DNA of 64,000 nt, taken from assembly GCF_963668385.1 (NCBI RefSeq), contig NZ_OY764327.1, positions 1,984,001-2,048,000 of the forward strand, in the 5' to 3' direction. Shown one piece after another: positions 1-64,000 of the stretch. Numbering within the stretch: position 1 is the stretch's first letter; each line of letters starts with the position of its first letter. The translations under genes were made by a program, and so were the position numbers. This DNA comes from an uncultured Carboxylicivirga sp. (GTDB lineage: Bacteria > Bacteroidota > Bacteroidia > Bacteroidales > Marinilabiliaceae). The notes beneath the pieces were generated by a model. That model saw only the letters and a program-made list of their open reading frames with translations, was not told the origin of the DNA and did no database searches.

Positions 1-2775
1 TATTGCATTCATTGGAGTTCTGATTTCGTGACTCATATTGGCAAGGAAAGCAGTTTTTAATTTATCTGATTCTTCAGCTTTATCTTTTGCCACTTCTAGT
101 TCTTTTGTTCTGAGCGAAACTAATTCTTCAAGATGGTTTCGATGATCTTCTAATACCTCATTTTGAGTAAGAATTTCTTCGTTCTTTTGTTCAAGAAGTT
201 CCTTTTGAGTAAGAATTTCTTCTTTTTGCTCTTCCAGTTTTTTATTGGCATTGTGGAGAGATGCTGTTTTTTCTTTTACTAATATTTTAAGCCTCTCTTC
301 TTTATTTTTAAGCATCTTAATTCGGGCAAAATAGAATATCAGTATGCTGAATACAATAAATATAACAGTCAATCCTTTAAACCACCAGGTGTGGTAGAAT
401 GGAGGATGAACAATGATTTTTATTTGCGTGCCTTTTTCATTCCAGATACCATCGTTATTCGATGCTTTTACTTTTAGCGTATATTGGCCAGCAGGTAAAT
501 TTGTATAGGTAATATATCGTCTGTTGCCCGATAAATTCCATTTATTTTCAAAACCATCAAGAATATAGGCATATTGATTTTTATTGCTTTGAACATAGTT
601 TAGTGCCGAAAATTCAAATGATACGACATAATCAGTACTGGTAAGATTAATTTGATTGCAGTATTCAATTGATTTATTGATTTCTTGAGACTTGTTAGAA
701 AGAGGATTAAAAGTAACTTCTTTATTGTGTATAAAGAGTTTTGTTACTTTTACTGGAGGTGGAAGAATATTATATTTTAGTTCGGTTGGATTAATAATGT
801 TAAAACCATTAGTGCCTCCAAAATATAAATTTCCCGATGGGTCAATATATTTCACTCCTTGTGTAAAATCATTACTTTGAAGTCCATCATCCTTAGTAAA
901 TCTGGTAATTTTTTGGGTAATCGGATTAAATTTTAATATTCCGCTAGTACTACCTATCCATAAATTTCCAAGGTAGTCCATCTCGATAGATACAGTCATA
1001 CTTGATAATAAGTCATCAACCTCACTCATGTGCTTATATTCATGAGAGGTAATGTTGTATTGTAGTAATCCCTTGTCGGAAGCAAGCCATAAAAAATGTC
1101 TCTGTTTGACAATATCAAGCACTCGATCGTGTTCATTGTTATCGTGTAGCTTTATTAACTCACAATCCTTTAAATTATGATTGTATTTTATTAGTCCAAT
1201 ATCAGATCCAATCCAAATAATGTCTTTATTATCTGTATAAATTGAATATGCTTTGAAAGGCTCATCTAATCCAAGACTATCTTGTATGTTTTCTATTTTT
1301 TTAGATTGATGATTTTTTTTATCAAAACAGAAAATTCCATCAAAAGTACCTATCCATAAACAGTTGTTTAAAGTGTCGTCGGTTAAGGCCAGTGCAGTAA
1401 GTGAGGTGTCGAATACAGTATAAGTTTCACTAATAGCAAACTTTTGAATGTCGAATTTAACAAGTTGATTATCATTCTCTTTTTGACATCCCCAAATAGT
1501 TTTTCCTTTAGATTTAATATCTCTTTCAAGAACATTAAAATGAGTGTTGGCACCTATATTAAGGCGCGTAATTTTCGAATTGTTTTGATTAATTATGTTT
1601 AGATTATTTTGACGACCATAACCCGAAATCCAGATTTGGTTTTTATAGTCTGTGGTAATGCTAGTTATACTTTCAAAATCAATTGAATTTTTATCGCTGC
1701 TTTTGTAGGTTTTGAATTTGCGCAAGGTCGAGTGCCAAATGTCACATCCTTTGCCATAAGTGCCAATCCACATTGATCCATTTCGATCATTAAATAAATT
1801 TAAAATAACATCCCAGCTAATTGATTCTTCATTATTGATATCGTATATATATTGACTTTTGTTTTCATTGTTTAGATTATAAATGAAAACACCATGTCCA
1901 ACAGTTCCTATCCATAAATTATCTTCATAACTGGAGATAGAACTGATTGGAATTATTTTGTTTTCTATTAATGAGTTAGCTTTAATTTTTTTTAAATTAA
2001 TGGGTTGATTGGTATCAATAGAGAAAAACTTACCATTTTTTGTTCCAAGCCATAAGTGGTTGCCCACCAAATGCATTGCCTTCAGATTATTTAGGCAAAG
2101 CTCATCTTTCTTTTTAAAATGGAAAAAACTAAGAATACCATTATTGTTGTTGTAACGATATAAACCATTATTGGATGACATCCATACATGTCCGTTTTTA
2201 TCTTCGGCTATTTGAATGGGAGGATAGTTATTAAACTTGATTTGCGGCCTGTTTTCTTGCTTTAGAAATTGTAACGATTGCGTTGTGCAATTATATATCA
2301 CAACACCTTTGTCTGTTCCAATCCACATCTGATTTTTAAAATCTTTATGGAGGAAACGAATTCTATCAGAAGGTAACTTAGGTTGTGTGGTAGTATTAAT
2401 TCTAGTAATAAATTGGTTTGTTTCAAGATCTAGAACGTCAATTCCATTATCTGTTCCTATCCAAAGGTTGTTGTCATTATCTTGTGCTAGAGCACTTATA
2501 CGATTACCTGATAATGAATGAGGGGTGTTATGAGTGCTAAAATACGAAGTTATAGTATAGCCATCGTATCGATTTAATCCATGTGAGGTTCCAAACCAAA
2601 TAAAACCATCATTATCCTGAAAAGTAACATATACTGTGTTATCTGTTAATCCATCGTTATTATTAAGGTGATTGAATTTAAGCGTAGCAGCATTGGTTAT
2701 CTCAGCGTAACTTGTGGTTATGTGCGATAATAAAATTAATAAGCAAAGTACCCCAATCAGCTTTGGTTGTTTCAT
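1..2775 (-). CDS. Two-component sensor kinase with beta-propeller and Y_Y_Y domain, C-terminus cut by window edge
   Basis: The frame is open from an ATG at 2775 to the window edge (925 codons). It starts with a signal peptide ([20 protein letters not shown]), followed by about a dozen short repeats of the form N-L-W-I-G-T-x-x-G-I typical of the two-component-regulator propeller. After that come a Y_Y_Y-like beta domain, one membrane segment ([20 protein letters not shown]), a long Glu/Lys-rich coiled coil, and the start of a HisKA domain ending in [13 protein letters not shown], which contains the phospho-accepting His. The family senses periplasmic ligands, often glycans, and signals inward. 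The ATPase domain and any receiver or HTH domain lie outside the window. It lies 152 bp downstream of the GH20 gene on the same strand, so the two may be functionally linked (inference). Confidence 0.9.
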
Positions 2776-2927
2776 GTTTCTTTCCAGTCAGTAATCAAGA
2801 TTGGTTTGATGATAAACTCAAGTTTATGTCTTGACAATATTAAAATCTATACTCTGATATTCTGGTTATGGATACAATGTTTTGGTTAAATATTGAACTT
2901 TTAATACTAATAGCCTTTTTTTGTTGG

Positions 2928-4841
2928 TTAATGTATTTGGTAGGTGTTTAAGATGTTTCCCATTTTATTGGCCGAATCTTCCAATCCACCTATACGGTTA
3001 CGCAATAACCAAACGCTTTTATGGCGGTCAATTATATTCGATAATTCTTGTTTAAGTTCTTCTTTCTTTTCATTGGACACATCTTTAAAATAACCACTTT
3101 TAGTTTGCGCTTTAGCAATACCAACATTACAAGCATGAATGGCCAGATCGGATGCTAAGAGAAGTTCCTGTTTGATGATTGCAGCATCGTACGACGAGAT
3201 TTTCGCTTGATTTAAGAGTTCAATTTGATCTTTGATATACTGTTTTGTTTCAAGCAGACGAGCGGCATTTATTCGTTTAAGTCTACCATCAGTTTTAATG
3301 GAATACTTGTTTCGGCGTAGAATCTGATAAAATACGTTACTGTTGTCGGTAATGACTCCACTTTTTAAATAGGCATTGCCCAAATTAATCAATGCTTCAC
3401 CTGAAAAACCCGAGTCATCCTGTAATGCAAAACGCGAGGTAGCCTTTGCAATATTCATGTTTTTGCTACCTGCAACATTCCAGCTTAAGGCTGATCCATA
3501 AACAAACGATGGATACGAAACCGATAGTGGTTGCCAGTGTCCATAATCGCCCCAGTCGGTTATCAGGTAACCTTTGGCTTTATACTTTTCACCATTTTCG
3601 GCGGCATTTAACAGGTTGGCAAAAGCATTTTTGTTTCTTCCAATAATACTTAACCACGATGAGGTTCCCGGGCATACGTAATAATCCAATCCAGCATCTT
3701 TAAATTTCTTACATTGCTTATCAAATGGATGATTGGCTTCGTATCCCCAAATTAAAGCCACCATGTCTTTGGGTAAATATTTTATTAATTCGGGATGATT
3801 TAAAATAATATCGCCCCAAAACTGAGTGGTTCGTCCATATTTATCAACCTCTTTTTTTAATTCAAGAAGATAATTCAGATATACTTGTCCTTTGCCAATT
3901 TTCTTACATAGCTGTTTTGATTTACCAACACCTAGTTCAACAGTTTCGTCGCAACCAACATTAAAATACTGACTGCTGAAATTGGGCAATAGCTCTGCAT
4001 ACAATTCTCTCATTAATTTTAACGAACCGTCTTCCATTGGACTCAAGGTGTTTTTTGAGCGCATTCCCCAAATGGTTTTGCCGGGTTTTTCCAGTTCTGC
4101 CAAATGAGTATATTCGGGATGTTTCAGCCAACGGTTCATATGGCCAAATGAATTTTGATTAGGCACCAAATCAATAAATCGCTCTTTGCAGAATTTATCC
4201 AGTTGATGAATCTGTTCAGGCGTCATTGGGCTGGCATCTTTCCACACCAGTTCATGATTCTTGTAAGCAAAGGTGTGCTCGGTGTACAATTGTATTTCGT
4301 TTATCTTCCAACCAGCAAGTTGATCGATTAAAGACATCAAAGTATGCATGGTAGGTACTTTATCTCGACTGATATCAATCATGAGTCCGCGGCGTTGAAA
4401 ATCTGGTTCATCCTTTATTTCAACGCATGGCCAATAACCTATTGCTTTGGCATAATCACCAATTTGATTTAAGGTGAGCAATGCATAATAGAAACCCGAT
4501 TCAGAGCTGGATTGAATAACCATACCATCTGGTTTAATCGATAGGTGGTATCCTTGATGGCAAATGCTATTATCATCTTGGAATTGAAGAATATTAGTAG
4601 GTTCATACAACGCAAAGCTTTTTAGTTGAGCACTAATACCCGATTCAATCAGTTTATTTTGAAGTAGCAAGGTTGGCCCAATAAATTTGGGATTATGAAT
4701 GGTGATGTCTCCATTCTTGATAGTAAGTTTTCCTTCCTTAATCTTTATTTCTTTGGGTTGTGGCAATAGAAAATCGGCAAGGTTTTCAGCCGAAATATGA
4801 ATGGGAATAAGAATCAGAAGCAGTAAAATTACGGTGCGCAT
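2928..4841 (-). CDS. Secreted glycoside hydrolase family 20 beta-N-acetylhexosaminidase-like protein
   Basis: 637 aa with an N-terminal signal peptide (MRTVILLLLILIPIHISA). Residues ~25-140 look like the GH20b alpha/beta domain (L-P-Q-P-K-E-I; G-F-Y-Y-A-L-L-T-L-N-Q-I). Residues ~150-480 are the TIM barrel beginning R-R-G-L-M-I-D-I-S-R. The sequence N-V-G-C-D-E-T places the GH20 Asp-Glu pair at D298-E299; in this family Asp orients the substrate acetamido group and Glu is the general acid. The likely role is removal of terminal GlcNAc/GalNAc from glycans in the periplasm or at the surface. The C-terminal ~150 residues are helical and not recognised. The substrate cannot be fixed from sequence. 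It is probably monocistronic or followed by the sensor kinase downstream. Confidence 0.85.
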   Translation of the reverse strand: MRTVILLLLILIPIHISAENLADFLLPQPKEIKIKEGKLTIKNGDITIHNPKFIGPTLLLQNKLIESGISAQLKSFALYEPTNILQFQDDNSICHQGYHLSIKPDGMVIQSSSESGFYYALLTLNQIGDYAKAIGYWPCVEIKDEPDFQRRGLMIDISRDKVPTMHTLMSLIDQLAGWKINEIQLYTEHTFAYKNHELVWKDASPMTPEQIHQLDKFCKERFIDLVPNQNSFGHMNRWLKHPEYTHLAELEKPGKTIWGMRSKNTLSPMEDGSLKLMRELYAELLPNFSSQYFNVGCDETVELGVGKSKQLCKKIGKGQVYLNYLLELKKEVDKYGRTTQFWGDIILNHPELIKYLPKDMVALIWGYEANHPFDKQCKKFKDAGLDYYVCPGTSSWLSIIGRNKNAFANLLNAAENGEKYKAKGYLITDWGDYGHWQPLSVSYPSFVYGSALSWNVAGSKNMNIAKATSRFALQDDSGFSGEALINLGNAYLKSGVITDNSNVFYQILRRNKYSIKTDGRLKRINAARLLETKQYIKDQIELLNQAKISSYDAAIIKQELLLASDLAIHACNVGIAKAQTKSGYFKDVSNEKKEELKQELSNIIDRHKSVWLLRNRIGGLEDSANKMGNILNTYQIH

Positions 4842-4874
4842 GTTTATTTGATATTAGTCTTGTTGTACTAGAAT

Positions 4875-5004
4875 GGCCTCATTGAGGATGAGAGTTGTTA
4901 AGAAGTTGAAGTTTTAGTAAGACCGGGAAGCTGAGAACTTGTTCGAAGATCACCCGGCCGCACTTAAATTCAACGATTAAACAAGTTTCATCAACAATGT
5001 AGCC
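4875..5004. repeat. Long hairpin element, copy 1 (conserved apex, variable paired stem)
   Basis: A 130-nt imperfect inverted repeat. The apical part (4916-4967) is nearly identical to 38524-38576: AGTAAGACCGGGAAGCT on the 5' side, and AGATCACCCGG followed by CCGCACTTAA on the 3' side. CCGGG pairs with CCCGG, and inside it sits a small hairpin GAAC-TT-GTTC. Below the apex the arms GTTGAA/TTCAAC, TTGTT/AACAA and CATTG/CAATG pair. Copy 2 uses different bases for most of these pairs. It lies between the divergent GH20 and cstA genes. It could be a structured RNA, a regulatory DNA hairpin or a non-autonomous mobile element; the sequence does not decide which. Confidence 0.65.
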
Positions 5005-5018
5005 TTGATTTTCTTTGT

Positions 5019-5048
5019 TTCGTTTCTTGTATCAAGACAAGAAATGAA
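5019..5048. repeat. Short perfect hairpin
   Basis: Arms TTCGTTTCTTGT and ACAAGAAATGAA pair over 12 positions (one G-T wobble) around the loop ATCAAG. It is not followed by a T-run, so a terminator is unlikely. It directly follows hairpin element copy 1. In the rest of the intergenic stretch 4842-5376 I see only a minus-strand copy of the TTCTGCCT repeat near 5195-5220 and no convincing promoter for cstA. Confidence 0.5.
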
Positions 5049-5376
5049 TTGAAAAAAGCGAAGCCAAGATTCTTGCAACTTGAGTGAAAAAACAAATCGC
5101 AGATTCGTTTAATACAACAATGACGATGTGTATTTAATCATTCAGAAACGAAGATAAGGAAACACAGATAAAACAGGATATGTTTCTAGTGAGTTTATTA
5201 GTTATTAGGCAGAAGTTTAATTTCATATTCAAAGAGGTGACTTTATTGCTATTAATATTTAAGAAAGTAAGATGTTGGATACTCTAAAATAAAAGCGAGG
5301 TGTTCATTAAGTATTTGTTTTTTGATTGCTTGAAATCTATAAAATACTAGATTTGTAGTTCTTTATTTAGTTGATC

Positions 5377-6816
5377 ATGTGGACATTTATAGGTGCTATT
5401 CTGGCTTTAATACTAGGATTTATTATTTACGGAAAATTTATTGAGCGTTTCTTTGGAGCTGATGATAACCGTAAAACACCGGCTATCGATAAGCCCGATG
5501 GTGTTGATTTTTCGCCCATGCCAACTTGGAAAGTGTTTACCATTCAATTTTTGAATATTGCTGGACTGGGGCCAATCTTTGGCGCTATTATGGGAGCGAA
5601 GTACGGACCTATGGCCTATGTGTGGATTGTGTTGGGATGTATTTTTATGGGATCGGTTCATGATTATATGTCGGGCATGTTATCCATTAGAAACGGAGGT
5701 GCCAGTATCCCCGAAATTGTAGGTAAATACCTGGGAAAAGGCTTTCAAAACTTTTTACGGATATTCACGGTAGTGTTGCTAATTTTTGTGGGAGTAGCCT
5801 TTGTTACCGGGCCTGCAGGATTGTTGTCGACCTTTACCAAAGGAGGAAAAGAAATTTGGTTATACATCATTTTTGGATATTATTTAATCGCCACTTTATT
5901 ACCTATCAATAAAATCATAGGACGAATTTATCCAATCTTTGGAGCTACTTTGTTAATTATGGCTGTTGCTATTGGAGGTGCAATGCTACTGGGTGGTTTT
6001 AGCGGATCTCTTCATTTACCCGAATTATCAACACATAGTTTTGCTAATTTTCATTCCAATCCAACAGAGAATATCCTTTTCCCCATGATGTTTATTGTCA
6101 TTTCATGTGGTGCTATCAGTGGTTTTCATTCTACCCAAGCACCTTTAATGGCCCGAACCATCAAAAAAGAGAGTCATGGTCGGTATGTTTTTTATGGAGC
6201 CATGATTGCCGAAGGAATAGTGGCCATGATTTGGGCTACAGCAGGAATGACATTTTTTGGAGGCCCTGAAGGTTTAAATGAAGCCATGGTACCCAAAGCG
6301 CATAATGCAGCGTGGGTGGTTAACGAAATAAGTGTGGCTTGGTTGGGAGCTGTGGGCGCCATATTTGCCATTATCGGTGTGATTGCTTGTCCGATAACCA
6401 CCGGAGATACTGCCTTCAGAAGTGCACGCTTAACTATTGCCGATGTGTTTAATTACGATCAGGCAAAAATCTCTAAGCGATTGGTTATAAGTATTCCCTT
6501 GTTTGTGATCGGATATCTTTTAACTCAATTCGACTTTGATACCATCTGGAAGTATGTGGGTATTTCCAATCAGATATTAGCGGTTGTGATTTTATGGACG
6601 GGTGCCATGTATTTTGCCAAAGTGGGCAAATGGCACTGGTTGATGTCGGTTCCGGCAGCCTTTATGACCACCATCTGCAGCTCATACCTACTAGTTGCTC
6701 CTTTTAAAAATGGCGGAATGGCCATTGATACCAGCATTGGGTTATGGATTGGATGCTTTGTTGGCCTTGCTTCTTTAGGCATATTTTTACTAAGAGCGAA
6801 TAAAGTCAATGCATAA
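5377..6816 (+). CDS. cstA: Carbon starvation CstA-family membrane transporter
   Basis: 479 aa from ATG 5377. An in-frame TTG at 5371 would add two residues, but the ATG fits the family N-terminus M-W-T-F better. The protein is almost entirely hydrophobic, with more than ten membrane segments, and carries CstA-family blocks such as F-G-A-D-D-x-R-x-T-P-A, the G-x-x-x-G-A-I-M-G-A region and D-Y-M-S-G-M-L-S-I-R. Characterised relatives import peptides or pyruvate under carbon limitation. At ~480 aa it is the short form, lacking the C-terminal extension of E. coli CstA (~700 aa). It is a single gene, convergent with the kinase gene ending at 7062. Confidence 0.88.
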   Translation: MWTFIGAILALILGFIIYGKFIERFFGADDNRKTPAIDKPDGVDFSPMPTWKVFTIQFLNIAGLGPIFGAIMGAKYGPMAYVWIVLGCIFMGSVHDYMSGMLSIRNGGASIPEIVGKYLGKGFQNFLRIFTVVLLIFVGVAFVTGPAGLLSTFTKGGKEIWLYIIFGYYLIATLLPINKIIGRIYPIFGATLLIMAVAIGGAMLLGGFSGSLHLPELSTHSFANFHSNPTENILFPMMFIVISCGAISGFHSTQAPLMARTIKKESHGRYVFYGAMIAEGIVAMIWATAGMTFFGGPEGLNEAMVPKAHNAAWVVNEISVAWLGAVGAIFAIIGVIACPITTGDTAFRSARLTIADVFNYDQAKISKRLVISIPLFVIGYLLTQFDFDTIWKYVGISNQILAVVILWTGAMYFAKVGKWHWLMSVPAAFMTTICSSYLLVAPFKNGGMAIDTSIGLWIGCFVGLASLGIFLLRANKVNA

Positions 6817-6880
6817 TGCAATTAGGTTTTGATAATTTTCTACTTTCTTGTAGGTGTAAACATACTGACGTTTTTATATT

Positions 6881-6940
6881 TTAACCAATGTAAAAAATAC
6901 ATTTAACCTATGTAAAAGATGCGTATATCCTAGGTTAAAT
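6881..6940. promoter_or_regulatory. Phased TTAACC/GGTTAA boxes between convergent genes
   Basis: TTAACC occurs at 6881 and 6903, exactly 22 bp apart and embedded in the longer direct repeat TTTAACC-w-ATGTAAAA. A GGTTAA follows at 6933. ATTTAACCTA (6901-6910) and TAGGTTAAAT (6931-6940) form a perfect 10-bp inverted repeat. The same hexamer with 21-22 bp spacing occurs before the HU-like gene at 39201-39279. Its function is unknown; the position between two gene 3' ends argues against a promoter operator. Confidence 0.35.
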
Positions 6941-7061
6941 AATCAAAGCCTAATTACGAAATACTTTAAGGCAAGCATGGTTTAACAATCAATGTTAGGA
7001 TGTGTGTAAATAATTATCAGTTGAACTTTATGAATTGAAACTAATTTCTATCACCTAATAC

Positions 7062-8387
7062 CTAAAAAAGCAAACTAATCTTTGTTCCTTCCCCTTGTTT
7101 TGATTGAATCTTTATTTCGCCATTGTGCAGGCGCATCACCTGTTGTGTTAGAGCTAAGCCAATGCCATTACCATTCTCGCGTGTAGTGTAAAATGGAATA
7201 CAAACCTTATCAATTTCGCTTTGCGGAATACCCACTCCATTATCTTCAATGCTGATGAGTAATTGACGGTTATTCTTTTCGGCTTTTAATTGTATCATTC
7301 CTGTTTGATCATTTACGGCTTCGAGGCTATTTTTGAAAAGGTTAATGATAACCTGTTCTATCAGTTTCTCGTCGAGGTTAAATTGTAAATCATCGCTGCA
7401 GATGGTTTCAATGGTTAATCCTCGTTCCATTATTTGGGAATGAAAAAGTACTTCAACCCGATGCAATAACTGACAAATTTGAGTAGAAGTAATTTTGGCT
7501 GAATGTAGTCCGGCAATGCTTCGGTAGTTTTCAACAAAACGCGTGAGTCCTTTACTGCGCGAGTGAATTACATCCAGCGCTTCGAACCAGTCGGTTTTTT
7601 CTTCATCGGAGCAAGTATTTAAATCATCCAAACGCTGCTTTAAGCTTGCCGATAAAATATTAACAGGACTTAAGGAATTCATTACCTCATGGGTTAAAAC
7701 ACGAATCAACTTTTGCCAGCTTTCCATCTCTTTTTGCTGAATCTCACGATGAATATCGCGGAAAGCAAACAAACGCAATTCGGTTTGATCCTGCATCATC
7801 ATTACCGAGGTAACCGTTACCTGCCTGATTTGATTGTTAACAACAAATTCAATCAGTTGCTGATCGTCAGGTTTAAGTTGGAGCAGTTCGCCCGAAAGGT
7901 TATTTTTGAACTGATTCAACTTATCAATGCGATGGATGTAATCAAAGTTAAAAAGCTTTAGCAAGGCCTTGTTGCTCATTAGCACATCACCTCGTTGATT
8001 GGCTACCATTACGGCTACATCAATATTTTTCAAAGCATTTTCGAAGAACAGATATTCTTTTTCCTTATCCATTTTTAGCTGACGAAACACAGCTACTACC
8101 TTATTAAACGATTGAAATAAGTCTTGAAACGAAGCATCCTTATCGTTTGTTTTAAAGCTGATGGTAGTGTCGCCAAAACCAAACGATTCGATAAAATGTG
8201 ACAGCTCGCGGTTGGTCTTCCGAACGGTTGTAATCAGTTTCCATATTTGCAGAACGTATATGATGGCCAGTAAATAGCCAATTGTTGGAAATATTTCGGT
8301 GGAAGTAAGCACATAGATCAATACAGGTGTGCATGCCAGTAAAACCGACTGAATTATAACCGAGAATGTAAAATGCCTAAAGGTCAT
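7062..8387 (-). CDS. NtrB-like sensor histidine kinase
   Basis: 441 aa. Two N-terminal membrane segments (~residues 9-52) are followed by a HAMP-like linker, a PAS-like region (~115-215), the dimerisation/phosphorylation helix L-T-H-E-V-M-N-S-L-S-P with His233, and an ATPase domain. The ATPase domain shows an N-box (I-N-L-F-K-N-S-L-E-A), a G1 box (D-N-G-V-G-I) and a G2 box (G-N-G-I-G-L-A-L). There is almost no periplasmic loop, so it probably senses the membrane or a cytoplasmic signal. Its start overlaps the end of the upstream regulator gene by 11 bp, so the two are co-translated partners. Confidence 0.92.
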   Translation of the reverse strand: MTFRHFTFSVIIQSVLLACTPVLIYVLTSTEIFPTIGYLLAIIYVLQIWKLITTVRKTNRELSHFIESFGFGDTTISFKTNDKDASFQDLFQSFNKVVAVFRQLKMDKEKEYLFFENALKNIDVAVMVANQRGDVLMSNKALLKLFNFDYIHRIDKLNQFKNNLSGELLQLKPDDQQLIEFVVNNQIRQVTVTSVMMMQDQTELRLFAFRDIHREIQQKEMESWQKLIRVLTHEVMNSLSPVNILSASLKQRLDDLNTCSDEEKTDWFEALDVIHSRSKGLTRFVENYRSIAGLHSAKITSTQICQLLHRVEVLFHSQIMERGLTIETICSDDLQFNLDEKLIEQVIINLFKNSLEAVNDQTGMIQLKAEKNNRQLLISIEDNGVGIPQSEIDKVCIPFYTTRENGNGIGLALTQQVMRLHNGEIKIQSKQGEGTKISLLF

Positions 8388-9747
8388 ATTTCTTAATTTT
8401 ATCGTACAATGTTGAACGATTAATACCCAGTTTTTTGGCGGCCTTACTCATATTACCTTTGCAGTTTCTAATGGCTTTTTCAATTAGCAATTTTTCATGG
8501 TCGATGAGGTTAAAGTGGTTTTCGTCTAGTGCTTTATTGTTATTGACACTTAAGAAAAGATCATCTTTATCGATGGTGGTATCATCAGCTAAAATAACAG
8601 CTTTCTCAATTATATGCTGTAACTCACGGATATTTCCCGGCCAGGACTGATCCTGCATTAGTTCAATGGCATCAGCAGTAAAACTCATTTTGCCTTTTTT
8701 GTATTTGTCCGACTGCTTATTCAAAAAGAAATGTGCCAGTCCGGGAATGTCTTCTTTTCTGTTCCGTAATGAAGGTAGTTCAATGGAGATCGTGTTGATG
8801 CGATAGAGTAAATCTTCGCGGAAACTACCTTCGGCAACCATTTTTTCAAGCGGCATATTGGTAGCACAAATCAATCGGATATCAACTTTGATGGGATGAG
8901 TTCCTCCAACCGGAGTGATTTCTCTGTTTTGCAAAGCAGCTAATAGCTTGGCTTGTGCCGCCAATGATAAGTTACCAATCTCGTCGAGGAAGAGTGTACC
9001 GCCCGAAGCCAGTTCAAACCGCCCTGTTCTATCTTCTTTAGCATCGGTAAAAGCTCCTTTTTTATGCCCGAATAGCTCACTCTCAAAAAGGTTCTCATGA
9101 ATGGCGCCCAAATCAACTGCAACAAATATCTCTTCTCTTCTATTGGAAAGATGATGAATATGGCGGGCCATCACTTCTTTTCCTGTTCCGTTTTCTCCTA
9201 ATATCAACACATTCACATCTGTTGGAGCTACTTTCTGAACCACCTTAGTAATTTGTTGAATAGCTTCAGAGTTACCAATAAAAACATCTTGCTGATCGTT
9301 GATGCACTCTTTCAGATGTTGTTGCTTTTTCTTTAGCTGAGTGATTGATTTCTTGGATTTCTGCAGTTGATAAACCGATAAAAGAGTTGACAAGATCTTA
9401 CGCTCATCCCATGATTTTTCGATAAAATCCGCAGCTCCTTTTTTGATGGTTCTTACAGCTAATTCAACATCGCTGTACCCGGTTATAAAGACAACAGCAA
9501 TATCGGTATCAGTTTGTTTTATCTCATTCATCCAAAAGAGGCCCTCGTTACCGTTGTTGATGCCCGTCTTAAAATTCATATCAAGCAAAACAATGTCGAA
9601 GGCATGTTTCGATAAATGTTCCTTAATCCGGTTGGGATTATGCTCGGTAACGATCTTCTCGAAATGAGGATTTAAATAAAGTTTGAGGGCTAATAAAAGG
9701 TCTTTATTATCATCAACAATTAATATACTTCCTTCTTTTTTAGGCAT
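8377..9747 (-). CDS. Sigma-54-dependent response regulator (NtrC/Fis family)
   Basis: 456 aa with three domains. The receiver (1-~125) has acidic D12/D13 and phospho-acceptor D56. The AAA+ sigma-54 activation domain (~155-385) has Walker A G-E-N-G-T-G-K at 184-190, Walker B T-L-F-L-D-E and the loop motif GAFTDA at 231-236 in place of canonical GAFTGA. The Fis-type HTH at the C-terminus is N-M-S-K-A-A-K-K-L-G-I-N-R-S-T-L-Y. It is encoded divergently from the export array. Two identical palindromes upstream of sigma-54-like boxes (9956-10067 and 31966-32077) are its most likely targets (inference). Confidence 0.93.
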   Translation of the reverse strand: MPKKEGSILIVDDNKDLLLALKLYLNPHFEKIVTEHNPNRIKEHLSKHAFDIVLLDMNFKTGINNGNEGLFWMNEIKQTDTDIAVVFITGYSDVELAVRTIKKGAADFIEKSWDERKILSTLLSVYQLQKSKKSITQLKKKQQHLKECINDQQDVFIGNSEAIQQITKVVQKVAPTDVNVLILGENGTGKEVMARHIHHLSNRREEIFVAVDLGAIHENLFESELFGHKKGAFTDAKEDRTGRFELASGGTLFLDEIGNLSLAAQAKLLAALQNREITPVGGTHPIKVDIRLICATNMPLEKMVAEGSFREDLLYRINTISIELPSLRNRKEDIPGLAHFFLNKQSDKYKKGKMSFTADAIELMQDQSWPGNIRELQHIIEKAVILADDTTIDKDDLFLSVNNNKALDENHFNLIDHEKLLIEKAIRNCKGNMSKAAKKLGINRSTLYDKIKKYDL

Positions 9748-9898
9748 ATTTAATCTGTATTAAAGAATAACCGGATTGATTAGAAAAAGCAAAATGCTGT
9801 AAATATTCCAATTAATATTTAGTTATTATTGTACCATAGCAATCTTTATTTTTTCACTGCTCTAGCCGCGGGGGCTTTTCATTTAATGATTGAAAGCA

Positions 9899-9945
9899 AA
9901 ATTTCTGCCTTCTGCCTGTTTAACTAACTATCTAATTTTTTACAA
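9899..9945 (+). repeat. Dispersed TTCTGCCTTCTGCCT repeat, copy A
   Basis: The stretch with TTCTGCCTTCTGCCT followed by AACTAAC and ATCTAATT recurs at 37588-37632 with only a few differences. A shortened form lies at 44395-44412 and a minus-strand form near 5195-5220. All copies are intergenic. It has no open frame and no known function. Confidence 0.5.
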
Positions 9946-9955
9946 AATACTTCAT

Positions 9956-9996
9956 TATTGTTGGAATTACATACATAGCTGTTGGAAAATCCAACA
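9956..9996 (+). promoter_or_regulatory. Two-site upstream activator element 1 (TGTTGGA-N3-TCCAACA)
   Basis: A perfect 7-bp inverted repeat TGTTGGA-AAA-TCCAACA occupies 9980-9996. A half-site TGTTGGA starts at 9959, 21 bp upstream and thus on the same face of the helix. The full 41 bp matches 31966-32006 closely. Palindromes of this size about 70-100 bp upstream of a -24/-12 box are typical of NtrC-family enhancer sites. The neighbouring activator gene makes it the obvious ligand (inference). Confidence 0.7.
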
Positions 9997-10050
9997 CATG
10001 ATAAAAGGTGATTGGTGTTAGGTGGCAGTATATCAATAAAATAAGATAAA

Positions 10051-10067
10051 GGCACGGGGTTTGGCAT
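10051..10067 (+). promoter_or_regulatory. Sigma-54-like promoter box 1
   Basis: GGCACGGGGTTTGGCAT matches GGYAYGRGRTTTGGCAT, shared with 32061-32077. GGCACG fits the -24 element exactly. The -12 element reads TTTGGC, leaving 11 bp between GG and GC instead of the usual 10. The GC lies 76 bp from the palindrome centre and about 27 nt before the adaptor ATG. This gives a leader of roughly 15 nt. Confidence 0.55.
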
Positions 10068-10091
10068 GGTATTACCAAATACGAATAAATA

Positions 10092-11342
10092 ATGGACAGA
10101 CAACTCGAACAAAAGCCTTGGTGGAAGAAGAACTTAAAATGGATTACCGGTGTAATCATTTTCTTAATGTGTTGTATCTATTTTATTGCTTTTGCCGATC
10201 ACCGAAGTAGTGTAAAAATGGATAGTGATCGTATTACTATTTCATCAGTTGAACAAGGCGATTTTCAGGATTATATAAGTGTGACAGCTACTGTTGAACC
10301 CATCAAAACCATTTATCTGGATGCCATTGAAGGTGGGCGAGTTGAGTCGATTTTGCTCGAAGAAGGCAAAATGGTTGAAAAGGGTGATCCTATTGCCCGA
10401 TTAAGCAATACCAACCTGATACTTGAAATTTCGAATAATGAAGCCAATGTGGCTCGTGCCATCAACGAGTTGCGTACTGCCCGTTTGCAAATGGAAATGA
10501 ATGCCATGGAATTGCAAAACCAGATTGTTAAGCTGGGTGGCGACTTATTTCTTCAGAAACGTAAGTATACCAATTCAAAAAACTTCTTTGCCGAAGGATT
10601 AATATCAGAAGATGAATATTTAAAAGATAAGACTGATTTTGAAGCTTCGGAACGTCAGATGACTTTATTGAAAGAAAGTTTTAAACGCGATTCGATCTAT
10701 CGAAAAATACAAATTGAAACATTGGAGAGTTCTGCAGAGCGTATGGAAGAAAATCAAGACATTATTCGTCAGCGATTGGATAACTTAACCATTAAAGCTC
10801 CGGTAACGGGGCAATTGGCAGCATTAAATCTGGAAGAAGGTCAGGTGATAAGTTATGGAACGCGCGTTGGTAAAGTTAATGTGCTGGACGATTTTAAGCT
10901 AAAAGCCAAAGTAGATGAACACTATATTTCGCGCATTCATAAAGGATTGAAAGGAAGTTGTCAGTTCCCTTCGGGTGATATCGAAGCCGAATTAACCAAA
11001 GTATATGCCGAGGTGGTTGAAGGTAAGTTTGAAGTGGATCTGACCTTTGACGAAACGATGCAAAAAGCCTTACGCATTGGGCAAACCAGTTACGTTAAAT
11101 TGCAATTGGGCGATCCTGTTCAGTCCATTTTACTTCCACGTGGTAGTTTCTTCCAAAGTACAGGTGGCCAGTGGGTATTTGTGTTGAATAAAGATCGTAC
11201 GGCAGCTTATAAACGAGCCATTACCATTGGGCGTCAGAATCCAAAATACTTCGAAGTATTGGATGGATTGCAACCCGGCGAGGAAGTGATTACCTCGGGA
11301 TACGAAGTTTTTGGCGATAATGAAGTGGTAATTTTAAACTAA
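10092..11342 (+). CDS. HlyD/MacA-type periplasmic adaptor (membrane fusion protein) of the permease array
   Basis: 416 aa. A short cytoplasmic N-terminus is followed by one membrane anchor (~17-35), then a barrel-sandwich/lipoyl half-motif (V-T-A-T-V-E-P, G-G-R-V-E-S-I-L-L-E-E-G). Next comes a long coiled-coil hairpin (~125-235), the second lipoyl half (I-K-A-P-V-T-G-Q-L-A) and a beta-barrel/MP domain. It should bridge the inner-membrane ABC permeases to an outer-membrane channel. No TolC-like gene lies in this locus, so that partner must be shared. It is the first gene of the array, 28 nt before the first permease, and the only adaptor for ten permeases. Confidence 0.9.
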   Translation: MDRQLEQKPWWKKNLKWITGVIIFLMCCIYFIAFADHRSSVKMDSDRITISSVEQGDFQDYISVTATVEPIKTIYLDAIEGGRVESILLEEGKMVEKGDPIARLSNTNLILEISNNEANVARAINELRTARLQMEMNAMELQNQIVKLGGDLFLQKRKYTNSKNFFAEGLISEDEYLKDKTDFEASERQMTLLKESFKRDSIYRKIQIETLESSAERMEENQDIIRQRLDNLTIKAPVTGQLAALNLEEGQVISYGTRVGKVNVLDDFKLKAKVDEHYISRIHKGLKGSCQFPSGDIEAELTKVYAEVVEGKFEVDLTFDETMQKALRIGQTSYVKLQLGDPVQSILLPRGSFFQSTGGQWVFVLNKDRTAAYKRAITIGRQNPKYFEVLDGLQPGEEVITSGYEVFGDNEVVILN

Positions 11343-11370
11343 ACTCGAACAACGAACTCACAACTATAAT

Positions 11371-13773
11371 ATGTATCTATTAAAAATAGCCTTCCGAAAT
11401 CTGTTTCAAAAACAGCAACACTCTATTACTCGCATTATCTCATTAGCTGCCGGTTTAGCTTTTGGGATATTAATGCTCTCTGAGGTTTTTTATTATTATA
11501 GTTTCGATAGTTTTTATCCCGAAGCTGGTAGAGTTTATGTTGTTCAATCCAATGCCAGACTGTCGGATGATAATGCTGAAATGGATGTATGGGATCGTAC
11601 CAGTGGAGCAATTGCCCCGGGAATGAAGGATGAAGTGCCAGGAGTGGAAGTGGCAACACGATTAAATTCGATTGGCAACCTGATTTTTTATACTGCCGAT
11701 CAGAAAAGTTACAAAGGGCGGTGTGTGCTGGCCGACGAATATGTGTACGATGTTATTCCCCGCAATATGTTGGTAGGTAATGCTAAGGAAGCGATGCTAA
11801 AGCCTTCGAACTGTATTATCTCAAGTAAAATTGCGGCTTCGATGGGGGATGATGCGGTTGGTAAAGTAATTGAGTTTAGAAAATATCCGGGAGTTCAACT
11901 AACAGTTGCCGGCGTGTTTGAAGCTCTTCCTGAAAACAGTAATTACAAGTACGATGTGTTAATATCAATGTCGTCGATTGCTCAGTTTTTTGATTGGGAT
12001 GGATCAACCAATTGGTTGGGTAACGACCGGTATTACAGTTGTGTAAAACTAGATGCTGGCGTTAATCCAAAAGACCTGGCACCAGCTATTCGAAAAATGC
12101 AGGAAAAACATCAGGATATCATAAAACTGGAGCAAGATCATGGTGGTGAACTGCTGAAATATACATTAATGCCTATTCAAAAAGTTTATGTGAGTAGGAT
12201 ACAGGGAATGGTAATCATTTTAAGTACCATCGCACTAGCAGTGTTGTTTGTTTCGTTGATGAATTATGTATTGCTAACTTTTAGTAGCTTGATTAATCGG
12301 GCTAAAAGTTCGGCTGTTTATAAAACTTGCGGAGCCACATCCAACGACCTAAAAAAAATTATATTTACCGAATCGTTTGTGTTTTTTGTATTAGCCCTTT
12401 CTGCAGCTCTGGTAATTTTAATGGCTGTAAAACCCCTTGTCGAAAATTTAGTGGCTCATAGTTTAGAGGCAACGTTAAACAAGTATGTATTGTGGCCAAT
12501 AGTAGGAGTTTTAATCATCTTTGTTCTTTTATCAAGTTACTTTCCCGGGCGATTTTTTGCGAATATTCCGGTGTCTGCCGCATTTCGCAATTACAAGCAA
12601 AAGAAGAATAAATGGAAGTTAGGATTGCTTTCGTTCCAATTTATTGGAGCTTCTTTTATCCTGACTCTTCTGGTTGTGGTAACTCTTCAGTATCATAAAA
12701 TGATCAATGCCGATCATGGTTATCGTTCCCAAGGTGTTTATTACTGTTCCACAAATGGAATTGACGGAAGTAAACTGAATATGATAATGAATGAACTTCG
12801 GAAATTACCCGAAGTTGAAAAGGTGGGTATGGGCGAAGAAGTGCCGGTTTATCAGCAATCAGGAAATAATATTTACTCGCAAGACGGCCAGAAAGATCTG
12901 TTTAATATAGCCGACTTTTATAGTGCTGATGAAAACTACTTATCCATTCTTGATATAGATGTCACCAATGGCCGTGATTTTTCTACAAGCGGTATCAACA
13001 ATAACGACGTTTTTATTAGTAAGAAGTGTGCTGAGTTATTAAAAATTCACAATCATTGGGAAGATGGTGTAATTGGGAAAGAAATTAAGGTTTCGGAACA
13101 CCAAAGATCTACTATTAAAGGTGTATTCGACGATTTTATTATAGGTTCTATTGTAGAGCCGGATAAGCGACCATCCGTATTTTTTTATCAGTCGGAAGAA
13201 GGATTCATCAGACAAAAAGAGAAATATTCTTCGATGGAGTTTAAGCTTTTGGTTCAGGCAAAAACAGGTATGGAAGCTAATATCAGAAATAAAATAAAGC
13301 AAGTGGTTGATATGGCTTTACCTAATAAAGATGCCGTTGTAAGAAGTCTGGAAGATGAGCAGTTTAATGGTTATCAGGCTCAATTAAGTTTCCGAAATGG
13401 TATGTTGGCAGGTAATGTGGTGGTATTTCTCATCACTATTATTGGTTTGATAGGTTATACTTCAACAGAAACAACCCGACGTAGTAAAGAGCTGGCCATT
13501 CGACGAATCAGTGGAGCTTCAATATCAGATTTAATAATCAACTTTATTTTAGAGCTACAGTATTTGGTTTTGCCATCGTTGCTGATAGGCTTGGGACTGG
13601 CATGGTTTATACTTACCAAATGGATGGAATCGTTTGCTCAAAAAATGCCTTTGCAGTGGTGGATCTTCTTGCTGTGCAGTATAGGTATTTTATTAATGGT
13701 GGCCATTATTGCAATGATTAAGTATTCGCGCATTGCCTCGCGTAATCCGGTTGAATCCCTGAGATATGAATAA
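11371..13773 (+). CDS. Two-module FtsX/MacB-type ABC permease 1
   Basis: 800 aa, no ATPase domain. The architecture, shared by the other nine permeases, is TM1 near residues 20-42, a large MacB-like periplasmic domain, three TMs (~275-395), a linker, TM5 (~425), a second periplasmic domain, and three C-terminal TMs ending in a short tail. It is the most divergent member of the first block: the conserved K-E-I-G-I-R-K-V-N-G-A-K stretch reads K-E-L-A-I-R-R-I-S-G-A-S, and the tail is N-P-V-E-S-L-R-Y-E. Relatives work as mechanotransmitters in MacB-like export or in lipoprotein handling. The substrate is unknown. Confidence 0.9.
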   Translation: MYLLKIAFRNLFQKQQHSITRIISLAAGLAFGILMLSEVFYYYSFDSFYPEAGRVYVVQSNARLSDDNAEMDVWDRTSGAIAPGMKDEVPGVEVATRLNSIGNLIFYTADQKSYKGRCVLADEYVYDVIPRNMLVGNAKEAMLKPSNCIISSKIAASMGDDAVGKVIEFRKYPGVQLTVAGVFEALPENSNYKYDVLISMSSIAQFFDWDGSTNWLGNDRYYSCVKLDAGVNPKDLAPAIRKMQEKHQDIIKLEQDHGGELLKYTLMPIQKVYVSRIQGMVIILSTIALAVLFVSLMNYVLLTFSSLINRAKSSAVYKTCGATSNDLKKIIFTESFVFFVLALSAALVILMAVKPLVENLVAHSLEATLNKYVLWPIVGVLIIFVLLSSYFPGRFFANIPVSAAFRNYKQKKNKWKLGLLSFQFIGASFILTLLVVVTLQYHKMINADHGYRSQGVYYCSTNGIDGSKLNMIMNELRKLPEVEKVGMGEEVPVYQQSGNNIYSQDGQKDLFNIADFYSADENYLSILDIDVTNGRDFSTSGINNNDVFISKKCAELLKIHNHWEDGVIGKEIKVSEHQRSTIKGVFDDFIIGSIVEPDKRPSVFFYQSEEGFIRQKEKYSSMEFKLLVQAKTGMEANIRNKIKQVVDMALPNKDAVVRSLEDEQFNGYQAQLSFRNGMLAGNVVVFLITIIGLIGYTSTETTRRSKELAIRRISGASISDLIINFILELQYLVLPSLLIGLGLAWFILTKWMESFAQKMPLQWWIFLLCSIGILLMVAIIAMIKYSRIASRNPVESLRYE

Positions 13774-13820
13774 AGATTCAAAGTTGTTGGCTTTAGCATA
13801 TAAAAGATAAAAAGATACCT

Positions 13821-16181
13821 ATGATAGGTTTTAAATTACTCATACGATCAATAAAGAAAAATAAACTGCACTCCTTCATAAGTATTGTAGGATTAGGTAT
13901 TGGATTAGGTTGTGTTCTATTACTATCGTTATTGTGGCTACATAATAAGACATTCAACCAGTCTGTGCCCGATTATCAGAATGTGTACAGGATAGTACGC
14001 GGTAATCGATCCATGACTTCTTATCCGCTGGGACAAAGTGTGAATGAAGTGAGTCCATTTGTTGATAACTATTTTCGCTTTTATCAGAAAGCTAAAGTCG
14101 AGATAAAGCTTTCGGATAATCAATTGGTTAATTGTGAACGCATGGGATTTTCAGATGCTTCCATATTTAACATGTGGGGTGTGAAACTTAGTTCAGGTAG
14201 AGCTGCCGAAACCAAGACTGAAATTGCGATTTCGGAAAATATGGCCAAAAAATTATTTCCGAAAACTTTAGCTGTTGGTCAACAATTGAATGTGCAGGTA
14301 AATGAAACCTTCATACCACTATCTGTTTGTGGTGTATATGCTGATTTTCCCAATAACTCAACACTTGATCCTGAATTTATCGCTCATATTGATCTTTCAG
14401 AAGAAGCAATGGGGTTTGATCAAAAGAAGTACGGTGTTTATAATAATTCAAATGGAAATTTTGATGGTTGGAATTACTCTCGTTTTCAAACCTATATTCA
14501 TGTTGCAGAAGGTTGCAATGTTAAGGCTGTACAAAAATCATTAGAACAATTTAAGGCTTTAACCAATAGTGAAAAACTTAAGTCGATAGATTATTCTTTA
14601 CAACCACTAAATGATGTTTATTTGTTTTCAAGTAATCTAACTGATGACTTATACTCACGTACCGGAGATGCTCAGGATCTCGTTTATAACATTGCAATTT
14701 CTTTGTTGATTTTACTTATTGCGATCATTAATTATGTATTTCTAACCAAATCAAAATTTGATTCGCGTTTAAAAGAAATTGGTGTTCAACGGGCCATGGG
14801 AGCATCTCGTTTTTTGCAAAGCAAACAAATCATTTTCGAATCGGTAATGATGGTTTTGTTTAGTCTTATTCCGGCAGGAGTAGTGTTGTTTATTGGAATA
14901 CCGTTTGTCAATTCAGCATTAAATCAATCATTAGGATTTGAAATATTCAATAATGTTCAAAGTTGGATTGTGCTTCTTTTATTAGTTCTATTTACGGGCG
15001 TAATAACAGGATTGATCATTGCTTATGATACACTAAAGATTCCATCTTTTTTATTGTTAAAAGGGGAAAAAAGAAAGGTTACCAATTCTAATATTTGGAG
15101 CAATTCAGTAATAAGTATTCACTTTATCATCTTCATTGTTTTAATATCGGGTTTATTAAGCCTCAATAAGCAACTTAGCTATGTTTTAAACGATTTTGAG
15201 GGAATTAATCCCAACAACGTTTTAGTGTTTGAACTAAATTCGGATAAGCTAAGTGAGCGGTATACTTATATAAAAAACGAAGTTGATAAAATCCCAGGGG
15301 TTCTTGCTTCTGCCGGGTCATCATTTATTCCTCCGTTTAATGATTTTCTGCCATTAACATTAAAAGATAAAGAAGGTAATGGTATTCCTTTTGATGGTTT
15401 GATAATGGGAAAAGGGATGATTGATTTGCTGGGTATTAAGGTGGTTGATGGCGAAAGCTTTGGTGATTTTTCCACAACCGAAACCAACATTATTTATAAC
15501 GAGTCAGCAGCTCGAAAATATAATTTAAAGGCAGGTGAATTATTTAGTGGATGTATGGTTAAAGGCATCGTTAAAGATTTTAATGCACATTCGATGCATA
15601 ATCTTATTCAACCAATGGCCATTGTTCAACAACAGCCTGATCAATTACGATTATTGGTTGTAAAGACTGATGGAACCAATAATGCATTGATATCAAATAA
15701 TATTAATAAGATTCTAAAGAGTGCTGAGCCAGATCAACTTGTTAACAGTTATTTGCTAACAGATCAGATTAATCAATTTTATTCATCCGAAAAGAGTCAG
15801 GCTAAATTGTTAAACGCATTTTCATTACTGGCCATTATCTTATCTGTGATGGGATTGTTTGGCATGTCGTTAAATCTAGTGTTACGCAAAACAAAAGAAA
15901 TTGGTATCCGCAAAGTTAACGGTGCCAAAGTGTCCGAAATCTTAGTCTTGCTAAATAAAGACTTTATAAAATGGGTATTCATCGCCTTTGTAGTTGCTAC
16001 TCCCATTGCTTACTATGCCATTGATTTATGGCTTCAGAACTTTGCTTATAAAACAGAACTTAGTTGGTGGATATTTGTCCTTGCAGGAATACTGGCTTTA
16101 GGCATAGCATTGTTAACAACAAGCTGGAAAAGTTGGAAAGCTGCAATAGGTAATCCTATAGAGGCATTGCGATATGAATAG
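13821..16181 (+). CDS. Two-module FtsX/MacB-type ABC permease 2
   Basis: 786 aa, 47 nt after permease 1 and built the same way. Its C-terminal cassette has the common form (K-E-I-G-I-R-K-V-N-G-A-K-V-S-E-I-L), but its codons differ from those of permeases 3-6, so it is outside the recently homogenised group. The tail is N-P-I-E-A-L-R-Y-E. It is followed by a 165-bp gap holding a large hairpin, before the first ATPase. Confidence 0.9.
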   Translation: MIGFKLLIRSIKKNKLHSFISIVGLGIGLGCVLLLSLLWLHNKTFNQSVPDYQNVYRIVRGNRSMTSYPLGQSVNEVSPFVDNYFRFYQKAKVEIKLSDNQLVNCERMGFSDASIFNMWGVKLSSGRAAETKTEIAISENMAKKLFPKTLAVGQQLNVQVNETFIPLSVCGVYADFPNNSTLDPEFIAHIDLSEEAMGFDQKKYGVYNNSNGNFDGWNYSRFQTYIHVAEGCNVKAVQKSLEQFKALTNSEKLKSIDYSLQPLNDVYLFSSNLTDDLYSRTGDAQDLVYNIAISLLILLIAIINYVFLTKSKFDSRLKEIGVQRAMGASRFLQSKQIIFESVMMVLFSLIPAGVVLFIGIPFVNSALNQSLGFEIFNNVQSWIVLLLLVLFTGVITGLIIAYDTLKIPSFLLLKGEKRKVTNSNIWSNSVISIHFIIFIVLISGLLSLNKQLSYVLNDFEGINPNNVLVFELNSDKLSERYTYIKNEVDKIPGVLASAGSSFIPPFNDFLPLTLKDKEGNGIPFDGLIMGKGMIDLLGIKVVDGESFGDFSTTETNIIYNESAARKYNLKAGELFSGCMVKGIVKDFNAHSMHNLIQPMAIVQQQPDQLRLLVVKTDGTNNALISNNINKILKSAEPDQLVNSYLLTDQINQFYSSEKSQAKLLNAFSLLAIILSVMGLFGMSLNLVLRKTKEIGIRKVNGAKVSEILVLLNKDFIKWVFIAFVVATPIAYYAIDLWLQNFAYKTELSWWIFVLAGILALGIALLTTSWKSWKAAIGNPIEALRYE

Positions 16182-16299
16182 TCTTTTTTGTCACCCCTCT
16201 GACTCCCTCAACGGGGAAGAACCAGACAAAAACTATATGCACCGTATTGATAGTCCCCCTTGGAGGATTTAGGGGTAAATGGAAGTTAAGAAAAGACTA
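16179..16299. repeat. Large intergenic hairpin inside the array operon
   Basis: The outer arms TAGTCTTTT (16179-16187) and AAAAGACTA (16291-16299) are perfect inverted repeats. Within them ACCCCTCTGACTCCC through CAACGGGGA (16193-16217) pairs imperfectly with 16254-16276 (TCCCCCTTGG through TTTAGGGGT). The left arm overlaps the stop codon of permease 2. It may be a mobile-element remnant, or an mRNA hairpin that lowers expression of downstream genes relative to the adaptor. It lacks a terminator T-run. Confidence 0.5.
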
Positions 16300-16346
16300 T
16301 GTGAAATCCATCGAAATAAAAATATAATACAATTAAAACCAAAACC

Positions 16347-17045
16347 ATGATACAACTGAACGACATTTTCAAGTACTACGATAACAAGTTTCAACGCAGT
16401 TATGTGTTAAAAGATTTTTGCCTGAACATCAACGAAGGCGAATTTGTATCCATTATGGGCCCCAGTGGAGCTGGTAAATCAACCTTGTTAAATATTATTG
16501 GTATGCTGGACGTGGCTGACGACGGCGAATATTTCTTTATGGATCAGCCGGCACATAAGTTGAGCGATAAAAAGAAAGTGGAATTTCATCGAAATTATGT
16601 AGGGTTTATTTTTCAGGCCTTTCATTTAATTGATGAAATGACAGTTGCTGAAAATATTGAAACTCCATTGATTTATAAAGGTGTTAAATCGAAAGAACGC
16701 AAAGCTATGGTGGCTGATTTACTCGATCGTTTTAATATGGTTGCCAAAAAGGATTTATTCCCAGCTCAACTATCCGGAGGTCAGCAGCAGTTAGTAGGAA
16801 TTGCAAGGGCTATTATCAGCAAACCTAAATTACTCTTAGCTGATGAGCCAACGGGAAATCTTCATTCCGACCAAGGAAAAGAAATTATGAAGCTGTTGAA
16901 AAAACTGAATGAAGAGGAAGGAATAACCATTATTCAGGTTACGCACAACGAGGAATTTGCTCAATACGGAAAACGTATTATTCGCATCGAAGATGGAATG
17001 AAGAAGAGTGACTTACCTGTGGCTACTTTGCAAGAGCAAGTGTAA
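16347..17045 (+). CDS. ABC transporter ATP-binding protein 1 (LolD/MacB type, non-canonical signature)
   Basis: 232 aa single nucleotide-binding domain. Walker A is G-P-S-G-A-G-K-S-T (38-46), with a Q-loop around I-F-Q-A-F, Walker B L-L-L-A-D-E-P, and the switch His in V-T-H-N-E-E. The signature reads L-S-G-G-Q-Q-Q-L-V-G-I-A-R, with Leu where the family has Arg. The D-loop region reads G-N-L-H-S-D-Q-G, with His where most relatives have Asp. The catalytic residues are present, so it is probably active with altered dimer contacts. It should energise the surrounding permeases and is followed 29 nt later by permease 3. Confidence 0.93.
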   Translation: MIQLNDIFKYYDNKFQRSYVLKDFCLNINEGEFVSIMGPSGAGKSTLLNIIGMLDVADDGEYFFMDQPAHKLSDKKKVEFHRNYVGFIFQAFHLIDEMTVAENIETPLIYKGVKSKERKAMVADLLDRFNMVAKKDLFPAQLSGGQQQLVGIARAIISKPKLLLADEPTGNLHSDQGKEIMKLLKKLNEEEGITIIQVTHNEEFAQYGKRIIRIEDGMKKSDLPVATLQEQV

Positions 17046-17074
17046 TACATTACCAAACCTATAAACCTATACCA

Positions 17075-19405
17075 ATGTTACGTTTCCGACTTTTAATGGC
17101 TATCCGAAATCTATTAAACGATAAGTTAAATGGATCACTTATAATAGGCGGTTTCGCCATAGGGTTTACAGCCTGTATTCTGATTGGGCTATTTCTCTTA
17201 TCGGAGCATAGGGTAAATAAAGTGTTCAGTAATTCAGAGAATATATATCGTGTTTATGATGCTAAAAATAAAACCGAAATGCTGGATTACAGTTTGTATC
17301 CGAAACTTTGGAAGGAATACCCTGAAATTGAAGATGCTTGTCCTATGGAATATAGTAGTGGATTTCCAATTGTGGTAAAAGATGCTAAGTTGGATGTCAG
17401 TGCCAGGTTAGACCAGATTATCGGAACAACAGATAACTTTTTCGATATCTTTTCTGTTAAAGTGATTTCTTGTCTTTCCGATAAACCTTTTGCTTTCGAT
17501 AAATCAATAGTGATTACCGAATCGGTTGCCAAACAAATGTATGGTTCGATAAATCCGTTAGGGCGAACGCTAAAAACTGACTTTTTTGAAGGTACAATTA
17601 CGGCAGTAATAGAAGACTTACCTCGAATGGCTAGTTTTCAAGCTCAACTTATTATCAATACTGACTTCGAAGAATTCCGTTTATCTCAGTCATGTAACGA
17701 TGGTAAATGTTGGTATGTGACACCCCATTTTGTAGCATTAAATAAATCTGTTGTTCCCGAGCAACTTGCTAATAAAATCAATTCATCGATTAAAGATATT
17801 AGTGTTCATGTTGATAGTCTGGCTTTTCAAAATATAGAAGATATTTACCTTTCAAAACTTCAAATGAAGGACGCACATGCCAAAGGAAACTCTAATGTAT
17901 TGTCTGTTTTTCTTGCTATTGGCATCTTGATTTTGCTTCTGTCAAGCATTAACTATATCAATTTTACAATTTCAAGGCAATTCAGTAAACTTAAGGAATT
18001 TGGTATAAAAAAGATTAATGGAGCCAATGCTACAAACCTGTTTTTAGGGGCCCTCATTGAAGTATCGTTGGGAATTATTATTTCTGCCTGCATTGCCATA
18101 TTGCTTACTGCACTTATTTTGCCGCATTCAGCCAGTTTGTTTGGCAAGGAGATTCATTTTGCTGATGTGAATGCGGGAGTGGCTGTTGCTTTAATGCTTA
18201 GTGTAATTGTACTTGTAGTTTTAATGAATTGTATGGCTCCTGTTTATATGTTTACACGTTTTAAAATAATCGATTTCCTTGCAGGGAGCAGTAAGCATAA
18301 CAGAAAACAAATTGGAAGACAAGTCATGCTTACTTTTCAGATGGTCGCATCAATCATACTTATTGCAAGTGTGTTAACCATTTTTAAACAACTTGAATAT
18401 GTAAAACATTTCAATCTTGGTTTTAATGAAGAGCAGCTTGTACGTTTTGATTTACCTTATACCTACGAGTCTCCATCAACCATAAAAGAGGAGATTGGGA
18501 AATTACCATTTGTGGTAAGTAGCACATTAAGTGACGGATATCCCGGACACGTGAAACTTCGGATGGGAAGTGGTGAAGGTGAAAATAATTTTAAGATGCA
18601 CTGTATTACAATCTCAGACGATTATCTGGAAACGATGGGAATTAAACTGAAAGATGGTCGTAAATTTCATAGAGGAGATCAAAACAGGGCATGTTTAATT
18701 AACGAGGAAGCTTATAAGCGTTTTGGATGGAATAGCACAGAAAATAAAATATATCAACAAGGTAGGAATGGAGGTTATCAGGTTCTGGGTGTTGTTGAGA
18801 ATTTTAATACTCAATCGTTGCATGCAGGCATTGAACCTGTCGCCTTATTGTATCGTGCTGACGTTCCTTTTGGAACCCTTTCGGTAAGGTTGGCTCCCGG
18901 TAATGTATCACTTCAGCTTAAAGGCATTGAGCAGGCATGGAAAAGAATTCTGCCACACGAACCTATGTATTTTACATTTTACGATGATCAGTTTCAGGCT
19001 ATGTACCAAAAGGAAGAGCTGTTGGCGCGATCTGTTTCTTTCTTTTCGATTATTGCCATTGTGTTAACATGTATGGGGATTTTGGGACAGATTCTGTTAG
19101 TCAGTTTTGCTCGCACCAAAGAAATCGGCATCCGCAAAGTAAACGGTGCTAAAATATCAGAGATTCTTACCCTGCTCAACAAAGACTTTATCAAATGGGT
19201 TGCCATTGCTTTTGTAATTGCTACACCCATCGCCTGGTTTGCCATGAATAAATGGCTCGAGAATTTTGCCTATAAAACCAATCTTAGCTGGTGGATATTT
19301 GCCTTAGCAGGATTATTTGCCTTAGCAATTGCCTTACTAACTGTTTCCTATCAATCGTGGAAAGCAGCTGTGAAAAATCCGGTGGAGGCGTTGAGGTATG
19401 AATAG
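17075..19405 (+). CDS. Two-module FtsX/MacB-type ABC permease 3
   Basis: 776 aa, same layout as permease 1. Its last ~95 codons contain two tracts identical at nucleotide level to permease 4 (19148-19281 = 21528-21661, 134 bp; 19343-19401 = 21723-21781, 59 bp), although the N-terminal parts of the two proteins are only weakly similar. This points to recent gene conversion. The periplasmic domain contains C-N-D-G-K-C, a possible disulphide not seen in its neighbours. Confidence 0.9.
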   Translation: MLRFRLLMAIRNLLNDKLNGSLIIGGFAIGFTACILIGLFLLSEHRVNKVFSNSENIYRVYDAKNKTEMLDYSLYPKLWKEYPEIEDACPMEYSSGFPIVVKDAKLDVSARLDQIIGTTDNFFDIFSVKVISCLSDKPFAFDKSIVITESVAKQMYGSINPLGRTLKTDFFEGTITAVIEDLPRMASFQAQLIINTDFEEFRLSQSCNDGKCWYVTPHFVALNKSVVPEQLANKINSSIKDISVHVDSLAFQNIEDIYLSKLQMKDAHAKGNSNVLSVFLAIGILILLLSSINYINFTISRQFSKLKEFGIKKINGANATNLFLGALIEVSLGIIISACIAILLTALILPHSASLFGKEIHFADVNAGVAVALMLSVIVLVVLMNCMAPVYMFTRFKIIDFLAGSSKHNRKQIGRQVMLTFQMVASIILIASVLTIFKQLEYVKHFNLGFNEEQLVRFDLPYTYESPSTIKEEIGKLPFVVSSTLSDGYPGHVKLRMGSGEGENNFKMHCITISDDYLETMGIKLKDGRKFHRGDQNRACLINEEAYKRFGWNSTENKIYQQGRNGGYQVLGVVENFNTQSLHAGIEPVALLYRADVPFGTLSVRLAPGNVSLQLKGIEQAWKRILPHEPMYFTFYDDQFQAMYQKEELLARSVSFFSIIAIVLTCMGILGQILLVSFARTKEIGIRKVNGAKISEILTLLNKDFIKWVAIAFVIATPIAWFAMNKWLENFAYKTNLSWWIFALAGLFALAIALLTVSYQSWKAAVKNPVEALRYE

Positions 19406-19445
19406 GGTTTTGATAGTAACATGTGCATAGACTTAGTAGTTTAGG

Positions 19446-21785
19446 ATGAATACACAATTCAAATTAATAATAAGAAATCAGTTTAAGAAACCTGTTATTT
19501 CGTTTGTAAACCTGATGGGTTTATCGATAAGTTTGGCATTGGTTATTACTTTGTCGGTTTATTGTTATGGGGAATTTACAGTTGATTCTCAACATAAAAA
19601 AGCAGATAACATCTATCTCTTCGTTAAGGCAGGAAAAGCGACATATACTCCGGGTATTTTAAAAGATGCCATTGATAATAATGTTTCTGGTATTGAAAAG
19701 GCAGTAAGAATAACTAACACCTGGAATACACCTGTATTTCAGTATGACAACAATGAACCTCTTAACTCCGATTTGGTTTTTGCAGATAAAGGCTTTTTTG
19801 ATGTTTTTACGTATGAAAGTACTGAAGGTAACTTAAAAACAGCTTTGAATAATCCGATGAATATAGTTATAAGCTCAAGGTTAGCACATAAACTATTTGG
19901 AAATTCTAAAGCACTTGGTAAGACAATAAAGCTAGATAATAAACATTTTTTGACAGTAGCTGGAGTTTTTAAAATTCCGCAAAAATCAAGTATTGAGTTT
20001 AGTGCAATCACCAACATGCAGAGCCGACAAATTATTCAACCGAGCGAAGGTATTTTTACATCATGGGAGTGGAATAATTTTCATTTAATACTTCTTTTAA
20101 ACCAGAATACTTCACCTCAATTAGTTGCTTCAAATATAATTAATGTTGTTCCTGAAGGCACGCAAAAAAGATATGATGGGTCAGTATTATTACCGTTAAA
20201 GGAAATTTATTATTCGGGTTTCGCTGATGAATGGTCCCATTATCTAAAAGGTGGTAATAAAAAGAAAACGCTTCTACTAACTTTTGTAGCTCTGCTGGTA
20301 CTGGTAATTGCATTATTAAACTACATTAATGTATCGATATCACAGAAACAAGAAAGAGTTAAACAAACTTCTTTACTTAGAATTAATGGGGCAAATTATC
20401 AAAGTATTTTCTCAAGTATTTTTGCAGAAACTTTGCTGTTTTATTTAACGGCCATCGCGATTGCTCATCTTATTATTTTTATTTGTGAAATACCATTGAA
20501 ACAGTTTACCGGAATTGAATTTGATTCGCATTTTATTTTTTCCACCCATTATTTACTTACCATCGGGTTAGTTGGATTTATTCTGTGTTTTATTGGTAGC
20601 ATTGTTCCAACTTTTCAATTATTGACGAACAAATTGAATTTATCGGGACGGTCAAAAATTTCAGGTGATAGCGTTTTGTTAAAAGGTAGTTTAGTTGTTT
20701 TTCAAATGATTATTGCCATGGTACTAATTGCATTCACCATCTTAATACAAAAACAAGTGAGTTTTGGGAGTGACGAATTTAGGAATAACCAAGATAACAT
20801 AGTGGGAATTCAATTGACGCCACAGCTTATTGAGAAACAAGATGTTTTAAAAGATAAATTAGCTCAAATCCCAAATCTAAGCGAAATAACATTTACTCAG
20901 TATTTTCCAGGTAAAGAGTTTTCTAGTTGGTGTTCCGATTTGCAGAACGAAAATGAAGATTTGAAGGTGTGTTTTAATACTTTTAGTTCAAATTCTGGAT
21001 TATTTAGCCTGATGAATCTTGACTTAGAAGAAGGCAGCTTGTTTAATGAAAATAATTTAGCAGATAAAGGGAAGGTACTTGTAAACGAAAGCTTTGTAAA
21101 TAAATATAACTTATTGCATCCAGTTGGCACAGTTATAAATATGCATGGAGGATATGAAATAGCTGGAGTTATTAAGGATTTCTATTATTATCCTATACAT
21201 CAACCTATCGAGCCTTTGGTTATTCGAAATGAGGGCTTTGCTTCTGTTTGTTTGGTTAAAGTAAAAAACAATAATTTCAAAGAATTAAATACCACAATTG
21301 CCTCACTTAAAAAAATTGCAAAAGAAATTTCTCCTGCTTTTCCTGTTGAGGTATCTTTTTTCGATAAAGCAATAGAGAATATGTACCAATCAGAGATGTA
21401 TTTCCAACGTACGTTTTCTTTGTTTTCCATATGTGCAATTGTAATCTGCTGTTTAGGTATTTTGGCATTATCGTTATCAAGTTGTCAAAAGCGCACAAAA
21501 GAAATTGGCATCCGAAAAGTAAACGGAGCTAAAATATCAGAGATTCTTACCCTGCTCAACAAAGACTTTATCAAATGGGTTGCCATTGCTTTTGTAATTG
21601 CTACACCCATCGCCTGGTTTGCCATGAATAAATGGCTCGAGAATTTTGCCTATAAAACCAACCTTAGCTGGTGGATTTTTGCTTTGGCTGGTTTACTAGC
21701 TTTAGGAATTGCCTTATTAACCGTTTCCTATCAATCGTGGAAAGCAGCTGTGAAAAATCCGGTGGAGGCGTTGAGGTATGAGTAA
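19446..21785 (+). CDS. Two-module FtsX/MacB-type ABC permease 4
   Basis: 779 aa, 40 nt after permease 3. The C-terminal cassette (K-E-I-G-I-R-K-V-N-G-A-K-I-S-E-I-L-T-L-L-N-K-D-F) shares the two identical nucleotide tracts described for permease 3. The first periplasmic domain is shorter than in most neighbours. The tail is N-P-V-E-A-L-R-Y-E. Confidence 0.9.
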   Translation: MNTQFKLIIRNQFKKPVISFVNLMGLSISLALVITLSVYCYGEFTVDSQHKKADNIYLFVKAGKATYTPGILKDAIDNNVSGIEKAVRITNTWNTPVFQYDNNEPLNSDLVFADKGFFDVFTYESTEGNLKTALNNPMNIVISSRLAHKLFGNSKALGKTIKLDNKHFLTVAGVFKIPQKSSIEFSAITNMQSRQIIQPSEGIFTSWEWNNFHLILLLNQNTSPQLVASNIINVVPEGTQKRYDGSVLLPLKEIYYSGFADEWSHYLKGGNKKKTLLLTFVALLVLVIALLNYINVSISQKQERVKQTSLLRINGANYQSIFSSIFAETLLFYLTAIAIAHLIIFICEIPLKQFTGIEFDSHFIFSTHYLLTIGLVGFILCFIGSIVPTFQLLTNKLNLSGRSKISGDSVLLKGSLVVFQMIIAMVLIAFTILIQKQVSFGSDEFRNNQDNIVGIQLTPQLIEKQDVLKDKLAQIPNLSEITFTQYFPGKEFSSWCSDLQNENEDLKVCFNTFSSNSGLFSLMNLDLEEGSLFNENNLADKGKVLVNESFVNKYNLLHPVGTVINMHGGYEIAGVIKDFYYYPIHQPIEPLVIRNEGFASVCLVKVKNNNFKELNTTIASLKKIAKEISPAFPVEVSFFDKAIENMYQSEMYFQRTFSLFSICAIVICCLGILALSLSSCQKRTKEIGIRKVNGAKISEILTLLNKDFIKWVAIAFVIATPIAWFAMNKWLENFAYKTNLSWWIFALAGLLALGIALLTVSYQSWKAAVKNPVEALRYE

Positions 21786-21879
21786 AAAGCATAATGTGAA
21801 GAAATCAAAGTCTTTAGTGTATCAATAGAACAATTGTTTCAGCCATTTTATAAATGATATTAATCGAAAACCTAACCAT

Positions 21880-24252
21880 ATGATAATTTTAAAAAACATC
21901 CGATTAACCCTACGCAGTTTAGTGAAAAACAAATGGGTAACACTACTTAATGTATTAGGCCTTACCGTTGGTTTATCTGTAAGCTCACTCATTTTTATCT
22001 TTGTTTATAATCAATATAATATTGATCAGTTTATTCCCGAAATCAATAATGTTTATTGTCTTACCAATAATGGAGAATCGTCTTTCTCAAAAAAAGAGCT
22101 GGATCATATAAGACACGAGGTTCCTGCAATGAATCAAGTAACCTTTTGTTCCGAAGACTGGTCGCCACAGGTATTTTTGAAATCAGGAGAAAACTCGTTT
22201 AAAACGGATAAGATGTTAACTGCCGATTCTTGTTTCTTCAGGGTATTTGCTTTTGATGCGGTATACGGTAATCCGGCAACAGCTTTAAATGCTTCTAACA
22301 AAGTGGTATTAACACGTTCTTTTGCGCGAAAAATATTTGGCAATATTAATCCGGTTGGTAAAAGCGTAGTTTATAATTCAACCTATTTAGAAGGTGAATT
22401 ACTAGAAATTTCTGCTGTTATCGAGGATTTTCCGCCAACATCATCATGGAATTTTGATGCGGTTCTATCTTTCTCTACCAATTGCCATATTGATTGGTAT
22501 GCAGATAATTTGGAAAATTGGGGAGCACGCAATTATGAAGCTTTTGTTCGGCTTAACGGCAGTGTTTCTAATGATCAGGTATTAGCTAAACTTCAAAATA
22601 TAAATTTAGAGCCTTTGCCCGATTGGGAAAAAGAAGATTTTACATTAGGACTTTTTTCATATTCCGATGTTTATTTTGATTTGCCCGATGTCAGTCTTAC
22701 CAAACATGGTAATAAAGTTACTGTGCTGATTATTGGAATCACCGGCTTGTTAATTCTGCTGCTTGCTTGCATCAACTACATTAATATGACTACGGCACAG
22801 CGAAGAAAACGAAACAAGAATATTGGTATCGTAAAAATATTAGGTGGGCATCGTATGGAAATTATTCGGATGATGACCATGGAATCTTTTGTGCAGGTGT
22901 TATTATCAGGCTTGCTTTCCTTTCTGATCATCGAATTAGCACTACCTGTTTTTAATAGTTTTTTGGCTGTAAATGCTAGTGCTACAGAAGTGTTGAATTT
23001 GCAAAAAATATCAATGGTTGCAGCGGTATTGGTTATGATGATTGCCATAACCGGTATAATACCCGGAATTATTTTTAGCCGTAAGCAAGCTTTGATGGTT
23101 ATCAAACATCAGAATCAGACGAACAAAAATAATCTTTCGCGAAACGGATTATTAATTGTTCAGTTTACAGTAACTATTGTGTTAATTGTTTCTGTATTGA
23201 TGATTAATAAGCAGAATGCTCTTATACAAAAGACCGATACAGGAATTGAAAAAGAGCATGTTATTTATGCTTTCACAAACGAAACGCTCTACGAAAATTC
23301 TGATTCTTTTACCGATGAGCTTAGAAAAATACCCGGTATAGCTGAGTTTACTTATTCCGAGAGTGTTTTAATTGATAATAGTGAGAGCTGGGGGAAAGAT
23401 TTTGAAAATAAAGGAGAACGTTTGAATGTTATTTTCTCGAAACTATCTGTCGCACCAAATTTCTTTGATTTCTTTGGAATTAAACTCAATGAAGGAAGAC
23501 CTTTTAACGATAGATCGGCAGATAATGAGGAATTTATTTTAAATAAGGTAGCTAAGCAAAAGTTTAAAATAAATGATTTGAAAGATGCGCGAATGATTGA
23601 AGCCGAACCTGACCAAGGTGCTATTGTGGGTATTGTTGATAACTTCAACTTCGAATCGTTACATGTGCCAATCAGGGCTGCAGGGTTTAAATGTTCCGGT
23701 GATTTTGACGAAGTAATTTATCTGAAACTAAATGGAGCCAATAAGACAGATATTCAGAATACCATTAATCAGTTTGAAGCGGTATGGAATGAGTTATCTC
23801 CGGGCTTTCCGTTGGAGTATGCTTATCTCGATCAAAAATGGGAAAGTAAGTACAATGAAGAAGCGCAGTTTCAGCAAATCATTTTATACACGACTCTTAT
23901 TTCCATCTTACTTTCATGCATGGGCCTAATTGGCTTAACCTTTTTTGTGGCCGAACAACGTACCAAAGAAATTGGAATTAGAAAGGTTAATGGTGCTAAA
24001 ATATCCGAAATACTTACCATGCTTAATAAAGACTTTATCAAATGGGTAGCCATTGCTTTTGTAATTGCTACGCCCATAGCCTGGTTTGCTATGAATAAAT
24101 GGCTCGAAAATTTTGCTTATAAAACCAGTCTGAGTTGGTGGATATTTGCTTTAGCAGGTTTGCTGGCATTAGCAATTGCCTTACTTACTGTTTCCTATCA
24201 ATCGTGGCAAGCAGCCACACGAAATCCGGTGGAGGCTTTACGATATGAATAG
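21880..24252 (+). CDS. Two-module FtsX/MacB-type ABC permease 5
   Basis: 790 aa, after a 94-bp gap with no visible terminator. Its N-terminal half resembles permease 8 (both have W-S-P-Q-V-F-L-K and P-V-G-K-S with Y-N-S-T-Y-L), a sign of an older whole-gene duplication. Its C-terminal end instead shares a 119-bp identical tract with permease 6 (24076-24194 = 26498-26616). The gene is thus a mosaic: front related to one neighbour, back to another. Confidence 0.9.
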   Translation: MIILKNIRLTLRSLVKNKWVTLLNVLGLTVGLSVSSLIFIFVYNQYNIDQFIPEINNVYCLTNNGESSFSKKELDHIRHEVPAMNQVTFCSEDWSPQVFLKSGENSFKTDKMLTADSCFFRVFAFDAVYGNPATALNASNKVVLTRSFARKIFGNINPVGKSVVYNSTYLEGELLEISAVIEDFPPTSSWNFDAVLSFSTNCHIDWYADNLENWGARNYEAFVRLNGSVSNDQVLAKLQNINLEPLPDWEKEDFTLGLFSYSDVYFDLPDVSLTKHGNKVTVLIIGITGLLILLLACINYINMTTAQRRKRNKNIGIVKILGGHRMEIIRMMTMESFVQVLLSGLLSFLIIELALPVFNSFLAVNASATEVLNLQKISMVAAVLVMMIAITGIIPGIIFSRKQALMVIKHQNQTNKNNLSRNGLLIVQFTVTIVLIVSVLMINKQNALIQKTDTGIEKEHVIYAFTNETLYENSDSFTDELRKIPGIAEFTYSESVLIDNSESWGKDFENKGERLNVIFSKLSVAPNFFDFFGIKLNEGRPFNDRSADNEEFILNKVAKQKFKINDLKDARMIEAEPDQGAIVGIVDNFNFESLHVPIRAAGFKCSGDFDEVIYLKLNGANKTDIQNTINQFEAVWNELSPGFPLEYAYLDQKWESKYNEEAQFQQIILYTTLISILLSCMGLIGLTFFVAEQRTKEIGIRKVNGAKISEILTMLNKDFIKWVAIAFVIATPIAWFAMNKWLENFAYKTSLSWWIFALAGLLALAIALLTVSYQSWQAATRNPVEALRYE

Positions 24253-24298
24253 CCGAATTTAGTAACATCCATTTATTCTTACCTTAAATATTACCAAA

Positions 24299-26674
24299 AT
24301 GAGAAATCTTAGAATTAGCTTAAGACATTTAAAAACTGATAAAACCAATACTTTAATTAGTATAGCAGGTTTAATTATTGGTTTGGGAATTGTGGCTTCA
24401 GTTATTACTTATGTTATTAATGAGTTGAACTACAATCAATCCATAGCTAATAAAAACCGTATTTATAGGGTTCTTCACTTTGATTCTAATGATCATCATT
24501 ATTGGGCAACGACTCCATTTGCAGTAGGAGAACAAGCTAAGATTCAGCTTGCAGAAGTTGAGAGTGTTGTTCATCAATATAATATGGATAATATTGAGGT
24601 TCAGAAAGGGAATGAGTTTATTCCTGAACCTGATATGATGAGTTGTGAGAGTAGTTTTTTCAGCGCTTTTGGAGTGAAAATATTGCAAGGAAGCCTAATT
24701 GATTTTGATGAAACCTCGAAGAGCATTGCGCTTAGTCGTCAGTTGGCAGAGAAATATTTTGCCAATCAAAATCCTTTGGGACAAGAATTAACCCTGCGGT
24801 ATGGTGGACAAAAATATGTAATGGAAGTTACAGCGGTATTTAATGATATTTCGCAAAACTCAACAGTAAAACCAAAGCTGTTAACAAATATCGATTTTGG
24901 TTTACAACACTTGGCTTCTAATCTTATTTCGAGCGGTGAAATGCCAACAGCAGATCAACTTAAGCAAGATTGGGGTATGTCGTTAATGACTACTTATCTG
25001 ATGCTAAAAAAAGATGTTGATCAGAAAGCATTTGAAGCAAAACTGAAAAAGATTGGAGAAGAAAATGCCACTATAAACATGCCAATGGATTTAGCTCTTC
25101 AGTCATTGTCGGATATCTATTTTTCATCAATAGAAATTAGAAATAGTGGTAACGAAAAAGGAAATAAGTCAATGCTGATACTAATGCTTGTAATGGGCCT
25201 CTTAATCTTATTGGTAGCCATCATTAATTATCTGAATTTAGCATCAGCCAGGTTAATGGCTCAAACAAAAAATTACGCTGTCAGAAGAGTTTGCGGAGCT
25301 GGCAATAAAAGCATTGTAAACCAAATTATTACTGAATCTACTATTATCACTTTGGTTGCATTACCATTTGCATTACTTTTTGCCTGGTATGCAATGCCCG
25401 TGGTTAGTCAAATGTTAGGAAAAACGTATACCATTGAGTTTTCAGAACAAATAGTATTAACTCTCATTCTTTTATTTGGTCTAACGCTGGTTTCGGGTAT
25501 CGTAGCTGGTTTATTGGTTTCGTATAAAGTGTCGAGAGTGAGTATGGCCATTATTCTTAAAGGAAATAAACACTTTATTGGTAGTAAGCACTATGCAAGA
25601 AAGGCAATGGTTGTTTTTCAGTTTGTTGTTTTTATTGTTTTAATTTCGGTTACTTTCTTAGTTCAGAAACAGGTTAAATATACCTTTAATAAAGATTTGG
25701 GTTTTAATAAGGAAGGTTTAGTAACCATACCTTTGGGCGATCATAATTTAGACTTGTTCAAGGAGGAGATACTTAAAAATCCATCTGTACTTAGCGCCTC
25801 AGGAACATTGTGGATGCCTCCTAGTGATAACAATATTTTCATGACCTTACCTAAAGTGAGTCACCCTGATGAAAAAGTTAATGTGAATGCTCTTTTTGTA
25901 GATTATGATTTTGTGAAAACAATGGGATTAGAGCTGATAACAGGTTCTGATTTTGAAAAATCAAAAGGCAATGGAGGTGTTATTGTTAATCAGTTAGCCG
26001 CAAAAGAATTGGGACTTACCACTGTGGTTGGAGAAGAAATAGCCTGGGGTAAAGTGGTGGGTTTGGTTAATGATTTTAATATGTCATCGCTTCATCAGAA
26101 AATATCGCCCATGTTGATTGTTTTAAAGCGCGATATGTGTAAAAATATAGCTGTGAGGTTACGAAGCGAAAACTTAGCTCAGAGCATTGACTTTTTAGAA
26201 AAAACATGGAACAAAACTGGAGGCACAACATCTTTTAGTTACGAGTTTCCAAATGATATTATTCGAGAAATGTATCAAGCCGAGATACGGTTTTCACAAA
26301 CAATTGGATTGTTGGCCGTCATAGCCATTTCCATTGCTAGTCTTGGATTACTAGGTTTATCGCTTCTAATTGGTAAGCAACGCACCAAAGAAGTAGGTAT
26401 TCGCAAAGTAAACGGAGCCAAAATATCAGAAATACTTACACTGCTTAACAAAGACTTTATCAAATGGGTAGCTATTGCTTTTGTTATTGCAACACCTATA
26501 GCCTGGTTTGCTATGAATAAATGGCTCGAAAATTTTGCTTATAAAACCAGTCTGAGTTGGTGGATATTTGCTTTAGCAGGTTTGCTGGCATTAGCAATTG
26601 CCTTACTTACTGTTTCATATCAATCGTGGAAAGCAGCCACACGAAATCCGGTGGAGGCTTTGAGATATGAGTAA
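24299..26674 (+). CDS. Two-module FtsX/MacB-type ABC permease 6
   Basis: 791 aa, 46 nt after permease 5. The body is closest to permease 10 in the second block (both have V-D-Y-D-F followed by M-G-L in the second periplasmic domain and N-P-L-G-Q-E or D-P-L-G-Q-E in the first). The C-terminal cassette is nearly identical in DNA to permease 5. The motif reads K-E-V-G-I-R-K-V-N-G-A-K. Confidence 0.9.
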   Translation: MRNLRISLRHLKTDKTNTLISIAGLIIGLGIVASVITYVINELNYNQSIANKNRIYRVLHFDSNDHHYWATTPFAVGEQAKIQLAEVESVVHQYNMDNIEVQKGNEFIPEPDMMSCESSFFSAFGVKILQGSLIDFDETSKSIALSRQLAEKYFANQNPLGQELTLRYGGQKYVMEVTAVFNDISQNSTVKPKLLTNIDFGLQHLASNLISSGEMPTADQLKQDWGMSLMTTYLMLKKDVDQKAFEAKLKKIGEENATINMPMDLALQSLSDIYFSSIEIRNSGNEKGNKSMLILMLVMGLLILLVAIINYLNLASARLMAQTKNYAVRRVCGAGNKSIVNQIITESTIITLVALPFALLFAWYAMPVVSQMLGKTYTIEFSEQIVLTLILLFGLTLVSGIVAGLLVSYKVSRVSMAIILKGNKHFIGSKHYARKAMVVFQFVVFIVLISVTFLVQKQVKYTFNKDLGFNKEGLVTIPLGDHNLDLFKEEILKNPSVLSASGTLWMPPSDNNIFMTLPKVSHPDEKVNVNALFVDYDFVKTMGLELITGSDFEKSKGNGGVIVNQLAAKELGLTTVVGEEIAWGKVVGLVNDFNMSSLHQKISPMLIVLKRDMCKNIAVRLRSENLAQSIDFLEKTWNKTGGTTSFSYEFPNDIIREMYQAEIRFSQTIGLLAVIAISIASLGLLGLSLLIGKQRTKEVGIRKVNGAKISEILTLLNKDFIKWVAIAFVIATPIAWFAMNKWLENFAYKTSLSWWIFALAGLLALAIALLTVSYQSWKAATRNPVEALRYE

Positions 26675-26732
26675 AAAATGAACTGCTGCTATTAGGTGCA
26701 TCAACCAATGAAACAAACTTAAACTAAAGAAT

Positions 26733-29087
26733 ATGTTCTGGACTCAATTTAAACTCATGTTTCGTAATTTATTTCGAAACAAGCTATACTCAGCCATAAA
26801 TATTTTAGGCTTAGCTATTGCAATTACTCTTGTGTTATTATTGTCATCTTATGTATCAAACGAACGAACTATTGATTCGTTTCATGCCAATAAAGACCAA
26901 ATTTATCGTGTTTATGGCGATAATATTAACACTTTCGCGCCTCCCTTTGGCCAGTTTATTCTTGATAATATAACAGGAGCTGAGTGTTATACCCGAACAT
27001 TTGTTCAGGAAGGGACTATCAATTACAAGAACATTAAATATAAGTCGGGAAAATATTTATTGGTCGATTCTGTTTTCTTTAAGATGTTTTCATTTCCATT
27101 GGAGAGAGGAAATCCGGATGAAGTATTGGTATCATACCAAAATGCAGTGTTGTCAGCCAGTTTCGCCCATAAACTATTTGGAACAAGCAATCCCCTTGGT
27201 GAGAGTTTCGAATTAGACGGACACCAGTTTACTGTCACTGGTATTTTTCAGGATTTTAAGGACAATACTCATTTTATTAAACCTAATATAATACTCAATT
27301 TTAGGGCACTTCCTCGTCTTTGGGGTAATGGGGATGAAGGAACTAAGTATTTTATGAACGACTATAGCAACAGTTCGTTTGGTCTGTATGTAATGGCTAA
27401 TAAGAAATCCAATATAATGAAACGTGGGCCTGAATTACTTGAAAAAGCAAAAGAGATTTATTGGATTTTTCAGAATGGTAGAAATACCGAACTCTCATTT
27501 ATGCCACTCGAAGATGTATACTTCAAACAGGGAGCACTTGATTATATTGGAACCCGACAAGGAAATGAAAAATTTCTGACTATCCTTATGTTTATAGCAG
27601 TGATTATTGTAGTAGTAGCTGCCATCAATTACATCAATTTAAATATTACTCAATCGGTGCGGCGAGCTAAAGAAGTTGGAATTAAAAAGATTATTGGTTC
27701 ATTGCGCTTGAGTATTATTCAACAGTTTTTGTTGGAGTCTACATTTATTTCTTTGCTATCTACAATCATAGCAGTATTCCTAACCATTGTTGCTCTACCT
27801 GAGTTTAATAAATTAACCGATAATAGTTTTAGTATAGCAGATATTTTCAATGGTGGCTTTTTGCTTCGAAGTATTATCGTTGTTTTTATAATTGGCATTG
27901 TAGCTGGTATTTTTCCCTCGCTTATTCTTTCACGCTTTAAGGCTATCGACATAGTAAAAGGAACTCCATCGCGGTTAAAAAATAATTTTGGTCAACGGGT
28001 TATGGTTGTTTTTCAGTACACCGTTTCAATTGTATTGATAGCTGTGGTAGGTTTCATTCTAAAGCAAAATGACTTTATGCGAAACTACGATTTAGGCTTT
28101 GATAAAGACAATACCTTTTACATTAGGATGACTAAAGAAACCAATGATCAAAGGGATGCTTTTGAAAACGAATTGATGAAAATACCAGGTGTAAAAGCCG
28201 TTTCGTTTTGCCAGGATTTTCCGGGAGGGCCCATTAACAACAGTTCTTTTGTGAGTAATGGTAAAAATCAAAGTTTTGATGAATTTAGAGTTGATACTGC
28301 TTTTTTCTCTGCTCTTGGAATCTCTTTAGAGCATAATATATCCACATCAGATAATGTTTTTGGCGACAATAAATATGCTTGTATTTTAAATCAAACAGCC
28401 GTAAACGAACTTGAGTTAGAGCCCCCCTATGATGAATTCAAACGATACGATGCAGTTGAGAAAATTAGTCAGGTGATCCCAGATATTAATTTCAGATCGT
28501 TGTATAAAAAAACGCGTCCAACAGTATTTCATATAACCGATAGAAGTGCAGCACCCTTTGTTTTGATAAGAGGAACCGGAGGTAGTTTACCAACCATTGT
28601 GAAAAAAGCTAAAGCTATATTTAAAGAGATGTCGCCATCTGAACCCATTGAATTTAACTTTTTAGATGATGCTCTTAATACGGCTTATAACAAAGAAGAA
28701 CGTTCGGCAAAGATAGTTGGCTACTTTGCCATTTTTGCCATACTAATTTCGTCGTTGGGCATATTTGCATTAGCAAGTTATACAGCTCAAAACCGTAAAA
28801 AAGAAATTGGAGTCAGAAAAGTAAACGGTGCCAAAATTTCGCAAGTAATGCTTATGCTTAACCGAGGCTTTGTTAAATGGGTTGCCATAGCTTTTTTAAT
28901 TGCGATCCCCATCGTTTGGTTTGCCATGAATAAGTGGTTGGAGAATTTCGCCTATAAAACCAGTCTTAGTTGGTGGGTTTTTGCCTTAGCCGGTTTGTTG
29001 GCTTTAGTAATTGCCTTAGTAACCGTAAGCTGGCAAAGCTGGCGTGCCGCCAATAAAAATCCGGTGGAAGCACTGAGGTATGAGTAA
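26733..29087 (+). CDS. Two-module FtsX/MacB-type ABC permease 7
   Basis: 784 aa, 58 nt after permease 6. The C-terminal cassette keeps the protein sequence pattern (K-E-I-G-V-R-K-V-N-G-A-K-I-S-Q-V-M) and the N-K-W-L-E-N-F-A-Y-K-T block but has its own codons, so it is less recently homogenised than permeases 3-6. TMs and the two periplasmic domains are as in permease 1. Confidence 0.9.
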   Translation: MFWTQFKLMFRNLFRNKLYSAINILGLAIAITLVLLLSSYVSNERTIDSFHANKDQIYRVYGDNINTFAPPFGQFILDNITGAECYTRTFVQEGTINYKNIKYKSGKYLLVDSVFFKMFSFPLERGNPDEVLVSYQNAVLSASFAHKLFGTSNPLGESFELDGHQFTVTGIFQDFKDNTHFIKPNIILNFRALPRLWGNGDEGTKYFMNDYSNSSFGLYVMANKKSNIMKRGPELLEKAKEIYWIFQNGRNTELSFMPLEDVYFKQGALDYIGTRQGNEKFLTILMFIAVIIVVVAAINYINLNITQSVRRAKEVGIKKIIGSLRLSIIQQFLLESTFISLLSTIIAVFLTIVALPEFNKLTDNSFSIADIFNGGFLLRSIIVVFIIGIVAGIFPSLILSRFKAIDIVKGTPSRLKNNFGQRVMVVFQYTVSIVLIAVVGFILKQNDFMRNYDLGFDKDNTFYIRMTKETNDQRDAFENELMKIPGVKAVSFCQDFPGGPINNSSFVSNGKNQSFDEFRVDTAFFSALGISLEHNISTSDNVFGDNKYACILNQTAVNELELEPPYDEFKRYDAVEKISQVIPDINFRSLYKKTRPTVFHITDRSAAPFVLIRGTGGSLPTIVKKAKAIFKEMSPSEPIEFNFLDDALNTAYNKEERSAKIVGYFAIFAILISSLGIFALASYTAQNRKKEIGVRKVNGAKISQVMLMLNRGFVKWVAIAFLIAIPIVWFAMNKWLENFAYKTSLSWWVFALAGLLALVIALVTVSWQSWRAANKNPVEALRYE

Positions 29088-29114
29088 ATCCGTTTTGGAG
29101 AAAAAAACAACATT

Positions 29115-31490
29115 ATGAATAGCAATATTAAACTTGCCATCCGAAATCTATTAAAAAATAAAGGCACAACCTTTATTAATATTGCAGGGTTGTCTGTAGC
29201 ACTTGTGGTAAGTATTTTACTTTTTTCAATAGCATTTAACGAGCGTTCGATGGATAGCTCCCAAAAAGCTGTTAACGACATCTATGTAATATCAGAGTCG
29301 AATGAACCTGGTGTGTCAAAGCCTATTGCCGATTGGTTGACACAACAAGTTCCTGAATTAGGAATAGTAACCATCTGTAATTACGAGTGGTCGCCACAGG
29401 TATTTCTGAAAAAAGAATCGAATAATTACAAGGTTGAACAGTTACTTGTGGCCGACTCAAACTATTTCAAAGTTTTTGAGTTTCCGCTTCTTTATGGAGA
29501 TGCCAATGATGCTATGCTTCATCCTGATAAAATTGTTTTAACCGAGCAGTTATCCCGTAAAATATTTGGAGACCAGAATCCGGTGGGGAAATCACTGGAA
29601 TATAATTCAACCTACTTAAATGTAAAATCAGTTCAAGTTGGAGCAGTCATAAAAAGCTTACCCAATAATTCATCCTGGAGTTTTGATGCTGTTTTGCCCA
29701 TTACAGCAAATTTAAACCTTTCGTGGTACAACGATCTATACCAATCGTGGGGAGCTTGGAACTATTGTGGTTTTGCAAGGCTAAGAACGAGTACCGATTC
29801 CGAACTTGTTAGCAAACATTTATCTGATATCGATCATTCATTGTTACCTAAAAACATTCGAAATGATAAGATGAACTTTTCTATCACTCCATTTCGAGAT
29901 TCCTATTTTAAATTGCCCGCAATCGAAGAGTTAAAACACGGAAATAGTTACATAAACCTAATTCTTCATATTATTGCTGTGATGATTTTATTATTGGCTT
30001 GTGTCAATTATATCTCAATGGTAACTGCTCAACGCGAAAAATGGATTAAAACCATAGGCATAGCCAAAAGTTTAGGAAGTAGCAAAAGTGAGATTATCCG
30101 TATGGTAATGGCTGAATCGTCCATTATTCTTATTATTGTTTTGCTGATCACCATTTCTATCACTCCAATTTTACTTTCTTCAATACAAAACTCTTTTTTC
30201 GACAGTATTAACAAGTTGTCGTTATTTACCCCACAAAACATATCGATTCTTGCCTGTACCACCTTTTGCGTATGGATGTTTACCGGGTTTATTCCTGGAT
30301 ACTTGTTGAGTAAATATGATACCTCCTTGTTGTTAAGGAAATTACCTATAGGATCAATAAATAGGGAATTGATGAAAAACGGGATGTTGGTTTTTCAATT
30401 TATTGTCACCATAATACTAATTTCAGGTATGCTGATTATTCAACGTCAAAATAAAATGATTAGCAATAATACTCCCGGTTTTGTAAAAGGTCAAATTATT
30501 GTGGCTAGTACCAACAAAGACATTCAAACCAAGATTCAAGCTTTTAAGAACGATGTTAGAATGATGCCGCGAATAACCGCTTTTACTTTTTGTTCAGAAC
30601 CTATTGGAAATGTATCCAACAATACCGCTACTACAATGGAATATCAAGGAGATCAGAAAGAAATTGGTTTTACTTCTTTTTGGGTTAGTCCTAATTTTTT
30701 CGATTTTTTTGGAATACAGTTTAACGAAGGCTCCACATTTAACAAGAACTCATTTAGTAATAAGGATTTCATCTTAAACCAGAAAGCTCTTGATGACTTT
30801 GGTATCGAAAAGCTTCAGGACGCTCGGATAAATATTGATACTAACAAAAATCATGGTCAGTTAATAGGTGGAGTTGAGAATTTTAATTTCCAATCGTTGC
30901 ATGTGCCCATTAAGGCTGCCGGTTTTATGTGTGCAGGTGAGGCTGAAGACATTGGTTATTTTAAAATTAATGCTCAAAGTAGCAACCAGTTTAAAAGAAC
31001 AATTGCTCAACTTGATAATGCCTGGAACAAACTGTCTCCCGATTATCCTTTTGAGTATACATTTCTCGATCAATCCTGGGCTAATCTTTACCAGAGAGAC
31101 AAGGATTTTCAGCAACTTATTAATTATGCAACCCTACTTTCGATATTACTTTCCTGTATGGGATTGATAGGTTTAAGTTACTTTATCCTTGAACGGAAAA
31201 CCAAAGAAATAGGCATCCGAAAAGTTAATGGAGCCAAGATATTGCAAGTTATAGTAATGCTCAACAAAGACTTTTTAAAGTGGATTGTTATTGCTTTTGT
31301 CATAGCCGCACCCATTGCTTCTTATTCTATGAATCATTGGCTTCAGAATTTCGCTTATAAAACTGAACTAAGTTGGTGGATCTTTGCTCTGGCAGGTATT
31401 CTAGCCCTCGGAATTGCTCTGTTAACAGTGAGTTGGCAGAGTTGGCGTGCCTCCAATAAAAATCCGGTGGAAGCTTTACGATATGAATAA
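29115..31490 (+). CDS. Two-module FtsX/MacB-type ABC permease 8
   Basis: 791 aa, 27 nt after permease 7 and the last permease of the first block. It is a paralogue of permease 5 over most of its length (W-S-P-Q-V-F-L-K; S-W-S-F-D-A-V-L; S-C-M-G-L-I-G-L). Its C-terminal cassette differs (K-I-L-Q-V-I-V-M-L-N-K-D-F-L-K-W-I) and is closer to permease 2 in the N-F-A-Y-K-T-E-L-S-W-W block. Confidence 0.9.
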   Translation: MNSNIKLAIRNLLKNKGTTFINIAGLSVALVVSILLFSIAFNERSMDSSQKAVNDIYVISESNEPGVSKPIADWLTQQVPELGIVTICNYEWSPQVFLKKESNNYKVEQLLVADSNYFKVFEFPLLYGDANDAMLHPDKIVLTEQLSRKIFGDQNPVGKSLEYNSTYLNVKSVQVGAVIKSLPNNSSWSFDAVLPITANLNLSWYNDLYQSWGAWNYCGFARLRTSTDSELVSKHLSDIDHSLLPKNIRNDKMNFSITPFRDSYFKLPAIEELKHGNSYINLILHIIAVMILLLACVNYISMVTAQREKWIKTIGIAKSLGSSKSEIIRMVMAESSIILIIVLLITISITPILLSSIQNSFFDSINKLSLFTPQNISILACTTFCVWMFTGFIPGYLLSKYDTSLLLRKLPIGSINRELMKNGMLVFQFIVTIILISGMLIIQRQNKMISNNTPGFVKGQIIVASTNKDIQTKIQAFKNDVRMMPRITAFTFCSEPIGNVSNNTATTMEYQGDQKEIGFTSFWVSPNFFDFFGIQFNEGSTFNKNSFSNKDFILNQKALDDFGIEKLQDARINIDTNKNHGQLIGGVENFNFQSLHVPIKAAGFMCAGEAEDIGYFKINAQSSNQFKRTIAQLDNAWNKLSPDYPFEYTFLDQSWANLYQRDKDFQQLINYATLLSILLSCMGLIGLSYFILERKTKEIGIRKVNGAKILQVIVMLNKDFLKWIVIAFVIAAPIASYSMNHWLQNFAYKTELSWWIFALAGILALGIALLTVSWQSWRASNKNPVEALRYE

Positions 31491-31545
31491 AAAATGTCAG
31501 AATCAGGATTGATAAGATGAAAGGATCTACAAGATTATAAGGAAT

Positions 31546-31923
31546 ATGGAAAATAATATTAACGATGAATTGACATACAAGATTATCGGATGTGCCATGA
31601 ATATTCATAATACTTTGGGTAATGGTTTTCAGGAAGTAATATACCAGCGTTGCTTGGCTATAGAATTAGACAAAGAACAGATAGAGTACAAGAGAGAGCA
31701 GGAAATGCCCATCTATTACGAGAATATTCATGTAGGAACACGAAGAGCTGATTTTATAATAGCTGGCGAAGTTATGGTTGAATTAAAAGCTATTGTAATA
31801 CTAGAAGATGTTCATCTTGCTCAAGCTTTGAATTATCTAACAGCTTATCAAATCGATAGAGGTTTATTGATCAACTTTGGATCAACCAGTTTGGAAGTTA
31901 AAAGATTATATAGAAAACACTAA
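31546..31923 (+). CDS. GxxExxY family protein (PD-(D/E)XK-like fold)
   Basis: 125 aa, the usual length for the family. It shows the defining G-N-G-F-Q-E-V-I-Y (GxxExxY) near residue 30 and the nuclease-fold pattern A-D-F-I-I followed by E-L-K-A (~residues 68-80), equivalent to D-x(n)-E-x-K. The family belongs to the PDDEXK superfamily, but its function is not established. It sits 55 nt after permease 8, just before the second enhancer-promoter, so it may be co-transcribed with the first block. A membrane-export role is not evident; it may be a passenger gene. Confidence 0.85.
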   Translation: MENNINDELTYKIIGCAMNIHNTLGNGFQEVIYQRCLAIELDKEQIEYKREQEMPIYYENIHVGTRRADFIIAGEVMVELKAIVILEDVHLAQALNYLTAYQIDRGLLINFGSTSLEVKRLYRKH

Positions 31924-31965
31924 TCCCGATAATCTATAAATCCTGTTTATCCTGATAGCAGACAA

Positions 31966-32006
31966 TATTGTAGGAAATAAATACACTGGTGTTGGATATT
32001 CCAACA
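31966..32006 (+). promoter_or_regulatory. Two-site upstream activator element 2 (TGTTGGA-N3-TCCAACA)
   Basis: The palindrome TGTTGGA-TAT-TCCAACA occupies 31990-32006 and a degenerate half-site TGTAGGA starts at 31969, again 21 bp upstream. It corresponds base for base in layout to 9956-9996. It marks a second transcription unit under the same activator. Confidence 0.7.
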
Positions 32007-32060
32007 GTTTTAAAAATGATTGTAATGTTAATATGTACATATTCAGTGTAATATGATTAG

Positions 32061-32077
32061 GGTATGAGATTTGGCAT
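32061..32077 (+). promoter_or_regulatory. Sigma-54-like promoter box 2
   Basis: GGTATGAGATTTGGCAT fits GGYAYGRGRTTTGGCAT, as at 10051. The GC of the -12-like element lies 76 bp from the palindrome centre, the same distance as in copy 1. The predicted start would be near 32087, giving a leader of about 23 nt before permease 9. Confidence 0.55.
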
Positions 32078-32109
32078 AAGTTATTTAGTTTTTAGAAAAG
32101 TAGCAGATT

Positions 32110-34428
32110 ATGAAGAGGCAGTATATATTATGTGCTTTCCGAAGCATCAAAAGAAATAAATTACCCAGCTTTATTAACATTGTTGGTTTAGCTATTGGTT
32201 TAAGTACTGCTCTTTTTGCTTTGCTATTCTCTTACTATGAGTTTACCTACGAAAGAGGACATGATAAATATGAACGAATAGCGAAGGTAATCACTTTTGG
32301 AAATTTTGGTGCTTTCTCTGAGTTACCTGGAAGTTTTCCACAAACTGCCATTGATTTACCGGCTAACTTTCCCGAAATAAAAGATGGTGTATGTAGCTTT
32401 CAATTACCTTCTATCTTTTTTAAAGATAATGTGCCTTTAACCGAATCAAATGTTGTATTGGCACAGGAGAAGTTCATGGATATTTTTACGTATCAATTTA
32501 TATCAGGACAGATCTATTCTGATGATGATGAGTCAATATGCCTATCGGAATCAATGGCTAGTAAATATTTTGGTAAAGATAATGCCGTAGGCAAGCTGTT
32601 GAAAGCTAATTTAAATGGCCATGAAGTAATGCTAACTGTAGCTGGCATTTTTAAGGATCTTCCGGGTAATACTCATTTAAAAACCGATGCTATTGTTTCG
32701 TGGAATTTAGCTAAACAAGTTTTGAACAATCCCGAAGGTTACCTTACAACCGATTACGATGTTTATTGTTTGTTAACTCCTCACACAAATATTAAAAAGC
32801 TGAATGAAAAGATAGTAGCTAATTTTAAATTTCCATCGAAAATTGAAGATTGTACCGTTGCCTTAATGCCCATTGTCGATTTTCATTTGAATAGTGTTTT
32901 TGAAAATAATAAAGCCAATTTATATATATTGTTTATTGGAGGGTTAATTGCCTTAATGTTATCCATATTAAATTACGTTAGTCAGTCATCCATAATGTAT
33001 ACTACTCGCATACAAGAAGTAGGTATACGCCTTTCAAATGGTGCTAAAGCAAAAGATATTTTTAGTCAGTTTATGACCGATACTGCAGTGGTTACATTGC
33101 TGGGATTTGGACTTGCACTATTATTTGTTCATCAAGGATTACCCTATTTCAATTCGATGATGGATACTGAATTAACCTTATTGTTTAATCCAACAGTATT
33201 GGTTTGGGTTGCTGTTGTTTTTATCATCACGGTTGTTCTGGCGGGTTTTTATCCATCGTTGCTAATGTCAAGATTAAAACCAGTATTATTATTGCGATCA
33301 TCGATTGGTGATACTACCGGAAAAAGCCGAATACGCAATGTAATGTCCACCTTGCAATTTGTGGTTGCCATTTTATTAATACAGATGATGATTGTGACTC
33401 ATAAGCAAGCCGGTTATTTAGGGCAGGATGAGGTTGTGGGGTTTAATGCTGATAATGTGATTAATGTTAATGGGCATAATTGGGGTGATTTGAATAAAAT
33501 AAAAACGGAAGTTTTACGCAATACAGCCATCGAATCGGTTACGTGGGGCCAGAGTATGCCAGCTATGCAAGCTAGTTTAACTTCTTATTGGAAAATGGAA
33601 GACAATACCCAAATGGCTAACATGTTCAGTTGCGAAGCAGATTTTCTGAACGTGTTTCACATCAATATGGATGAGGGCCGTTTTTTCTCATCCGAACGCG
33701 AAACTGATAAAGACAACTCTATTGTTGTGAATAAATTAATGGTAAGTTCTATGGGATGGGATAATCCTGTAGGAAAGCAATTAATGGTTTGGGGACAAAT
33801 GTATACGGTAATTGGGGTAGTAAGTAATTATATGGCTGCACCTCCTATTTTTGAAGACACTCCTTTAATAATAAGGTGTGCTGGCAATAAAGCAAACCGA
33901 CTTATTTTTCGCATTAATCCCAATAAAAAGAAAGAAGCGTATGAGCATATTACACATGTTTTGCGTGAAGCTAATCCCAATTATCCAATTAACTTAAAAT
34001 CGTACGACGATTCAACATCACAAGGGGCTAAATCATTTTATAGAACAGTCACATTAATCAACATTTTCGTGTTAATTGTCATTGTTAATGCTTTTCTGTC
34101 GCTCTTTGGTTTGTCTTATTTTATAGCTGAGCGTAATAAAAAGCAAATAGGAATCAACAAAATATTTGGTGCATCGGTAGCTACCATCTATTGGAAGCTC
34201 TCGAAGAATTTGATGCTTCGTTTTGCTATTGCATTTATTATTGTTACGCCCATATCGTATTTTATAAGTAACCAATACCTTACTACCTTTTCGTATCAAA
34301 TGCCTTTAACAGCCGATATATATATTATTAGTGGTTGTTTGGTTTTGATGATGCTGTTGGTTTCAACGGGTTTTAAAATTATTACAGCTGCCAATCGAAA
34401 TCCTGTGGATGCCTTACGTTATGAATAA
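32110..34428 (+). CDS. Two-module FtsX/MacB-type ABC permease 9
   Basis: 772 aa, first gene of the second block. Its C-terminal region is the most different of all ten: the usual K-E-I-G-I-R-K-V-N-G-A reads K-Q-I-G-I-N-K-I-F-G-A-S, and the N-K-W-L-E-N-F block is replaced by S-N-Q-Y-L-T-T-F-S-Y-Q. It keeps the N-P-V-D-A-L-R-Y-E tail. It therefore escaped the homogenisation seen in block one. Confidence 0.9.
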   Translation: MKRQYILCAFRSIKRNKLPSFINIVGLAIGLSTALFALLFSYYEFTYERGHDKYERIAKVITFGNFGAFSELPGSFPQTAIDLPANFPEIKDGVCSFQLPSIFFKDNVPLTESNVVLAQEKFMDIFTYQFISGQIYSDDDESICLSESMASKYFGKDNAVGKLLKANLNGHEVMLTVAGIFKDLPGNTHLKTDAIVSWNLAKQVLNNPEGYLTTDYDVYCLLTPHTNIKKLNEKIVANFKFPSKIEDCTVALMPIVDFHLNSVFENNKANLYILFIGGLIALMLSILNYVSQSSIMYTTRIQEVGIRLSNGAKAKDIFSQFMTDTAVVTLLGFGLALLFVHQGLPYFNSMMDTELTLLFNPTVLVWVAVVFIITVVLAGFYPSLLMSRLKPVLLLRSSIGDTTGKSRIRNVMSTLQFVVAILLIQMMIVTHKQAGYLGQDEVVGFNADNVINVNGHNWGDLNKIKTEVLRNTAIESVTWGQSMPAMQASLTSYWKMEDNTQMANMFSCEADFLNVFHINMDEGRFFSSERETDKDNSIVVNKLMVSSMGWDNPVGKQLMVWGQMYTVIGVVSNYMAAPPIFEDTPLIIRCAGNKANRLIFRINPNKKKEAYEHITHVLREANPNYPINLKSYDDSTSQGAKSFYRTVTLINIFVLIVIVNAFLSLFGLSYFIAERNKKQIGINKIFGASVATIYWKLSKNLMLRFAIAFIIVTPISYFISNQYLTTFSYQMPLTADIYIISGCLVLMMLLVSTGFKIITAANRNPVDALRYE

Positions 34429-34441
34429 AATTAACCTAACT

Positions 34442-36802
34442 ATGAACACACATTTCTTTAAAACAGCTTTTAGATTTGTTAGACGCAACAAGGTATTTAC
34501 AGCCATTAATATGGTAGGTTTATCATTGGCGTTAACGGTTTCATTTATCATTCTTTTGTATGTGATAAATGAGTTGAGTTATAATCGTTTTCTTAAAAAC
34601 AACGATAAGCTTTACCGGGTAACATTGTTTAATAAGGCATTTGATACGCATGATACTGGAACCCCTTATGTATTTGCAACGGGGTTAACAGAAACTTTAC
34701 CTCAAATAGATAAAGTTGTGCGAACCAGAAGAGTTCGTAAGTTCAGTATTAAACGGAATGAAGAATGGTTGGATGTGAATGAAGCTATCGCATCGGAGCC
34801 GGATATATTTCCGCTTTTTGAGATTGATTTACACGGTGAGTCCAAAGAATGCCTGAACGGTATGAATACAATTGTTCTTTCTTATGACCTGGCGAATAAA
34901 ATATTTGCAGATAAAGACCCTTTGGGGCAAGAAGTTACTTGTTTAATAAATGGTGAGGAACAGCTGATGGTTGTGAAAGGACTATACAAGAATCTTCCTG
35001 TAAACTCATCATTTCAATCGGACTGTTTTATCGATATTCAATGGACTGTTAATAGCATCAATAAAGCTTATGAACCATATGGAATGACCAATGTGGAACA
35101 ACAATGGGACTTTCCGTTCTGGGGTACATGGGTGTTGCTAAAAAGCAATGTTGATGTTGCACAATTTCAGAAAACCTTGGCAGAAACCACTTTTGGAAAT
35201 AAGGACCAATTGGTTTTTGGGATACAGAGTTACAAAGATGCCTATCTTTATTCCGATGTATGGGGCGGCCGTAGGGTTGGAAACCTTCAAAATATAAAAA
35301 TATTCAGTTCTATTGCTTTACTAATATTACTGGCAGCTTCGTTCAATTATGTGATTTTATCAACAGTTATTTCAACCACACGATCAAAAGAGATAGCGAT
35401 TCGAAAAACCATTGGAGCCACCAAAGCCAATACAAGTATTCAAATATTTGGCGAATCTGTTTTAATGGCTTTTATGTCCTTACCTCTGGCTGTTGTTTTT
35501 ATGATGGTTTTTAAACCATTTGCTGAAAAGCTTTTTCAGACTGATTTAACGATTATACAAAGTAACATTGCATTGTATTTAATGGCTTACGTTGGAATAA
35601 CCTTGATGATTGGTATCATTTCCGGGTCGTACCTAAACTTCTATCTGGCAAGGTTAAATGTGATTGATATATTGAAAAACAAGCGAATTGCTCGCAGAAA
35701 ACCAATATTTAGAAATGCCTTGGTTCTTTTTCAGTTGGTTGTGTTTAGTGTTTTAATATCATCGATGCTGGTTATCCGCACGCAATATCAATATGGACTA
35801 AATTATAATTCGGGGTATGAAAAAGATAATATTATCGTTTTAGATATTGGCGAAGGTTTGAAAGATTACCAGATATTACTTGATCGATTACGTACCAATC
35901 CGAATGTGTTGTGCGCGGGTGGTACTTATTTTTCATTGCCAATGGATCCACGAATGAGTAGTATGTATCCTAGTTTTGAAGATGAATCGGTTTCTGTTAA
36001 AGTGGATGGAATGGCTGTTGATTATGACTTCATAGAAGCAATGGGATTACTTGTTAAGGAAGGTCGATCCTTTTCTAAAGAGTCAGGTAATGATCTTCAG
36101 AATGCGGTTATTTTAAACGAAAAGGCTGTACAGATGCTGGGGATTCACGATCCGGTTGGAAAGAAGTTGCTGGATAAAACAATTATTGGAGTGATAAAGG
36201 ACTTTAATTTGTATTCGTTAAGGGATGCTATTCCGCCATTAACTATAGAGATTGTAGATAGCTATTTGAATCAGATTGCCATTCGATATCGAGAAAATTC
36301 TTTGCCATTGTTGTTGCCATTTATAAAAGAGCAATGGAACAAATTGGGTGAAGACAGGCCTTTTAGCTATTCTACAATTAATGATATAACAGCTTCGTTA
36401 TATACGGATGAGCAAAACCTGAATTCAATCGTTTCGATATTTTCGTTGGTGGCATTGTTTATCACAGCATTAGGATTGTTTGGCCTGATATTATTTGTGG
36501 GCAAACAACATACCAAAGAAATTGGCATAAGAAAAGTAATGGGATGCTCAAGAGCTTCAATAATCTACCTTTTTATGACAAAAAATATACAGTTAGCTAC
36601 TGTATCCATTATTATCTCTATTCCGTTAACTTTTTATTTTATGACGGATTGGTTAAATAATTTTCAATATAAAATCAATTTTCCATGGTGGGTTTTTATG
36701 GTTGCTTTTGTGGCGTTAATAGTGGTGGTGGTTTCAACCATCTTCTATCATTCCTATAAAGCTTCTAGCGCTAACCCGGTGGATGCCTTACGTTACGAAT
36801 AA
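34442..36802 (+). CDS. Two-module FtsX/MacB-type ABC permease 10
   Basis: 786 aa from ATG 34442, 13 nt after the preceding stop. An in-frame ATG at 34409 lies inside the previous gene and would add 11 residues. The later start is preferred because it gives the family N-terminus (M-N-T-H-F-F-K-T-A-F-R-F). The C-terminal motif is K-E-I-G-I-R-K-V-M-G-C-S and the tail N-P-V-D-A-L-R-Y-E. The body is most like permease 6. Confidence 0.9.
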   Translation: MNTHFFKTAFRFVRRNKVFTAINMVGLSLALTVSFIILLYVINELSYNRFLKNNDKLYRVTLFNKAFDTHDTGTPYVFATGLTETLPQIDKVVRTRRVRKFSIKRNEEWLDVNEAIASEPDIFPLFEIDLHGESKECLNGMNTIVLSYDLANKIFADKDPLGQEVTCLINGEEQLMVVKGLYKNLPVNSSFQSDCFIDIQWTVNSINKAYEPYGMTNVEQQWDFPFWGTWVLLKSNVDVAQFQKTLAETTFGNKDQLVFGIQSYKDAYLYSDVWGGRRVGNLQNIKIFSSIALLILLAASFNYVILSTVISTTRSKEIAIRKTIGATKANTSIQIFGESVLMAFMSLPLAVVFMMVFKPFAEKLFQTDLTIIQSNIALYLMAYVGITLMIGIISGSYLNFYLARLNVIDILKNKRIARRKPIFRNALVLFQLVVFSVLISSMLVIRTQYQYGLNYNSGYEKDNIIVLDIGEGLKDYQILLDRLRTNPNVLCAGGTYFSLPMDPRMSSMYPSFEDESVSVKVDGMAVDYDFIEAMGLLVKEGRSFSKESGNDLQNAVILNEKAVQMLGIHDPVGKKLLDKTIIGVIKDFNLYSLRDAIPPLTIEIVDSYLNQIAIRYRENSLPLLLPFIKEQWNKLGEDRPFSYSTINDITASLYTDEQNLNSIVSIFSLVALFITALGLFGLILFVGKQHTKEIGIRKVMGCSRASIIYLFMTKNIQLATVSIIISIPLTFYFMTDWLNNFQYKINFPWWVFMVAFVALIVVVVSTIFYHSYKASSANPVDALRYE

Positions 36803-36837
36803 AATACTAAATACAAAAACTAAGAAAACTTACAGAT

Positions 36838-37551
36838 ATGTTACAAACAAAGAACTTACAAAAGATTTTTAGAACAGAAGAGGTTGAAACAACGGCCTTA
36901 AATAATGTGAATATCCACATTCAAAAAGGTGAATTCGTTGCCATTATGGGACCATCGGGTTGTGGTAAATCAACTTTACTAAACATTATTGGTTTGCTTG
37001 ATAATCCATCGGAAGGTGAATTGTATTTTGATGGTATCGAAATATCGAAATACAAAGAGCGTCAGCGTACCGATTTACGCAAAGGAAACATTGGATTTGT
37101 ATTCCAGAGTTTTAATCTGATTGATGAATTAACGGTTTTCGAAAACATCGAGATGCCTTTAATCTACTTGAAACTGTCGGCCAAGGAGCGCAGAGAGCGT
37201 GTGCAAAAAGTGATGGAACGGATGCAGATTGCTCATCGTGCTAAACACTTCCCTCAACAGTTATCGGGTGGTCAGCAACAAAGGGTTGCTTTTGCTCGCG
37301 CTGTCGTTGCCAATCCTAAACTCATATTGGCCGATGAGCCTACTGGTAACCTGGATTCGAAAAATGGTGCCGAAGTAATGAACTTGCTGCGTCAGCTTAA
37401 CGAAGATGGAACCACTGTTGTAATGGTAACTCACTCTGCCGAACATGCCGAGTATGCCCACCGCACCATCAACCTATTTGACGGACATATTGTAACCGAG
37501 AAAATGAATGGTTCGATGGCTCCTAAAGAACTTGTTAACGAAAATATTTAA
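36838..37551 (+). CDS. ABC transporter ATP-binding protein 2 (LolD/MacB type, canonical)
   Basis: 237 aa. Walker A is G-P-S-G-C-G-K-S-T, the signature L-S-G-G-Q-Q-Q-R-V-A-F-A-R, Walker B L-I-L-A-D-E-P, the D-loop region G-N-L-D-S-K-N-G and the switch V-T-H-S-A-E. All the catalytic elements are canonical, in contrast to ATP-binding protein 1. It is 35 nt after permease 10 and probably drives permeases 9 and 10, possibly also block one. Confidence 0.95.
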   Translation: MLQTKNLQKIFRTEEVETTALNNVNIHIQKGEFVAIMGPSGCGKSTLLNIIGLLDNPSEGELYFDGIEISKYKERQRTDLRKGNIGFVFQSFNLIDELTVFENIEMPLIYLKLSAKERRERVQKVMERMQIAHRAKHFPQQLSGGQQQRVAFARAVVANPKLILADEPTGNLDSKNGAEVMNLLRQLNEDGTTVVMVTHSAEHAEYAHRTINLFDGHIVTEKMNGSMAPKELVNENI

Positions 37552-37587
37552 TAGGATTTATGACTCTAATTGGCTTTATGGTTGAGT

Positions 37588-37632
37588 AAAATCTTCTGCC
37601 TTCTGCCTAAAAAACTAACAATCTAATTATAT
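37588..37632 (+). repeat. Dispersed TTCTGCCTTCTGCCT repeat, copy B
   Basis: This stretch closely matches 9899-9945, including the AACTAAC and ATCTAATT segments after the TTCTGCCTTCTGCCT core. It occupies most of the 109-bp gap between ATP-binding protein 2 and the small secreted protein. Confidence 0.5.
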
Positions 37633-37660
37633 TTAAGTCGTCAAACATAAAATAATTTCT

Positions 37661-38113
37661 ATGAAAAGACTTAATGTATTAGCAGCCCTATTGATATTGT
37701 TAGCTGCTAGCACGAATGCCCAGACAAAAGTGGAAACGCTAACTGAGTTCCTAAACGGTATTATAAAATTCGATGATGCTACTATTCAGGAGGGCACACC
37801 CATTATCGATATCAAGGAACTGGCAGCATACCAGGCAGATAAAGTAATGGATTTAAATAAGGAAACCATTGCTGAAGTGCTGGAGACAGCCAACGCATAT
37901 CATTTCTGTGTGATTACAGTGGGCGTTCATACCATAGCACGCATAACCGATTTGGAAAACTGTCAGCAAAGTGGTTCGTGGGGGCAATGCATGCCAATGA
38001 GCGAAGGATATGTTCAAAAAGGTGGGCTTACTGTTAAAAACGATTACCTGAATAATATTATTGGTATTCCTAATAAGCAAGAGCGTAAAGTCTATTTTTT
38101 TATGAAGAAATAG
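37661..38113 (+). CDS. Small secreted protein of unknown function
   Basis: 150 aa with a clear signal peptide (MKRLNVLAALLILLAASTNA, cleavage probably just after). The mature part is ~130 aa, mixed alpha/beta, with three Cys residues in the middle part (H-F-C, E-N-C, G-Q-C) and the pattern G-S-W-G-Q-C-M-P. I do not recognise a family. Position at the end of the second block and ahead of a strong terminator suggests co-transcription with it; it could be an accessory periplasmic or exported factor (inference). Confidence 0.7.
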   Translation: MKRLNVLAALLILLAASTNAQTKVETLTEFLNGIIKFDDATIQEGTPIIDIKELAAYQADKVMDLNKETIAEVLETANAYHFCVITVGVHTIARITDLENCQQSGSWGQCMPMSEGYVQKGGLTVKNDYLNNIIGIPNKQERKVYFFMKK

Positions 38114-38133
38114 TTTCAATTTATACAGCATAC

Positions 38134-38167
38134 AAAAAAGCAGATTCGGTTTCGGATCTGCTTTTTT
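38134..38167 (+). terminator. Intrinsic terminator of the array
   Basis: AAAAAAGCAGATTC pairs with GGATCTGCTTTTTT (one wobble) around a short loop and ends in six T. It lies 20 nt after the small secreted protein gene and closes the second permease block. Confidence 0.8.
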
Positions 38168-38483
38168 GGTTTGCCTCGCATGCAAACTAATCCGTCAGTT
38201 TGGAAGAAAACTGAGTTGCCTAATCGGAAGGAAGACAATACGAAGCCAAGTGAGCTGTTGGCAACGACAGGGTGCGAACATAGCGGAATGGTGGCTTCGA
38301 GAAACGAGAAGTTGTACCTGAAGCCATAAGTTCGTCAACGGTGCGCAGCAATCGCCTCAAACCTAAAGATTTTTGATGCCCCTGGCTGACGACGTACTCT
38401 TTCACACATTATTGTTAACTAAATTTTCCGATATATTTAGAGCAATAATAGATCATTCACTTCTTTTCCCTACACTCTTTTTC
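38168..38483. other. Intergenic stretch with a GC-richer patch
   Basis: From about 38210 to 38400 the base composition is visibly richer in G and C than the surroundings. A 61-codon frame is open on the minus strand (38220-38405), but it has no recognisable domain. I regard it as a fragment or structured repeat rather than a proven gene. The rest up to 38483 shows nothing. Confidence 0.3.
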
Positions 38484-38608
38484 GGCCTCATTAGGGATGA
38501 TTATTAGATAGCAGTAGTTCATTAGTAAGACCGGGAAGCTCGGAGCTTGCCTCCGAGATCACCCGGCCGCACTTAAGAGCTACAATAGCAAATGATCATC
38601 CCTAATGC
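38484..38608. repeat. Long hairpin element, copy 2
   Basis: It has the same apex as 4875-5004: AGTAAGACCGGGAAGCT, then an inner hairpin CGGAG-CTTGC-CTCCG, then AGATCACCCGG with CCGCACTTAA. The basal stem is 17 pairs between 38489-38505 and 38591-38607, with one wobble. Both copies begin GGCCTCATT followed by a GGATGA-like block. The inner hairpin and mid-stem differ in sequence from copy 1 yet remain paired, which is compensatory change. Confidence 0.65.
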
Positions 38609-38811
38609 AGTCGCACTTAAAAAAGAAAAATGAAGGTTATGTATTAGCACTGTATATCTTGAACAATAAAGTATTAAAAGAGTAGGCTGACGACATGCCG
38701 GTTTTTCTAAAAAAGGAATAATAGAATTCTTTACTTAAGCTTCTATGGCTTCAACTTTTTGTTCATATATTTTTATAATGCGAATCAATAGTTCAAATTG
38801 TTTTATAGTAA

Positions 38812-38992
38812 AGTTCAACCCACTTTGGGGTTTTATCATTAGTTAAATAGTCACCCCGCGCTCCGCACGAGGCTATTATTGTTAATGTCCTTCAGACATT
38901 TTCAAATCCTGAAAGGATTTAATAAGAATAGCCACGGGTGGAACCCGTGGAATATGAACGTATTATAAAGGAAACCCAAAGTGGGTTCAACT
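38812..38992. repeat. MITE-like element with ~21-bp terminal inverted repeats and three internal hairpins
   Basis: The ends at 38812-38834 and 38972-38992 are near-perfect inverted repeats (AGTTCAACCCACTTTGGGG against AAACCCAAAGTGGGTTCAAC). Inside are three short perfect hairpins: AATGTC/GACATT (38884-38900), AAATCCT/AGGATTT (38904-38920) and CCACGGGT/ACCCGTGG (38932-38950). There is no open frame. This is the form of a non-autonomous mobile element; no target-site duplication was confirmed. Confidence 0.6.
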
Positions 38993-39200
38993 GCTGATTT
39001 GCATTTATAATTCAAAAGTATTCACGATTTTCGTTTCACTACAATTGCCTCCAGCTCAAAGGCCTGCCGGTGGATGGCAGACTGGTTTATTAATCTAAAT
39101 TTTAAACCAATGCAGTAAGAGACCTTTATGAAATAGAGTGCTTATGTGCTTGCTTTTTCCTGTTAAGAAGCTTAAATTAGTTAAGCATTTACATGCAATA

Positions 39201-39279
39201 TTAACTGGGGTTAAAAAAGATTATAACCCGGTTAATATAAATGAAAGACCCGGTTAAAGCATATTATAACCCCGGTTAA
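39201..39279 (+). promoter_or_regulatory. Four helically phased GGTTAA boxes upstream of the HU-like gene
   Basis: GGTTAA starts at 39209, 39230, 39252 and 39274, spaced 21, 22 and 22 bp, i.e. two helical turns. Boxes 2 and 4 are palindromic (TAACCCGGTTA, TTAACCGGG type). The last box is 45 bp from the ATG at 39324. This looks like a cooperative operator or an architectural-protein site. Autoregulation by the HU-like product is a reasonable guess but unproven. Confidence 0.45.
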
Positions 39280-39323
39280 ATAATTAATGAAATACTTATC
39301 CGTATTTAAACAAATACTTACTT

Positions 39324-39713
39324 ATGGCTTTAAAGTACAAGATTATTAAACAAGAAGTAGTTGATAAGGTTGGGATTACAAAAGATGTTTACTATGCTAG
39401 AGCATGTGACAGAAGTAAGGTTGATTTGAATGAATTATCAAAATTAATTTCAAGAATGTCGACTGTATCGCGTGCTGATATTATTGGCGTACTAACTGCC
39501 TTTAGCGATATTATACCATCTCTTTTAACTGAAAACCGAACGGTGCAACTGGGCGAGTTGGGTACTTTCAGCCTGCATATGAAGAGTGATTGTGTAGATT
39601 CGAAGGAAGAAGTTACCTGGCGTTGTATAAAAGATGTGAATATTCGCTTTAGAGTGGGTAAAGAATTGAAGAATCAATTGAAAGATATTCATTTTCAAAG
39701 GGTGGATGAGTAG
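39324..39713 (+). CDS. HU-like (HU-related family) DNA-binding protein
   Basis: 129 aa. The core ~25-120 follows the HU/IHF pattern: two helices (L-N-E-L-S-K-L-I-S-R-M-S, S-R-A-D-I-I-G-V-L-T-A-F), then V-Q-L-G-E-L-G-T-F-S-L before the beta arms, and a final helix. It is longer than classical HU (~90 aa), as is usual for the HU-related family of Bacteroidota. Short HU-like proteins bend DNA and act as nucleoid or locus architecture factors. The gene is isolated, with phased GGTTAA boxes upstream and a tandem repeat array downstream. Confidence 0.85.
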   Translation: MALKYKIIKQEVVDKVGITKDVYYARACDRSKVDLNELSKLISRMSTVSRADIIGVLTAFSDIIPSLLTENRTVQLGELGTFSLHMKSDCVDSKEEVTWRCIKDVNIRFRVGKELKNQLKDIHFQRVDE

Positions 39714-39773
39714 TATCAGGTCGGAAGACTGAGGACCGATGTGGGAAGTTAATTGCTTAGCGGACTTTTTTTT

Positions 39774-40540
39774 ATTCGGACTTCGGACTCAGTGCTTTTC
39801 ACTGATTAATTGCCGAACTGTTAATTTGCTCAATTGTATTGATGTTAATGAGCTATCGGCTAATAGCCAGAAGCTAACTGCTAACGCAGTCCCATAGGGA
39901 CGTTTTTACCAGCACAGTACGTAAGTGCTGTGAAGGGATTTATCACGGATAGAGTCCTGCAAGGACGACTGTATCTATGCTCAAGACAAAAGTGAAAATT
40001 ATCTGATTAAACCATTCGGACTTCGAGCTCTGGCCTTCGGACTTCTCACTGATTAATTGCCGAACTGTTAATTTGCTCAATTGTATTGATGTTAATGAGC
40101 TATCGGCTAATAGCCAGAAGCTAACTGCTAACGCAGTCCCGTAGGGACGTTTTTACCAGCACAGTACGTAATTGCTGTGAAGGGATTTATCACGGATAGA
40201 GTCCTGCAAGGACGACTGTATCTATGCTCAAGACAAAAGTGAAAAACCATCTGATTGATACCACCCGGATTTCATGCTCCGGCCTCCGGACTTCTCACTG
40301 ATTAATTGCCGAACTGTTAATTTGCTCAATTGTAGTTATGAGAATAAGCTATCAGCTAGTAGCCAGTAGCTAACAGCTAACGCAGTTCCGTAGGGATGCC
40401 TGTATCAGCACAGTACATAAGTGCTGTGAATAGAGCCGTCAAGCCTATGAGTCCTGTAAGGACGCCTGTATCTATGCTCAAGTCAAAAGTGAAAACCATC
40501 TGATTAAGCCATTCGGACTTCGTGCTCCGGACTTCGGACT
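39774..40540. repeat. Tandem repeat, three units of about 247-249 bp
   Basis: ACTGATTAATTGCCGAACTG recurs at 39801, 40048 and 40297. Each unit also carries GCTAACGCAGT with a GTCCC/GGGAC hairpin, a CACAG/CTGTG hairpin and a GTCCT/AGGAC hairpin, and ends near a CGGACTTCGG block. Units one and two are nearly identical; unit three has diverged in the middle. There is no open frame across the units. It fills the 870-bp gap between the HU-like and DUF3810 genes. Confidence 0.8.
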
Positions 40541-40562
40541 TATTCCTCTCCAAACAAATCCA

Positions 40563-40570
40563 TATCTTTG
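40563..40570 (+). promoter_or_regulatory. Bacteroidota -7 box
   Basis: TATCTTTG matches TAnnTTTG and lies 16 nt before the ATG of the DUF3810 gene. No clear -33 TTG at the right spacing is visible, so support is moderate. Confidence 0.35.
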
Positions 40571-40586
40571 TTACAAAAGAGCTACC

Positions 40587-41654
40587 ATGAGAATAAAAAC
40601 CTGGCTAAAGAAACCCTTTGTAATTATTTTATTAATGGCTTTGCTTACATTTATCTTAACCGAACTGGCAGCAACGTCACCTCAGCTAACCAATCGTATT
40701 TATTCAACCGGTATTTATCCATATACGGCATCGGCCCTCTCGTTTGTAAGTGGAATTTTCCCTTTCTCGCTCGACGATTTATTCTACATCATAGCCTCGC
40801 TTTGGCTCATTTTATTACTGTTATTACCCTTGTTCAAAAAAATTAAATGGGCAAAAGCATTGCAACTCTTTGTTAGTACGCTGGCCATTATCTACATGGC
40901 TTTTTATTGGCTTTGGGGCTTTAATTATTATCGTTCCGATTTAAACGAACGTTTATCATTTACCGAAGCTCAAGCCGACACAACCCAATTAATGAATACC
41001 TTTCGGTGGTTGATTGATGAGGTGAATGAGTCGTATATTAATGTTGACTCCATTAGCAATAACCAATGGGCACAGCAAATCGAACAGGAGTATAAACGTC
41101 AGCATCATTTTCTTAAAATAGATGGACGGCTGTGTAAAACTCATCCTAAAACAATGACATTTAGTCGCTTCTTTGCAGCAGCCACTATTTCGGGTTATTA
41201 TGGGCCGTTTTTTAGCGAAGTACATATTAATAAGCATTTGCTTTCTCTCGAACGACCATTGGTACTGGCTCATGAGTTATCGCACCGGTACGGTATTACT
41301 TCCGAAGCCGAGGCTAATTTTTATGCCTGGTATGTATGTTCGCATTCCAAAAATCAGCAAATGAAGTATAGTGCCAACCTTTATTTGTTGCGTTATTTTG
41401 CCTTTTCAACATATCAGCTGGGTAGTTTTAAAGAAGCAGTATCGCACATTCGTCCTGAGGTAAAAGACGATTATGCCCACGTTACCAAACATTGGATGTC
41501 ATTAATGAACCGCAGGGTTGAGGATGTGGCAACAGCCGTTAACGATGCTTATCTAAAAACCAACAAAGTAGAAAAGGGAATAGATGATTACGATGGCGTT
41601 GTGAAGTGTGTAATGGACTATCGAAACTCGCAATTGGCCAACGATTCAAACTAA
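40587..41654 (+). CDS. DUF3810 membrane protein with HExxH metallopeptidase motif
   Basis: 355 aa. Three membrane segments occupy the first ~115 residues (~12-30, 59-80, 88-110). The soluble remainder contains A-H-E-L-S-H-R-Y-G followed by S-E-A-E-A-N-F, that is HExxH with a downstream Glu-rich helix as in gluzincin zinc peptidases. DUF3810 proteins are of unknown function in Bacteroidota; the motif supports zinc-dependent proteolysis at the membrane (inference). It appears monocistronic. Confidence 0.85.
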   Translation: MRIKTWLKKPFVIILLMALLTFILTELAATSPQLTNRIYSTGIYPYTASALSFVSGIFPFSLDDLFYIIASLWLILLLLLPLFKKIKWAKALQLFVSTLAIIYMAFYWLWGFNYYRSDLNERLSFTEAQADTTQLMNTFRWLIDEVNESYINVDSISNNQWAQQIEQEYKRQHHFLKIDGRLCKTHPKTMTFSRFFAAATISGYYGPFFSEVHINKHLLSLERPLVLAHELSHRYGITSEAEANFYAWYVCSHSKNQQMKYSANLYLLRYFAFSTYQLGSFKEAVSHIRPEVKDDYAHVTKHWMSLMNRRVEDVATAVNDAYLKTNKVEKGIDDYDGVVKCVMDYRNSQLANDSN

Positions 41655-41682
41655 ATTATATTAAATGTGTAATTGGTTTGAA

Positions 41683-41713
41683 TTGATTATTGCGGAATAA
41701 GGTATTAATTTTG
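41683..41713 (+). promoter_or_regulatory. Bacteroidota -33/-7 promoter
   Basis: TTG at 41683-41685 and TAATTTTG at 41706-41713 are separated by 20 bp, fitting the TTG-N19-21-TAnnTTTG consensus. The box lies 22 nt before the ATG at 41736. Confidence 0.55.
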
Positions 41714-41735
41714 CGATGGTAAAAAACACCTATTT

Positions 41736-42692
41736 ATGAAAAAGTATTTAGTTGCAGGTATTGTAGTGATGGCGGCATTTGTAGTGCAGAATATTCAGGC
41801 ACAATCGTTTTTAGAGAAAATGGCAAAGAAAGCTGCTGAAAAAGTAGAGAAAAAGAGCGAGCAAAAAACCGAAGAACAGATGGATAAAAAGCTCGACCAA
41901 ATGTTTGAAGAAGCTTTTGAGTCAGAAGAATCAGACTCGGCAGAAGAAGTTGATCCTTCAGCTACATGGGCCGAGAAATTGGCAGGTATGGGTTATGCAG
42001 GCGATCCTGTTAATATCGAAGATACTTACACCTTTAGCTCATCCATCACCATGCATATGACAAGCGTTGATGAGAATGGGCAAAGCAGTAGTGGTGATGT
42101 AAAAATTTATACTAATACCAATCAGCAAACTTTTGCCTATGAGTTTACAAGTGATCAAAGCCAAATCAATGATGATACTGAAGTAGGTTTGATGATAATG
42201 GATGCTAAAAATAAAGCCAATATCATTTTAAACGACGATGATAAAACAGGTATTGTGTATGGGGTAGATGGTGCGATAGATGAATCGATACTTGGAGAAG
42301 ATAGTGATGATGAAGATATGCCTGAAAACATTGATTATGCCGATCCTCGCATATCAAAAACAGGTAATACTAAAACCATATGTGGTTATAAATGCGATGA
42401 GTATACCTATAAAGATGAAGAAAGTACTGGCCTGCTTTATCTAACCAAAGAAATAGATTGGGATAGCGAAAACTTTATGACTACCATCTTTAAATCGGCG
42501 ATGTACTCGCATGGAATTTTGAATGGTTTTTTAATGGCCAGCGAAGATACTGACCTTTCTACCGGAGAGAAAAGTACCTACGAAGTAACTCAAATTAATT
42601 CTAATGATAAGAGTAGCTTTTCAATGTCGGATTATAAAATAACCAATATGGGTTCGTTTAGTATGCCTGAAGGAACATATGATGAAGAATAA
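41736..42692 (+). CDS. Secreted DUF4412-like protein
   Basis: 318 aa. After a signal peptide (MKKYLVAGIVVMAAFVVQNIQA) comes a highly charged Lys/Glu helix (~25-75), then a beta-rich domain (~90-310) with T-K-T-I-C-G-Y-K-C-D-E-Y-T-Y, the Cys-containing motif typical of DUF4412. The protein is strongly acidic. The role is unknown; relatives are periplasmic or surface proteins of Bacteroidota. It has its own promoter and terminator. Confidence 0.75.
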   Translation: MKKYLVAGIVVMAAFVVQNIQAQSFLEKMAKKAAEKVEKKSEQKTEEQMDKKLDQMFEEAFESEESDSAEEVDPSATWAEKLAGMGYAGDPVNIEDTYTFSSSITMHMTSVDENGQSSSGDVKIYTNTNQQTFAYEFTSDQSQINDDTEVGLMIMDAKNKANIILNDDDKTGIVYGVDGAIDESILGEDSDDEDMPENIDYADPRISKTGNTKTICGYKCDEYTYKDEESTGLLYLTKEIDWDSENFMTTIFKSAMYSHGILNGFLMASEDTDLSTGEKSTYEVTQINSNDKSSFSMSDYKITNMGSFSMPEGTYDEE

Positions 42693-42733
42693 AACATTAA
42701 GGTGAAAGGTATCAATACCTTTCTACGATATAT

Positions 42734-42760
42734 AAAAGGGATTGTACGATCCCTTTTTTT
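42734..42760 (+). terminator. Intrinsic terminator after the DUF4412-like gene
   Basis: AAAAGGGAT and ATCCCTTTT flank a six-base loop and the T-run extends to 42760. A second small palindrome (GAAAGGTAT/ATACCTTTC) precedes it at about 42704-42723. Confidence 0.8.
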
Positions 42761-42790
42761 ATGCCTATTTTTGAAGTAAATAAAAGCATT

Positions 42791-43009
42791 ATGGAAAAAA
42801 TATCTTTCTTATTCTACCTGATGGTTGCATTTGGATTGTTGCTGATTGTTGCAGCTATTATCAATTGGGAATGGTACTTTAAACAGCGTAGAGCTCAGAT
42901 TATTATTAAATCGATTGGCCGAACAGGAGCCCGTTGGTTGTATGGAGCATTAGGGTTGTTTTTTGCTGTGTTTGGGTACTTAGTAATCAGCGGAACTATT
43001 AAAATTTAA
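42791..43009 (+). CDS. Small membrane protein, Imm17-like
   Basis: 72 aa from ATG 42791. An earlier in-frame ATG at 42761 abuts the T-run of the preceding terminator and is unlikely. There are two membrane segments (residues ~6-20 and ~50-68) separated by W-E-W-Y-F-K-Q-R-R-A-Q and G-R-T-G-A-R-W-L-Y-G, a pattern I associate with the Imm17 family. No toxin gene is adjacent, so an immunity function is not supported here; assignment is tentative. Confidence 0.6.
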   Translation: MEKISFLFYLMVAFGLLLIVAAIINWEWYFKQRRAQIIIKSIGRTGARWLYGALGLFFAVFGYLVISGTIKI

Positions 43010-43083
43010 ATAAAATTGTAATGGGCTTGTAACCTTTTTCGTTCTAATAGTCTCTTATCTGCAAAACATTAAAATACTAGAAT

Positions 43084-43476
43084 ATGGAAAGTGTAAGAAT
43101 TGTTGAAAATATCATGATTGGTATTGTTTGGCTTGCTTTTTTTGCAGGAGCATTTATGGCATGGTTTTTTTATGTCAAAGCAAGAAATACTGAGCGATTA
43201 GCTTTAATCGAAAAAGGAGCAGATGCAAATAACTTCTATGGAAAAAGGAATGACAAAAAGACTTTTAGATTTCCATGGATGAAATTTGGATTGTTGCTTA
43301 GTGGATTAGGTTTTGGTTTAGTGTTGGGGTTGTTTATCATTTCAATACCTGAATTAAAAGATTCATTAAATCAAGTTGCACCAGGCTTGGTTTTTGCATC
43401 TATGCTTTTATTTGGTGGTTTAGGTATGATCTTAGCTCATTTTGTAGATCGTAAAAAAGAAAACAAGGCTCTTTAA
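43084..43476 (+). CDS. Small membrane protein upstream of an ECF sigma factor (DUF6249-like)
   Basis: 130 aa with three membrane segments (~9-31, 67-88, ~100-122) and a cytoplasmic loop with R-L-A-L-I-E-K-G. Proteins of this form are regularly found before ECF sigma genes in Bacteroidota. Its stop overlaps the sigma factor ATG by one base (TAATG), so the two are translationally coupled. It may take part in signal perception or sigma control (inference). Confidence 0.75.
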   Translation: MESVRIVENIMIGIVWLAFFAGAFMAWFFYVKARNTERLALIEKGADANNFYGKRNDKKTFRFPWMKFGLLLSGLGFGLVLGLFIISIPELKDSLNQVAPGLVFASMLLFGGLGMILAHFVDRKKENKAL

Positions 43477-44027
43477 TGGAAGATATTTATATCGAAAAGG
43501 TTAAGAATGGCGATGTTGAGGCATTCCGGTTTATTATCCGGCAATACCAAAACATGGCCTTTTCTGTTGCCATGTCGGTGGTTAAAAATGAGTTTTTAGC
43601 CCGTGATGTTGCACAGGAAGCCTTTTTAAATGTCTTTCAAAACATTAAACAATTCAGAGGCGATGCCAAATTTAGTACCTGGTTATATCGTATTGTAATC
43701 AACAAAGCGTTCAGAGTAGCAGAAAAAGAAGGAAAGCACGAATACGACCCGCTGGAGTGGGCTGATGATGACGTAGAAGATGATTCGGTAGATAAACTTA
43801 GTGCTGATGAACGAAAATTCTTTATCAACGAAACATTGATGCGAATGCCTTCCAACGAGAGTTTGGCTCTTCAGCTATTTTATCTTCGCGAAATGTCGAT
43901 GAACGAGATGCAGGAAGTTACCGGCTGGTCGTTAAGCAATATTAAGGTTGTTTTGCATAGAGCCCGCAAACGCTTTCAGGCTGAATTGAACGGAATATTA
44001 AAATCAGAAGCTAAAAGTATTTTATGA
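43476..44027 (+). CDS. ECF-type RNA polymerase sigma factor
   Basis: 183 aa. Region 2 (~10-75) contains D-V-A-Q-E-A-F-L-N-V-F and F-R-G-D-A-K-F-S-T-W-L-Y-R-I. An acidic linker (D-D-D-V-E-D-D) leads to region 4 (~115-172) with L-R-E-M-S-M-N-E-M-Q-E-V-T-G-W-S and the recognition helix N-I-K-V-V-L-H-R-A-R. It should direct RNA polymerase to alternative promoters. It is encoded between two small membrane proteins with overlapping starts and stops. Confidence 0.93.
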   Translation: MEDIYIEKVKNGDVEAFRFIIRQYQNMAFSVAMSVVKNEFLARDVAQEAFLNVFQNIKQFRGDAKFSTWLYRIVINKAFRVAEKEGKHEYDPLEWADDDVEDDSVDKLSADERKFFINETLMRMPSNESLALQLFYLREMSMNEMQEVTGWSLSNIKVVLHRARKRFQAELNGILKSEAKSIL

Positions 44028-44356
44028 TGGAAGATAATAAAATGAAAGATCTCCTGGGAGACAGTATGCTTGAAATGCCTTTTGCTGATTTTGAAGAGCA
44101 GGTGATGCAATCGGTTTATAAAGAAGAGAAGAGTCGTCAGGGCATACTTAAAAACATGCGATTGTCGTGGGTGTTCTTTACCATTGGGGCTTTGTTTGGT
44201 ATTGTAGCTACCATATCGTTACCCTATATCAATCAGCCAATTTTTAATTTTGATACCAAATACATACAAATACCACTTCTTTTAATACTGACTGGTGTAT
44301 TAATTTGGTTGATGGATGCCTTGTTTCAATTCTCGTTCCGTAACAGTCGAAAGTAA
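44024..44356 (+). CDS. Small membrane protein, candidate anti-sigma factor
   Basis: 110 aa. A soluble N-terminus of ~45 residues (F-A-D-F-E-E-Q-V-M-Q-S-V) is followed by two membrane segments (~49-67, 83-103). Its start overlaps the sigma gene stop (ATGA). The position and topology fit a membrane anti-sigma factor, but no zinc-binding anti-sigma motif (HxxxCxxC) is present, so this is inference. An alternative start lies three bases later. Confidence 0.65.
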   Translation: MMEDNKMKDLLGDSMLEMPFADFEEQVMQSVYKEEKSRQGILKNMRLSWVFFTIGALFGIVATISLPYINQPIFNFDTKYIQIPLLLILTGVLIWLMDALFQFSFRNSRK

Positions 44357-44487
44357 TTCAGTGCAAAAGGAGAAGTATAAATTAAGTTCTACCACTGCCT
44401 TCTGCCTGTTTACTTTTCAAGATCAATGATGGTTAGGCAGATGTAAATCATCTTAAGTCTAATTTATATATGTCTAACAGTTTATCA

Positions 44488-45519
44488 TTAATATACTGTA
44501 ATTAAATGCTCTTTCGCTTTGGTAAGTTCACCAAATGGTTCGGCTGTAATTCCTTTACTCAGAAGTAAAGCTTCAATCTCAGGTGCTTTATCCGGAGTAA
44601 CAGCTATTAATAAGCCTCCACTTGTTTGAGGATCGCACACCACAGGTAAATAGGTTTGTGATTTCAGATTCACTTTTTCACCGTAGCTTTTCCAGTTTCG
44701 ATGAGTTCCTCCAGGCATACATCCTTGTTCGATATATTCATCCAACACATCCAATGTTGGAATCTTGTCAAATTCTATTTCAGCCGAAAGTCCGCTTCCT
44801 TCACACATTTCGCTAAGATGCCCAATTAAGCTAAAACCGGTAACATCGGTCATTGCCTCAACACCATCGAGTTGAGCCAGTTCTTCGCCAATCGAATTTA
44901 GTTGACTCATTACTTCAGGAGCAATCAAAGCATGTTCGTCTTTCAGTTTACCTTGTTTTTGAGCAGTTGTAAGTATTCCCACCCCTAATGGTTTGGTAAG
45001 ATAAAGCAAGCTGCCTTTGGTAGCCGTGTCATTACGTTTTAGTTTATCCAAATCAACACGTCCGGTAACGGCTAAACCAAAAATAGGCTCCGGACTATCA
45101 ATACTGTGTCCGCCAGCCAGTGGGATACCTGCTTCTTTACAGGCTTGTCTTCCGCCTTCCATTACTTTCGAGGCTTCTTCTGGCGGAAGTTTATCAACAG
45201 GCCAACCCAATATGGCAATGGCTAATAATGGTTTTCCTCCCATGGCATACACATCACTGATGGCATTAGTAGCAGCTATTTTACCAAAAGTAAAAGCATC
45301 ATCAACAATGGGCATAAAAAAGTCGGTTGTACTGATAATGGCAGTTCCGTCTTCCAAATCGTAAACAGCTGCATCGTCGCGGGTATCGTTACCCACAATT
45401 AGTTTACTATTACTTACGGGGGGAATATTGCTTTTTAATATTGAGCTTAAAACCGATGGAGAAATTTTACATCCGCATCCGGCTCCATGACTGTATTTTG
45501 TGAGTTTAAATTCCAACAT
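44488..45519 (-). CDS. selD: Selenide, water dikinase (selenophosphate synthetase)
   Basis: 343 aa. The N-terminal motif [10 protein letters not shown] has Cys15, Cys17 and Lys18, equivalent to E. coli SelD Cys17, Cys19 and Lys20. The ATP-binding parts (D-D-A-A-V, T-T-D-F-F, G-G-H-S-I) follow. It makes selenophosphate from selenide and ATP. It overlaps the 3' end of mnmH by 14 bp, so the pair supplies selenium for tRNA modification. Confidence 0.96.
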
Positions 45520-46546
45520 ACAAGTGGTTTTGGTAATATTCTAATATTGTTTTGGCATTTTTTATAGGATCTGTGTCCTCGAGTTTCATCATATCAATTT
45601 TATCCTTATCTCGTTTTGCCAATCCTTTTAAATAATATTTGTCGTAATAATATAGTGTGATCAGAGCAACATTATAAAAGTCATCTTCTTCTAATCGCTC
45701 TAATGCAAGTTTGGTATTTTGAGGGCCTAAGCGTTTAGAAATTCGCTTAATCGCTTCGGCAAGCTTGGGTTTATTATCAAGAGCATATTCGCTAACCAAT
45801 AATTTAGCTCTTTCTTCTTTTGAGATATCGATGAATAAAAGCTTGGTTTCTCGCATCTTTCGAAACAAATACTGCGGAATATTTACACTGCCAATATTTG
45901 GGCTTTCATCTTCAACCCATATGGGACGTGATGGATCAAATTCTCGCCATTTCCAATATAAATTATTTTCGAATTGTTCTGTTGTAGGTTGAGATCCATA
46001 ACCTATACTCCCGAAAGCAGATCCTTTATGTTGAGCAATTTGTTCCAGATCGAGCACTTGCTCATTCATAGCTGTTAGTTGGGTGAGGATTTGTGTTTTC
46101 CCACTTCCGGTATAGCCTCCCAAAACATTAAGATTGTAATTGTCGAATGAATTAAGTACGACTCGCCTAAATGCTTTGTATCCTTTCTGGATAACATATA
46201 CTTCTTTAAAGCCGTTGTCTTCGAGATGCTGAGCAAATGCATGACTACGCATTCCTCCACGCCAGCAATGAATAACTATTTTCTTATCAGGAGCGGCTTC
46301 CGCTGATTGATCTATAAATGATTGTAATTTAGGATTAACGTAGTGATAACCTAAATCGATGGCATCTTTTTGAGATTGCTGTTTGTAAACTGTTCCAACA
46401 TGAGCTCTTTCTTCATTACTAAAAAGCTCTATATTAACTGCGCCCGGAATACGACCCTTTTCAAATTCACCAGGTGAGCGAACATCAATTAAAGGCCATC
46501 CCTCAAACTCGGTCAGATATTGTTGTATCGTAATGTCTGTAGGCAT
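45506..46546 (-). CDS. mnmH: tRNA 2-selenouridine synthase
   Basis: 346 aa from ATG 46546; a TTG at 46552 would add two residues. The N-terminal rhodanese domain has the active Cys in H-C-W-R-G-G-M-R-S (about residue 94, equivalent to E. coli Cys97). The C-terminal P-loop domain has G-G-Y-T-G-S-G-K-T. It converts 2-thiouridine at the wobble position of certain tRNAs to 2-selenouridine using selenophosphate from SelD. A -7-like TAACTTTG (46550-46557, minus) lies right at the start, so the mRNA may have almost no leader. Confidence 0.95.
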
Positions 46547-46592
46547 ATGCAAAGTTAAGTATTATACTTGAACACAATAGCAGGTATGAAAA

Positions 46593-46619
46593 GAAAGCTT
46601 GCATATTTTGCAAGCTTTC
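46593..46619 (-). terminator. Hairpin downstream of guaC
   Basis: GAAAGCTTGC and GCAAGCTTTC form a perfect 10-bp stem with a 7-nt loop. On the minus strand it follows the guaC stop and is trailed by TTTTC. It lies between guaC and mnmH and probably terminates guaC transcription. Confidence 0.6.
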
Positions 46620-46624
46620 GAATT

Positions 46625-47665
46625 TTATTTGGTATAAACTCTGTTTTCCTGTTCGGCTACTCTGATAAAGGTAGTACGTTTGGTTAACTCTTTTAGTTTT
46701 GAGGCTCCAACATAAGTACAGGTACTTCGTACTCCGCCTAAAATATCCTGAATGGTATTTTCAACCGGGCCACGGTATTCAACTTCAACTGTTTTGCCTT
46801 CGCTGGCGCGGTATTCAGCTACACCACCAGCATGTTTTTTCATGGCTGTAGATGAACTCATTCCGTAAAATTGTTTGAATTTCTTACCATCATGTTCAAC
46901 TACTTCACCGCCACTTTCGTCGTGTCCGGCAAGCATACCACCTAACATAACAAAGTCGGCACCGGCACCAAAAGCCTTCGATACATCGCCGGGAGTAGCG
47001 CATCCTCCATCACTAATGATTTGGCCACCTAAGCCGTGGGCTGCATCAGCACATTCGATAATTGCAGATAGTTGAGGATAACCAACACCCGTTTTAACTC
47101 GAGTAGTACAAACCGAACCTGGGCCAATTCCAACTTTAATAATATCTGCCCCAGCTAAAATTAACTCTTCAACCATTTCGCCTGTAACAACATTTCCGGC
47201 CAATATGGTCATTGTTGGAAATTGCTTACGTGTTTGTTTTACAAATTCAACAAAATGCTCAGAGTAACCATTGGCAACATCAATACAGATAAACTCCAAT
47301 TTTGGATGTACATCAATTACTTTTGATATTTTTTCTAAATCCTTTTCTCCGGTTCCGGTACTGATAGCAATGTACTTCTCTATATTTTCAGGAGCTGTTT
47401 TAAGAAATTCATCCCACTCTTCGAAGGTGTAGTGTTTATGAATGGCGGTGAAAATATTTTTCTCAGCTAGTTTAATGGCCATTTCAAAAGTACCAACGGT
47501 ATCCATATTGGCTGCCATAATGGGCACTCCTGTCCATTGCTTTTGACTGTTTCTAAATTGAAAGGTTCGATCTAGATTTACCTGAGACCGGCTTTTAAGT
47601 GTTGATCTTTTAGGTCTAAACATAACGTCTTTAAACCCTAATTTAATGTCGTATTCTATTCTCAT
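46625..47665 (-). CDS. guaC: GMP reductase
   Basis: 346 aa, family length. The IMPDH/GMPR barrel shows [11 protein letters not shown] with Cys186, the thioimidate-forming residue that also sits at 186 in E. coli GuaC. Other blocks are A-A-N-M-D-T, D-V-A-N-G-Y, I-S-D-G-G-C and M-L-G-G-M. There is no CBS insert, which separates it from IMP dehydrogenase. It reduces GMP to IMP with NADPH for purine interconversion. Confidence 0.95.
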
Positions 47666-47737
47666 ATCAATTCTACTTTAAGCCTAAAAGTAGCTAATTA
47701 TGAGAAGTAATAGAATCGATGTGCTGATGAATCGAAT

Positions 47738-47763
47738 AAAAAAAGGGCCTTAGCCCTTTTTTT
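47738..47763 (-). terminator. Bidirectional-type terminator after the nitroreductase
   Basis: AAAAAAAGGGC and GCCCTTTTTTT form a perfect 11-bp stem with loop CTTA. On the minus strand it directly overlaps the end of the nitroreductase gene and separates it from guaC. Confidence 0.85.
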
Positions 47764-48391
47764 AGTATTTAATAACCATTTGATCAATTGGTTTGCGAAC
47801 TTTTGCGAGGTGTTGGTATTTATCATCTTCCGATCTAAATCCAACAGCCGCCATCACCATTGAAGTTAGGTTTTTTTCTTTTAATCCTAATATCTCGTCG
47901 AATTGTTCATGATCGAATCCTTCCATTGGGCATGCATCAATCTGATTGATAGCACATGTGGTTAAAAGTTGTCCCAGGGCAATGTAGGTTTGTTTACCTG
48001 CCCAATCAATTCTTTGTTGATCCGATAGTTTTTCAATAGCACCTTTCATCATGTTTGAATAGTCAGCTAATGATGCTGTTGGAATTTCTCTTACATTCGA
48101 AACCAATTCAATAAATGCATCGATATCTGTATTTGATAAATTGGTTTTGGCAGTAAATATGATTATTTGCGAAGCATCGGTTAATTGAGGTTGTCCCCAA
48201 GCTGCAGCCTTTAATTTTTCTCTTATTTCTGGGTTTTCAACCAAAATAATCTGATAAGGTTGTAATCCGTACGAAGAGGCTGAAAGGTTGGTGGCTACCA
48301 AAATCAATTCTAATTGTTCAGTACTTAATTTTTTAGAATTATCGAATTGCTTTGTAGCATAGCGCCAGTTGAGTTGTTTTATCAGGTCCAT
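47762..48391 (-). CDS. NfsB-like NAD(P)H-dependent nitroreductase
   Basis: 209 aa FMN-dependent nitroreductase fold. The N-terminal R-Y-A-T-K-Q-F-D is the FMN phosphate-binding motif, followed by L-Q-P-Y-Q-I-I-L-V, W-A-G-K-Q-T-Y-I-A-L-G, C-P-M-E-G-F-D and L-G-L-K-E-K-N. The closest characterised type is E. coli NfsB/dihydropteridine reductase. The physiological substrate is unknown. It is a single gene with its own terminator. Confidence 0.9.
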   Translation of the reverse strand: MDLIKQLNWRYATKQFDNSKKLSTEQLELILVATNLSASSYGLQPYQIILVENPEIREKLKAAAWGQPQLTDASQIIIFTAKTNLSNTDIDAFIELVSNVREIPTASLADYSNMMKGAIEKLSDQQRIDWAGKQTYIALGQLLTTCAINQIDACPMEGFDHEQFDEILGLKEKNLTSMVMAAVGFRSEDDKYQHLAKVRKPIDQMVIKY

Positions 48392-48521
48392 TTTTAAATT
48401 TGTTTTTGCTTAAAACATCTATTCAATAAAAATGTTTGATGTGTGCTTTTATTTATGTGATTAATGAGTTTGAGTATAAAAAGTCAATAACTAAATTCGC
48501 ACTCTAAGATAGAGTAATTAA

Positions 48522-51500
48522 TTGGCTAGTATACAGCTAAATTTGGTTAAGAAGTTGGGGGTTAATAAATATTATACTACAGAAATAAAAGTATTATTTC
48601 TCCTCTTGTTTATTGTGTTTTTTTTATCAATAAGTAAGGGGCAGGAAAGAAAATATACTGTTGAAAATTATACGACAAATCAAGGGCTGTCGCAAAGTAC
48701 TGTTTCTGCGGTTTATAAAGATCATCGTGGATTTATCTGGATTGGTACTGACGATGGCTTAAACCGTTTTGATGGTATAGATGTGACTGTATTTGGCGCT
48801 ATTGATAATGACTCGGATGGCTTAAAGAATTCGGCAATAAGTGGCATCGTAGAAGACCTAAAACACGATAAATTATATTTAGGTACGAGTGGAGGAGGAT
48901 TGTATGTTTTCGATCCGGTTGAAGAGTCTTTTACAAACTTTAAGCAGAGCGACAGCTGTTCAATATTATCTGATTTTATTTATAATCTGCAAATTGATAA
49001 GGATGGTGTTATTTGGATTGCTACTTCTAAAGGGATTACAGCATATGATACCAATTCCCGCACCTTTAAAAATTATGCAACTAATAGATGTCAAAATGAT
49101 GAAGTAAAAGAGGCTTTTCCGCTATATGTTTGTATTTCATCGAATAATGAAGTGTGGATGGCAACCTATGGTCAAGGTATTGTTAAGCTGGACAAGAATG
49201 GACATCAGCATAAACACTATTTGAATAATTATAATAAATCAAAGCAGTATGAAACCAATCTGGTATATTGTATTAAGGAGATAGATGACAATAGTTTGCT
49301 TTTAGGCACAGATAATGGGAGTTATAAATTTAATAAGAATACTGGGAAATTTGAACTTTACGCATTGGAAGGAAAATCGGTAACTTCTATATGCAAGCAA
49401 AATAATGGTGAGTTTTGGATGGGAACTCAATCAAATGGTATATATCACTTCCATCCTAGTGGACAGTTTGATCATTGGTTAAACAATAAATTTGATCTAT
49501 ACTCTATCCCCGATAATTTTATTACAACATTATATATCGATGACTCCAACATATTATGGGCTGGGACAAAATCGAATGGACTTATTAAAATGCCATTGAC
49601 TCTTAATTTATTTACACATTATTACGATGTACCTAATAAAAATTCAATTAATGGTAGCGGTGTATTTGCTCTTGATCAGGATGTACTTGGTAATGTATGG
49701 ATAGGTACGGATGAGGGTATTACTAAATGGTATATGAAAGAAAATCGGTTCGAAAAAATCGATTTGTTTGGTAATGAAAAAGACTCTCCGGTTTGGAGTA
49801 TATTATGTGATCCTATAGGTATCGTATGGATCGGTACATCTCGTGGATTAATAAAGTATGATACTATAACCGATAAAGTTAAAGTGTATACCAATAAGTT
49901 AGACGATCCATCAACATTATCTAGTAATGAAGTGTATGCTATCGAGAGAGATGCTCATGATAGGTTATGGCTTGGGACGAATTTTGGCTTGTGCCGGATG
50001 GATGAAGAAACAGAACAATTTAAAATTTATCAGAAGGATACCTTATCTAGAGGTCTTGTTAGTAATTTAATTTGGGATATTGAATGCGATAGTAAAGGCC
50101 GCTTGTGGGTAGGTACAGATGAAGGCCTAAACTTATATGACTATACTTCCGATCATTTTACTATTATAAAACATGAAGAAAATAATATAAATTCAATAAG
50201 TAGCGATAGAATTAACTCAATATGTGAAGGTGATAATAATAAAATCTGGGTATGTACCGATAAAGGTATTGATGCTTTAGAAGAAGACTTAACTGTTTCG
50301 AAACATTATAGCGAGTTGGATGGCTTAATTAATGGATATGTATATGCTGCATTTGAAGAGGGAAACTTCTTATGGTATACTTCCAATCGAGGTATAAGCC
50401 GGATTAATTTAAAAACCGACGCAATTTTAAACTTTGATGAGAGTAATGGTATTCAGTCAAATGAGTTTAATCCTTCAGCTATTAAATTATTTGATGGAAG
50501 CATATTGGTTGGTGGGGTGAATGGGATGAATCAATTTCACCCTGATAGTTTGAAAAGATCGAAGAAAGAACCACCAATATATTTTACAGGATTGTACTTA
50601 TACGATCATGATGGATCGATCCGAGATGCACGAAAACGGGATAATGTTTTTATTCGAAGTTCGTTAGTTTCTGCCTCACAAATTAAATTGTCGTACGATG
50701 AAAGTTACTTTTCACTTTCATTTGCAGCATTGGACTATAAAAACCCACAAAAGCTAGAGTATTTCTATCGTTTAAAGCCAAGCTTTGATAACTGGATACC
50801 ATTAAAAGACGAAAGGCATTTAAGTTTTATTGATTTAGCTCCAGGAGACTATGATTTGGAAATTCGTTCAACGAATTCAGATGGTTATTTATGTAGTAAC
50901 ACTAAACATGTTGAAATAATTGTAACTCCGCCGTTTTGGAAAACTAATTGGTTTGTGACTATTGGAGTAATATTAGGAGTATTTTTAATATTTGTATATG
51001 TGAAATACAGAATTAAAAAAATACGTAATGAAAAGCTTACACTAGAAGAGAAGATTACAAAACGAACCCATGATTTAAGTGTACAACGAAATATTGCTAA
51101 CAAACAACGCGATGAAATTGCAAAACAGAAGGAGCAACTTTTAGATGCAGCCATGTTGTTGGAAACAAAAGTTAAAGAACGAACAACAGAGTTGGAGAAG
51201 GCTAAAATTGCAGCAGAAGAGTCGGATAGACTGAAGTCTGCTTTTCTTTCAAATATGAGTCATGAAATCCGTACTCCAATGAATGCGATTATTGGGTTTT
51301 CTGATTTATTGTTAGATGCATCGCTTAATCCAATGGAGCGTTTAGAATATGCCAGTATGATTAAGTCAAATGGTGATGAACTATTAAATCTTTTGAATGA
51401 CATTATTGATATTTCAATGATAGAATCGGAACAGATTACTACTGAAGTCACAAAGTTCTCAGTTAATAATGCGATGAATGAAGTTTATTATTCTTTTCTA

Positions 51501-51911
51501 ACATCTAAATATTTGGTTGATAAAGATGAATTAGAACTTCAAATTAAAATGCCGGATTCCGAATTAATGATTGCTTCTGATGTATTTCGATTAAAGCAGA
51601 TATTAAAAAATTTAGTGAGTAATGCTTTAAAGTTTACAAATCAAGGATATGTAAGGATGGGGTATGAGGTTGCCGATGGGTTTGTTAAGTTCTTTGTGGA
51701 AGACACAGGTATTGGAATTGATGAGGCTCATAAAAGAGTGGTTTTCGAGCGATTTTTAAAAGTTAAAAACGATGTTAGTAACTTATATCGAGGAAATGGC
51801 CTTGGGTTGACAATATCTAAAAATCTGGTCGAACTTTTAGGGGGAACCATTAGTCTGCATTCGGTAGAAGGCAAAGGTTCTTGCTTTTATTTCAAAATAC
51901 CTCTCAATTAA
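48522..51911 (+). CDS. Propeller/Y_Y_Y sensor histidine kinase (no receiver domain)
   Basis: 1129 aa. The only starts are TTG codons (48522, 48543, 48555), so the exact N-terminus is uncertain; the signal/anchor [14 protein letters not shown] follows. Next come ~12 propeller repeats (I-W-I-G-T-D-x-G-L), a Y_Y_Y domain (~745-800), one TM (~815-835), a coiled coil, HisKA with H914 (N-M-S-H-E-I-R-T-P), and HATPase_c with D-T-G-I-G-I-D and G-L-G-L-T. The protein stops after the ATPase, so it lacks the receiver and AraC domains of full hybrid regulators and needs a separate response regulator. None is adjacent. It has the same layout as the gene at 1-2775. Confidence 0.9.
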
Positions 51912-52407
51912 TTTCTTCAGAATTCAGGTGAAGTTCTGTTCCTGATTTTATTTCGTGTATTACAAACGAACTTTGTACATTACCTATATTATTTACCGAA
52001 GCTAATTTGTTGTAAACAAAATGATGGTAGCTTTCCATATCTTCTGTTATTACTTTAAGAGTGTAGTCAAACATTCCGGCTATATGATGGCACTCCAAAA
52101 CTTCGGGTAGTTGAACAATGCTCGATTCAAAATCTCGTATCATATCATGCGAATGCTCTTTTAGTGAAACGTTACAAAAAGCTACTAATCGTTTTCCCAC
52201 TTTTTCTTTGTTGATAATTGCAACGTATTTCTCTATAATTCCCGTCCTTTCTAGTCTTTTTATTCTTTCAAATACAGGAGTTGTACTCAAACTCAGATGA
52301 TGTGCCAATTGTTTTGTGGTCATTTTAGCATCTTTTTGCAAGAGCATGATTAGCTTTTTATCAGTTGAATCCAGGATAATTGCAGAAGATTTTTCTTTGG
52401 GTCTCAT
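51904..52407 (-). CDS. Lrp/AsnC family transcriptional regulator
   Basis: 167 aa. The N-terminal HTH (~12-60: [30 protein letters not shown]) is followed by the ligand-binding RAM domain. It is divergent from the PLP enzyme gene (123-bp gap), an arrangement typical of Lrp-type control of amino-acid catabolism. Its 3' end overlaps the convergent kinase gene by 8 bp. Confidence 0.92.
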
Positions 52408-52530
52408 ATAATAATGCGCAAAAAGAATAAAAAACTATAAATAATTCTAAATATAGAAATAAAAACCAATAAAATAAACTAGTGTGGTTAATAAAACTAC
52501 TTAATCTTAACTTGTATGAAAAATTAGACT

Positions 52531-53808
52531 ATGAAAAAAGGAAAACTATATCCTGAGAGTTTGATGATGAGTTTAGGTTATGATGCTCATAAACATCAGG
52601 GCGCAGCAAAATGTCCAATATATCAAACATCCACTTTCGTTTTTAACAATTGTGAGGAAGGAAAAGCCTTTTTTGAATTAGCGTATGGTTTACGCGACAA
52701 ACAGGAAGGAGAAGAGATGGGTATGATCTATTCACGTTTAGACCATCCTAATATGAATATTCTTGAAAAGCGTTTGTCAGCTTGGGATGGAGCAGAATCT
52801 GGAGCTTTTTTTTCTAGTGGAATGGCAGCTATTTCTACTACAATTTTAACTTTTGTAAAGCCTGGCGATGTTCTACTTTTTTCGTCACCGGTTTATGGAG
52901 GAACTGATCATTTTATACATCATGTTCTTCCGCAGTTTAATATAGGAATTGTAGGTTTTGTTAAAGGCGAAAAAGAGGAGACCATTATCGAGCGTGTTGA
53001 AAAAGTATATCCGGGTAAACAGCCTGCAATGATATATGTTGAAACTCCTGGGAATCCAACTAATTCATTGATCGATATAGAAATGATATCGCGTGTTTCA
53101 AAGTATTTTAGTTCTTCTGATAGCAAATGTATCTGTGCGGTTGATAACACCTTTTTAGGACCTGTTTTTCAACATCCCATTCAATTTGGAGCTGATTTGG
53201 TAATCTATTCGGCTACGAAGTTTATTGGAGGTCATAGCGATGTTATTGCAGGAGCTTGTGTTGGATCTGATAATTTAATTAGTCAGGTAAAAGGAATGCG
53301 CACCTTCTTTGGAAGTCAATTAGATCCGAACTCCTCTTGGTTGCTGCAACGTAGTCTCGAAACTGTGAAAATCAGGATGGAAGCTCAGGCGAAAAGTGCA
53401 CAAAAAATTGCAAATTATCTCAAGAATCATCCGTTGGTAGAAAAAATACACTATCTTGGCTCTCTGGAAAATGACTCTGATTTGAAAGAAATCTTCGATA
53501 AGCAGTGCCTTTCAGCTGGTTCGATGATAGCTTTCGAAATTACTGGCGGCGAGAAAGAAGCTTTTTTGTTTTTGAATAGCTTGAAATTGTTTAAATTAGC
53601 AGTCAGTTTAGGATCAACCGAAAGTTTAGCAGAGCATCCTGCAACAATGACGCACGTAGACGTATCACCAGAAGATAGGTTAAAATTAGGTATTTCACCA
53701 TCACTGGTCAGACTCAGCATAGGACTGGAAAATCCACAGGATTTGATAGATCAAATAGAAAACGCCTTTGAAGTGGTTAAGAAGGCGAATAGTTCGGCCG
53801 TTTGTTAA
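52531..53808 (+). CDS. Cystathionine gamma-synthase/methionine gamma-lyase family PLP enzyme
   Basis: 425 aa fold-type I PLP enzyme. Schiff-base Lys230 lies in Y-S-A-T-K-F-I-G-G-H, with D205 in A-V-D-N-T-F and Tyr122 in V-Y-G-G-T. In methionine gamma-lyase a Cys sits two residues after this Tyr; here it is Gly124, so true methionine gamma-lyase activity is not assured. S-L-G-S-T-E-S-L-A-E-H-P is the conserved C-terminal block. The likely role is transsulfuration or catabolism of Met/homoserine esters, probably controlled by the divergent Lrp-type regulator. Confidence 0.88.
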   Translation: MKKGKLYPESLMMSLGYDAHKHQGAAKCPIYQTSTFVFNNCEEGKAFFELAYGLRDKQEGEEMGMIYSRLDHPNMNILEKRLSAWDGAESGAFFSSGMAAISTTILTFVKPGDVLLFSSPVYGGTDHFIHHVLPQFNIGIVGFVKGEKEETIIERVEKVYPGKQPAMIYVETPGNPTNSLIDIEMISRVSKYFSSSDSKCICAVDNTFLGPVFQHPIQFGADLVIYSATKFIGGHSDVIAGACVGSDNLISQVKGMRTFFGSQLDPNSSWLLQRSLETVKIRMEAQAKSAQKIANYLKNHPLVEKIHYLGSLENDSDLKEIFDKQCLSAGSMIAFEITGGEKEAFLFLNSLKLFKLAVSLGSTESLAEHPATMTHVDVSPEDRLKLGISPSLVRLSIGLENPQDLIDQIENAFEVVKKANSSAVC

Positions 53809-53847
53809 AATGGCTTGAATTTGGTTTTTATGGTTAATGTTTTGCTA

Positions 53848-53870
53848 AACCCCGCCACGGCGGGGTTTTT
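53848..53870 (+). terminator. Intrinsic terminator after the PLP enzyme gene
   Basis: AACCCCGCC and GGCGGGGTT flank a tiny loop and are followed by a T-run to 53870. It is GC-rich and about 40 nt after the stop codon. Confidence 0.85.
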
Positions 53871-53952
53871 GCAATAAATGTGAGACATTATTTTAAAAAA
53901 GTCCCTAAAAAATTTCTCTTATTATAATTTAATTTAGTAAAATTGCACACTT

Positions 53953-53983
53953 AAAAGTAAACTAAGTACACTAAAATAGTATA
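53953..53983 (+). promoter_or_regulatory. Putative TetR operator 1
   Basis: AAAAGTAAACTA-N11-ATAGTATA, identical in sequence blocks and spacing to 54593-54623. GTAAACTA and TAGTATAC-type ends form an imperfect inverted repeat. It ends 3 nt before the tetR ATG, so binding would block transcription or occlude the start region. Confidence 0.6.
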
Positions 53984-53986
53984 TAA

Positions 53987-54556
53987 ATGGCGAAAGTTGG
54001 TGATTTAGATATAGAAAATCGCGTTTTCGAAACAACAAAGGAGTTGCTAATTAATCAGGGAGTCAAGGGATGGAATATGGACGAACTTTCGGATGCTGTT
54101 GGGGTGTCAAAGCGTACTTTATATAAAATAATAGGTAATAAAGAGGACCTTTTATATAAGGTTACTGAGCAGAATATTACTATTGATATTAAAGAGAAAA
54201 GTGACTTTTTACTTGGCAATTCACCTTATCCCGAACGCTTGAATGGTTTTTGTGAATTTATCACACGTGGATTTGATGAGTTTGTTCTTTTAAATGCCAA
54301 TCATATAGTAAAGGAATATCCAAGAATTGGTTGCGTTGTTGAGAAAGAAAAAGAAAAACTAAATCAGTCTTTTGCTACCTTTTTTACTCTTGGTCAGGAG
54401 CAAGGTTATATTAATAAAGATTTGGATGTTAATATGGTAGCTGTTTTTATTCAAAGTGTTATAACCTACAATATAAGCTTTTGTAAATCCTCTATTGAGT
54501 TTAAAAACAAGGTTTTTCCCGAGTTAGAAATCATTATTAAAGGAATTAAAGTTTAA
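53987..54556 (+). CDS. TetR/AcrR family transcriptional regulator
   Basis: 189 aa. The N-terminal HTH (~12-58) reads V-K-G-W-N-M-D-E-L-S-D-A-V-G-V-S-K-R-T-L-Y-K-I-I-G-N-K-E-D-L-style, a textbook TetR domain. The C-terminal helical domain would bind an inducer, likely a pump substrate. It is the first gene of the RND locus and is followed by a terminator and a second operator-like site, so it should repress both itself and the efflux genes. Confidence 0.92.
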   Translation: MAKVGDLDIENRVFETTKELLINQGVKGWNMDELSDAVGVSKRTLYKIIGNKEDLLYKVTEQNITIDIKEKSDFLLGNSPYPERLNGFCEFITRGFDEFVLLNANHIVKEYPRIGCVVEKEKEKLNQSFATFFTLGQEQGYINKDLDVNMVAVFIQSVITYNISFCKSSIEFKNKVFPELEIIIKGIKV

Positions 54557-54564
54557 ATTCCATC

Positions 54565-54587
54565 ATTGGCTTAAAGCCATTTTTTTA
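54565..54587 (+). terminator. Short terminator after tetR
   Basis: TGGCT and AGCCA pair around a three-base loop and a run of seven T follows. It separates tetR from the separately promoted efflux genes. Confidence 0.6.
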
Positions 54588-54592
54588 TAATC

Positions 54593-54623
54593 AAAAGTAA
54601 ACTAGATAACCGCATATAGTATA
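54593..54623 (+). promoter_or_regulatory. Putative TetR operator 2
   Basis: Same AAAAGTAAACTA-N11-ATAGTATA layout as operator 1; here GTAAACTA and TAGTATAC match as inverted repeats in 7 of 8 positions. A -7-like TAAAATTG follows within about 15 bp, so the site is well placed to control the adaptor-pump operon. Confidence 0.6.
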
Positions 54624-54676
54624 CGGTGTATAAAATTGACAATTTATTAATTACATACATTTATTAATTCAATTCA

Positions 54677-55744
54677 ATGAAGAAGATTAGTTTGATGTTT
54701 ATTCTGGCTTGTTTTGTATGGGCTGGATGTTCGCATTCAAAAAAAGTAGAAAAGAAAATCAGGAGTGTTAAAGTGGCGAAGGTCGTGTCGTTGAACGAAA
54801 GTAGCAATAAGCTTATTTTACCTGCCACCTTAAATGAAAGAAGAGGAGTTGATCTTGCTTTTCGTGTGGGAGGGCCACTTGTAACACTTAATAATATTGT
54901 AGGGGCTTTTGTGAAGAAAGGAGATGTTGTTGCATCAATAGACCAGCGTGATTTTAGTGTTGGATTGGATAAGGCAGAATCGAATTACAAACTTTCGAAA
55001 AAAGAATATGAGCGCTACAAAGAACTGTTAAAGCGTAAAAGTGTATCGCAAAGCATGTTTGACCAAATGGAGGCTCGATATATTTTGGCGAAAGGAAATT
55101 ATGAGGATGCAAAACATGCCTTTGAAGACACCCAGTTAAGAGCTCCTTATTCGGGATATATTGATCGTGTTTATGTTGAGAATTTTCAGAAAGTAGTTCC
55201 TGGTCAGCCTATTGTTTCTTTTATCGATTTATCAAGCTATAAAGTTACGGCCTGGATTTCAAGTGATGATGTAGCTAAAATAGGAGATGATACCCGCTAT
55301 GTTTGTAAAGTTAAAGAAGCAGACAAAACTCTTAGTTTTGATGCTAGTTTTTTGGAATTGGGATCTAAATCTGGTTTCACCAAGCAGTCGTACCCTATTT
55401 CAGTAGTGATCGAAAATACCGATGGAATTAAGTTAAGAGCAGGAACATCTATGCTTTTGGAGTTGTATAATCAAGATGTAAATGAAGGTACTTCCAATGT
55501 AATTCCAGTAACTTCTTTATTTACACATGCGGGTAATACATGTGTTTGGGTATTGAAAAATCAGAAAGTAGAACGTCGTAATATCCACGTTAATCGTGTA
55601 CTGTCTGATAGCGAGGCAGTCGTAAATAAAGGTTTAAGTGAAGGTGAGGTAATTGTAAGTGCCGGTGCCAATTATTTGCAGCAAGGTGAGGAAGTAAAAG
55701 TTTATAAAGGCTTTTCAAAAACGAATAAAGGACGTCAACTCTAG
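54677..55744 (+). CDS. RND efflux periplasmic adaptor lipoprotein
   Basis: 355 aa. A lipoprotein signal ends in V-W-A-G-C, so Cys17 should be acylated. Next come the first lipoyl half (F-R-V-G-G-P-L-V), a coiled-coil hairpin (~95-150), the second lipoyl half (L-R-A-P-Y-S-G-Y-I-D-R-V), a beta-barrel and an MP domain. It joins the inner-membrane pump to the TolC-type channel encoded downstream. It ends 9 nt before the pump gene. Confidence 0.93.
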   Translation: MKKISLMFILACFVWAGCSHSKKVEKKIRSVKVAKVVSLNESSNKLILPATLNERRGVDLAFRVGGPLVTLNNIVGAFVKKGDVVASIDQRDFSVGLDKAESNYKLSKKEYERYKELLKRKSVSQSMFDQMEARYILAKGNYEDAKHAFEDTQLRAPYSGYIDRVYVENFQKVVPGQPIVSFIDLSSYKVTAWISSDDVAKIGDDTRYVCKVKEADKTLSFDASFLELGSKSGFTKQSYPISVVIENTDGIKLRAGTSMLLELYNQDVNEGTSNVIPVTSLFTHAGNTCVWVLKNQKVERRNIHVNRVLSDSEAVVNKGLSEGEVIVSAGANYLQQGEEVKVYKGFSKTNKGRQL

Positions 55745-55753
55745 AAAAATACT

Positions 55754-58700
55754 ATGAATTTAGCGGAATATACACTAAAGAATAGGGTGTTTGTATACTT
55801 TATTCTGGCATTGGTGTTGATCGGTGGTGTTGTTTCTTACTTTAAAGTAGGTAAGTTAGAAGATGCCGAGTTCACCATTAAAACAGCATTGGTTGTTACC
55901 CGGTATCCGGGAGCATCGCAATACGAAGTAGAGCAGGAAGTAACAGAGAAACTCGAACGCGCTGCTCAGCAAATGGATAATATCGATGAGATTTACTCTA
56001 GCTCTTATGCTGGTTTGTCCATCATTCAATTGGATTTAAAAGAATCCATGCGGGCTAATCAAATGCCTCAGGAATGGGATATTTTACGTAAGAAAATTAA
56101 TGATGCACGCGGCGAATTGCCAATGGGAGCCCAAGCTCCAATGGTTATCGACGATTTTGGCGATGTTTATGGAATGTTCTATGCCTTAACAGGCGATGGT
56201 TATACGCAGGATGAACTAAATGATTATGCCCGATTTATCAAACGTGAGTTATTAACCGTTAATCAGGTTGGTAAAATCATTTTGTTTGGTGATAGAATGG
56301 AATGTGTTGATTTGATTATTAACCACGAGAAACTATCTGAATTAGGAATCAATCCTGGAGTTATTATTCAAGCAATTAATAATCAGTCAAGTGTTGCGGC
56401 CAGTGGAACGATACAATTAGATGCATTAAATATTCGAGTGGCAGGTAATACAGCATTTCAAAGCATTGATGATATAAAAAATACCATCGTTCAGGTAGGT
56501 GATGTACAGTTCTATGTGAAGGATTTAGTGGAGGTTAAGAAATCCTACATCGAACCTGTTCAAAGCATGCAGCGATTCAATAATCAGCAATCGGTGGGTA
56601 TTGGTATTTCTACCATTAATGGTGGTAATGTACTTGAAATGGCTGAAGATATCAATGCCAAGTTGGAATTGGTTAAGGAACAACTTCCGGTTGGGTTGGA
56701 GCTTCATACTATTTATGATCAGGCACGTGAGGTTGAAAATGCAAACAATGTGTTTATTGTCAATCTTATTGAATCGATTGCAATTGTAATTATTATTCTT
56801 TTGGTATCGATGGGATTACGATCGGGTATCCTTATTAGTAGTGGATTGCTATTTGCCATTTTAGGAACCTTGGTGGCAATGAAGGCATTCAATATTTCTT
56901 TACACCGAACTTCGTTATCAGCTATTATTATTGCAATGGGTATGCTCGTTGATAATGCCATTGTGGTAACAGATGGTATTTTGGTGGCTTTGCAACGAGG
57001 GTTAAATCTTCGAAAGTCTATCATTAATGTGGGTAAAACAACGTCATGGCCGTTGCTGGGAGCGACGTTTATTGCTATTCTGGCTTTCTTACCAGTATTT
57101 TTAGCACCCAATAGTGCTGGAGAAATTAATGAGGATTTATTTAAGGTGCTTGCTATCTCTTTAGGTTTGAGTTGGATATTTGCTATGTCGCAAACGCCGT
57201 TAGTTTGCGAGCGATTTTTAAAACCTGGTAAGGAAGTAACCAATCCATATGGAGGAAAAGGGTATCGTATTTTTAAAAATGTATTAGAAACTATTCTAAA
57301 GTATCGGAAATTATCGTTGGGTGTTTTATTATTGATGTTAGTTGTATCAATCATTGCTTTTGGATTTACTAAAAAGGCATTTTTTATGCCATTGGAAAAA
57401 AACTATACCTTGGTTGATTATTGGTTGCCCGAAGGAAGTAATCTCTATAAAGTATCTGAAGATTTGTCAGAAATTGAAGCTTATCTATTAGATAGTGTTC
57501 CTCAGGTGAAAAATGTGAGTACAAGTATTGGGCAAACACCACCTCGATATATGTTGAGTGCACAAACGCAGAACTACAATTCAGGTTTTGGGCAACTAAT
57601 GATTGAAACGCATGAATTAGAAGAGGTTGCTGAAGTCAATGATGTCGTTCAAAATACCATTGCCCAAAAATATCCAAATGCACGATTGCGTATTAAAGGA
57701 TATATTGGTGGACCTCCGATTGAATACAAGGTTGAAGCTCGTTTTATTGGTCCCGATCCGGCTGTGTTAAGGGATTTAGCCGACCAGGCAGAAAAGATTT
57801 TTCATGATGAACCTATGTGTGGAGATGTCACTAATGATTGGCGTAATGAAGTTTTAGTTTGGGAGCCTCAGTATGCCGAGGCTAAAGCTGCACGAGCTGG
57901 AATTACACGCTCTGATTTGGGCGGAGCTATTTTAAGTGCGACCTCTGCCGGATTACCTATTGGTTTATATCGCGATAATGATGTGATGCGTCCAATTGTT
58001 CTTAAAACGGATGAGTCAGCTCAAAACAATTTGGAACGAATTGCCAATTCGATGGTATGGGGACGAAATAGCAATGAGCCAGTTCCTTTAAAAGATGTAG
58101 TTGATCATCCTATAAAAGTTGATTTTGAAAATAGTGTTATTCAGCGTTACAACCGACAAAGAGCTATTACTGTGCAATGCGATCCACTGGATCCGGATGT
58201 GAGTGGTAGTACGCTAATGTCGAAAGTAAGTGCAAAAATAGAGGCGATTCCATTGCCTACGGGTTATTCGTTTATGTGGGATGGAGAGTATAAACCTTCG
58301 ATGGAAGCCAACGAGGCAACTGGTACCTATATGCCTGTTGCCATGTTGTTGATTGTATTAATTGTAGTGATGCTGTTTAATAGTATTCGTCAGTCATTAA
58401 TTGTGATGGCAATTATACCTCTTTCGATTATTGGTGTATCTGTAGGTTTGTTTGTCACAGGTAAAGCATTTGGGTTTATGGCTATCACCGGATTTTTAGG
58501 TCTGATTGGTATGGTTCTGAAAAATGCCATTGTAATGATGGATGAAATCAATCTAAATCTGAATACAGAAAATAGCAGGCCATACGATGCTGTAGTAGAT
58601 GCAGCAATTAGTCGTATGCGTCCGGTATTGTTGGCCGCTTTAACTACCATCTTTGGTATGTTTCCGCTTATAACGGATGCAATGTATGGATCAATGGCGG

Positions 58701-58801
58701 TAACCATCATTTTTGGTCTACTGTTCGCCACATTCCTTACACTATTGGTATTGCCACTGTTGTATGTGTTGTTTTATAAAATCAAACCTGAAAACAATTA
58801 A
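55754..58801 (+). CDS. RND (HAE1-type) efflux pump permease
   Basis: 1015 aa, standard size, with twelve TMs and two large periplasmic loops. The TM4 motif is G-M-L-V-D-N-A-I-V-V: the first Asp of the AcrB D407-D408 pair is kept and the second is Asn. The Lys equivalent to AcrB K940 is present in G-M-V-L-K-N-A-I-V. The proton relay is therefore modified rather than absent, as in several AcrB relatives. It exports small molecules or lipids by proton antiport; the substrate is unknown. It is 5 nt upstream of the crotonase-like gene. Confidence 0.95.
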   Translation: MNLAEYTLKNRVFVYFILALVLIGGVVSYFKVGKLEDAEFTIKTALVVTRYPGASQYEVEQEVTEKLERAAQQMDNIDEIYSSSYAGLSIIQLDLKESMRANQMPQEWDILRKKINDARGELPMGAQAPMVIDDFGDVYGMFYALTGDGYTQDELNDYARFIKRELLTVNQVGKIILFGDRMECVDLIINHEKLSELGINPGVIIQAINNQSSVAASGTIQLDALNIRVAGNTAFQSIDDIKNTIVQVGDVQFYVKDLVEVKKSYIEPVQSMQRFNNQQSVGIGISTINGGNVLEMAEDINAKLELVKEQLPVGLELHTIYDQAREVENANNVFIVNLIESIAIVIIILLVSMGLRSGILISSGLLFAILGTLVAMKAFNISLHRTSLSAIIIAMGMLVDNAIVVTDGILVALQRGLNLRKSIINVGKTTSWPLLGATFIAILAFLPVFLAPNSAGEINEDLFKVLAISLGLSWIFAMSQTPLVCERFLKPGKEVTNPYGGKGYRIFKNVLETILKYRKLSLGVLLLMLVVSIIAFGFTKKAFFMPLEKNYTLVDYWLPEGSNLYKVSEDLSEIEAYLLDSVPQVKNVSTSIGQTPPRYMLSAQTQNYNSGFGQLMIETHELEEVAEVNDVVQNTIAQKYPNARLRIKGYIGGPPIEYKVEARFIGPDPAVLRDLADQAEKIFHDEPMCGDVTNDWRNEVLVWEPQYAEAKAARAGITRSDLGGAILSATSAGLPIGLYRDNDVMRPIVLKTDESAQNNLERIANSMVWGRNSNEPVPLKDVVDHPIKVDFENSVIQRYNRQRAITVQCDPLDPDVSGSTLMSKVSAKIEAIPLPTGYSFMWDGEYKPSMEANEATGTYMPVAMLLIVLIVVMLFNSIRQSLIVMAIIPLSIIGVSVGLFVTGKAFGFMAITGFLGLIGMVLKNAIVMMDEINLNLNTENSRPYDAVVDAAISRMRPVLLAALTTIFGMFPLITDAMYGSMAVTIIFGLLFATFLTLLVLPLLYVLFYKIKPENN

Positions 58802-58806
58802 TAGTC

Positions 58807-59586
58807 ATGACTCAATTAATAAATAATCCATATTGTCAATCGGAACAAAAAGGTAGCATTCTTTTTTTGCGATTGAATTATTGTCTTTTTCTCGAGAGCA
58901 AAACTTATGAGTATCGCGATGAACTGATCGATATGCTTGATAAAGTATCCAAAGATGAGACGGTTAAGTCAGTTGTGATTAGTAATGATCATCCTGATTT
59001 TTCTTTGGAGAATTATCAACAGTTATGGCATTCATTTTTTCAGGATAAAAACTATGAAGAAAAAGTTTTGCGAAGCTTTAGGGTTTTCGACTTGTTGGTG
59101 TTGAAGTTATTTGCTTTGAAAAAAGTGGTTGTTTCGATGTTGGTAAAACCAATGAATGCTTTTCTTTTCAATTTTAGTTTTATTGCTGATTTAAGAATTG
59201 TATCCAAAGATTTTTATCTCGACAATAACAATGTTGATATGGTGAATATTCCCAAGGGAAGTACAATGTATAAGCAGTTTATAAATGCAACTATTAATCC
59301 AATTAATGTTTATTTTCTTTCGGACAAGATTTTTCCTGATGTTTTATCGAAGCATAATATGGTAGATCGTGTGTTTAATCCTGAGGAGTTAAATGAACGT
59401 ACTGAGTCATTGGTGCAGCGTTTCGACAATGTACACTATGCTGAAATTGAAGCAGCTAAAATGACAAAGTCGGCTGACAATCAGGAAGGATTTGAAAATT
59501 TGTTACAGCAGGAAAATACTTTTCTGTTATCGTGCATTAGAGAAAAATATAACGAGTCGTCTCAGAAAATTCAACGTTTCCAATAA
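58807..59586 (+). CDS. Degenerate crotonase (enoyl-CoA hydratase/isomerase)-like protein
   Basis: 259 aa. The order of elements matches the crotonase fold: K-S-V-V-I-S-N-D-H-P-D-F-S (strand before the CoA/oxyanion region), K-K-V-V-V-S-M-L-V-K-P-M-N-A-F with A-D-L-R-I-V-S-K-D-F-Y-L-D (second oxyanion strand and helix), and V-D-R-V-F-N-P-E-E-L. The usual Gly-rich oxyanion residues (A-G-A-D/G-G-G) are replaced, so catalysis is doubtful. It lies between the pump and the outer-membrane channel genes with gaps of 5 and 13 nt, so it is surely co-transcribed. It may act as a cytosolic accessory or CoA/lipid-binding factor (inference). Confidence 0.6.
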   Translation: MTQLINNPYCQSEQKGSILFLRLNYCLFLESKTYEYRDELIDMLDKVSKDETVKSVVISNDHPDFSLENYQQLWHSFFQDKNYEEKVLRSFRVFDLLVLKLFALKKVVVSMLVKPMNAFLFNFSFIADLRIVSKDFYLDNNNVDMVNIPKGSTMYKQFINATINPINVYFLSDKIFPDVLSKHNMVDRVFNPEELNERTESLVQRFDNVHYAEIEAAKMTKSADNQEGFENLLQQENTFLLSCIREKYNESSQKIQRFQ

Positions 59587-59599
59587 ATTAAAAATCATA

Positions 59600-60937
59600 A
59601 TGTTAAAATATAGTTTCACAATAGTTTTCTGTTTCATTGCCTATGTGGCAATGGGGCAGGAAGTACTAACGCTCGATAGTTGTCGACACAAAGCTTTGGA
59701 GCATAGCCAGAACGTGAAGACTGCCGAAGCGGATTACTCCATAAGTAAAGCTTCGTATAAGCTAAGTAAATTAGGGCGTTTACCGCAGTTCGATTTTTCG
59801 GCTACCTATAATTATATGAATAAACCTCAGATAATGGAGATTCCAGGTTTTGAGTTGCCAACAATCACAGGGCTGCCTAGTGGAGTTTATTATCCCGGAG
59901 GAGTTAATAACCTTACCTATCACAACAATTATAGTGGAGGGGTTGACTTAAGTTTACCTCTTTATATGGGAGGTAAATTAAGGCATTACGTTAAAATGTC
60001 GGAGTATGGAGTTGGTATGGCAGAGCATAATCTTACCAATACAAAAGAAAATCTTATTCTTCAGGTTGATCAGCAATACTGGGGATTGGTTTCTTTAAAA
60101 GAGAATCTGAACGTGCTTAAAAAATCAGTAAAACTACTCGAAGGAGTTGTCAATCAAACTCAGAATTGGGCTGATGTTGGTTTATTAACAGGTAATGAAG
60201 TATTAAAGGTAAAGGTCGAACTAAATAATGCAAAACTTGCAGCTATTAACCTTGCAAATAATATATCGTTGGCAAAAATGGCTTTGAATCAAACAATGGG
60301 TAATAGTATTTTGGATGATATTATTGTAGCAGATTCTGTTGTGATTGCTAGTAATATGCCGGTAATGGTTGCTGATATTGAAAGAAAGGCTGAAGAGCGT
60401 CATGAACTACAGATTCTTGCCAATCAGGTAAATATAACAGAAGAAGATCGTAAAGCGGTTCGTTCAGATTATTTACCACAATTAGTTTCTTTTGCAAATT
60501 ATGGATTTCAAAATCCAAATCATAAGGCACAAGACGAAACAGAAATGGCTTTGGTAGCCGGTGTAAGTGTTTCAATACCTGTTTTTCATTGGGGAGAACG
60601 TCATGTGAAAATGCAAATGAAAAATATGGAAAGTCAGAAGGCTCAGTTAAATTATGATAAAGCAAAAGATGGATTGATTCTCGAAATTCAGCAAAGCGTT
60701 TATCAAGTGAATGAGTCTTTGGTGAAGATAACTTTTACTGAGGAGTCACTAGAGCAAGCTGACGAAAATTTACATATGGAGCTAAACAGATTGAATGAAG
60801 GTGTTGTTACTACAACTGATGTATTAGATGCGCAGGTGCAGTGGCAAAGGGCTTATGCCGATTTTATTGACTCTAAAGTTAATTACAAAGTAAATCTCCT
60901 TAATTATAAAAAGGTAATGGGGAGTCTTAATTATTAG
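59600..60937 (+). CDS. TolC-family outer membrane efflux protein
   Basis: 445 aa from ATG 59600, which gives a proper signal peptide (MLKYSFTIVFCFIAYVAMG). A longer frame to 59492 would lie inside the preceding gene. Two OEP repeats of long helices are present (~30-230 and ~245-440), with L-T-L-D-S-C-R-H-K-A-L at the mature N-terminus and the end repeat L-N-E-G-V-V-T-T-T-D-V-L-D-A-Q. It forms the exit duct for the RND pump and might also serve the ABC export array, which has no channel of its own. Confidence 0.92.
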   Translation: MLKYSFTIVFCFIAYVAMGQEVLTLDSCRHKALEHSQNVKTAEADYSISKASYKLSKLGRLPQFDFSATYNYMNKPQIMEIPGFELPTITGLPSGVYYPGGVNNLTYHNNYSGGVDLSLPLYMGGKLRHYVKMSEYGVGMAEHNLTNTKENLILQVDQQYWGLVSLKENLNVLKKSVKLLEGVVNQTQNWADVGLLTGNEVLKVKVELNNAKLAAINLANNISLAKMALNQTMGNSILDDIIVADSVVIASNMPVMVADIERKAEERHELQILANQVNITEEDRKAVRSDYLPQLVSFANYGFQNPNHKAQDETEMALVAGVSVSIPVFHWGERHVKMQMKNMESQKAQLNYDKAKDGLILEIQQSVYQVNESLVKITFTEESLEQADENLHMELNRLNEGVVTTTDVLDAQVQWQRAYADFIDSKVNYKVNLLNYKKVMGSLNY

Positions 60938-61557
60938 TTTTGATTGACTTAATGATAATCCATTATTTTTGACGTATTAAACACCCGAAAATCTGTTTTA
61001 CAACATTTTTTGTCTTCTTAATGCGTTTTTTACTTCCGAAATAATGGATTAATCTATACATTGTGATGCGTTTTTCAAGAAGTGTTAATGAATAATTTCT
61101 TTAATTGGCATGAAAAATGAAAGACCAGATATACCCGATGTCATATCCAAATCTTAAAAAAATCATTTAGCGAATTAATACAGTTTAAACTTTATAGTAT
61201 CATGCAAACACAGCTTCATCGTTTTATTTATAAGATATATTATCTTAGGAATCCATACATTAAAGCTGAAGCCTGTTAAAACTAAGATAAAGTTTGAATA
61301 GTAATGATTAAAAAGAGGAAGATAAATCTACAGAAAGACATTTTAGGAAAACATCAAATGTTATTTAATTCCGCGTTTCGATGGAGCATTATAAATGCTT
61401 ATCGTCTTTCTTGTTATTGTATTATTTTTAAAGTGATATATTGGTGTAATTAATTAGTGTTTAAGTGCTTGGTAGGTTGTTTTTTGAATAGAATAACTCT
61501 TAAGATGTAGATAATAAGGAGTTAGTTTTATAAACAACTGCTTTTAAAATATAAATT
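60938..61557 (+). other. 620-bp intergenic region before the V-ATPase genes
   Basis: It is AT-rich with frequent stops in all frames and has no gene I can support. The V-ATPase E-subunit and DUF2764-type genes that usually precede subunit A in Bacteroidota are not here. No clear terminator for the RND operon and no unambiguous -33/-7 promoter is seen. Confidence 0.6.
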
Positions 61558-63333
61558 ATGAAGGATATCAATCAAAAGAGGACAGGAACTCTTATTTCCA
61601 TCCAGGATTCGTTGGTGAAAGCCCGATTCTTCGACGATGTGATAATGGGGGAGACTGCAGAGATTGCCGTCGATGGGAAATTTCTCCAGGCGGAGGTTTT
61701 GCAGATTCAACCTGATCCGAAAAATGCCGACGCAGGTATTGTTGAAATGCAGGTTTTTGAAGACTTAACCGGTGCCAGAATTGGTGATGAAGTGGTGTTT
61801 AAAGGTACTCCTTTATCAGTATTATTAGGTCCCGGACTTTTAACCAGTGTGTGGGATGGACTTCAAAACCCCTTGTATAAATTAAGTGAAGAAGATGCTT
61901 ATTTAAAGCCGGGGATGAATGCTCCTGCTTTGGATGAGACTACTTTATGGGATTTTACACCAAGTGTAAAAGTTGGCGATTCTGTTTCTGGTGGCGATGT
62001 CATCGGATCTGTTCCTGAAGGAAAAGTGGATCATAAAATATTAGTACCTTTTAGTTTTGGTGTTTGTAAAGTAGAAAGTATTATCGAAAAAAGCTCGGTA
62101 AATATCACTCAGCAAGTAGCGGTTGTAACCGACGCACACGGTAATAAACACGAGTTAAAGTTGGCGTTTCGCCAGCCTGTAAAAGCACCTATTCCTTTTA
62201 AAGAACGTGCTATTCCTACAAAACCTATTTCTACAGGTACACGTGTAATTGATTTATTAGCTCCCGTTGGATATGGAGGAACTGTTGGTAACCCAGGTCC
62301 TTTCGGTGCAGGTAAAACAGTATTGCAGCATTCGCTTTGTAAATATGCAGTAGCCGACATTATTATTATGGCTGCCTGTGGAGAACGTGCGGGTGAAGCT
62401 GTTGAGGTATTTAAAGAATTTGCTGAGTTGGAAGATCCAACAACAGGAGAGTCTTTAATGAATCGTATGTGTATTTTTGGTAATACCAGTTCGATGCCGG
62501 TAGCAGCTCGTGAGGCTTCAGTATTTATCGCATTAACAGTGGGTGAATATTACCGTTATCAGGGTAAAAAAGTAGTAATGTTAGCTGATTCAACATCTCG
62601 TTGGGCTCAGGCATTACGCGAACGTAGTGGTCGCCAGGGGGATATTCCTGGACCAGAGGCTTTTCCAATGGATATACCGGATCAGATTAAAGGTATGTAT
62701 CAGCGTGCCGGTGATGATTTAGGTACTCAAGGTTCATTAACTTTTATTGGTACAGTATCGCCTGCTGGTGGTAACTTCCAGGAGCCGGTTACACAGGCTA
62801 CAATGGATGCAACAGGTGGTTTCTGGGGACTTTCACAGGATCGTGCCGATGCTAAAAAATATCCTGCCATCGATCCTTTGGTGTATACAACTTCGGTTTA
62901 TAACGGATTTGTTTCATGGAAAGATCGCCAGAACATGATTAGTGCATTAAGAACAGCAAACGATATTGATCAAACCATTAGTACCATTGGTTTGAAAAAA
63001 GTACCTGTTTCAAATTATATACAATTTCAAAAAGGTCAAACCATCGACTTTTGTGTGATGCAGCAAGATGCATTTGATAAAGTTGATGCTTGTACTCGTC
63101 CGGAACGCTTGGAAGTAATCAACAAAGCAGTTCAGAATTTAATTAGTAGCAGCATTGAATTTCAAGCTGGCGAAATGGATGATGAACAATTAAAAGAGTC
63201 AATCAAACAGAAGTTTGATGAGCTGCGTCAATGGTGGAAAGATTGGAACTATTCGGCTACAACCGAAGAGCAATTAGCTCAATTACCAGATGCAGTTAAT
63301 AAATTTATTTTACAGGAGGAATACGCCGTATGA
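61558..63333 (+). CDS. atpA: V-type ATP synthase catalytic subunit A
   Basis: 591 aa, normal for the family. The N-terminal beta-barrel (~10-75) is followed by the A-specific insertion (~115-205) with G-V-P-E/G-S-V-P-E-G, then the nucleotide-binding domain with P-loop G-P-F-G-A-G-K-T at residues 247-254, G-E-R-A-G-E and S-T-S-R-W-A-Q-A-L-R. It forms the catalytic head with subunit B, hydrolysing or making ATP coupled to H+ or Na+ transport. Its stop overlaps the B-subunit start (ATGA). Confidence 0.96.
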   Translation: MKDINQKRTGTLISIQDSLVKARFFDDVIMGETAEIAVDGKFLQAEVLQIQPDPKNADAGIVEMQVFEDLTGARIGDEVVFKGTPLSVLLGPGLLTSVWDGLQNPLYKLSEEDAYLKPGMNAPALDETTLWDFTPSVKVGDSVSGGDVIGSVPEGKVDHKILVPFSFGVCKVESIIEKSSVNITQQVAVVTDAHGNKHELKLAFRQPVKAPIPFKERAIPTKPISTGTRVIDLLAPVGYGGTVGNPGPFGAGKTVLQHSLCKYAVADIIIMAACGERAGEAVEVFKEFAELEDPTTGESLMNRMCIFGNTSSMPVAAREASVFIALTVGEYYRYQGKKVVMLADSTSRWAQALRERSGRQGDIPGPEAFPMDIPDQIKGMYQRAGDDLGTQGSLTFIGTVSPAGGNFQEPVTQATMDATGGFWGLSQDRADAKKYPAIDPLVYTTSVYNGFVSWKDRQNMISALRTANDIDQTISTIGLKKVPVSNYIQFQKGQTIDFCVMQQDAFDKVDACTRPERLEVINKAVQNLISSSIEFQAGEMDDEQLKESIKQKFDELRQWWKDWNYSATTEEQLAQLPDAVNKFILQEEYAV

Positions 63334-64000
63334 TAAGAAAAGAAATTAATAAGATAAGCGAAGTAGGAAAGGCTCTTATTTCTGTTGAGGGTAATCCTGG
63401 AGTAGCTCTGAATCATGTGGTTGAATTGTTAGAAGCCGATTCGGGACAAAGCTTATCATTTGCTAAAGCCATTAATATTACAGAAGATTCAACTCGATTT
63501 CAGGTATTTAATGGTACTACGGGTTTAAGTACGCGAACTAAAATTCGCATGCACGAGATTCCTCTTACGGCTGGTTTTTCAAATAAAATGTTAGGACGTA
63601 GTTTCGACGGTTCTGGTGAAGTCGCCGATGGTGGACCAGAAGTAATCTTCGAAAAACAAGTATCAACTCGTTTGGATACTTTGAATCCTACTGTTCGTAA
63701 CGTACCAAAACAAGCTTTGTGGACAGGTATTCCAATGATTGATGTTTTCAATACATTGGTAAAATCGCAAAAGATTCCAATTTTTGCAGGTCCTACAGAG
63801 CCATATAACCGCTTATTGTCGCAAATTGCACAAGGAGCTCAAGCTGATGTTATCATCTTCGCCGGTATTGGTTTGAAGTTTGATGAGTATCAGTATTTTA
63901 AAGAACAATTATCTCAATCAGGTAACATCGATAAAACCATCATGTTTACTCACCTTGCTGGTGATTCGCAGATTAAAGGATTGATGTTGCCGGATGTTGC
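63330..64000 (+). CDS. atpB: V-type ATP synthase subunit B, truncated by window edge
   Basis: 223 complete codons from ATG 63330 to the edge. The N-terminal barrel is followed by L-G-R-S-F-D-G-S-G, W-T-G-I-P-M-I-D-V-F-N and P-I-F-A-G-P-T-E-P-Y-N, the degenerate P-loop of the non-catalytic subunit. A strong AGGAGG (63314-63319), rare in this window, lies 10 nt before the start inside the atpA end. Translation is also coupled through the ATGA overlap. Confidence 0.96.
   Translation, partial: MIRKEINKISEVGKALISVEGNPGVALNHVVELLEADSGQSLSFAKAINITEDSTRFQVFNGTTGLSTRTKIRMHEIPLTAGFSNKMLGRSFDGSGEVADGGPEVIFEKQVSTRLDTLNPTVRNVPKQALWTGIPMIDVFNTLVKSQKIPIFAGPTEPYNRLLSQIAQGAQADVIIFAGIGLKFDEYQYFKEQLSQSGNIDKTIMFTHLAGDSQIKGLMLPDV

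Follow-up and report, generated by a model that had tools for sequence, protein, structure and literature searches.

Two promoters of this marine Carboxylicivirga genome, p1 and p2, are very probably enhancer-dependent sigma-54 promoters that would be activated through a short, helically phased DNA loop by the divergently encoded NtrC-type regulator. Both lie in the window, the 64-kb stretch that we analysed out of a genome of 6.27 Mb assembled as a single contig. The preliminary description had noted a shared layout at these two sites; that observation is confirmed, and is more general than first claimed. The sites, their geometry, the conservation of that geometry and a match between operator letters and recognition helix were observed directly, and from these we infer binding, looping, signal and cargo. 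The features are as follows:

7062..8387, minus strand: sensor histidine kinase with HATPase_c (Pfam; hydropathy of the N-terminus)
8377..9747, minus strand: NtrC-type response regulator, REC-AAA+-HTH_8, with GAFTDA and helix INRSTLY; proposed activator of p1 and p2 (Pfam, family comparison)
9959..9975, plus strand: p1 distal operator TGTTGGAATTACATACA, a degenerate palindrome
9980..9996, plus strand: p1 proximal operator TGTTGGAAAATCCAACA, a perfect palindrome
9997..10050, plus strand: p1 spacer of exactly 54 bp; its length is the same in 13/13 genomes, its sequence weakly conserved
10051..10067, plus strand: putative p1 sigma-54 box GGCACGGGGTTTGGCAT, with the -24 GG at 10051-10052 and the -12 TTTGG(C); predicted start near 10076
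10092..11342, plus strand: HlyD/periplasmic adaptor, first gene of operon 1 (Pfam)
11371..31490, plus strand: operon 1 array, eight MacB/FtsX-type permeases and an ABC ATPase (ORFs, Pfam, mutual similarity)
16347-17045, plus strand: the operon 1 ABC ATPase (Pfam)
31546..31923, plus strand: PDDEXK_3 (GxxExxY-like) gene, which separates the two blocks and does not clearly belong to the system (Pfam)
31969..31985, plus strand: p2 distal operator TGTAGGAAATAAATACA
31990..32006, plus strand: p2 proximal operator TGTTGGATATTCCAACA, a perfect palindrome
32007..32060, plus strand: p2 spacer of exactly 54 bp
32061..32077, plus strand: putative p2 sigma-54 box GGTATGAGATTTGGCAT, with the -24 GG at 32061-32062; predicted start near 32086
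32110-34428 and 34409-36802, plus strand: operon 2, two MacB/FtsX-type permeases (Pfam for the gene at 32110, similarity for that at 34409)
36838..37551, plus strand: operon 2 ABC ATPase (Pfam)

The exact palindrome TGTTGGA-N3-TCCAACA occurs at 9980-9996 and 31990-32006, 22 kb apart, and the palindromes, upstream elements and boxes of the preliminary description were all found in place. A half-site had also been reported 21 bp upstream of each palindrome. This is exact at p1 (TGTTGGA at 9959), while the p2 copy carries one mismatch (TGTAGGA at 31969), and both upstream arms form the left half of a degenerate 17-bp palindrome, TGT-N11-ACA. Each promoter has the tandem palindromes of a NifA/NtrC-like UAS, with two 17-bp TGT-N11-ACA sites 21 bp apart and the distal one degenerate. 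The fixed distance is that from the palindrome to the -24 GG, with a gap of 54 bp (63 bp from palindrome centre to first G). From the palindrome centre to the GC there are 76 bp at both p1 and p2, and the two operators are placed about 88 and 109 bp ahead of the predicted starts.

At p1 and p2 the GC is one base off the canonical GG-N10-GC, and a GG-N10-G reading fits with the G at -12. Our box score was built by hand after the Carboxylicivirga promoters had been seen; by this score, reading TTTGGCAT as the -24 element at gap 66 does nearly or equally as well as the gap-54 reading (10.0 versus 10.3 at p1, 9.6 versus 9.6 at p2). We rejected the gap-66 reading because it leaves no G at -12. The string TTTGGCATG itself is found at gap 54-55 at three further sites in two relatives. 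The genome holds one copy of rpoN (one Sigma54_DBD match).

We compared up to 320 bp ahead of the HlyD gene in 30 genomes. Wherever HlyD is at least 68% identical (13/13 genomes, own included), the operator pair is present with offset 21 and gap 54. All 13 promoters also keep the box: eight read GG-N10-GC (GGCAYGNCTTTGGCA or near it), one reads GA, and four have a box one base longer (GG-N10-GG, with the GC at the next base). The longer form comes from the own genome, its sister and two other genera, and is also that of p2 in the own and sister genomes. The -12 register shifts by 1 bp between lineages. The 76 bp to the GC, which the preliminary description had singled out, are true of p1 and p2 and are the form of this lineage, with 75 bp in most relatives (those with N10); the invariant is the -24 GG. 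Five further sites have gaps of 54, 54, 54, 54 and 55. G000 and G001 contribute one each and G003 two, all inside the array downstream of HlyD, while the one in G013 follows a permease fragment on a short contig of its own. Counting the 13 HlyD promoters and these five sites together, the gap is 54 in 17/18 and 55 in one. The comparison supports p1 and p2 as putative sigma-54 promoters.

The same type of UAS, with gap 54, was also found in another family of the same order, beside a regulator that is 61% identical and divergent from an FtsX permease. The close HlyD is absent from three of the 13 same-genus genomes (G005, G006 and G008). In G003 one locus (L083/L084) carries three promoters of the p1/p2 type, so regulators differ in how many operons go with them. 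By eye, an IHF-like string of the type GCA..ATATCA appears in several HlyD-promoter spacers; in the other-family match it is placed elsewhere.

The exact palindrome has only two copies in the whole genome, those of p1 and p2. Its sole one-mismatch copy, at 62426, was considered as a third target and rejected, as it lies inside an ORF (61558-63333) recognised by eye from its sequence as a V-ATPase gene, and comes without a matching box. Allowing up to two mismatches gives 39 sites in the genome versus 28 for the reversed pattern as control; the 36 sites with two mismatches therefore resemble background, and we rejected a large diffuse regulon made of them. The pattern TGGCAYNNNNNTTGCW gave 12 matches genome-wide versus 8 in the control, too few for a local consensus. 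That the arrangement was unlikely to arise by chance, as had been argued, is borne out: a search for the palindrome plus box (gap of 40-70 bp) matched two of 100 genomes, the own and its sister, at two sites each, far above chance, with 0 matches for the reversed control. That no other genome matched reflects the search pattern, which required a box spacing of 11 bp. With a looser one, 13 of 60 genomes had sites (the own is among the 13, and so is G053 of another family), again with 0 for the reversed control. The proposed two-operon regulon is thus supported by comparison as a putative local regulon of the own genome, for strong sites.

Homologues of the regulator (E 1e-100 or better) are present in 200 of 393 genomes of the order. 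We used 90 regulator loci, own included, each oriented outward, and scored the boxes blind to the palindromes. Over the 47 regions with a box score of at least 9.8, mean palindromicity peaks at gaps 54 and 77 (4.0 and 3.96 in a three-base window, versus a maximum of 3.93 in 2000 rotations). We then called pair and box jointly, leaving gaps free at 20-120 and offsets at 18-26 and taking a score of at least 13 as a confident pair. This gave 29 pairs with a box in 89 upstream regions, versus 0 of 267 dinucleotide shuffles; the remaining 60 of the 89 regions in this first set lacked a confident pair. Nineteen of the 29 gaps are at 52-56, six at 63-67 (one helical turn beyond the main cluster), two at 75 and two elsewhere (41 and 48). 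Both gap-75 cases have one good palindrome each, not two, and in the gap-41 and gap-48 cases the TGT site itself is at 64 and 67. A second, class-level draw of 28 further loci (including two same-order loci, one the own-genome paralogue) yielded pairs at five, with gaps 54, 54, 56, 64 and 66, and no confident pair at 23. Four of these five pairs are from outside the order; the gap-56 one is from the same order.

None of the 34 pooled gaps falls at 57-62 or 68-74, though one separate distant HlyD promoter scored 13 at 57. Their periodic component has a broad peak at 10.5-11.5 bp (Rayleigh p ~1e-8); the tight main cluster accounts for most of this signal, so what really speaks for phasing is the second cluster, one turn off. 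A TGTYGG-type palindrome was found in none of the 17 genomes with a distant HlyD (40-52%). Pairs in other letters score at least 13 in two of these 17 promoters, at gaps 66 and 57 (the latter with offset 18), and two lower scores are a 12 at gap 78 and an 11 at gap 67. In the ten regions around the own genome's other eleven activators, no palindrome pair reached a score of 13, and canonical boxes gave two intergenic matches. The recurrence of the layout, in other operator letters, beside many related regulators suggests a short-loop activation rule in the phylum.

An ordinary NtrC/sigma-54 module could show the same exact spacing by common descent, its orthologous promoters having had no time for indels and its homologues having inherited the layout. 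All compared regulators do come from one family, and a weak resemblance of the spacers persists across the HlyD promoters (majority 0.56 versus 0.455 shuffled). Neighbouring lengths, however, vary freely: the leader from GC to ATG runs from 28 to 151 bp across sites (row L033 left out) while the gap stays fixed. Nor would descent account readily for family gaps that cluster at 52-56 and one turn off and leave 57-62 and 68-74 empty in the 34 pairs, the separate promoter at gap 57 being the one exception. We regard this explanation as unlikely.

Under the preferred reading, a short phased loop, two regulator dimers would sit on the two TGT-N11-ACA palindromes, with centres 21 bp (two helical turns) apart. 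The membrane kinase would relay a signal upon which the dimers assemble into an AAA+ ring, and the ring would touch the sigma-54 polymerase via a very short DNA loop. Such a loop, near the shortest workable length, would be stiff, so that the proximal site would be confined to one helix face; the allowed positions would be 54 bp before the -24 GG or, in some homologues, one turn more. The persistence length of DNA is about 150 bp. As the loop would be shorter than one persistence length, its torsional stiffness would account for a gap exact to the base as well as for the alternatives at whole turns. The switch is read here as a short-loop, helically phased variant of an ordinary NtrC/sigma-54 system.

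In textbook sigma-54 systems the distances of enhancers vary widely. Enteric NtrC at glnAp2 resembles the present system: the activator is a response regulator, its tandem sites stand about 90 and 140 bp upstream there, and a sigma-54 promoter and an activation loop take part (PMC7408454). That review puts the minimum distance of the NtrC site at glnA at 70 bp, gives it as movable to 1000 bp, and describes one two-site NtrC system as dependent on the face of the helix. The difference is that the glnAp2 distance can reach 1000 bp or more, whereas here it is near the minimum and kept to the base or to whole turns. The outer TGT...ACA frame is the same as in the NifA/FhlA-class UAS (TGT-N10-12-ACA), a class that includes fifteen Clostridiales activator groups and in which motif similarity tracks the DNA-binding domain (PMC6615313). 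As described there, the Clostridiales UAS are mostly 100-250 bp from the promoter, whereas here two sites stand 21-23 bp apart at a fixed gap. In Desulfovibrio the largest promoter class is reported within 100 nt of the nearest site (PMC4641369), so a short UAS distance is not unique to the present family. Our search of the open-access literature found no description of this operator-box geometry, nothing on Carboxylicivirga two-component or ABC systems, and nothing joining Bacteroidales, FtsX-like permease and sigma-54.

To compare operators with recognition helices we used 49 loci with a regulator sequence, of which 23 (own included) have a pair scoring at least 13; twenty of the C-termini were added after the sites had been seen. 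GG arms (TGTTGGA, TGTCGGA and the like) occur beside 7/7 NRS regulators and 0/15 others with a readable helix (Fisher 4e-6, a value that counts L192, whose C-terminus is unreadable, as 'other'). Beside SRQ or TRQ regulators the arms are mostly rich in A+T, e.g. TGTAAAA or TGTCAAA. Four NRS loci have no confident pair. The NRS rows form one clade on the tree (support 96/94), so the match amounts to one well-marked clade contrast, which should not be counted as seven separate events. Through it, each palindrome is tied to the regulator beside it. The proposal that p1 and p2 are targets of the regulator at 8377-9747 gains support from these family sequences, with both promoters as its predicted targets.

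The palindromes might alternatively be repressor operators, or sites of another factor, with transcription driven by sigma-A. A candidate for such a promoter is ACAAAATACTTC at 9942-9953, between the regulator gene and the operators, which could be the regulator's own promoter; counted by eye, it is exact in 6/13 HlyD promoters and within two mismatches in 10/13. But the -24/-12 box is kept at a fixed distance from the operators, and operator letters track the neighbouring NtrC-type recognition helix, so that we give this possibility hardly any weight.

For the Bacteroidota GAFTDA family at large, we lean modestly towards a near-minimal, quantised loop, with operators 21-23 bp apart and a gap near 54, 65 or 75, in which the letters diverge with the helix, the geometry is kept, and insulated copies of the switch stand before fast-changing permease arrays. 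Distances held to the base or to whole turns are a natural comparative data set for the limits of loop stiffness. The joint change of operator letters and helix informs how paralogous two-component switches stay insulated, and the geometry gives a simple rule to predict target promoters in Bacteroidota. Several genomes show at least four regulators of this family; in one of them (G353, contig C99, L146) four lie within about 47 kb as a cluster of parallel switches. The regions upstream of four other regulators (L207, L219, L232 and L233) have GGCAY...TTAGTT boxes and no confident TGT-ACA pair.

The regulator joins REC, sigma-54 interaction AAA+ and Fis-type HTH domains in one protein, all above the Pfam cut-off. 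An exact GAFTGA loop is absent from the 8377-9747 regulator, which reads GAFTDA. GAFTDA or GSFTDA is found in 27/30 family members (one GSFTGA, two unread) and in 27/28 of a second set (one GSFTDS), a total of 54/58. For Desulfovibrio, GAFTDA, the form in DVU2106, is named among variants expected to remain active (PMC4641369), and NorR G266D is described as still active and escaping its inhibitory domain (PMC2941729). A family with GAFTDA would be missed by any survey filtering on GAFTGA. FtsX-like permeases (COG0577) of Bacteroidia were predicted in a 2025 survey to be under sigma-54 control; that survey took GAFTGA activators only and would drop the GAFTDA family, and its available text does not give operators for COG0577 (PMC12316311). 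The present family reveals a group of sigma-54 activators left out by such filters. Regulator identity is 75-79% in the genus outside the sister genome and 72-75% in two other genera. The kinase has diverged further than the regulator, to 54-59% in relatives outside the sister genome. Its N-terminus is hydrophobic over about 50 residues and would form two membrane segments joined by a very short loop. With this hydrophobic N-terminus and seemingly very short loop it resembles intramembrane-sensing kinases.

The preliminary description had further held that the promoter was duplicated together with permease genes, which is not supported: p1 leads into the HlyD adaptor and p2 into a permease, and that permease is at most 26% identical to the others. 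A recent segmental duplication inside the own genome would fit the operators, spacing and box common to p1 and p2, the fact that the permeases are paralogues, and a spacer identity of 26/54 (shuffle mean 17.2, p 0.007). Against it, p2 is also found in the sister genome and further sites in two more genomes. Flank identity between p1 and p2 is 25/60 upstream and 11/40 downstream (raw counts, without a shuffle baseline), and the permeases of the window are 22-34% identical to each other, with one pair at 45%. Given the different downstream genes and the low permease and flank identity, we rejected a recent duplication of promoter and permease and consider it very improbable. An old duplication of the promoter alone would be compatible with the spacer identity.

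Of the parts of a MacB-type tripartite exporter, the adaptor, the MacB/FtsX permease and the ATPase are present. Of the eight operon 1 permeases, that at 11371 was assigned by Pfam and the other seven by similarity to each other. The permeases and ATPases here are separate proteins, unlike in E. coli MacB. BceRS-BceAB of Firmicutes, associated with antimicrobial peptides, likewise has a short-loop kinase, a response regulator and an FtsX/MacB-type permease in one locus, with an OmpR-type regulator and sigma-A promoters. The likeness is one of locus content, and differs by the NtrC-type regulator and sigma-54 here; we do not claim membership. The output is probably export of, or protection from, membrane-active compounds, the protection reading resting on the MacB/FtsX class and the short-loop kinase.

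Adaptor identity in relatives is 68-80%. Best matches of the second ATPase are 81-92% identical, and two genomes have matches to the first ATPase at 75%. In the sister genome (G001) HlyD is 99% and the ATPases are 97-100% identical to those of the own genome; the PDDEXK_3 gene had no match in the searched stretch. Ten permeases in the own genome compare with five in the sister, three of which match the own at 91-99%. The permease array turns over very fast relative to HlyD and the ATPases.
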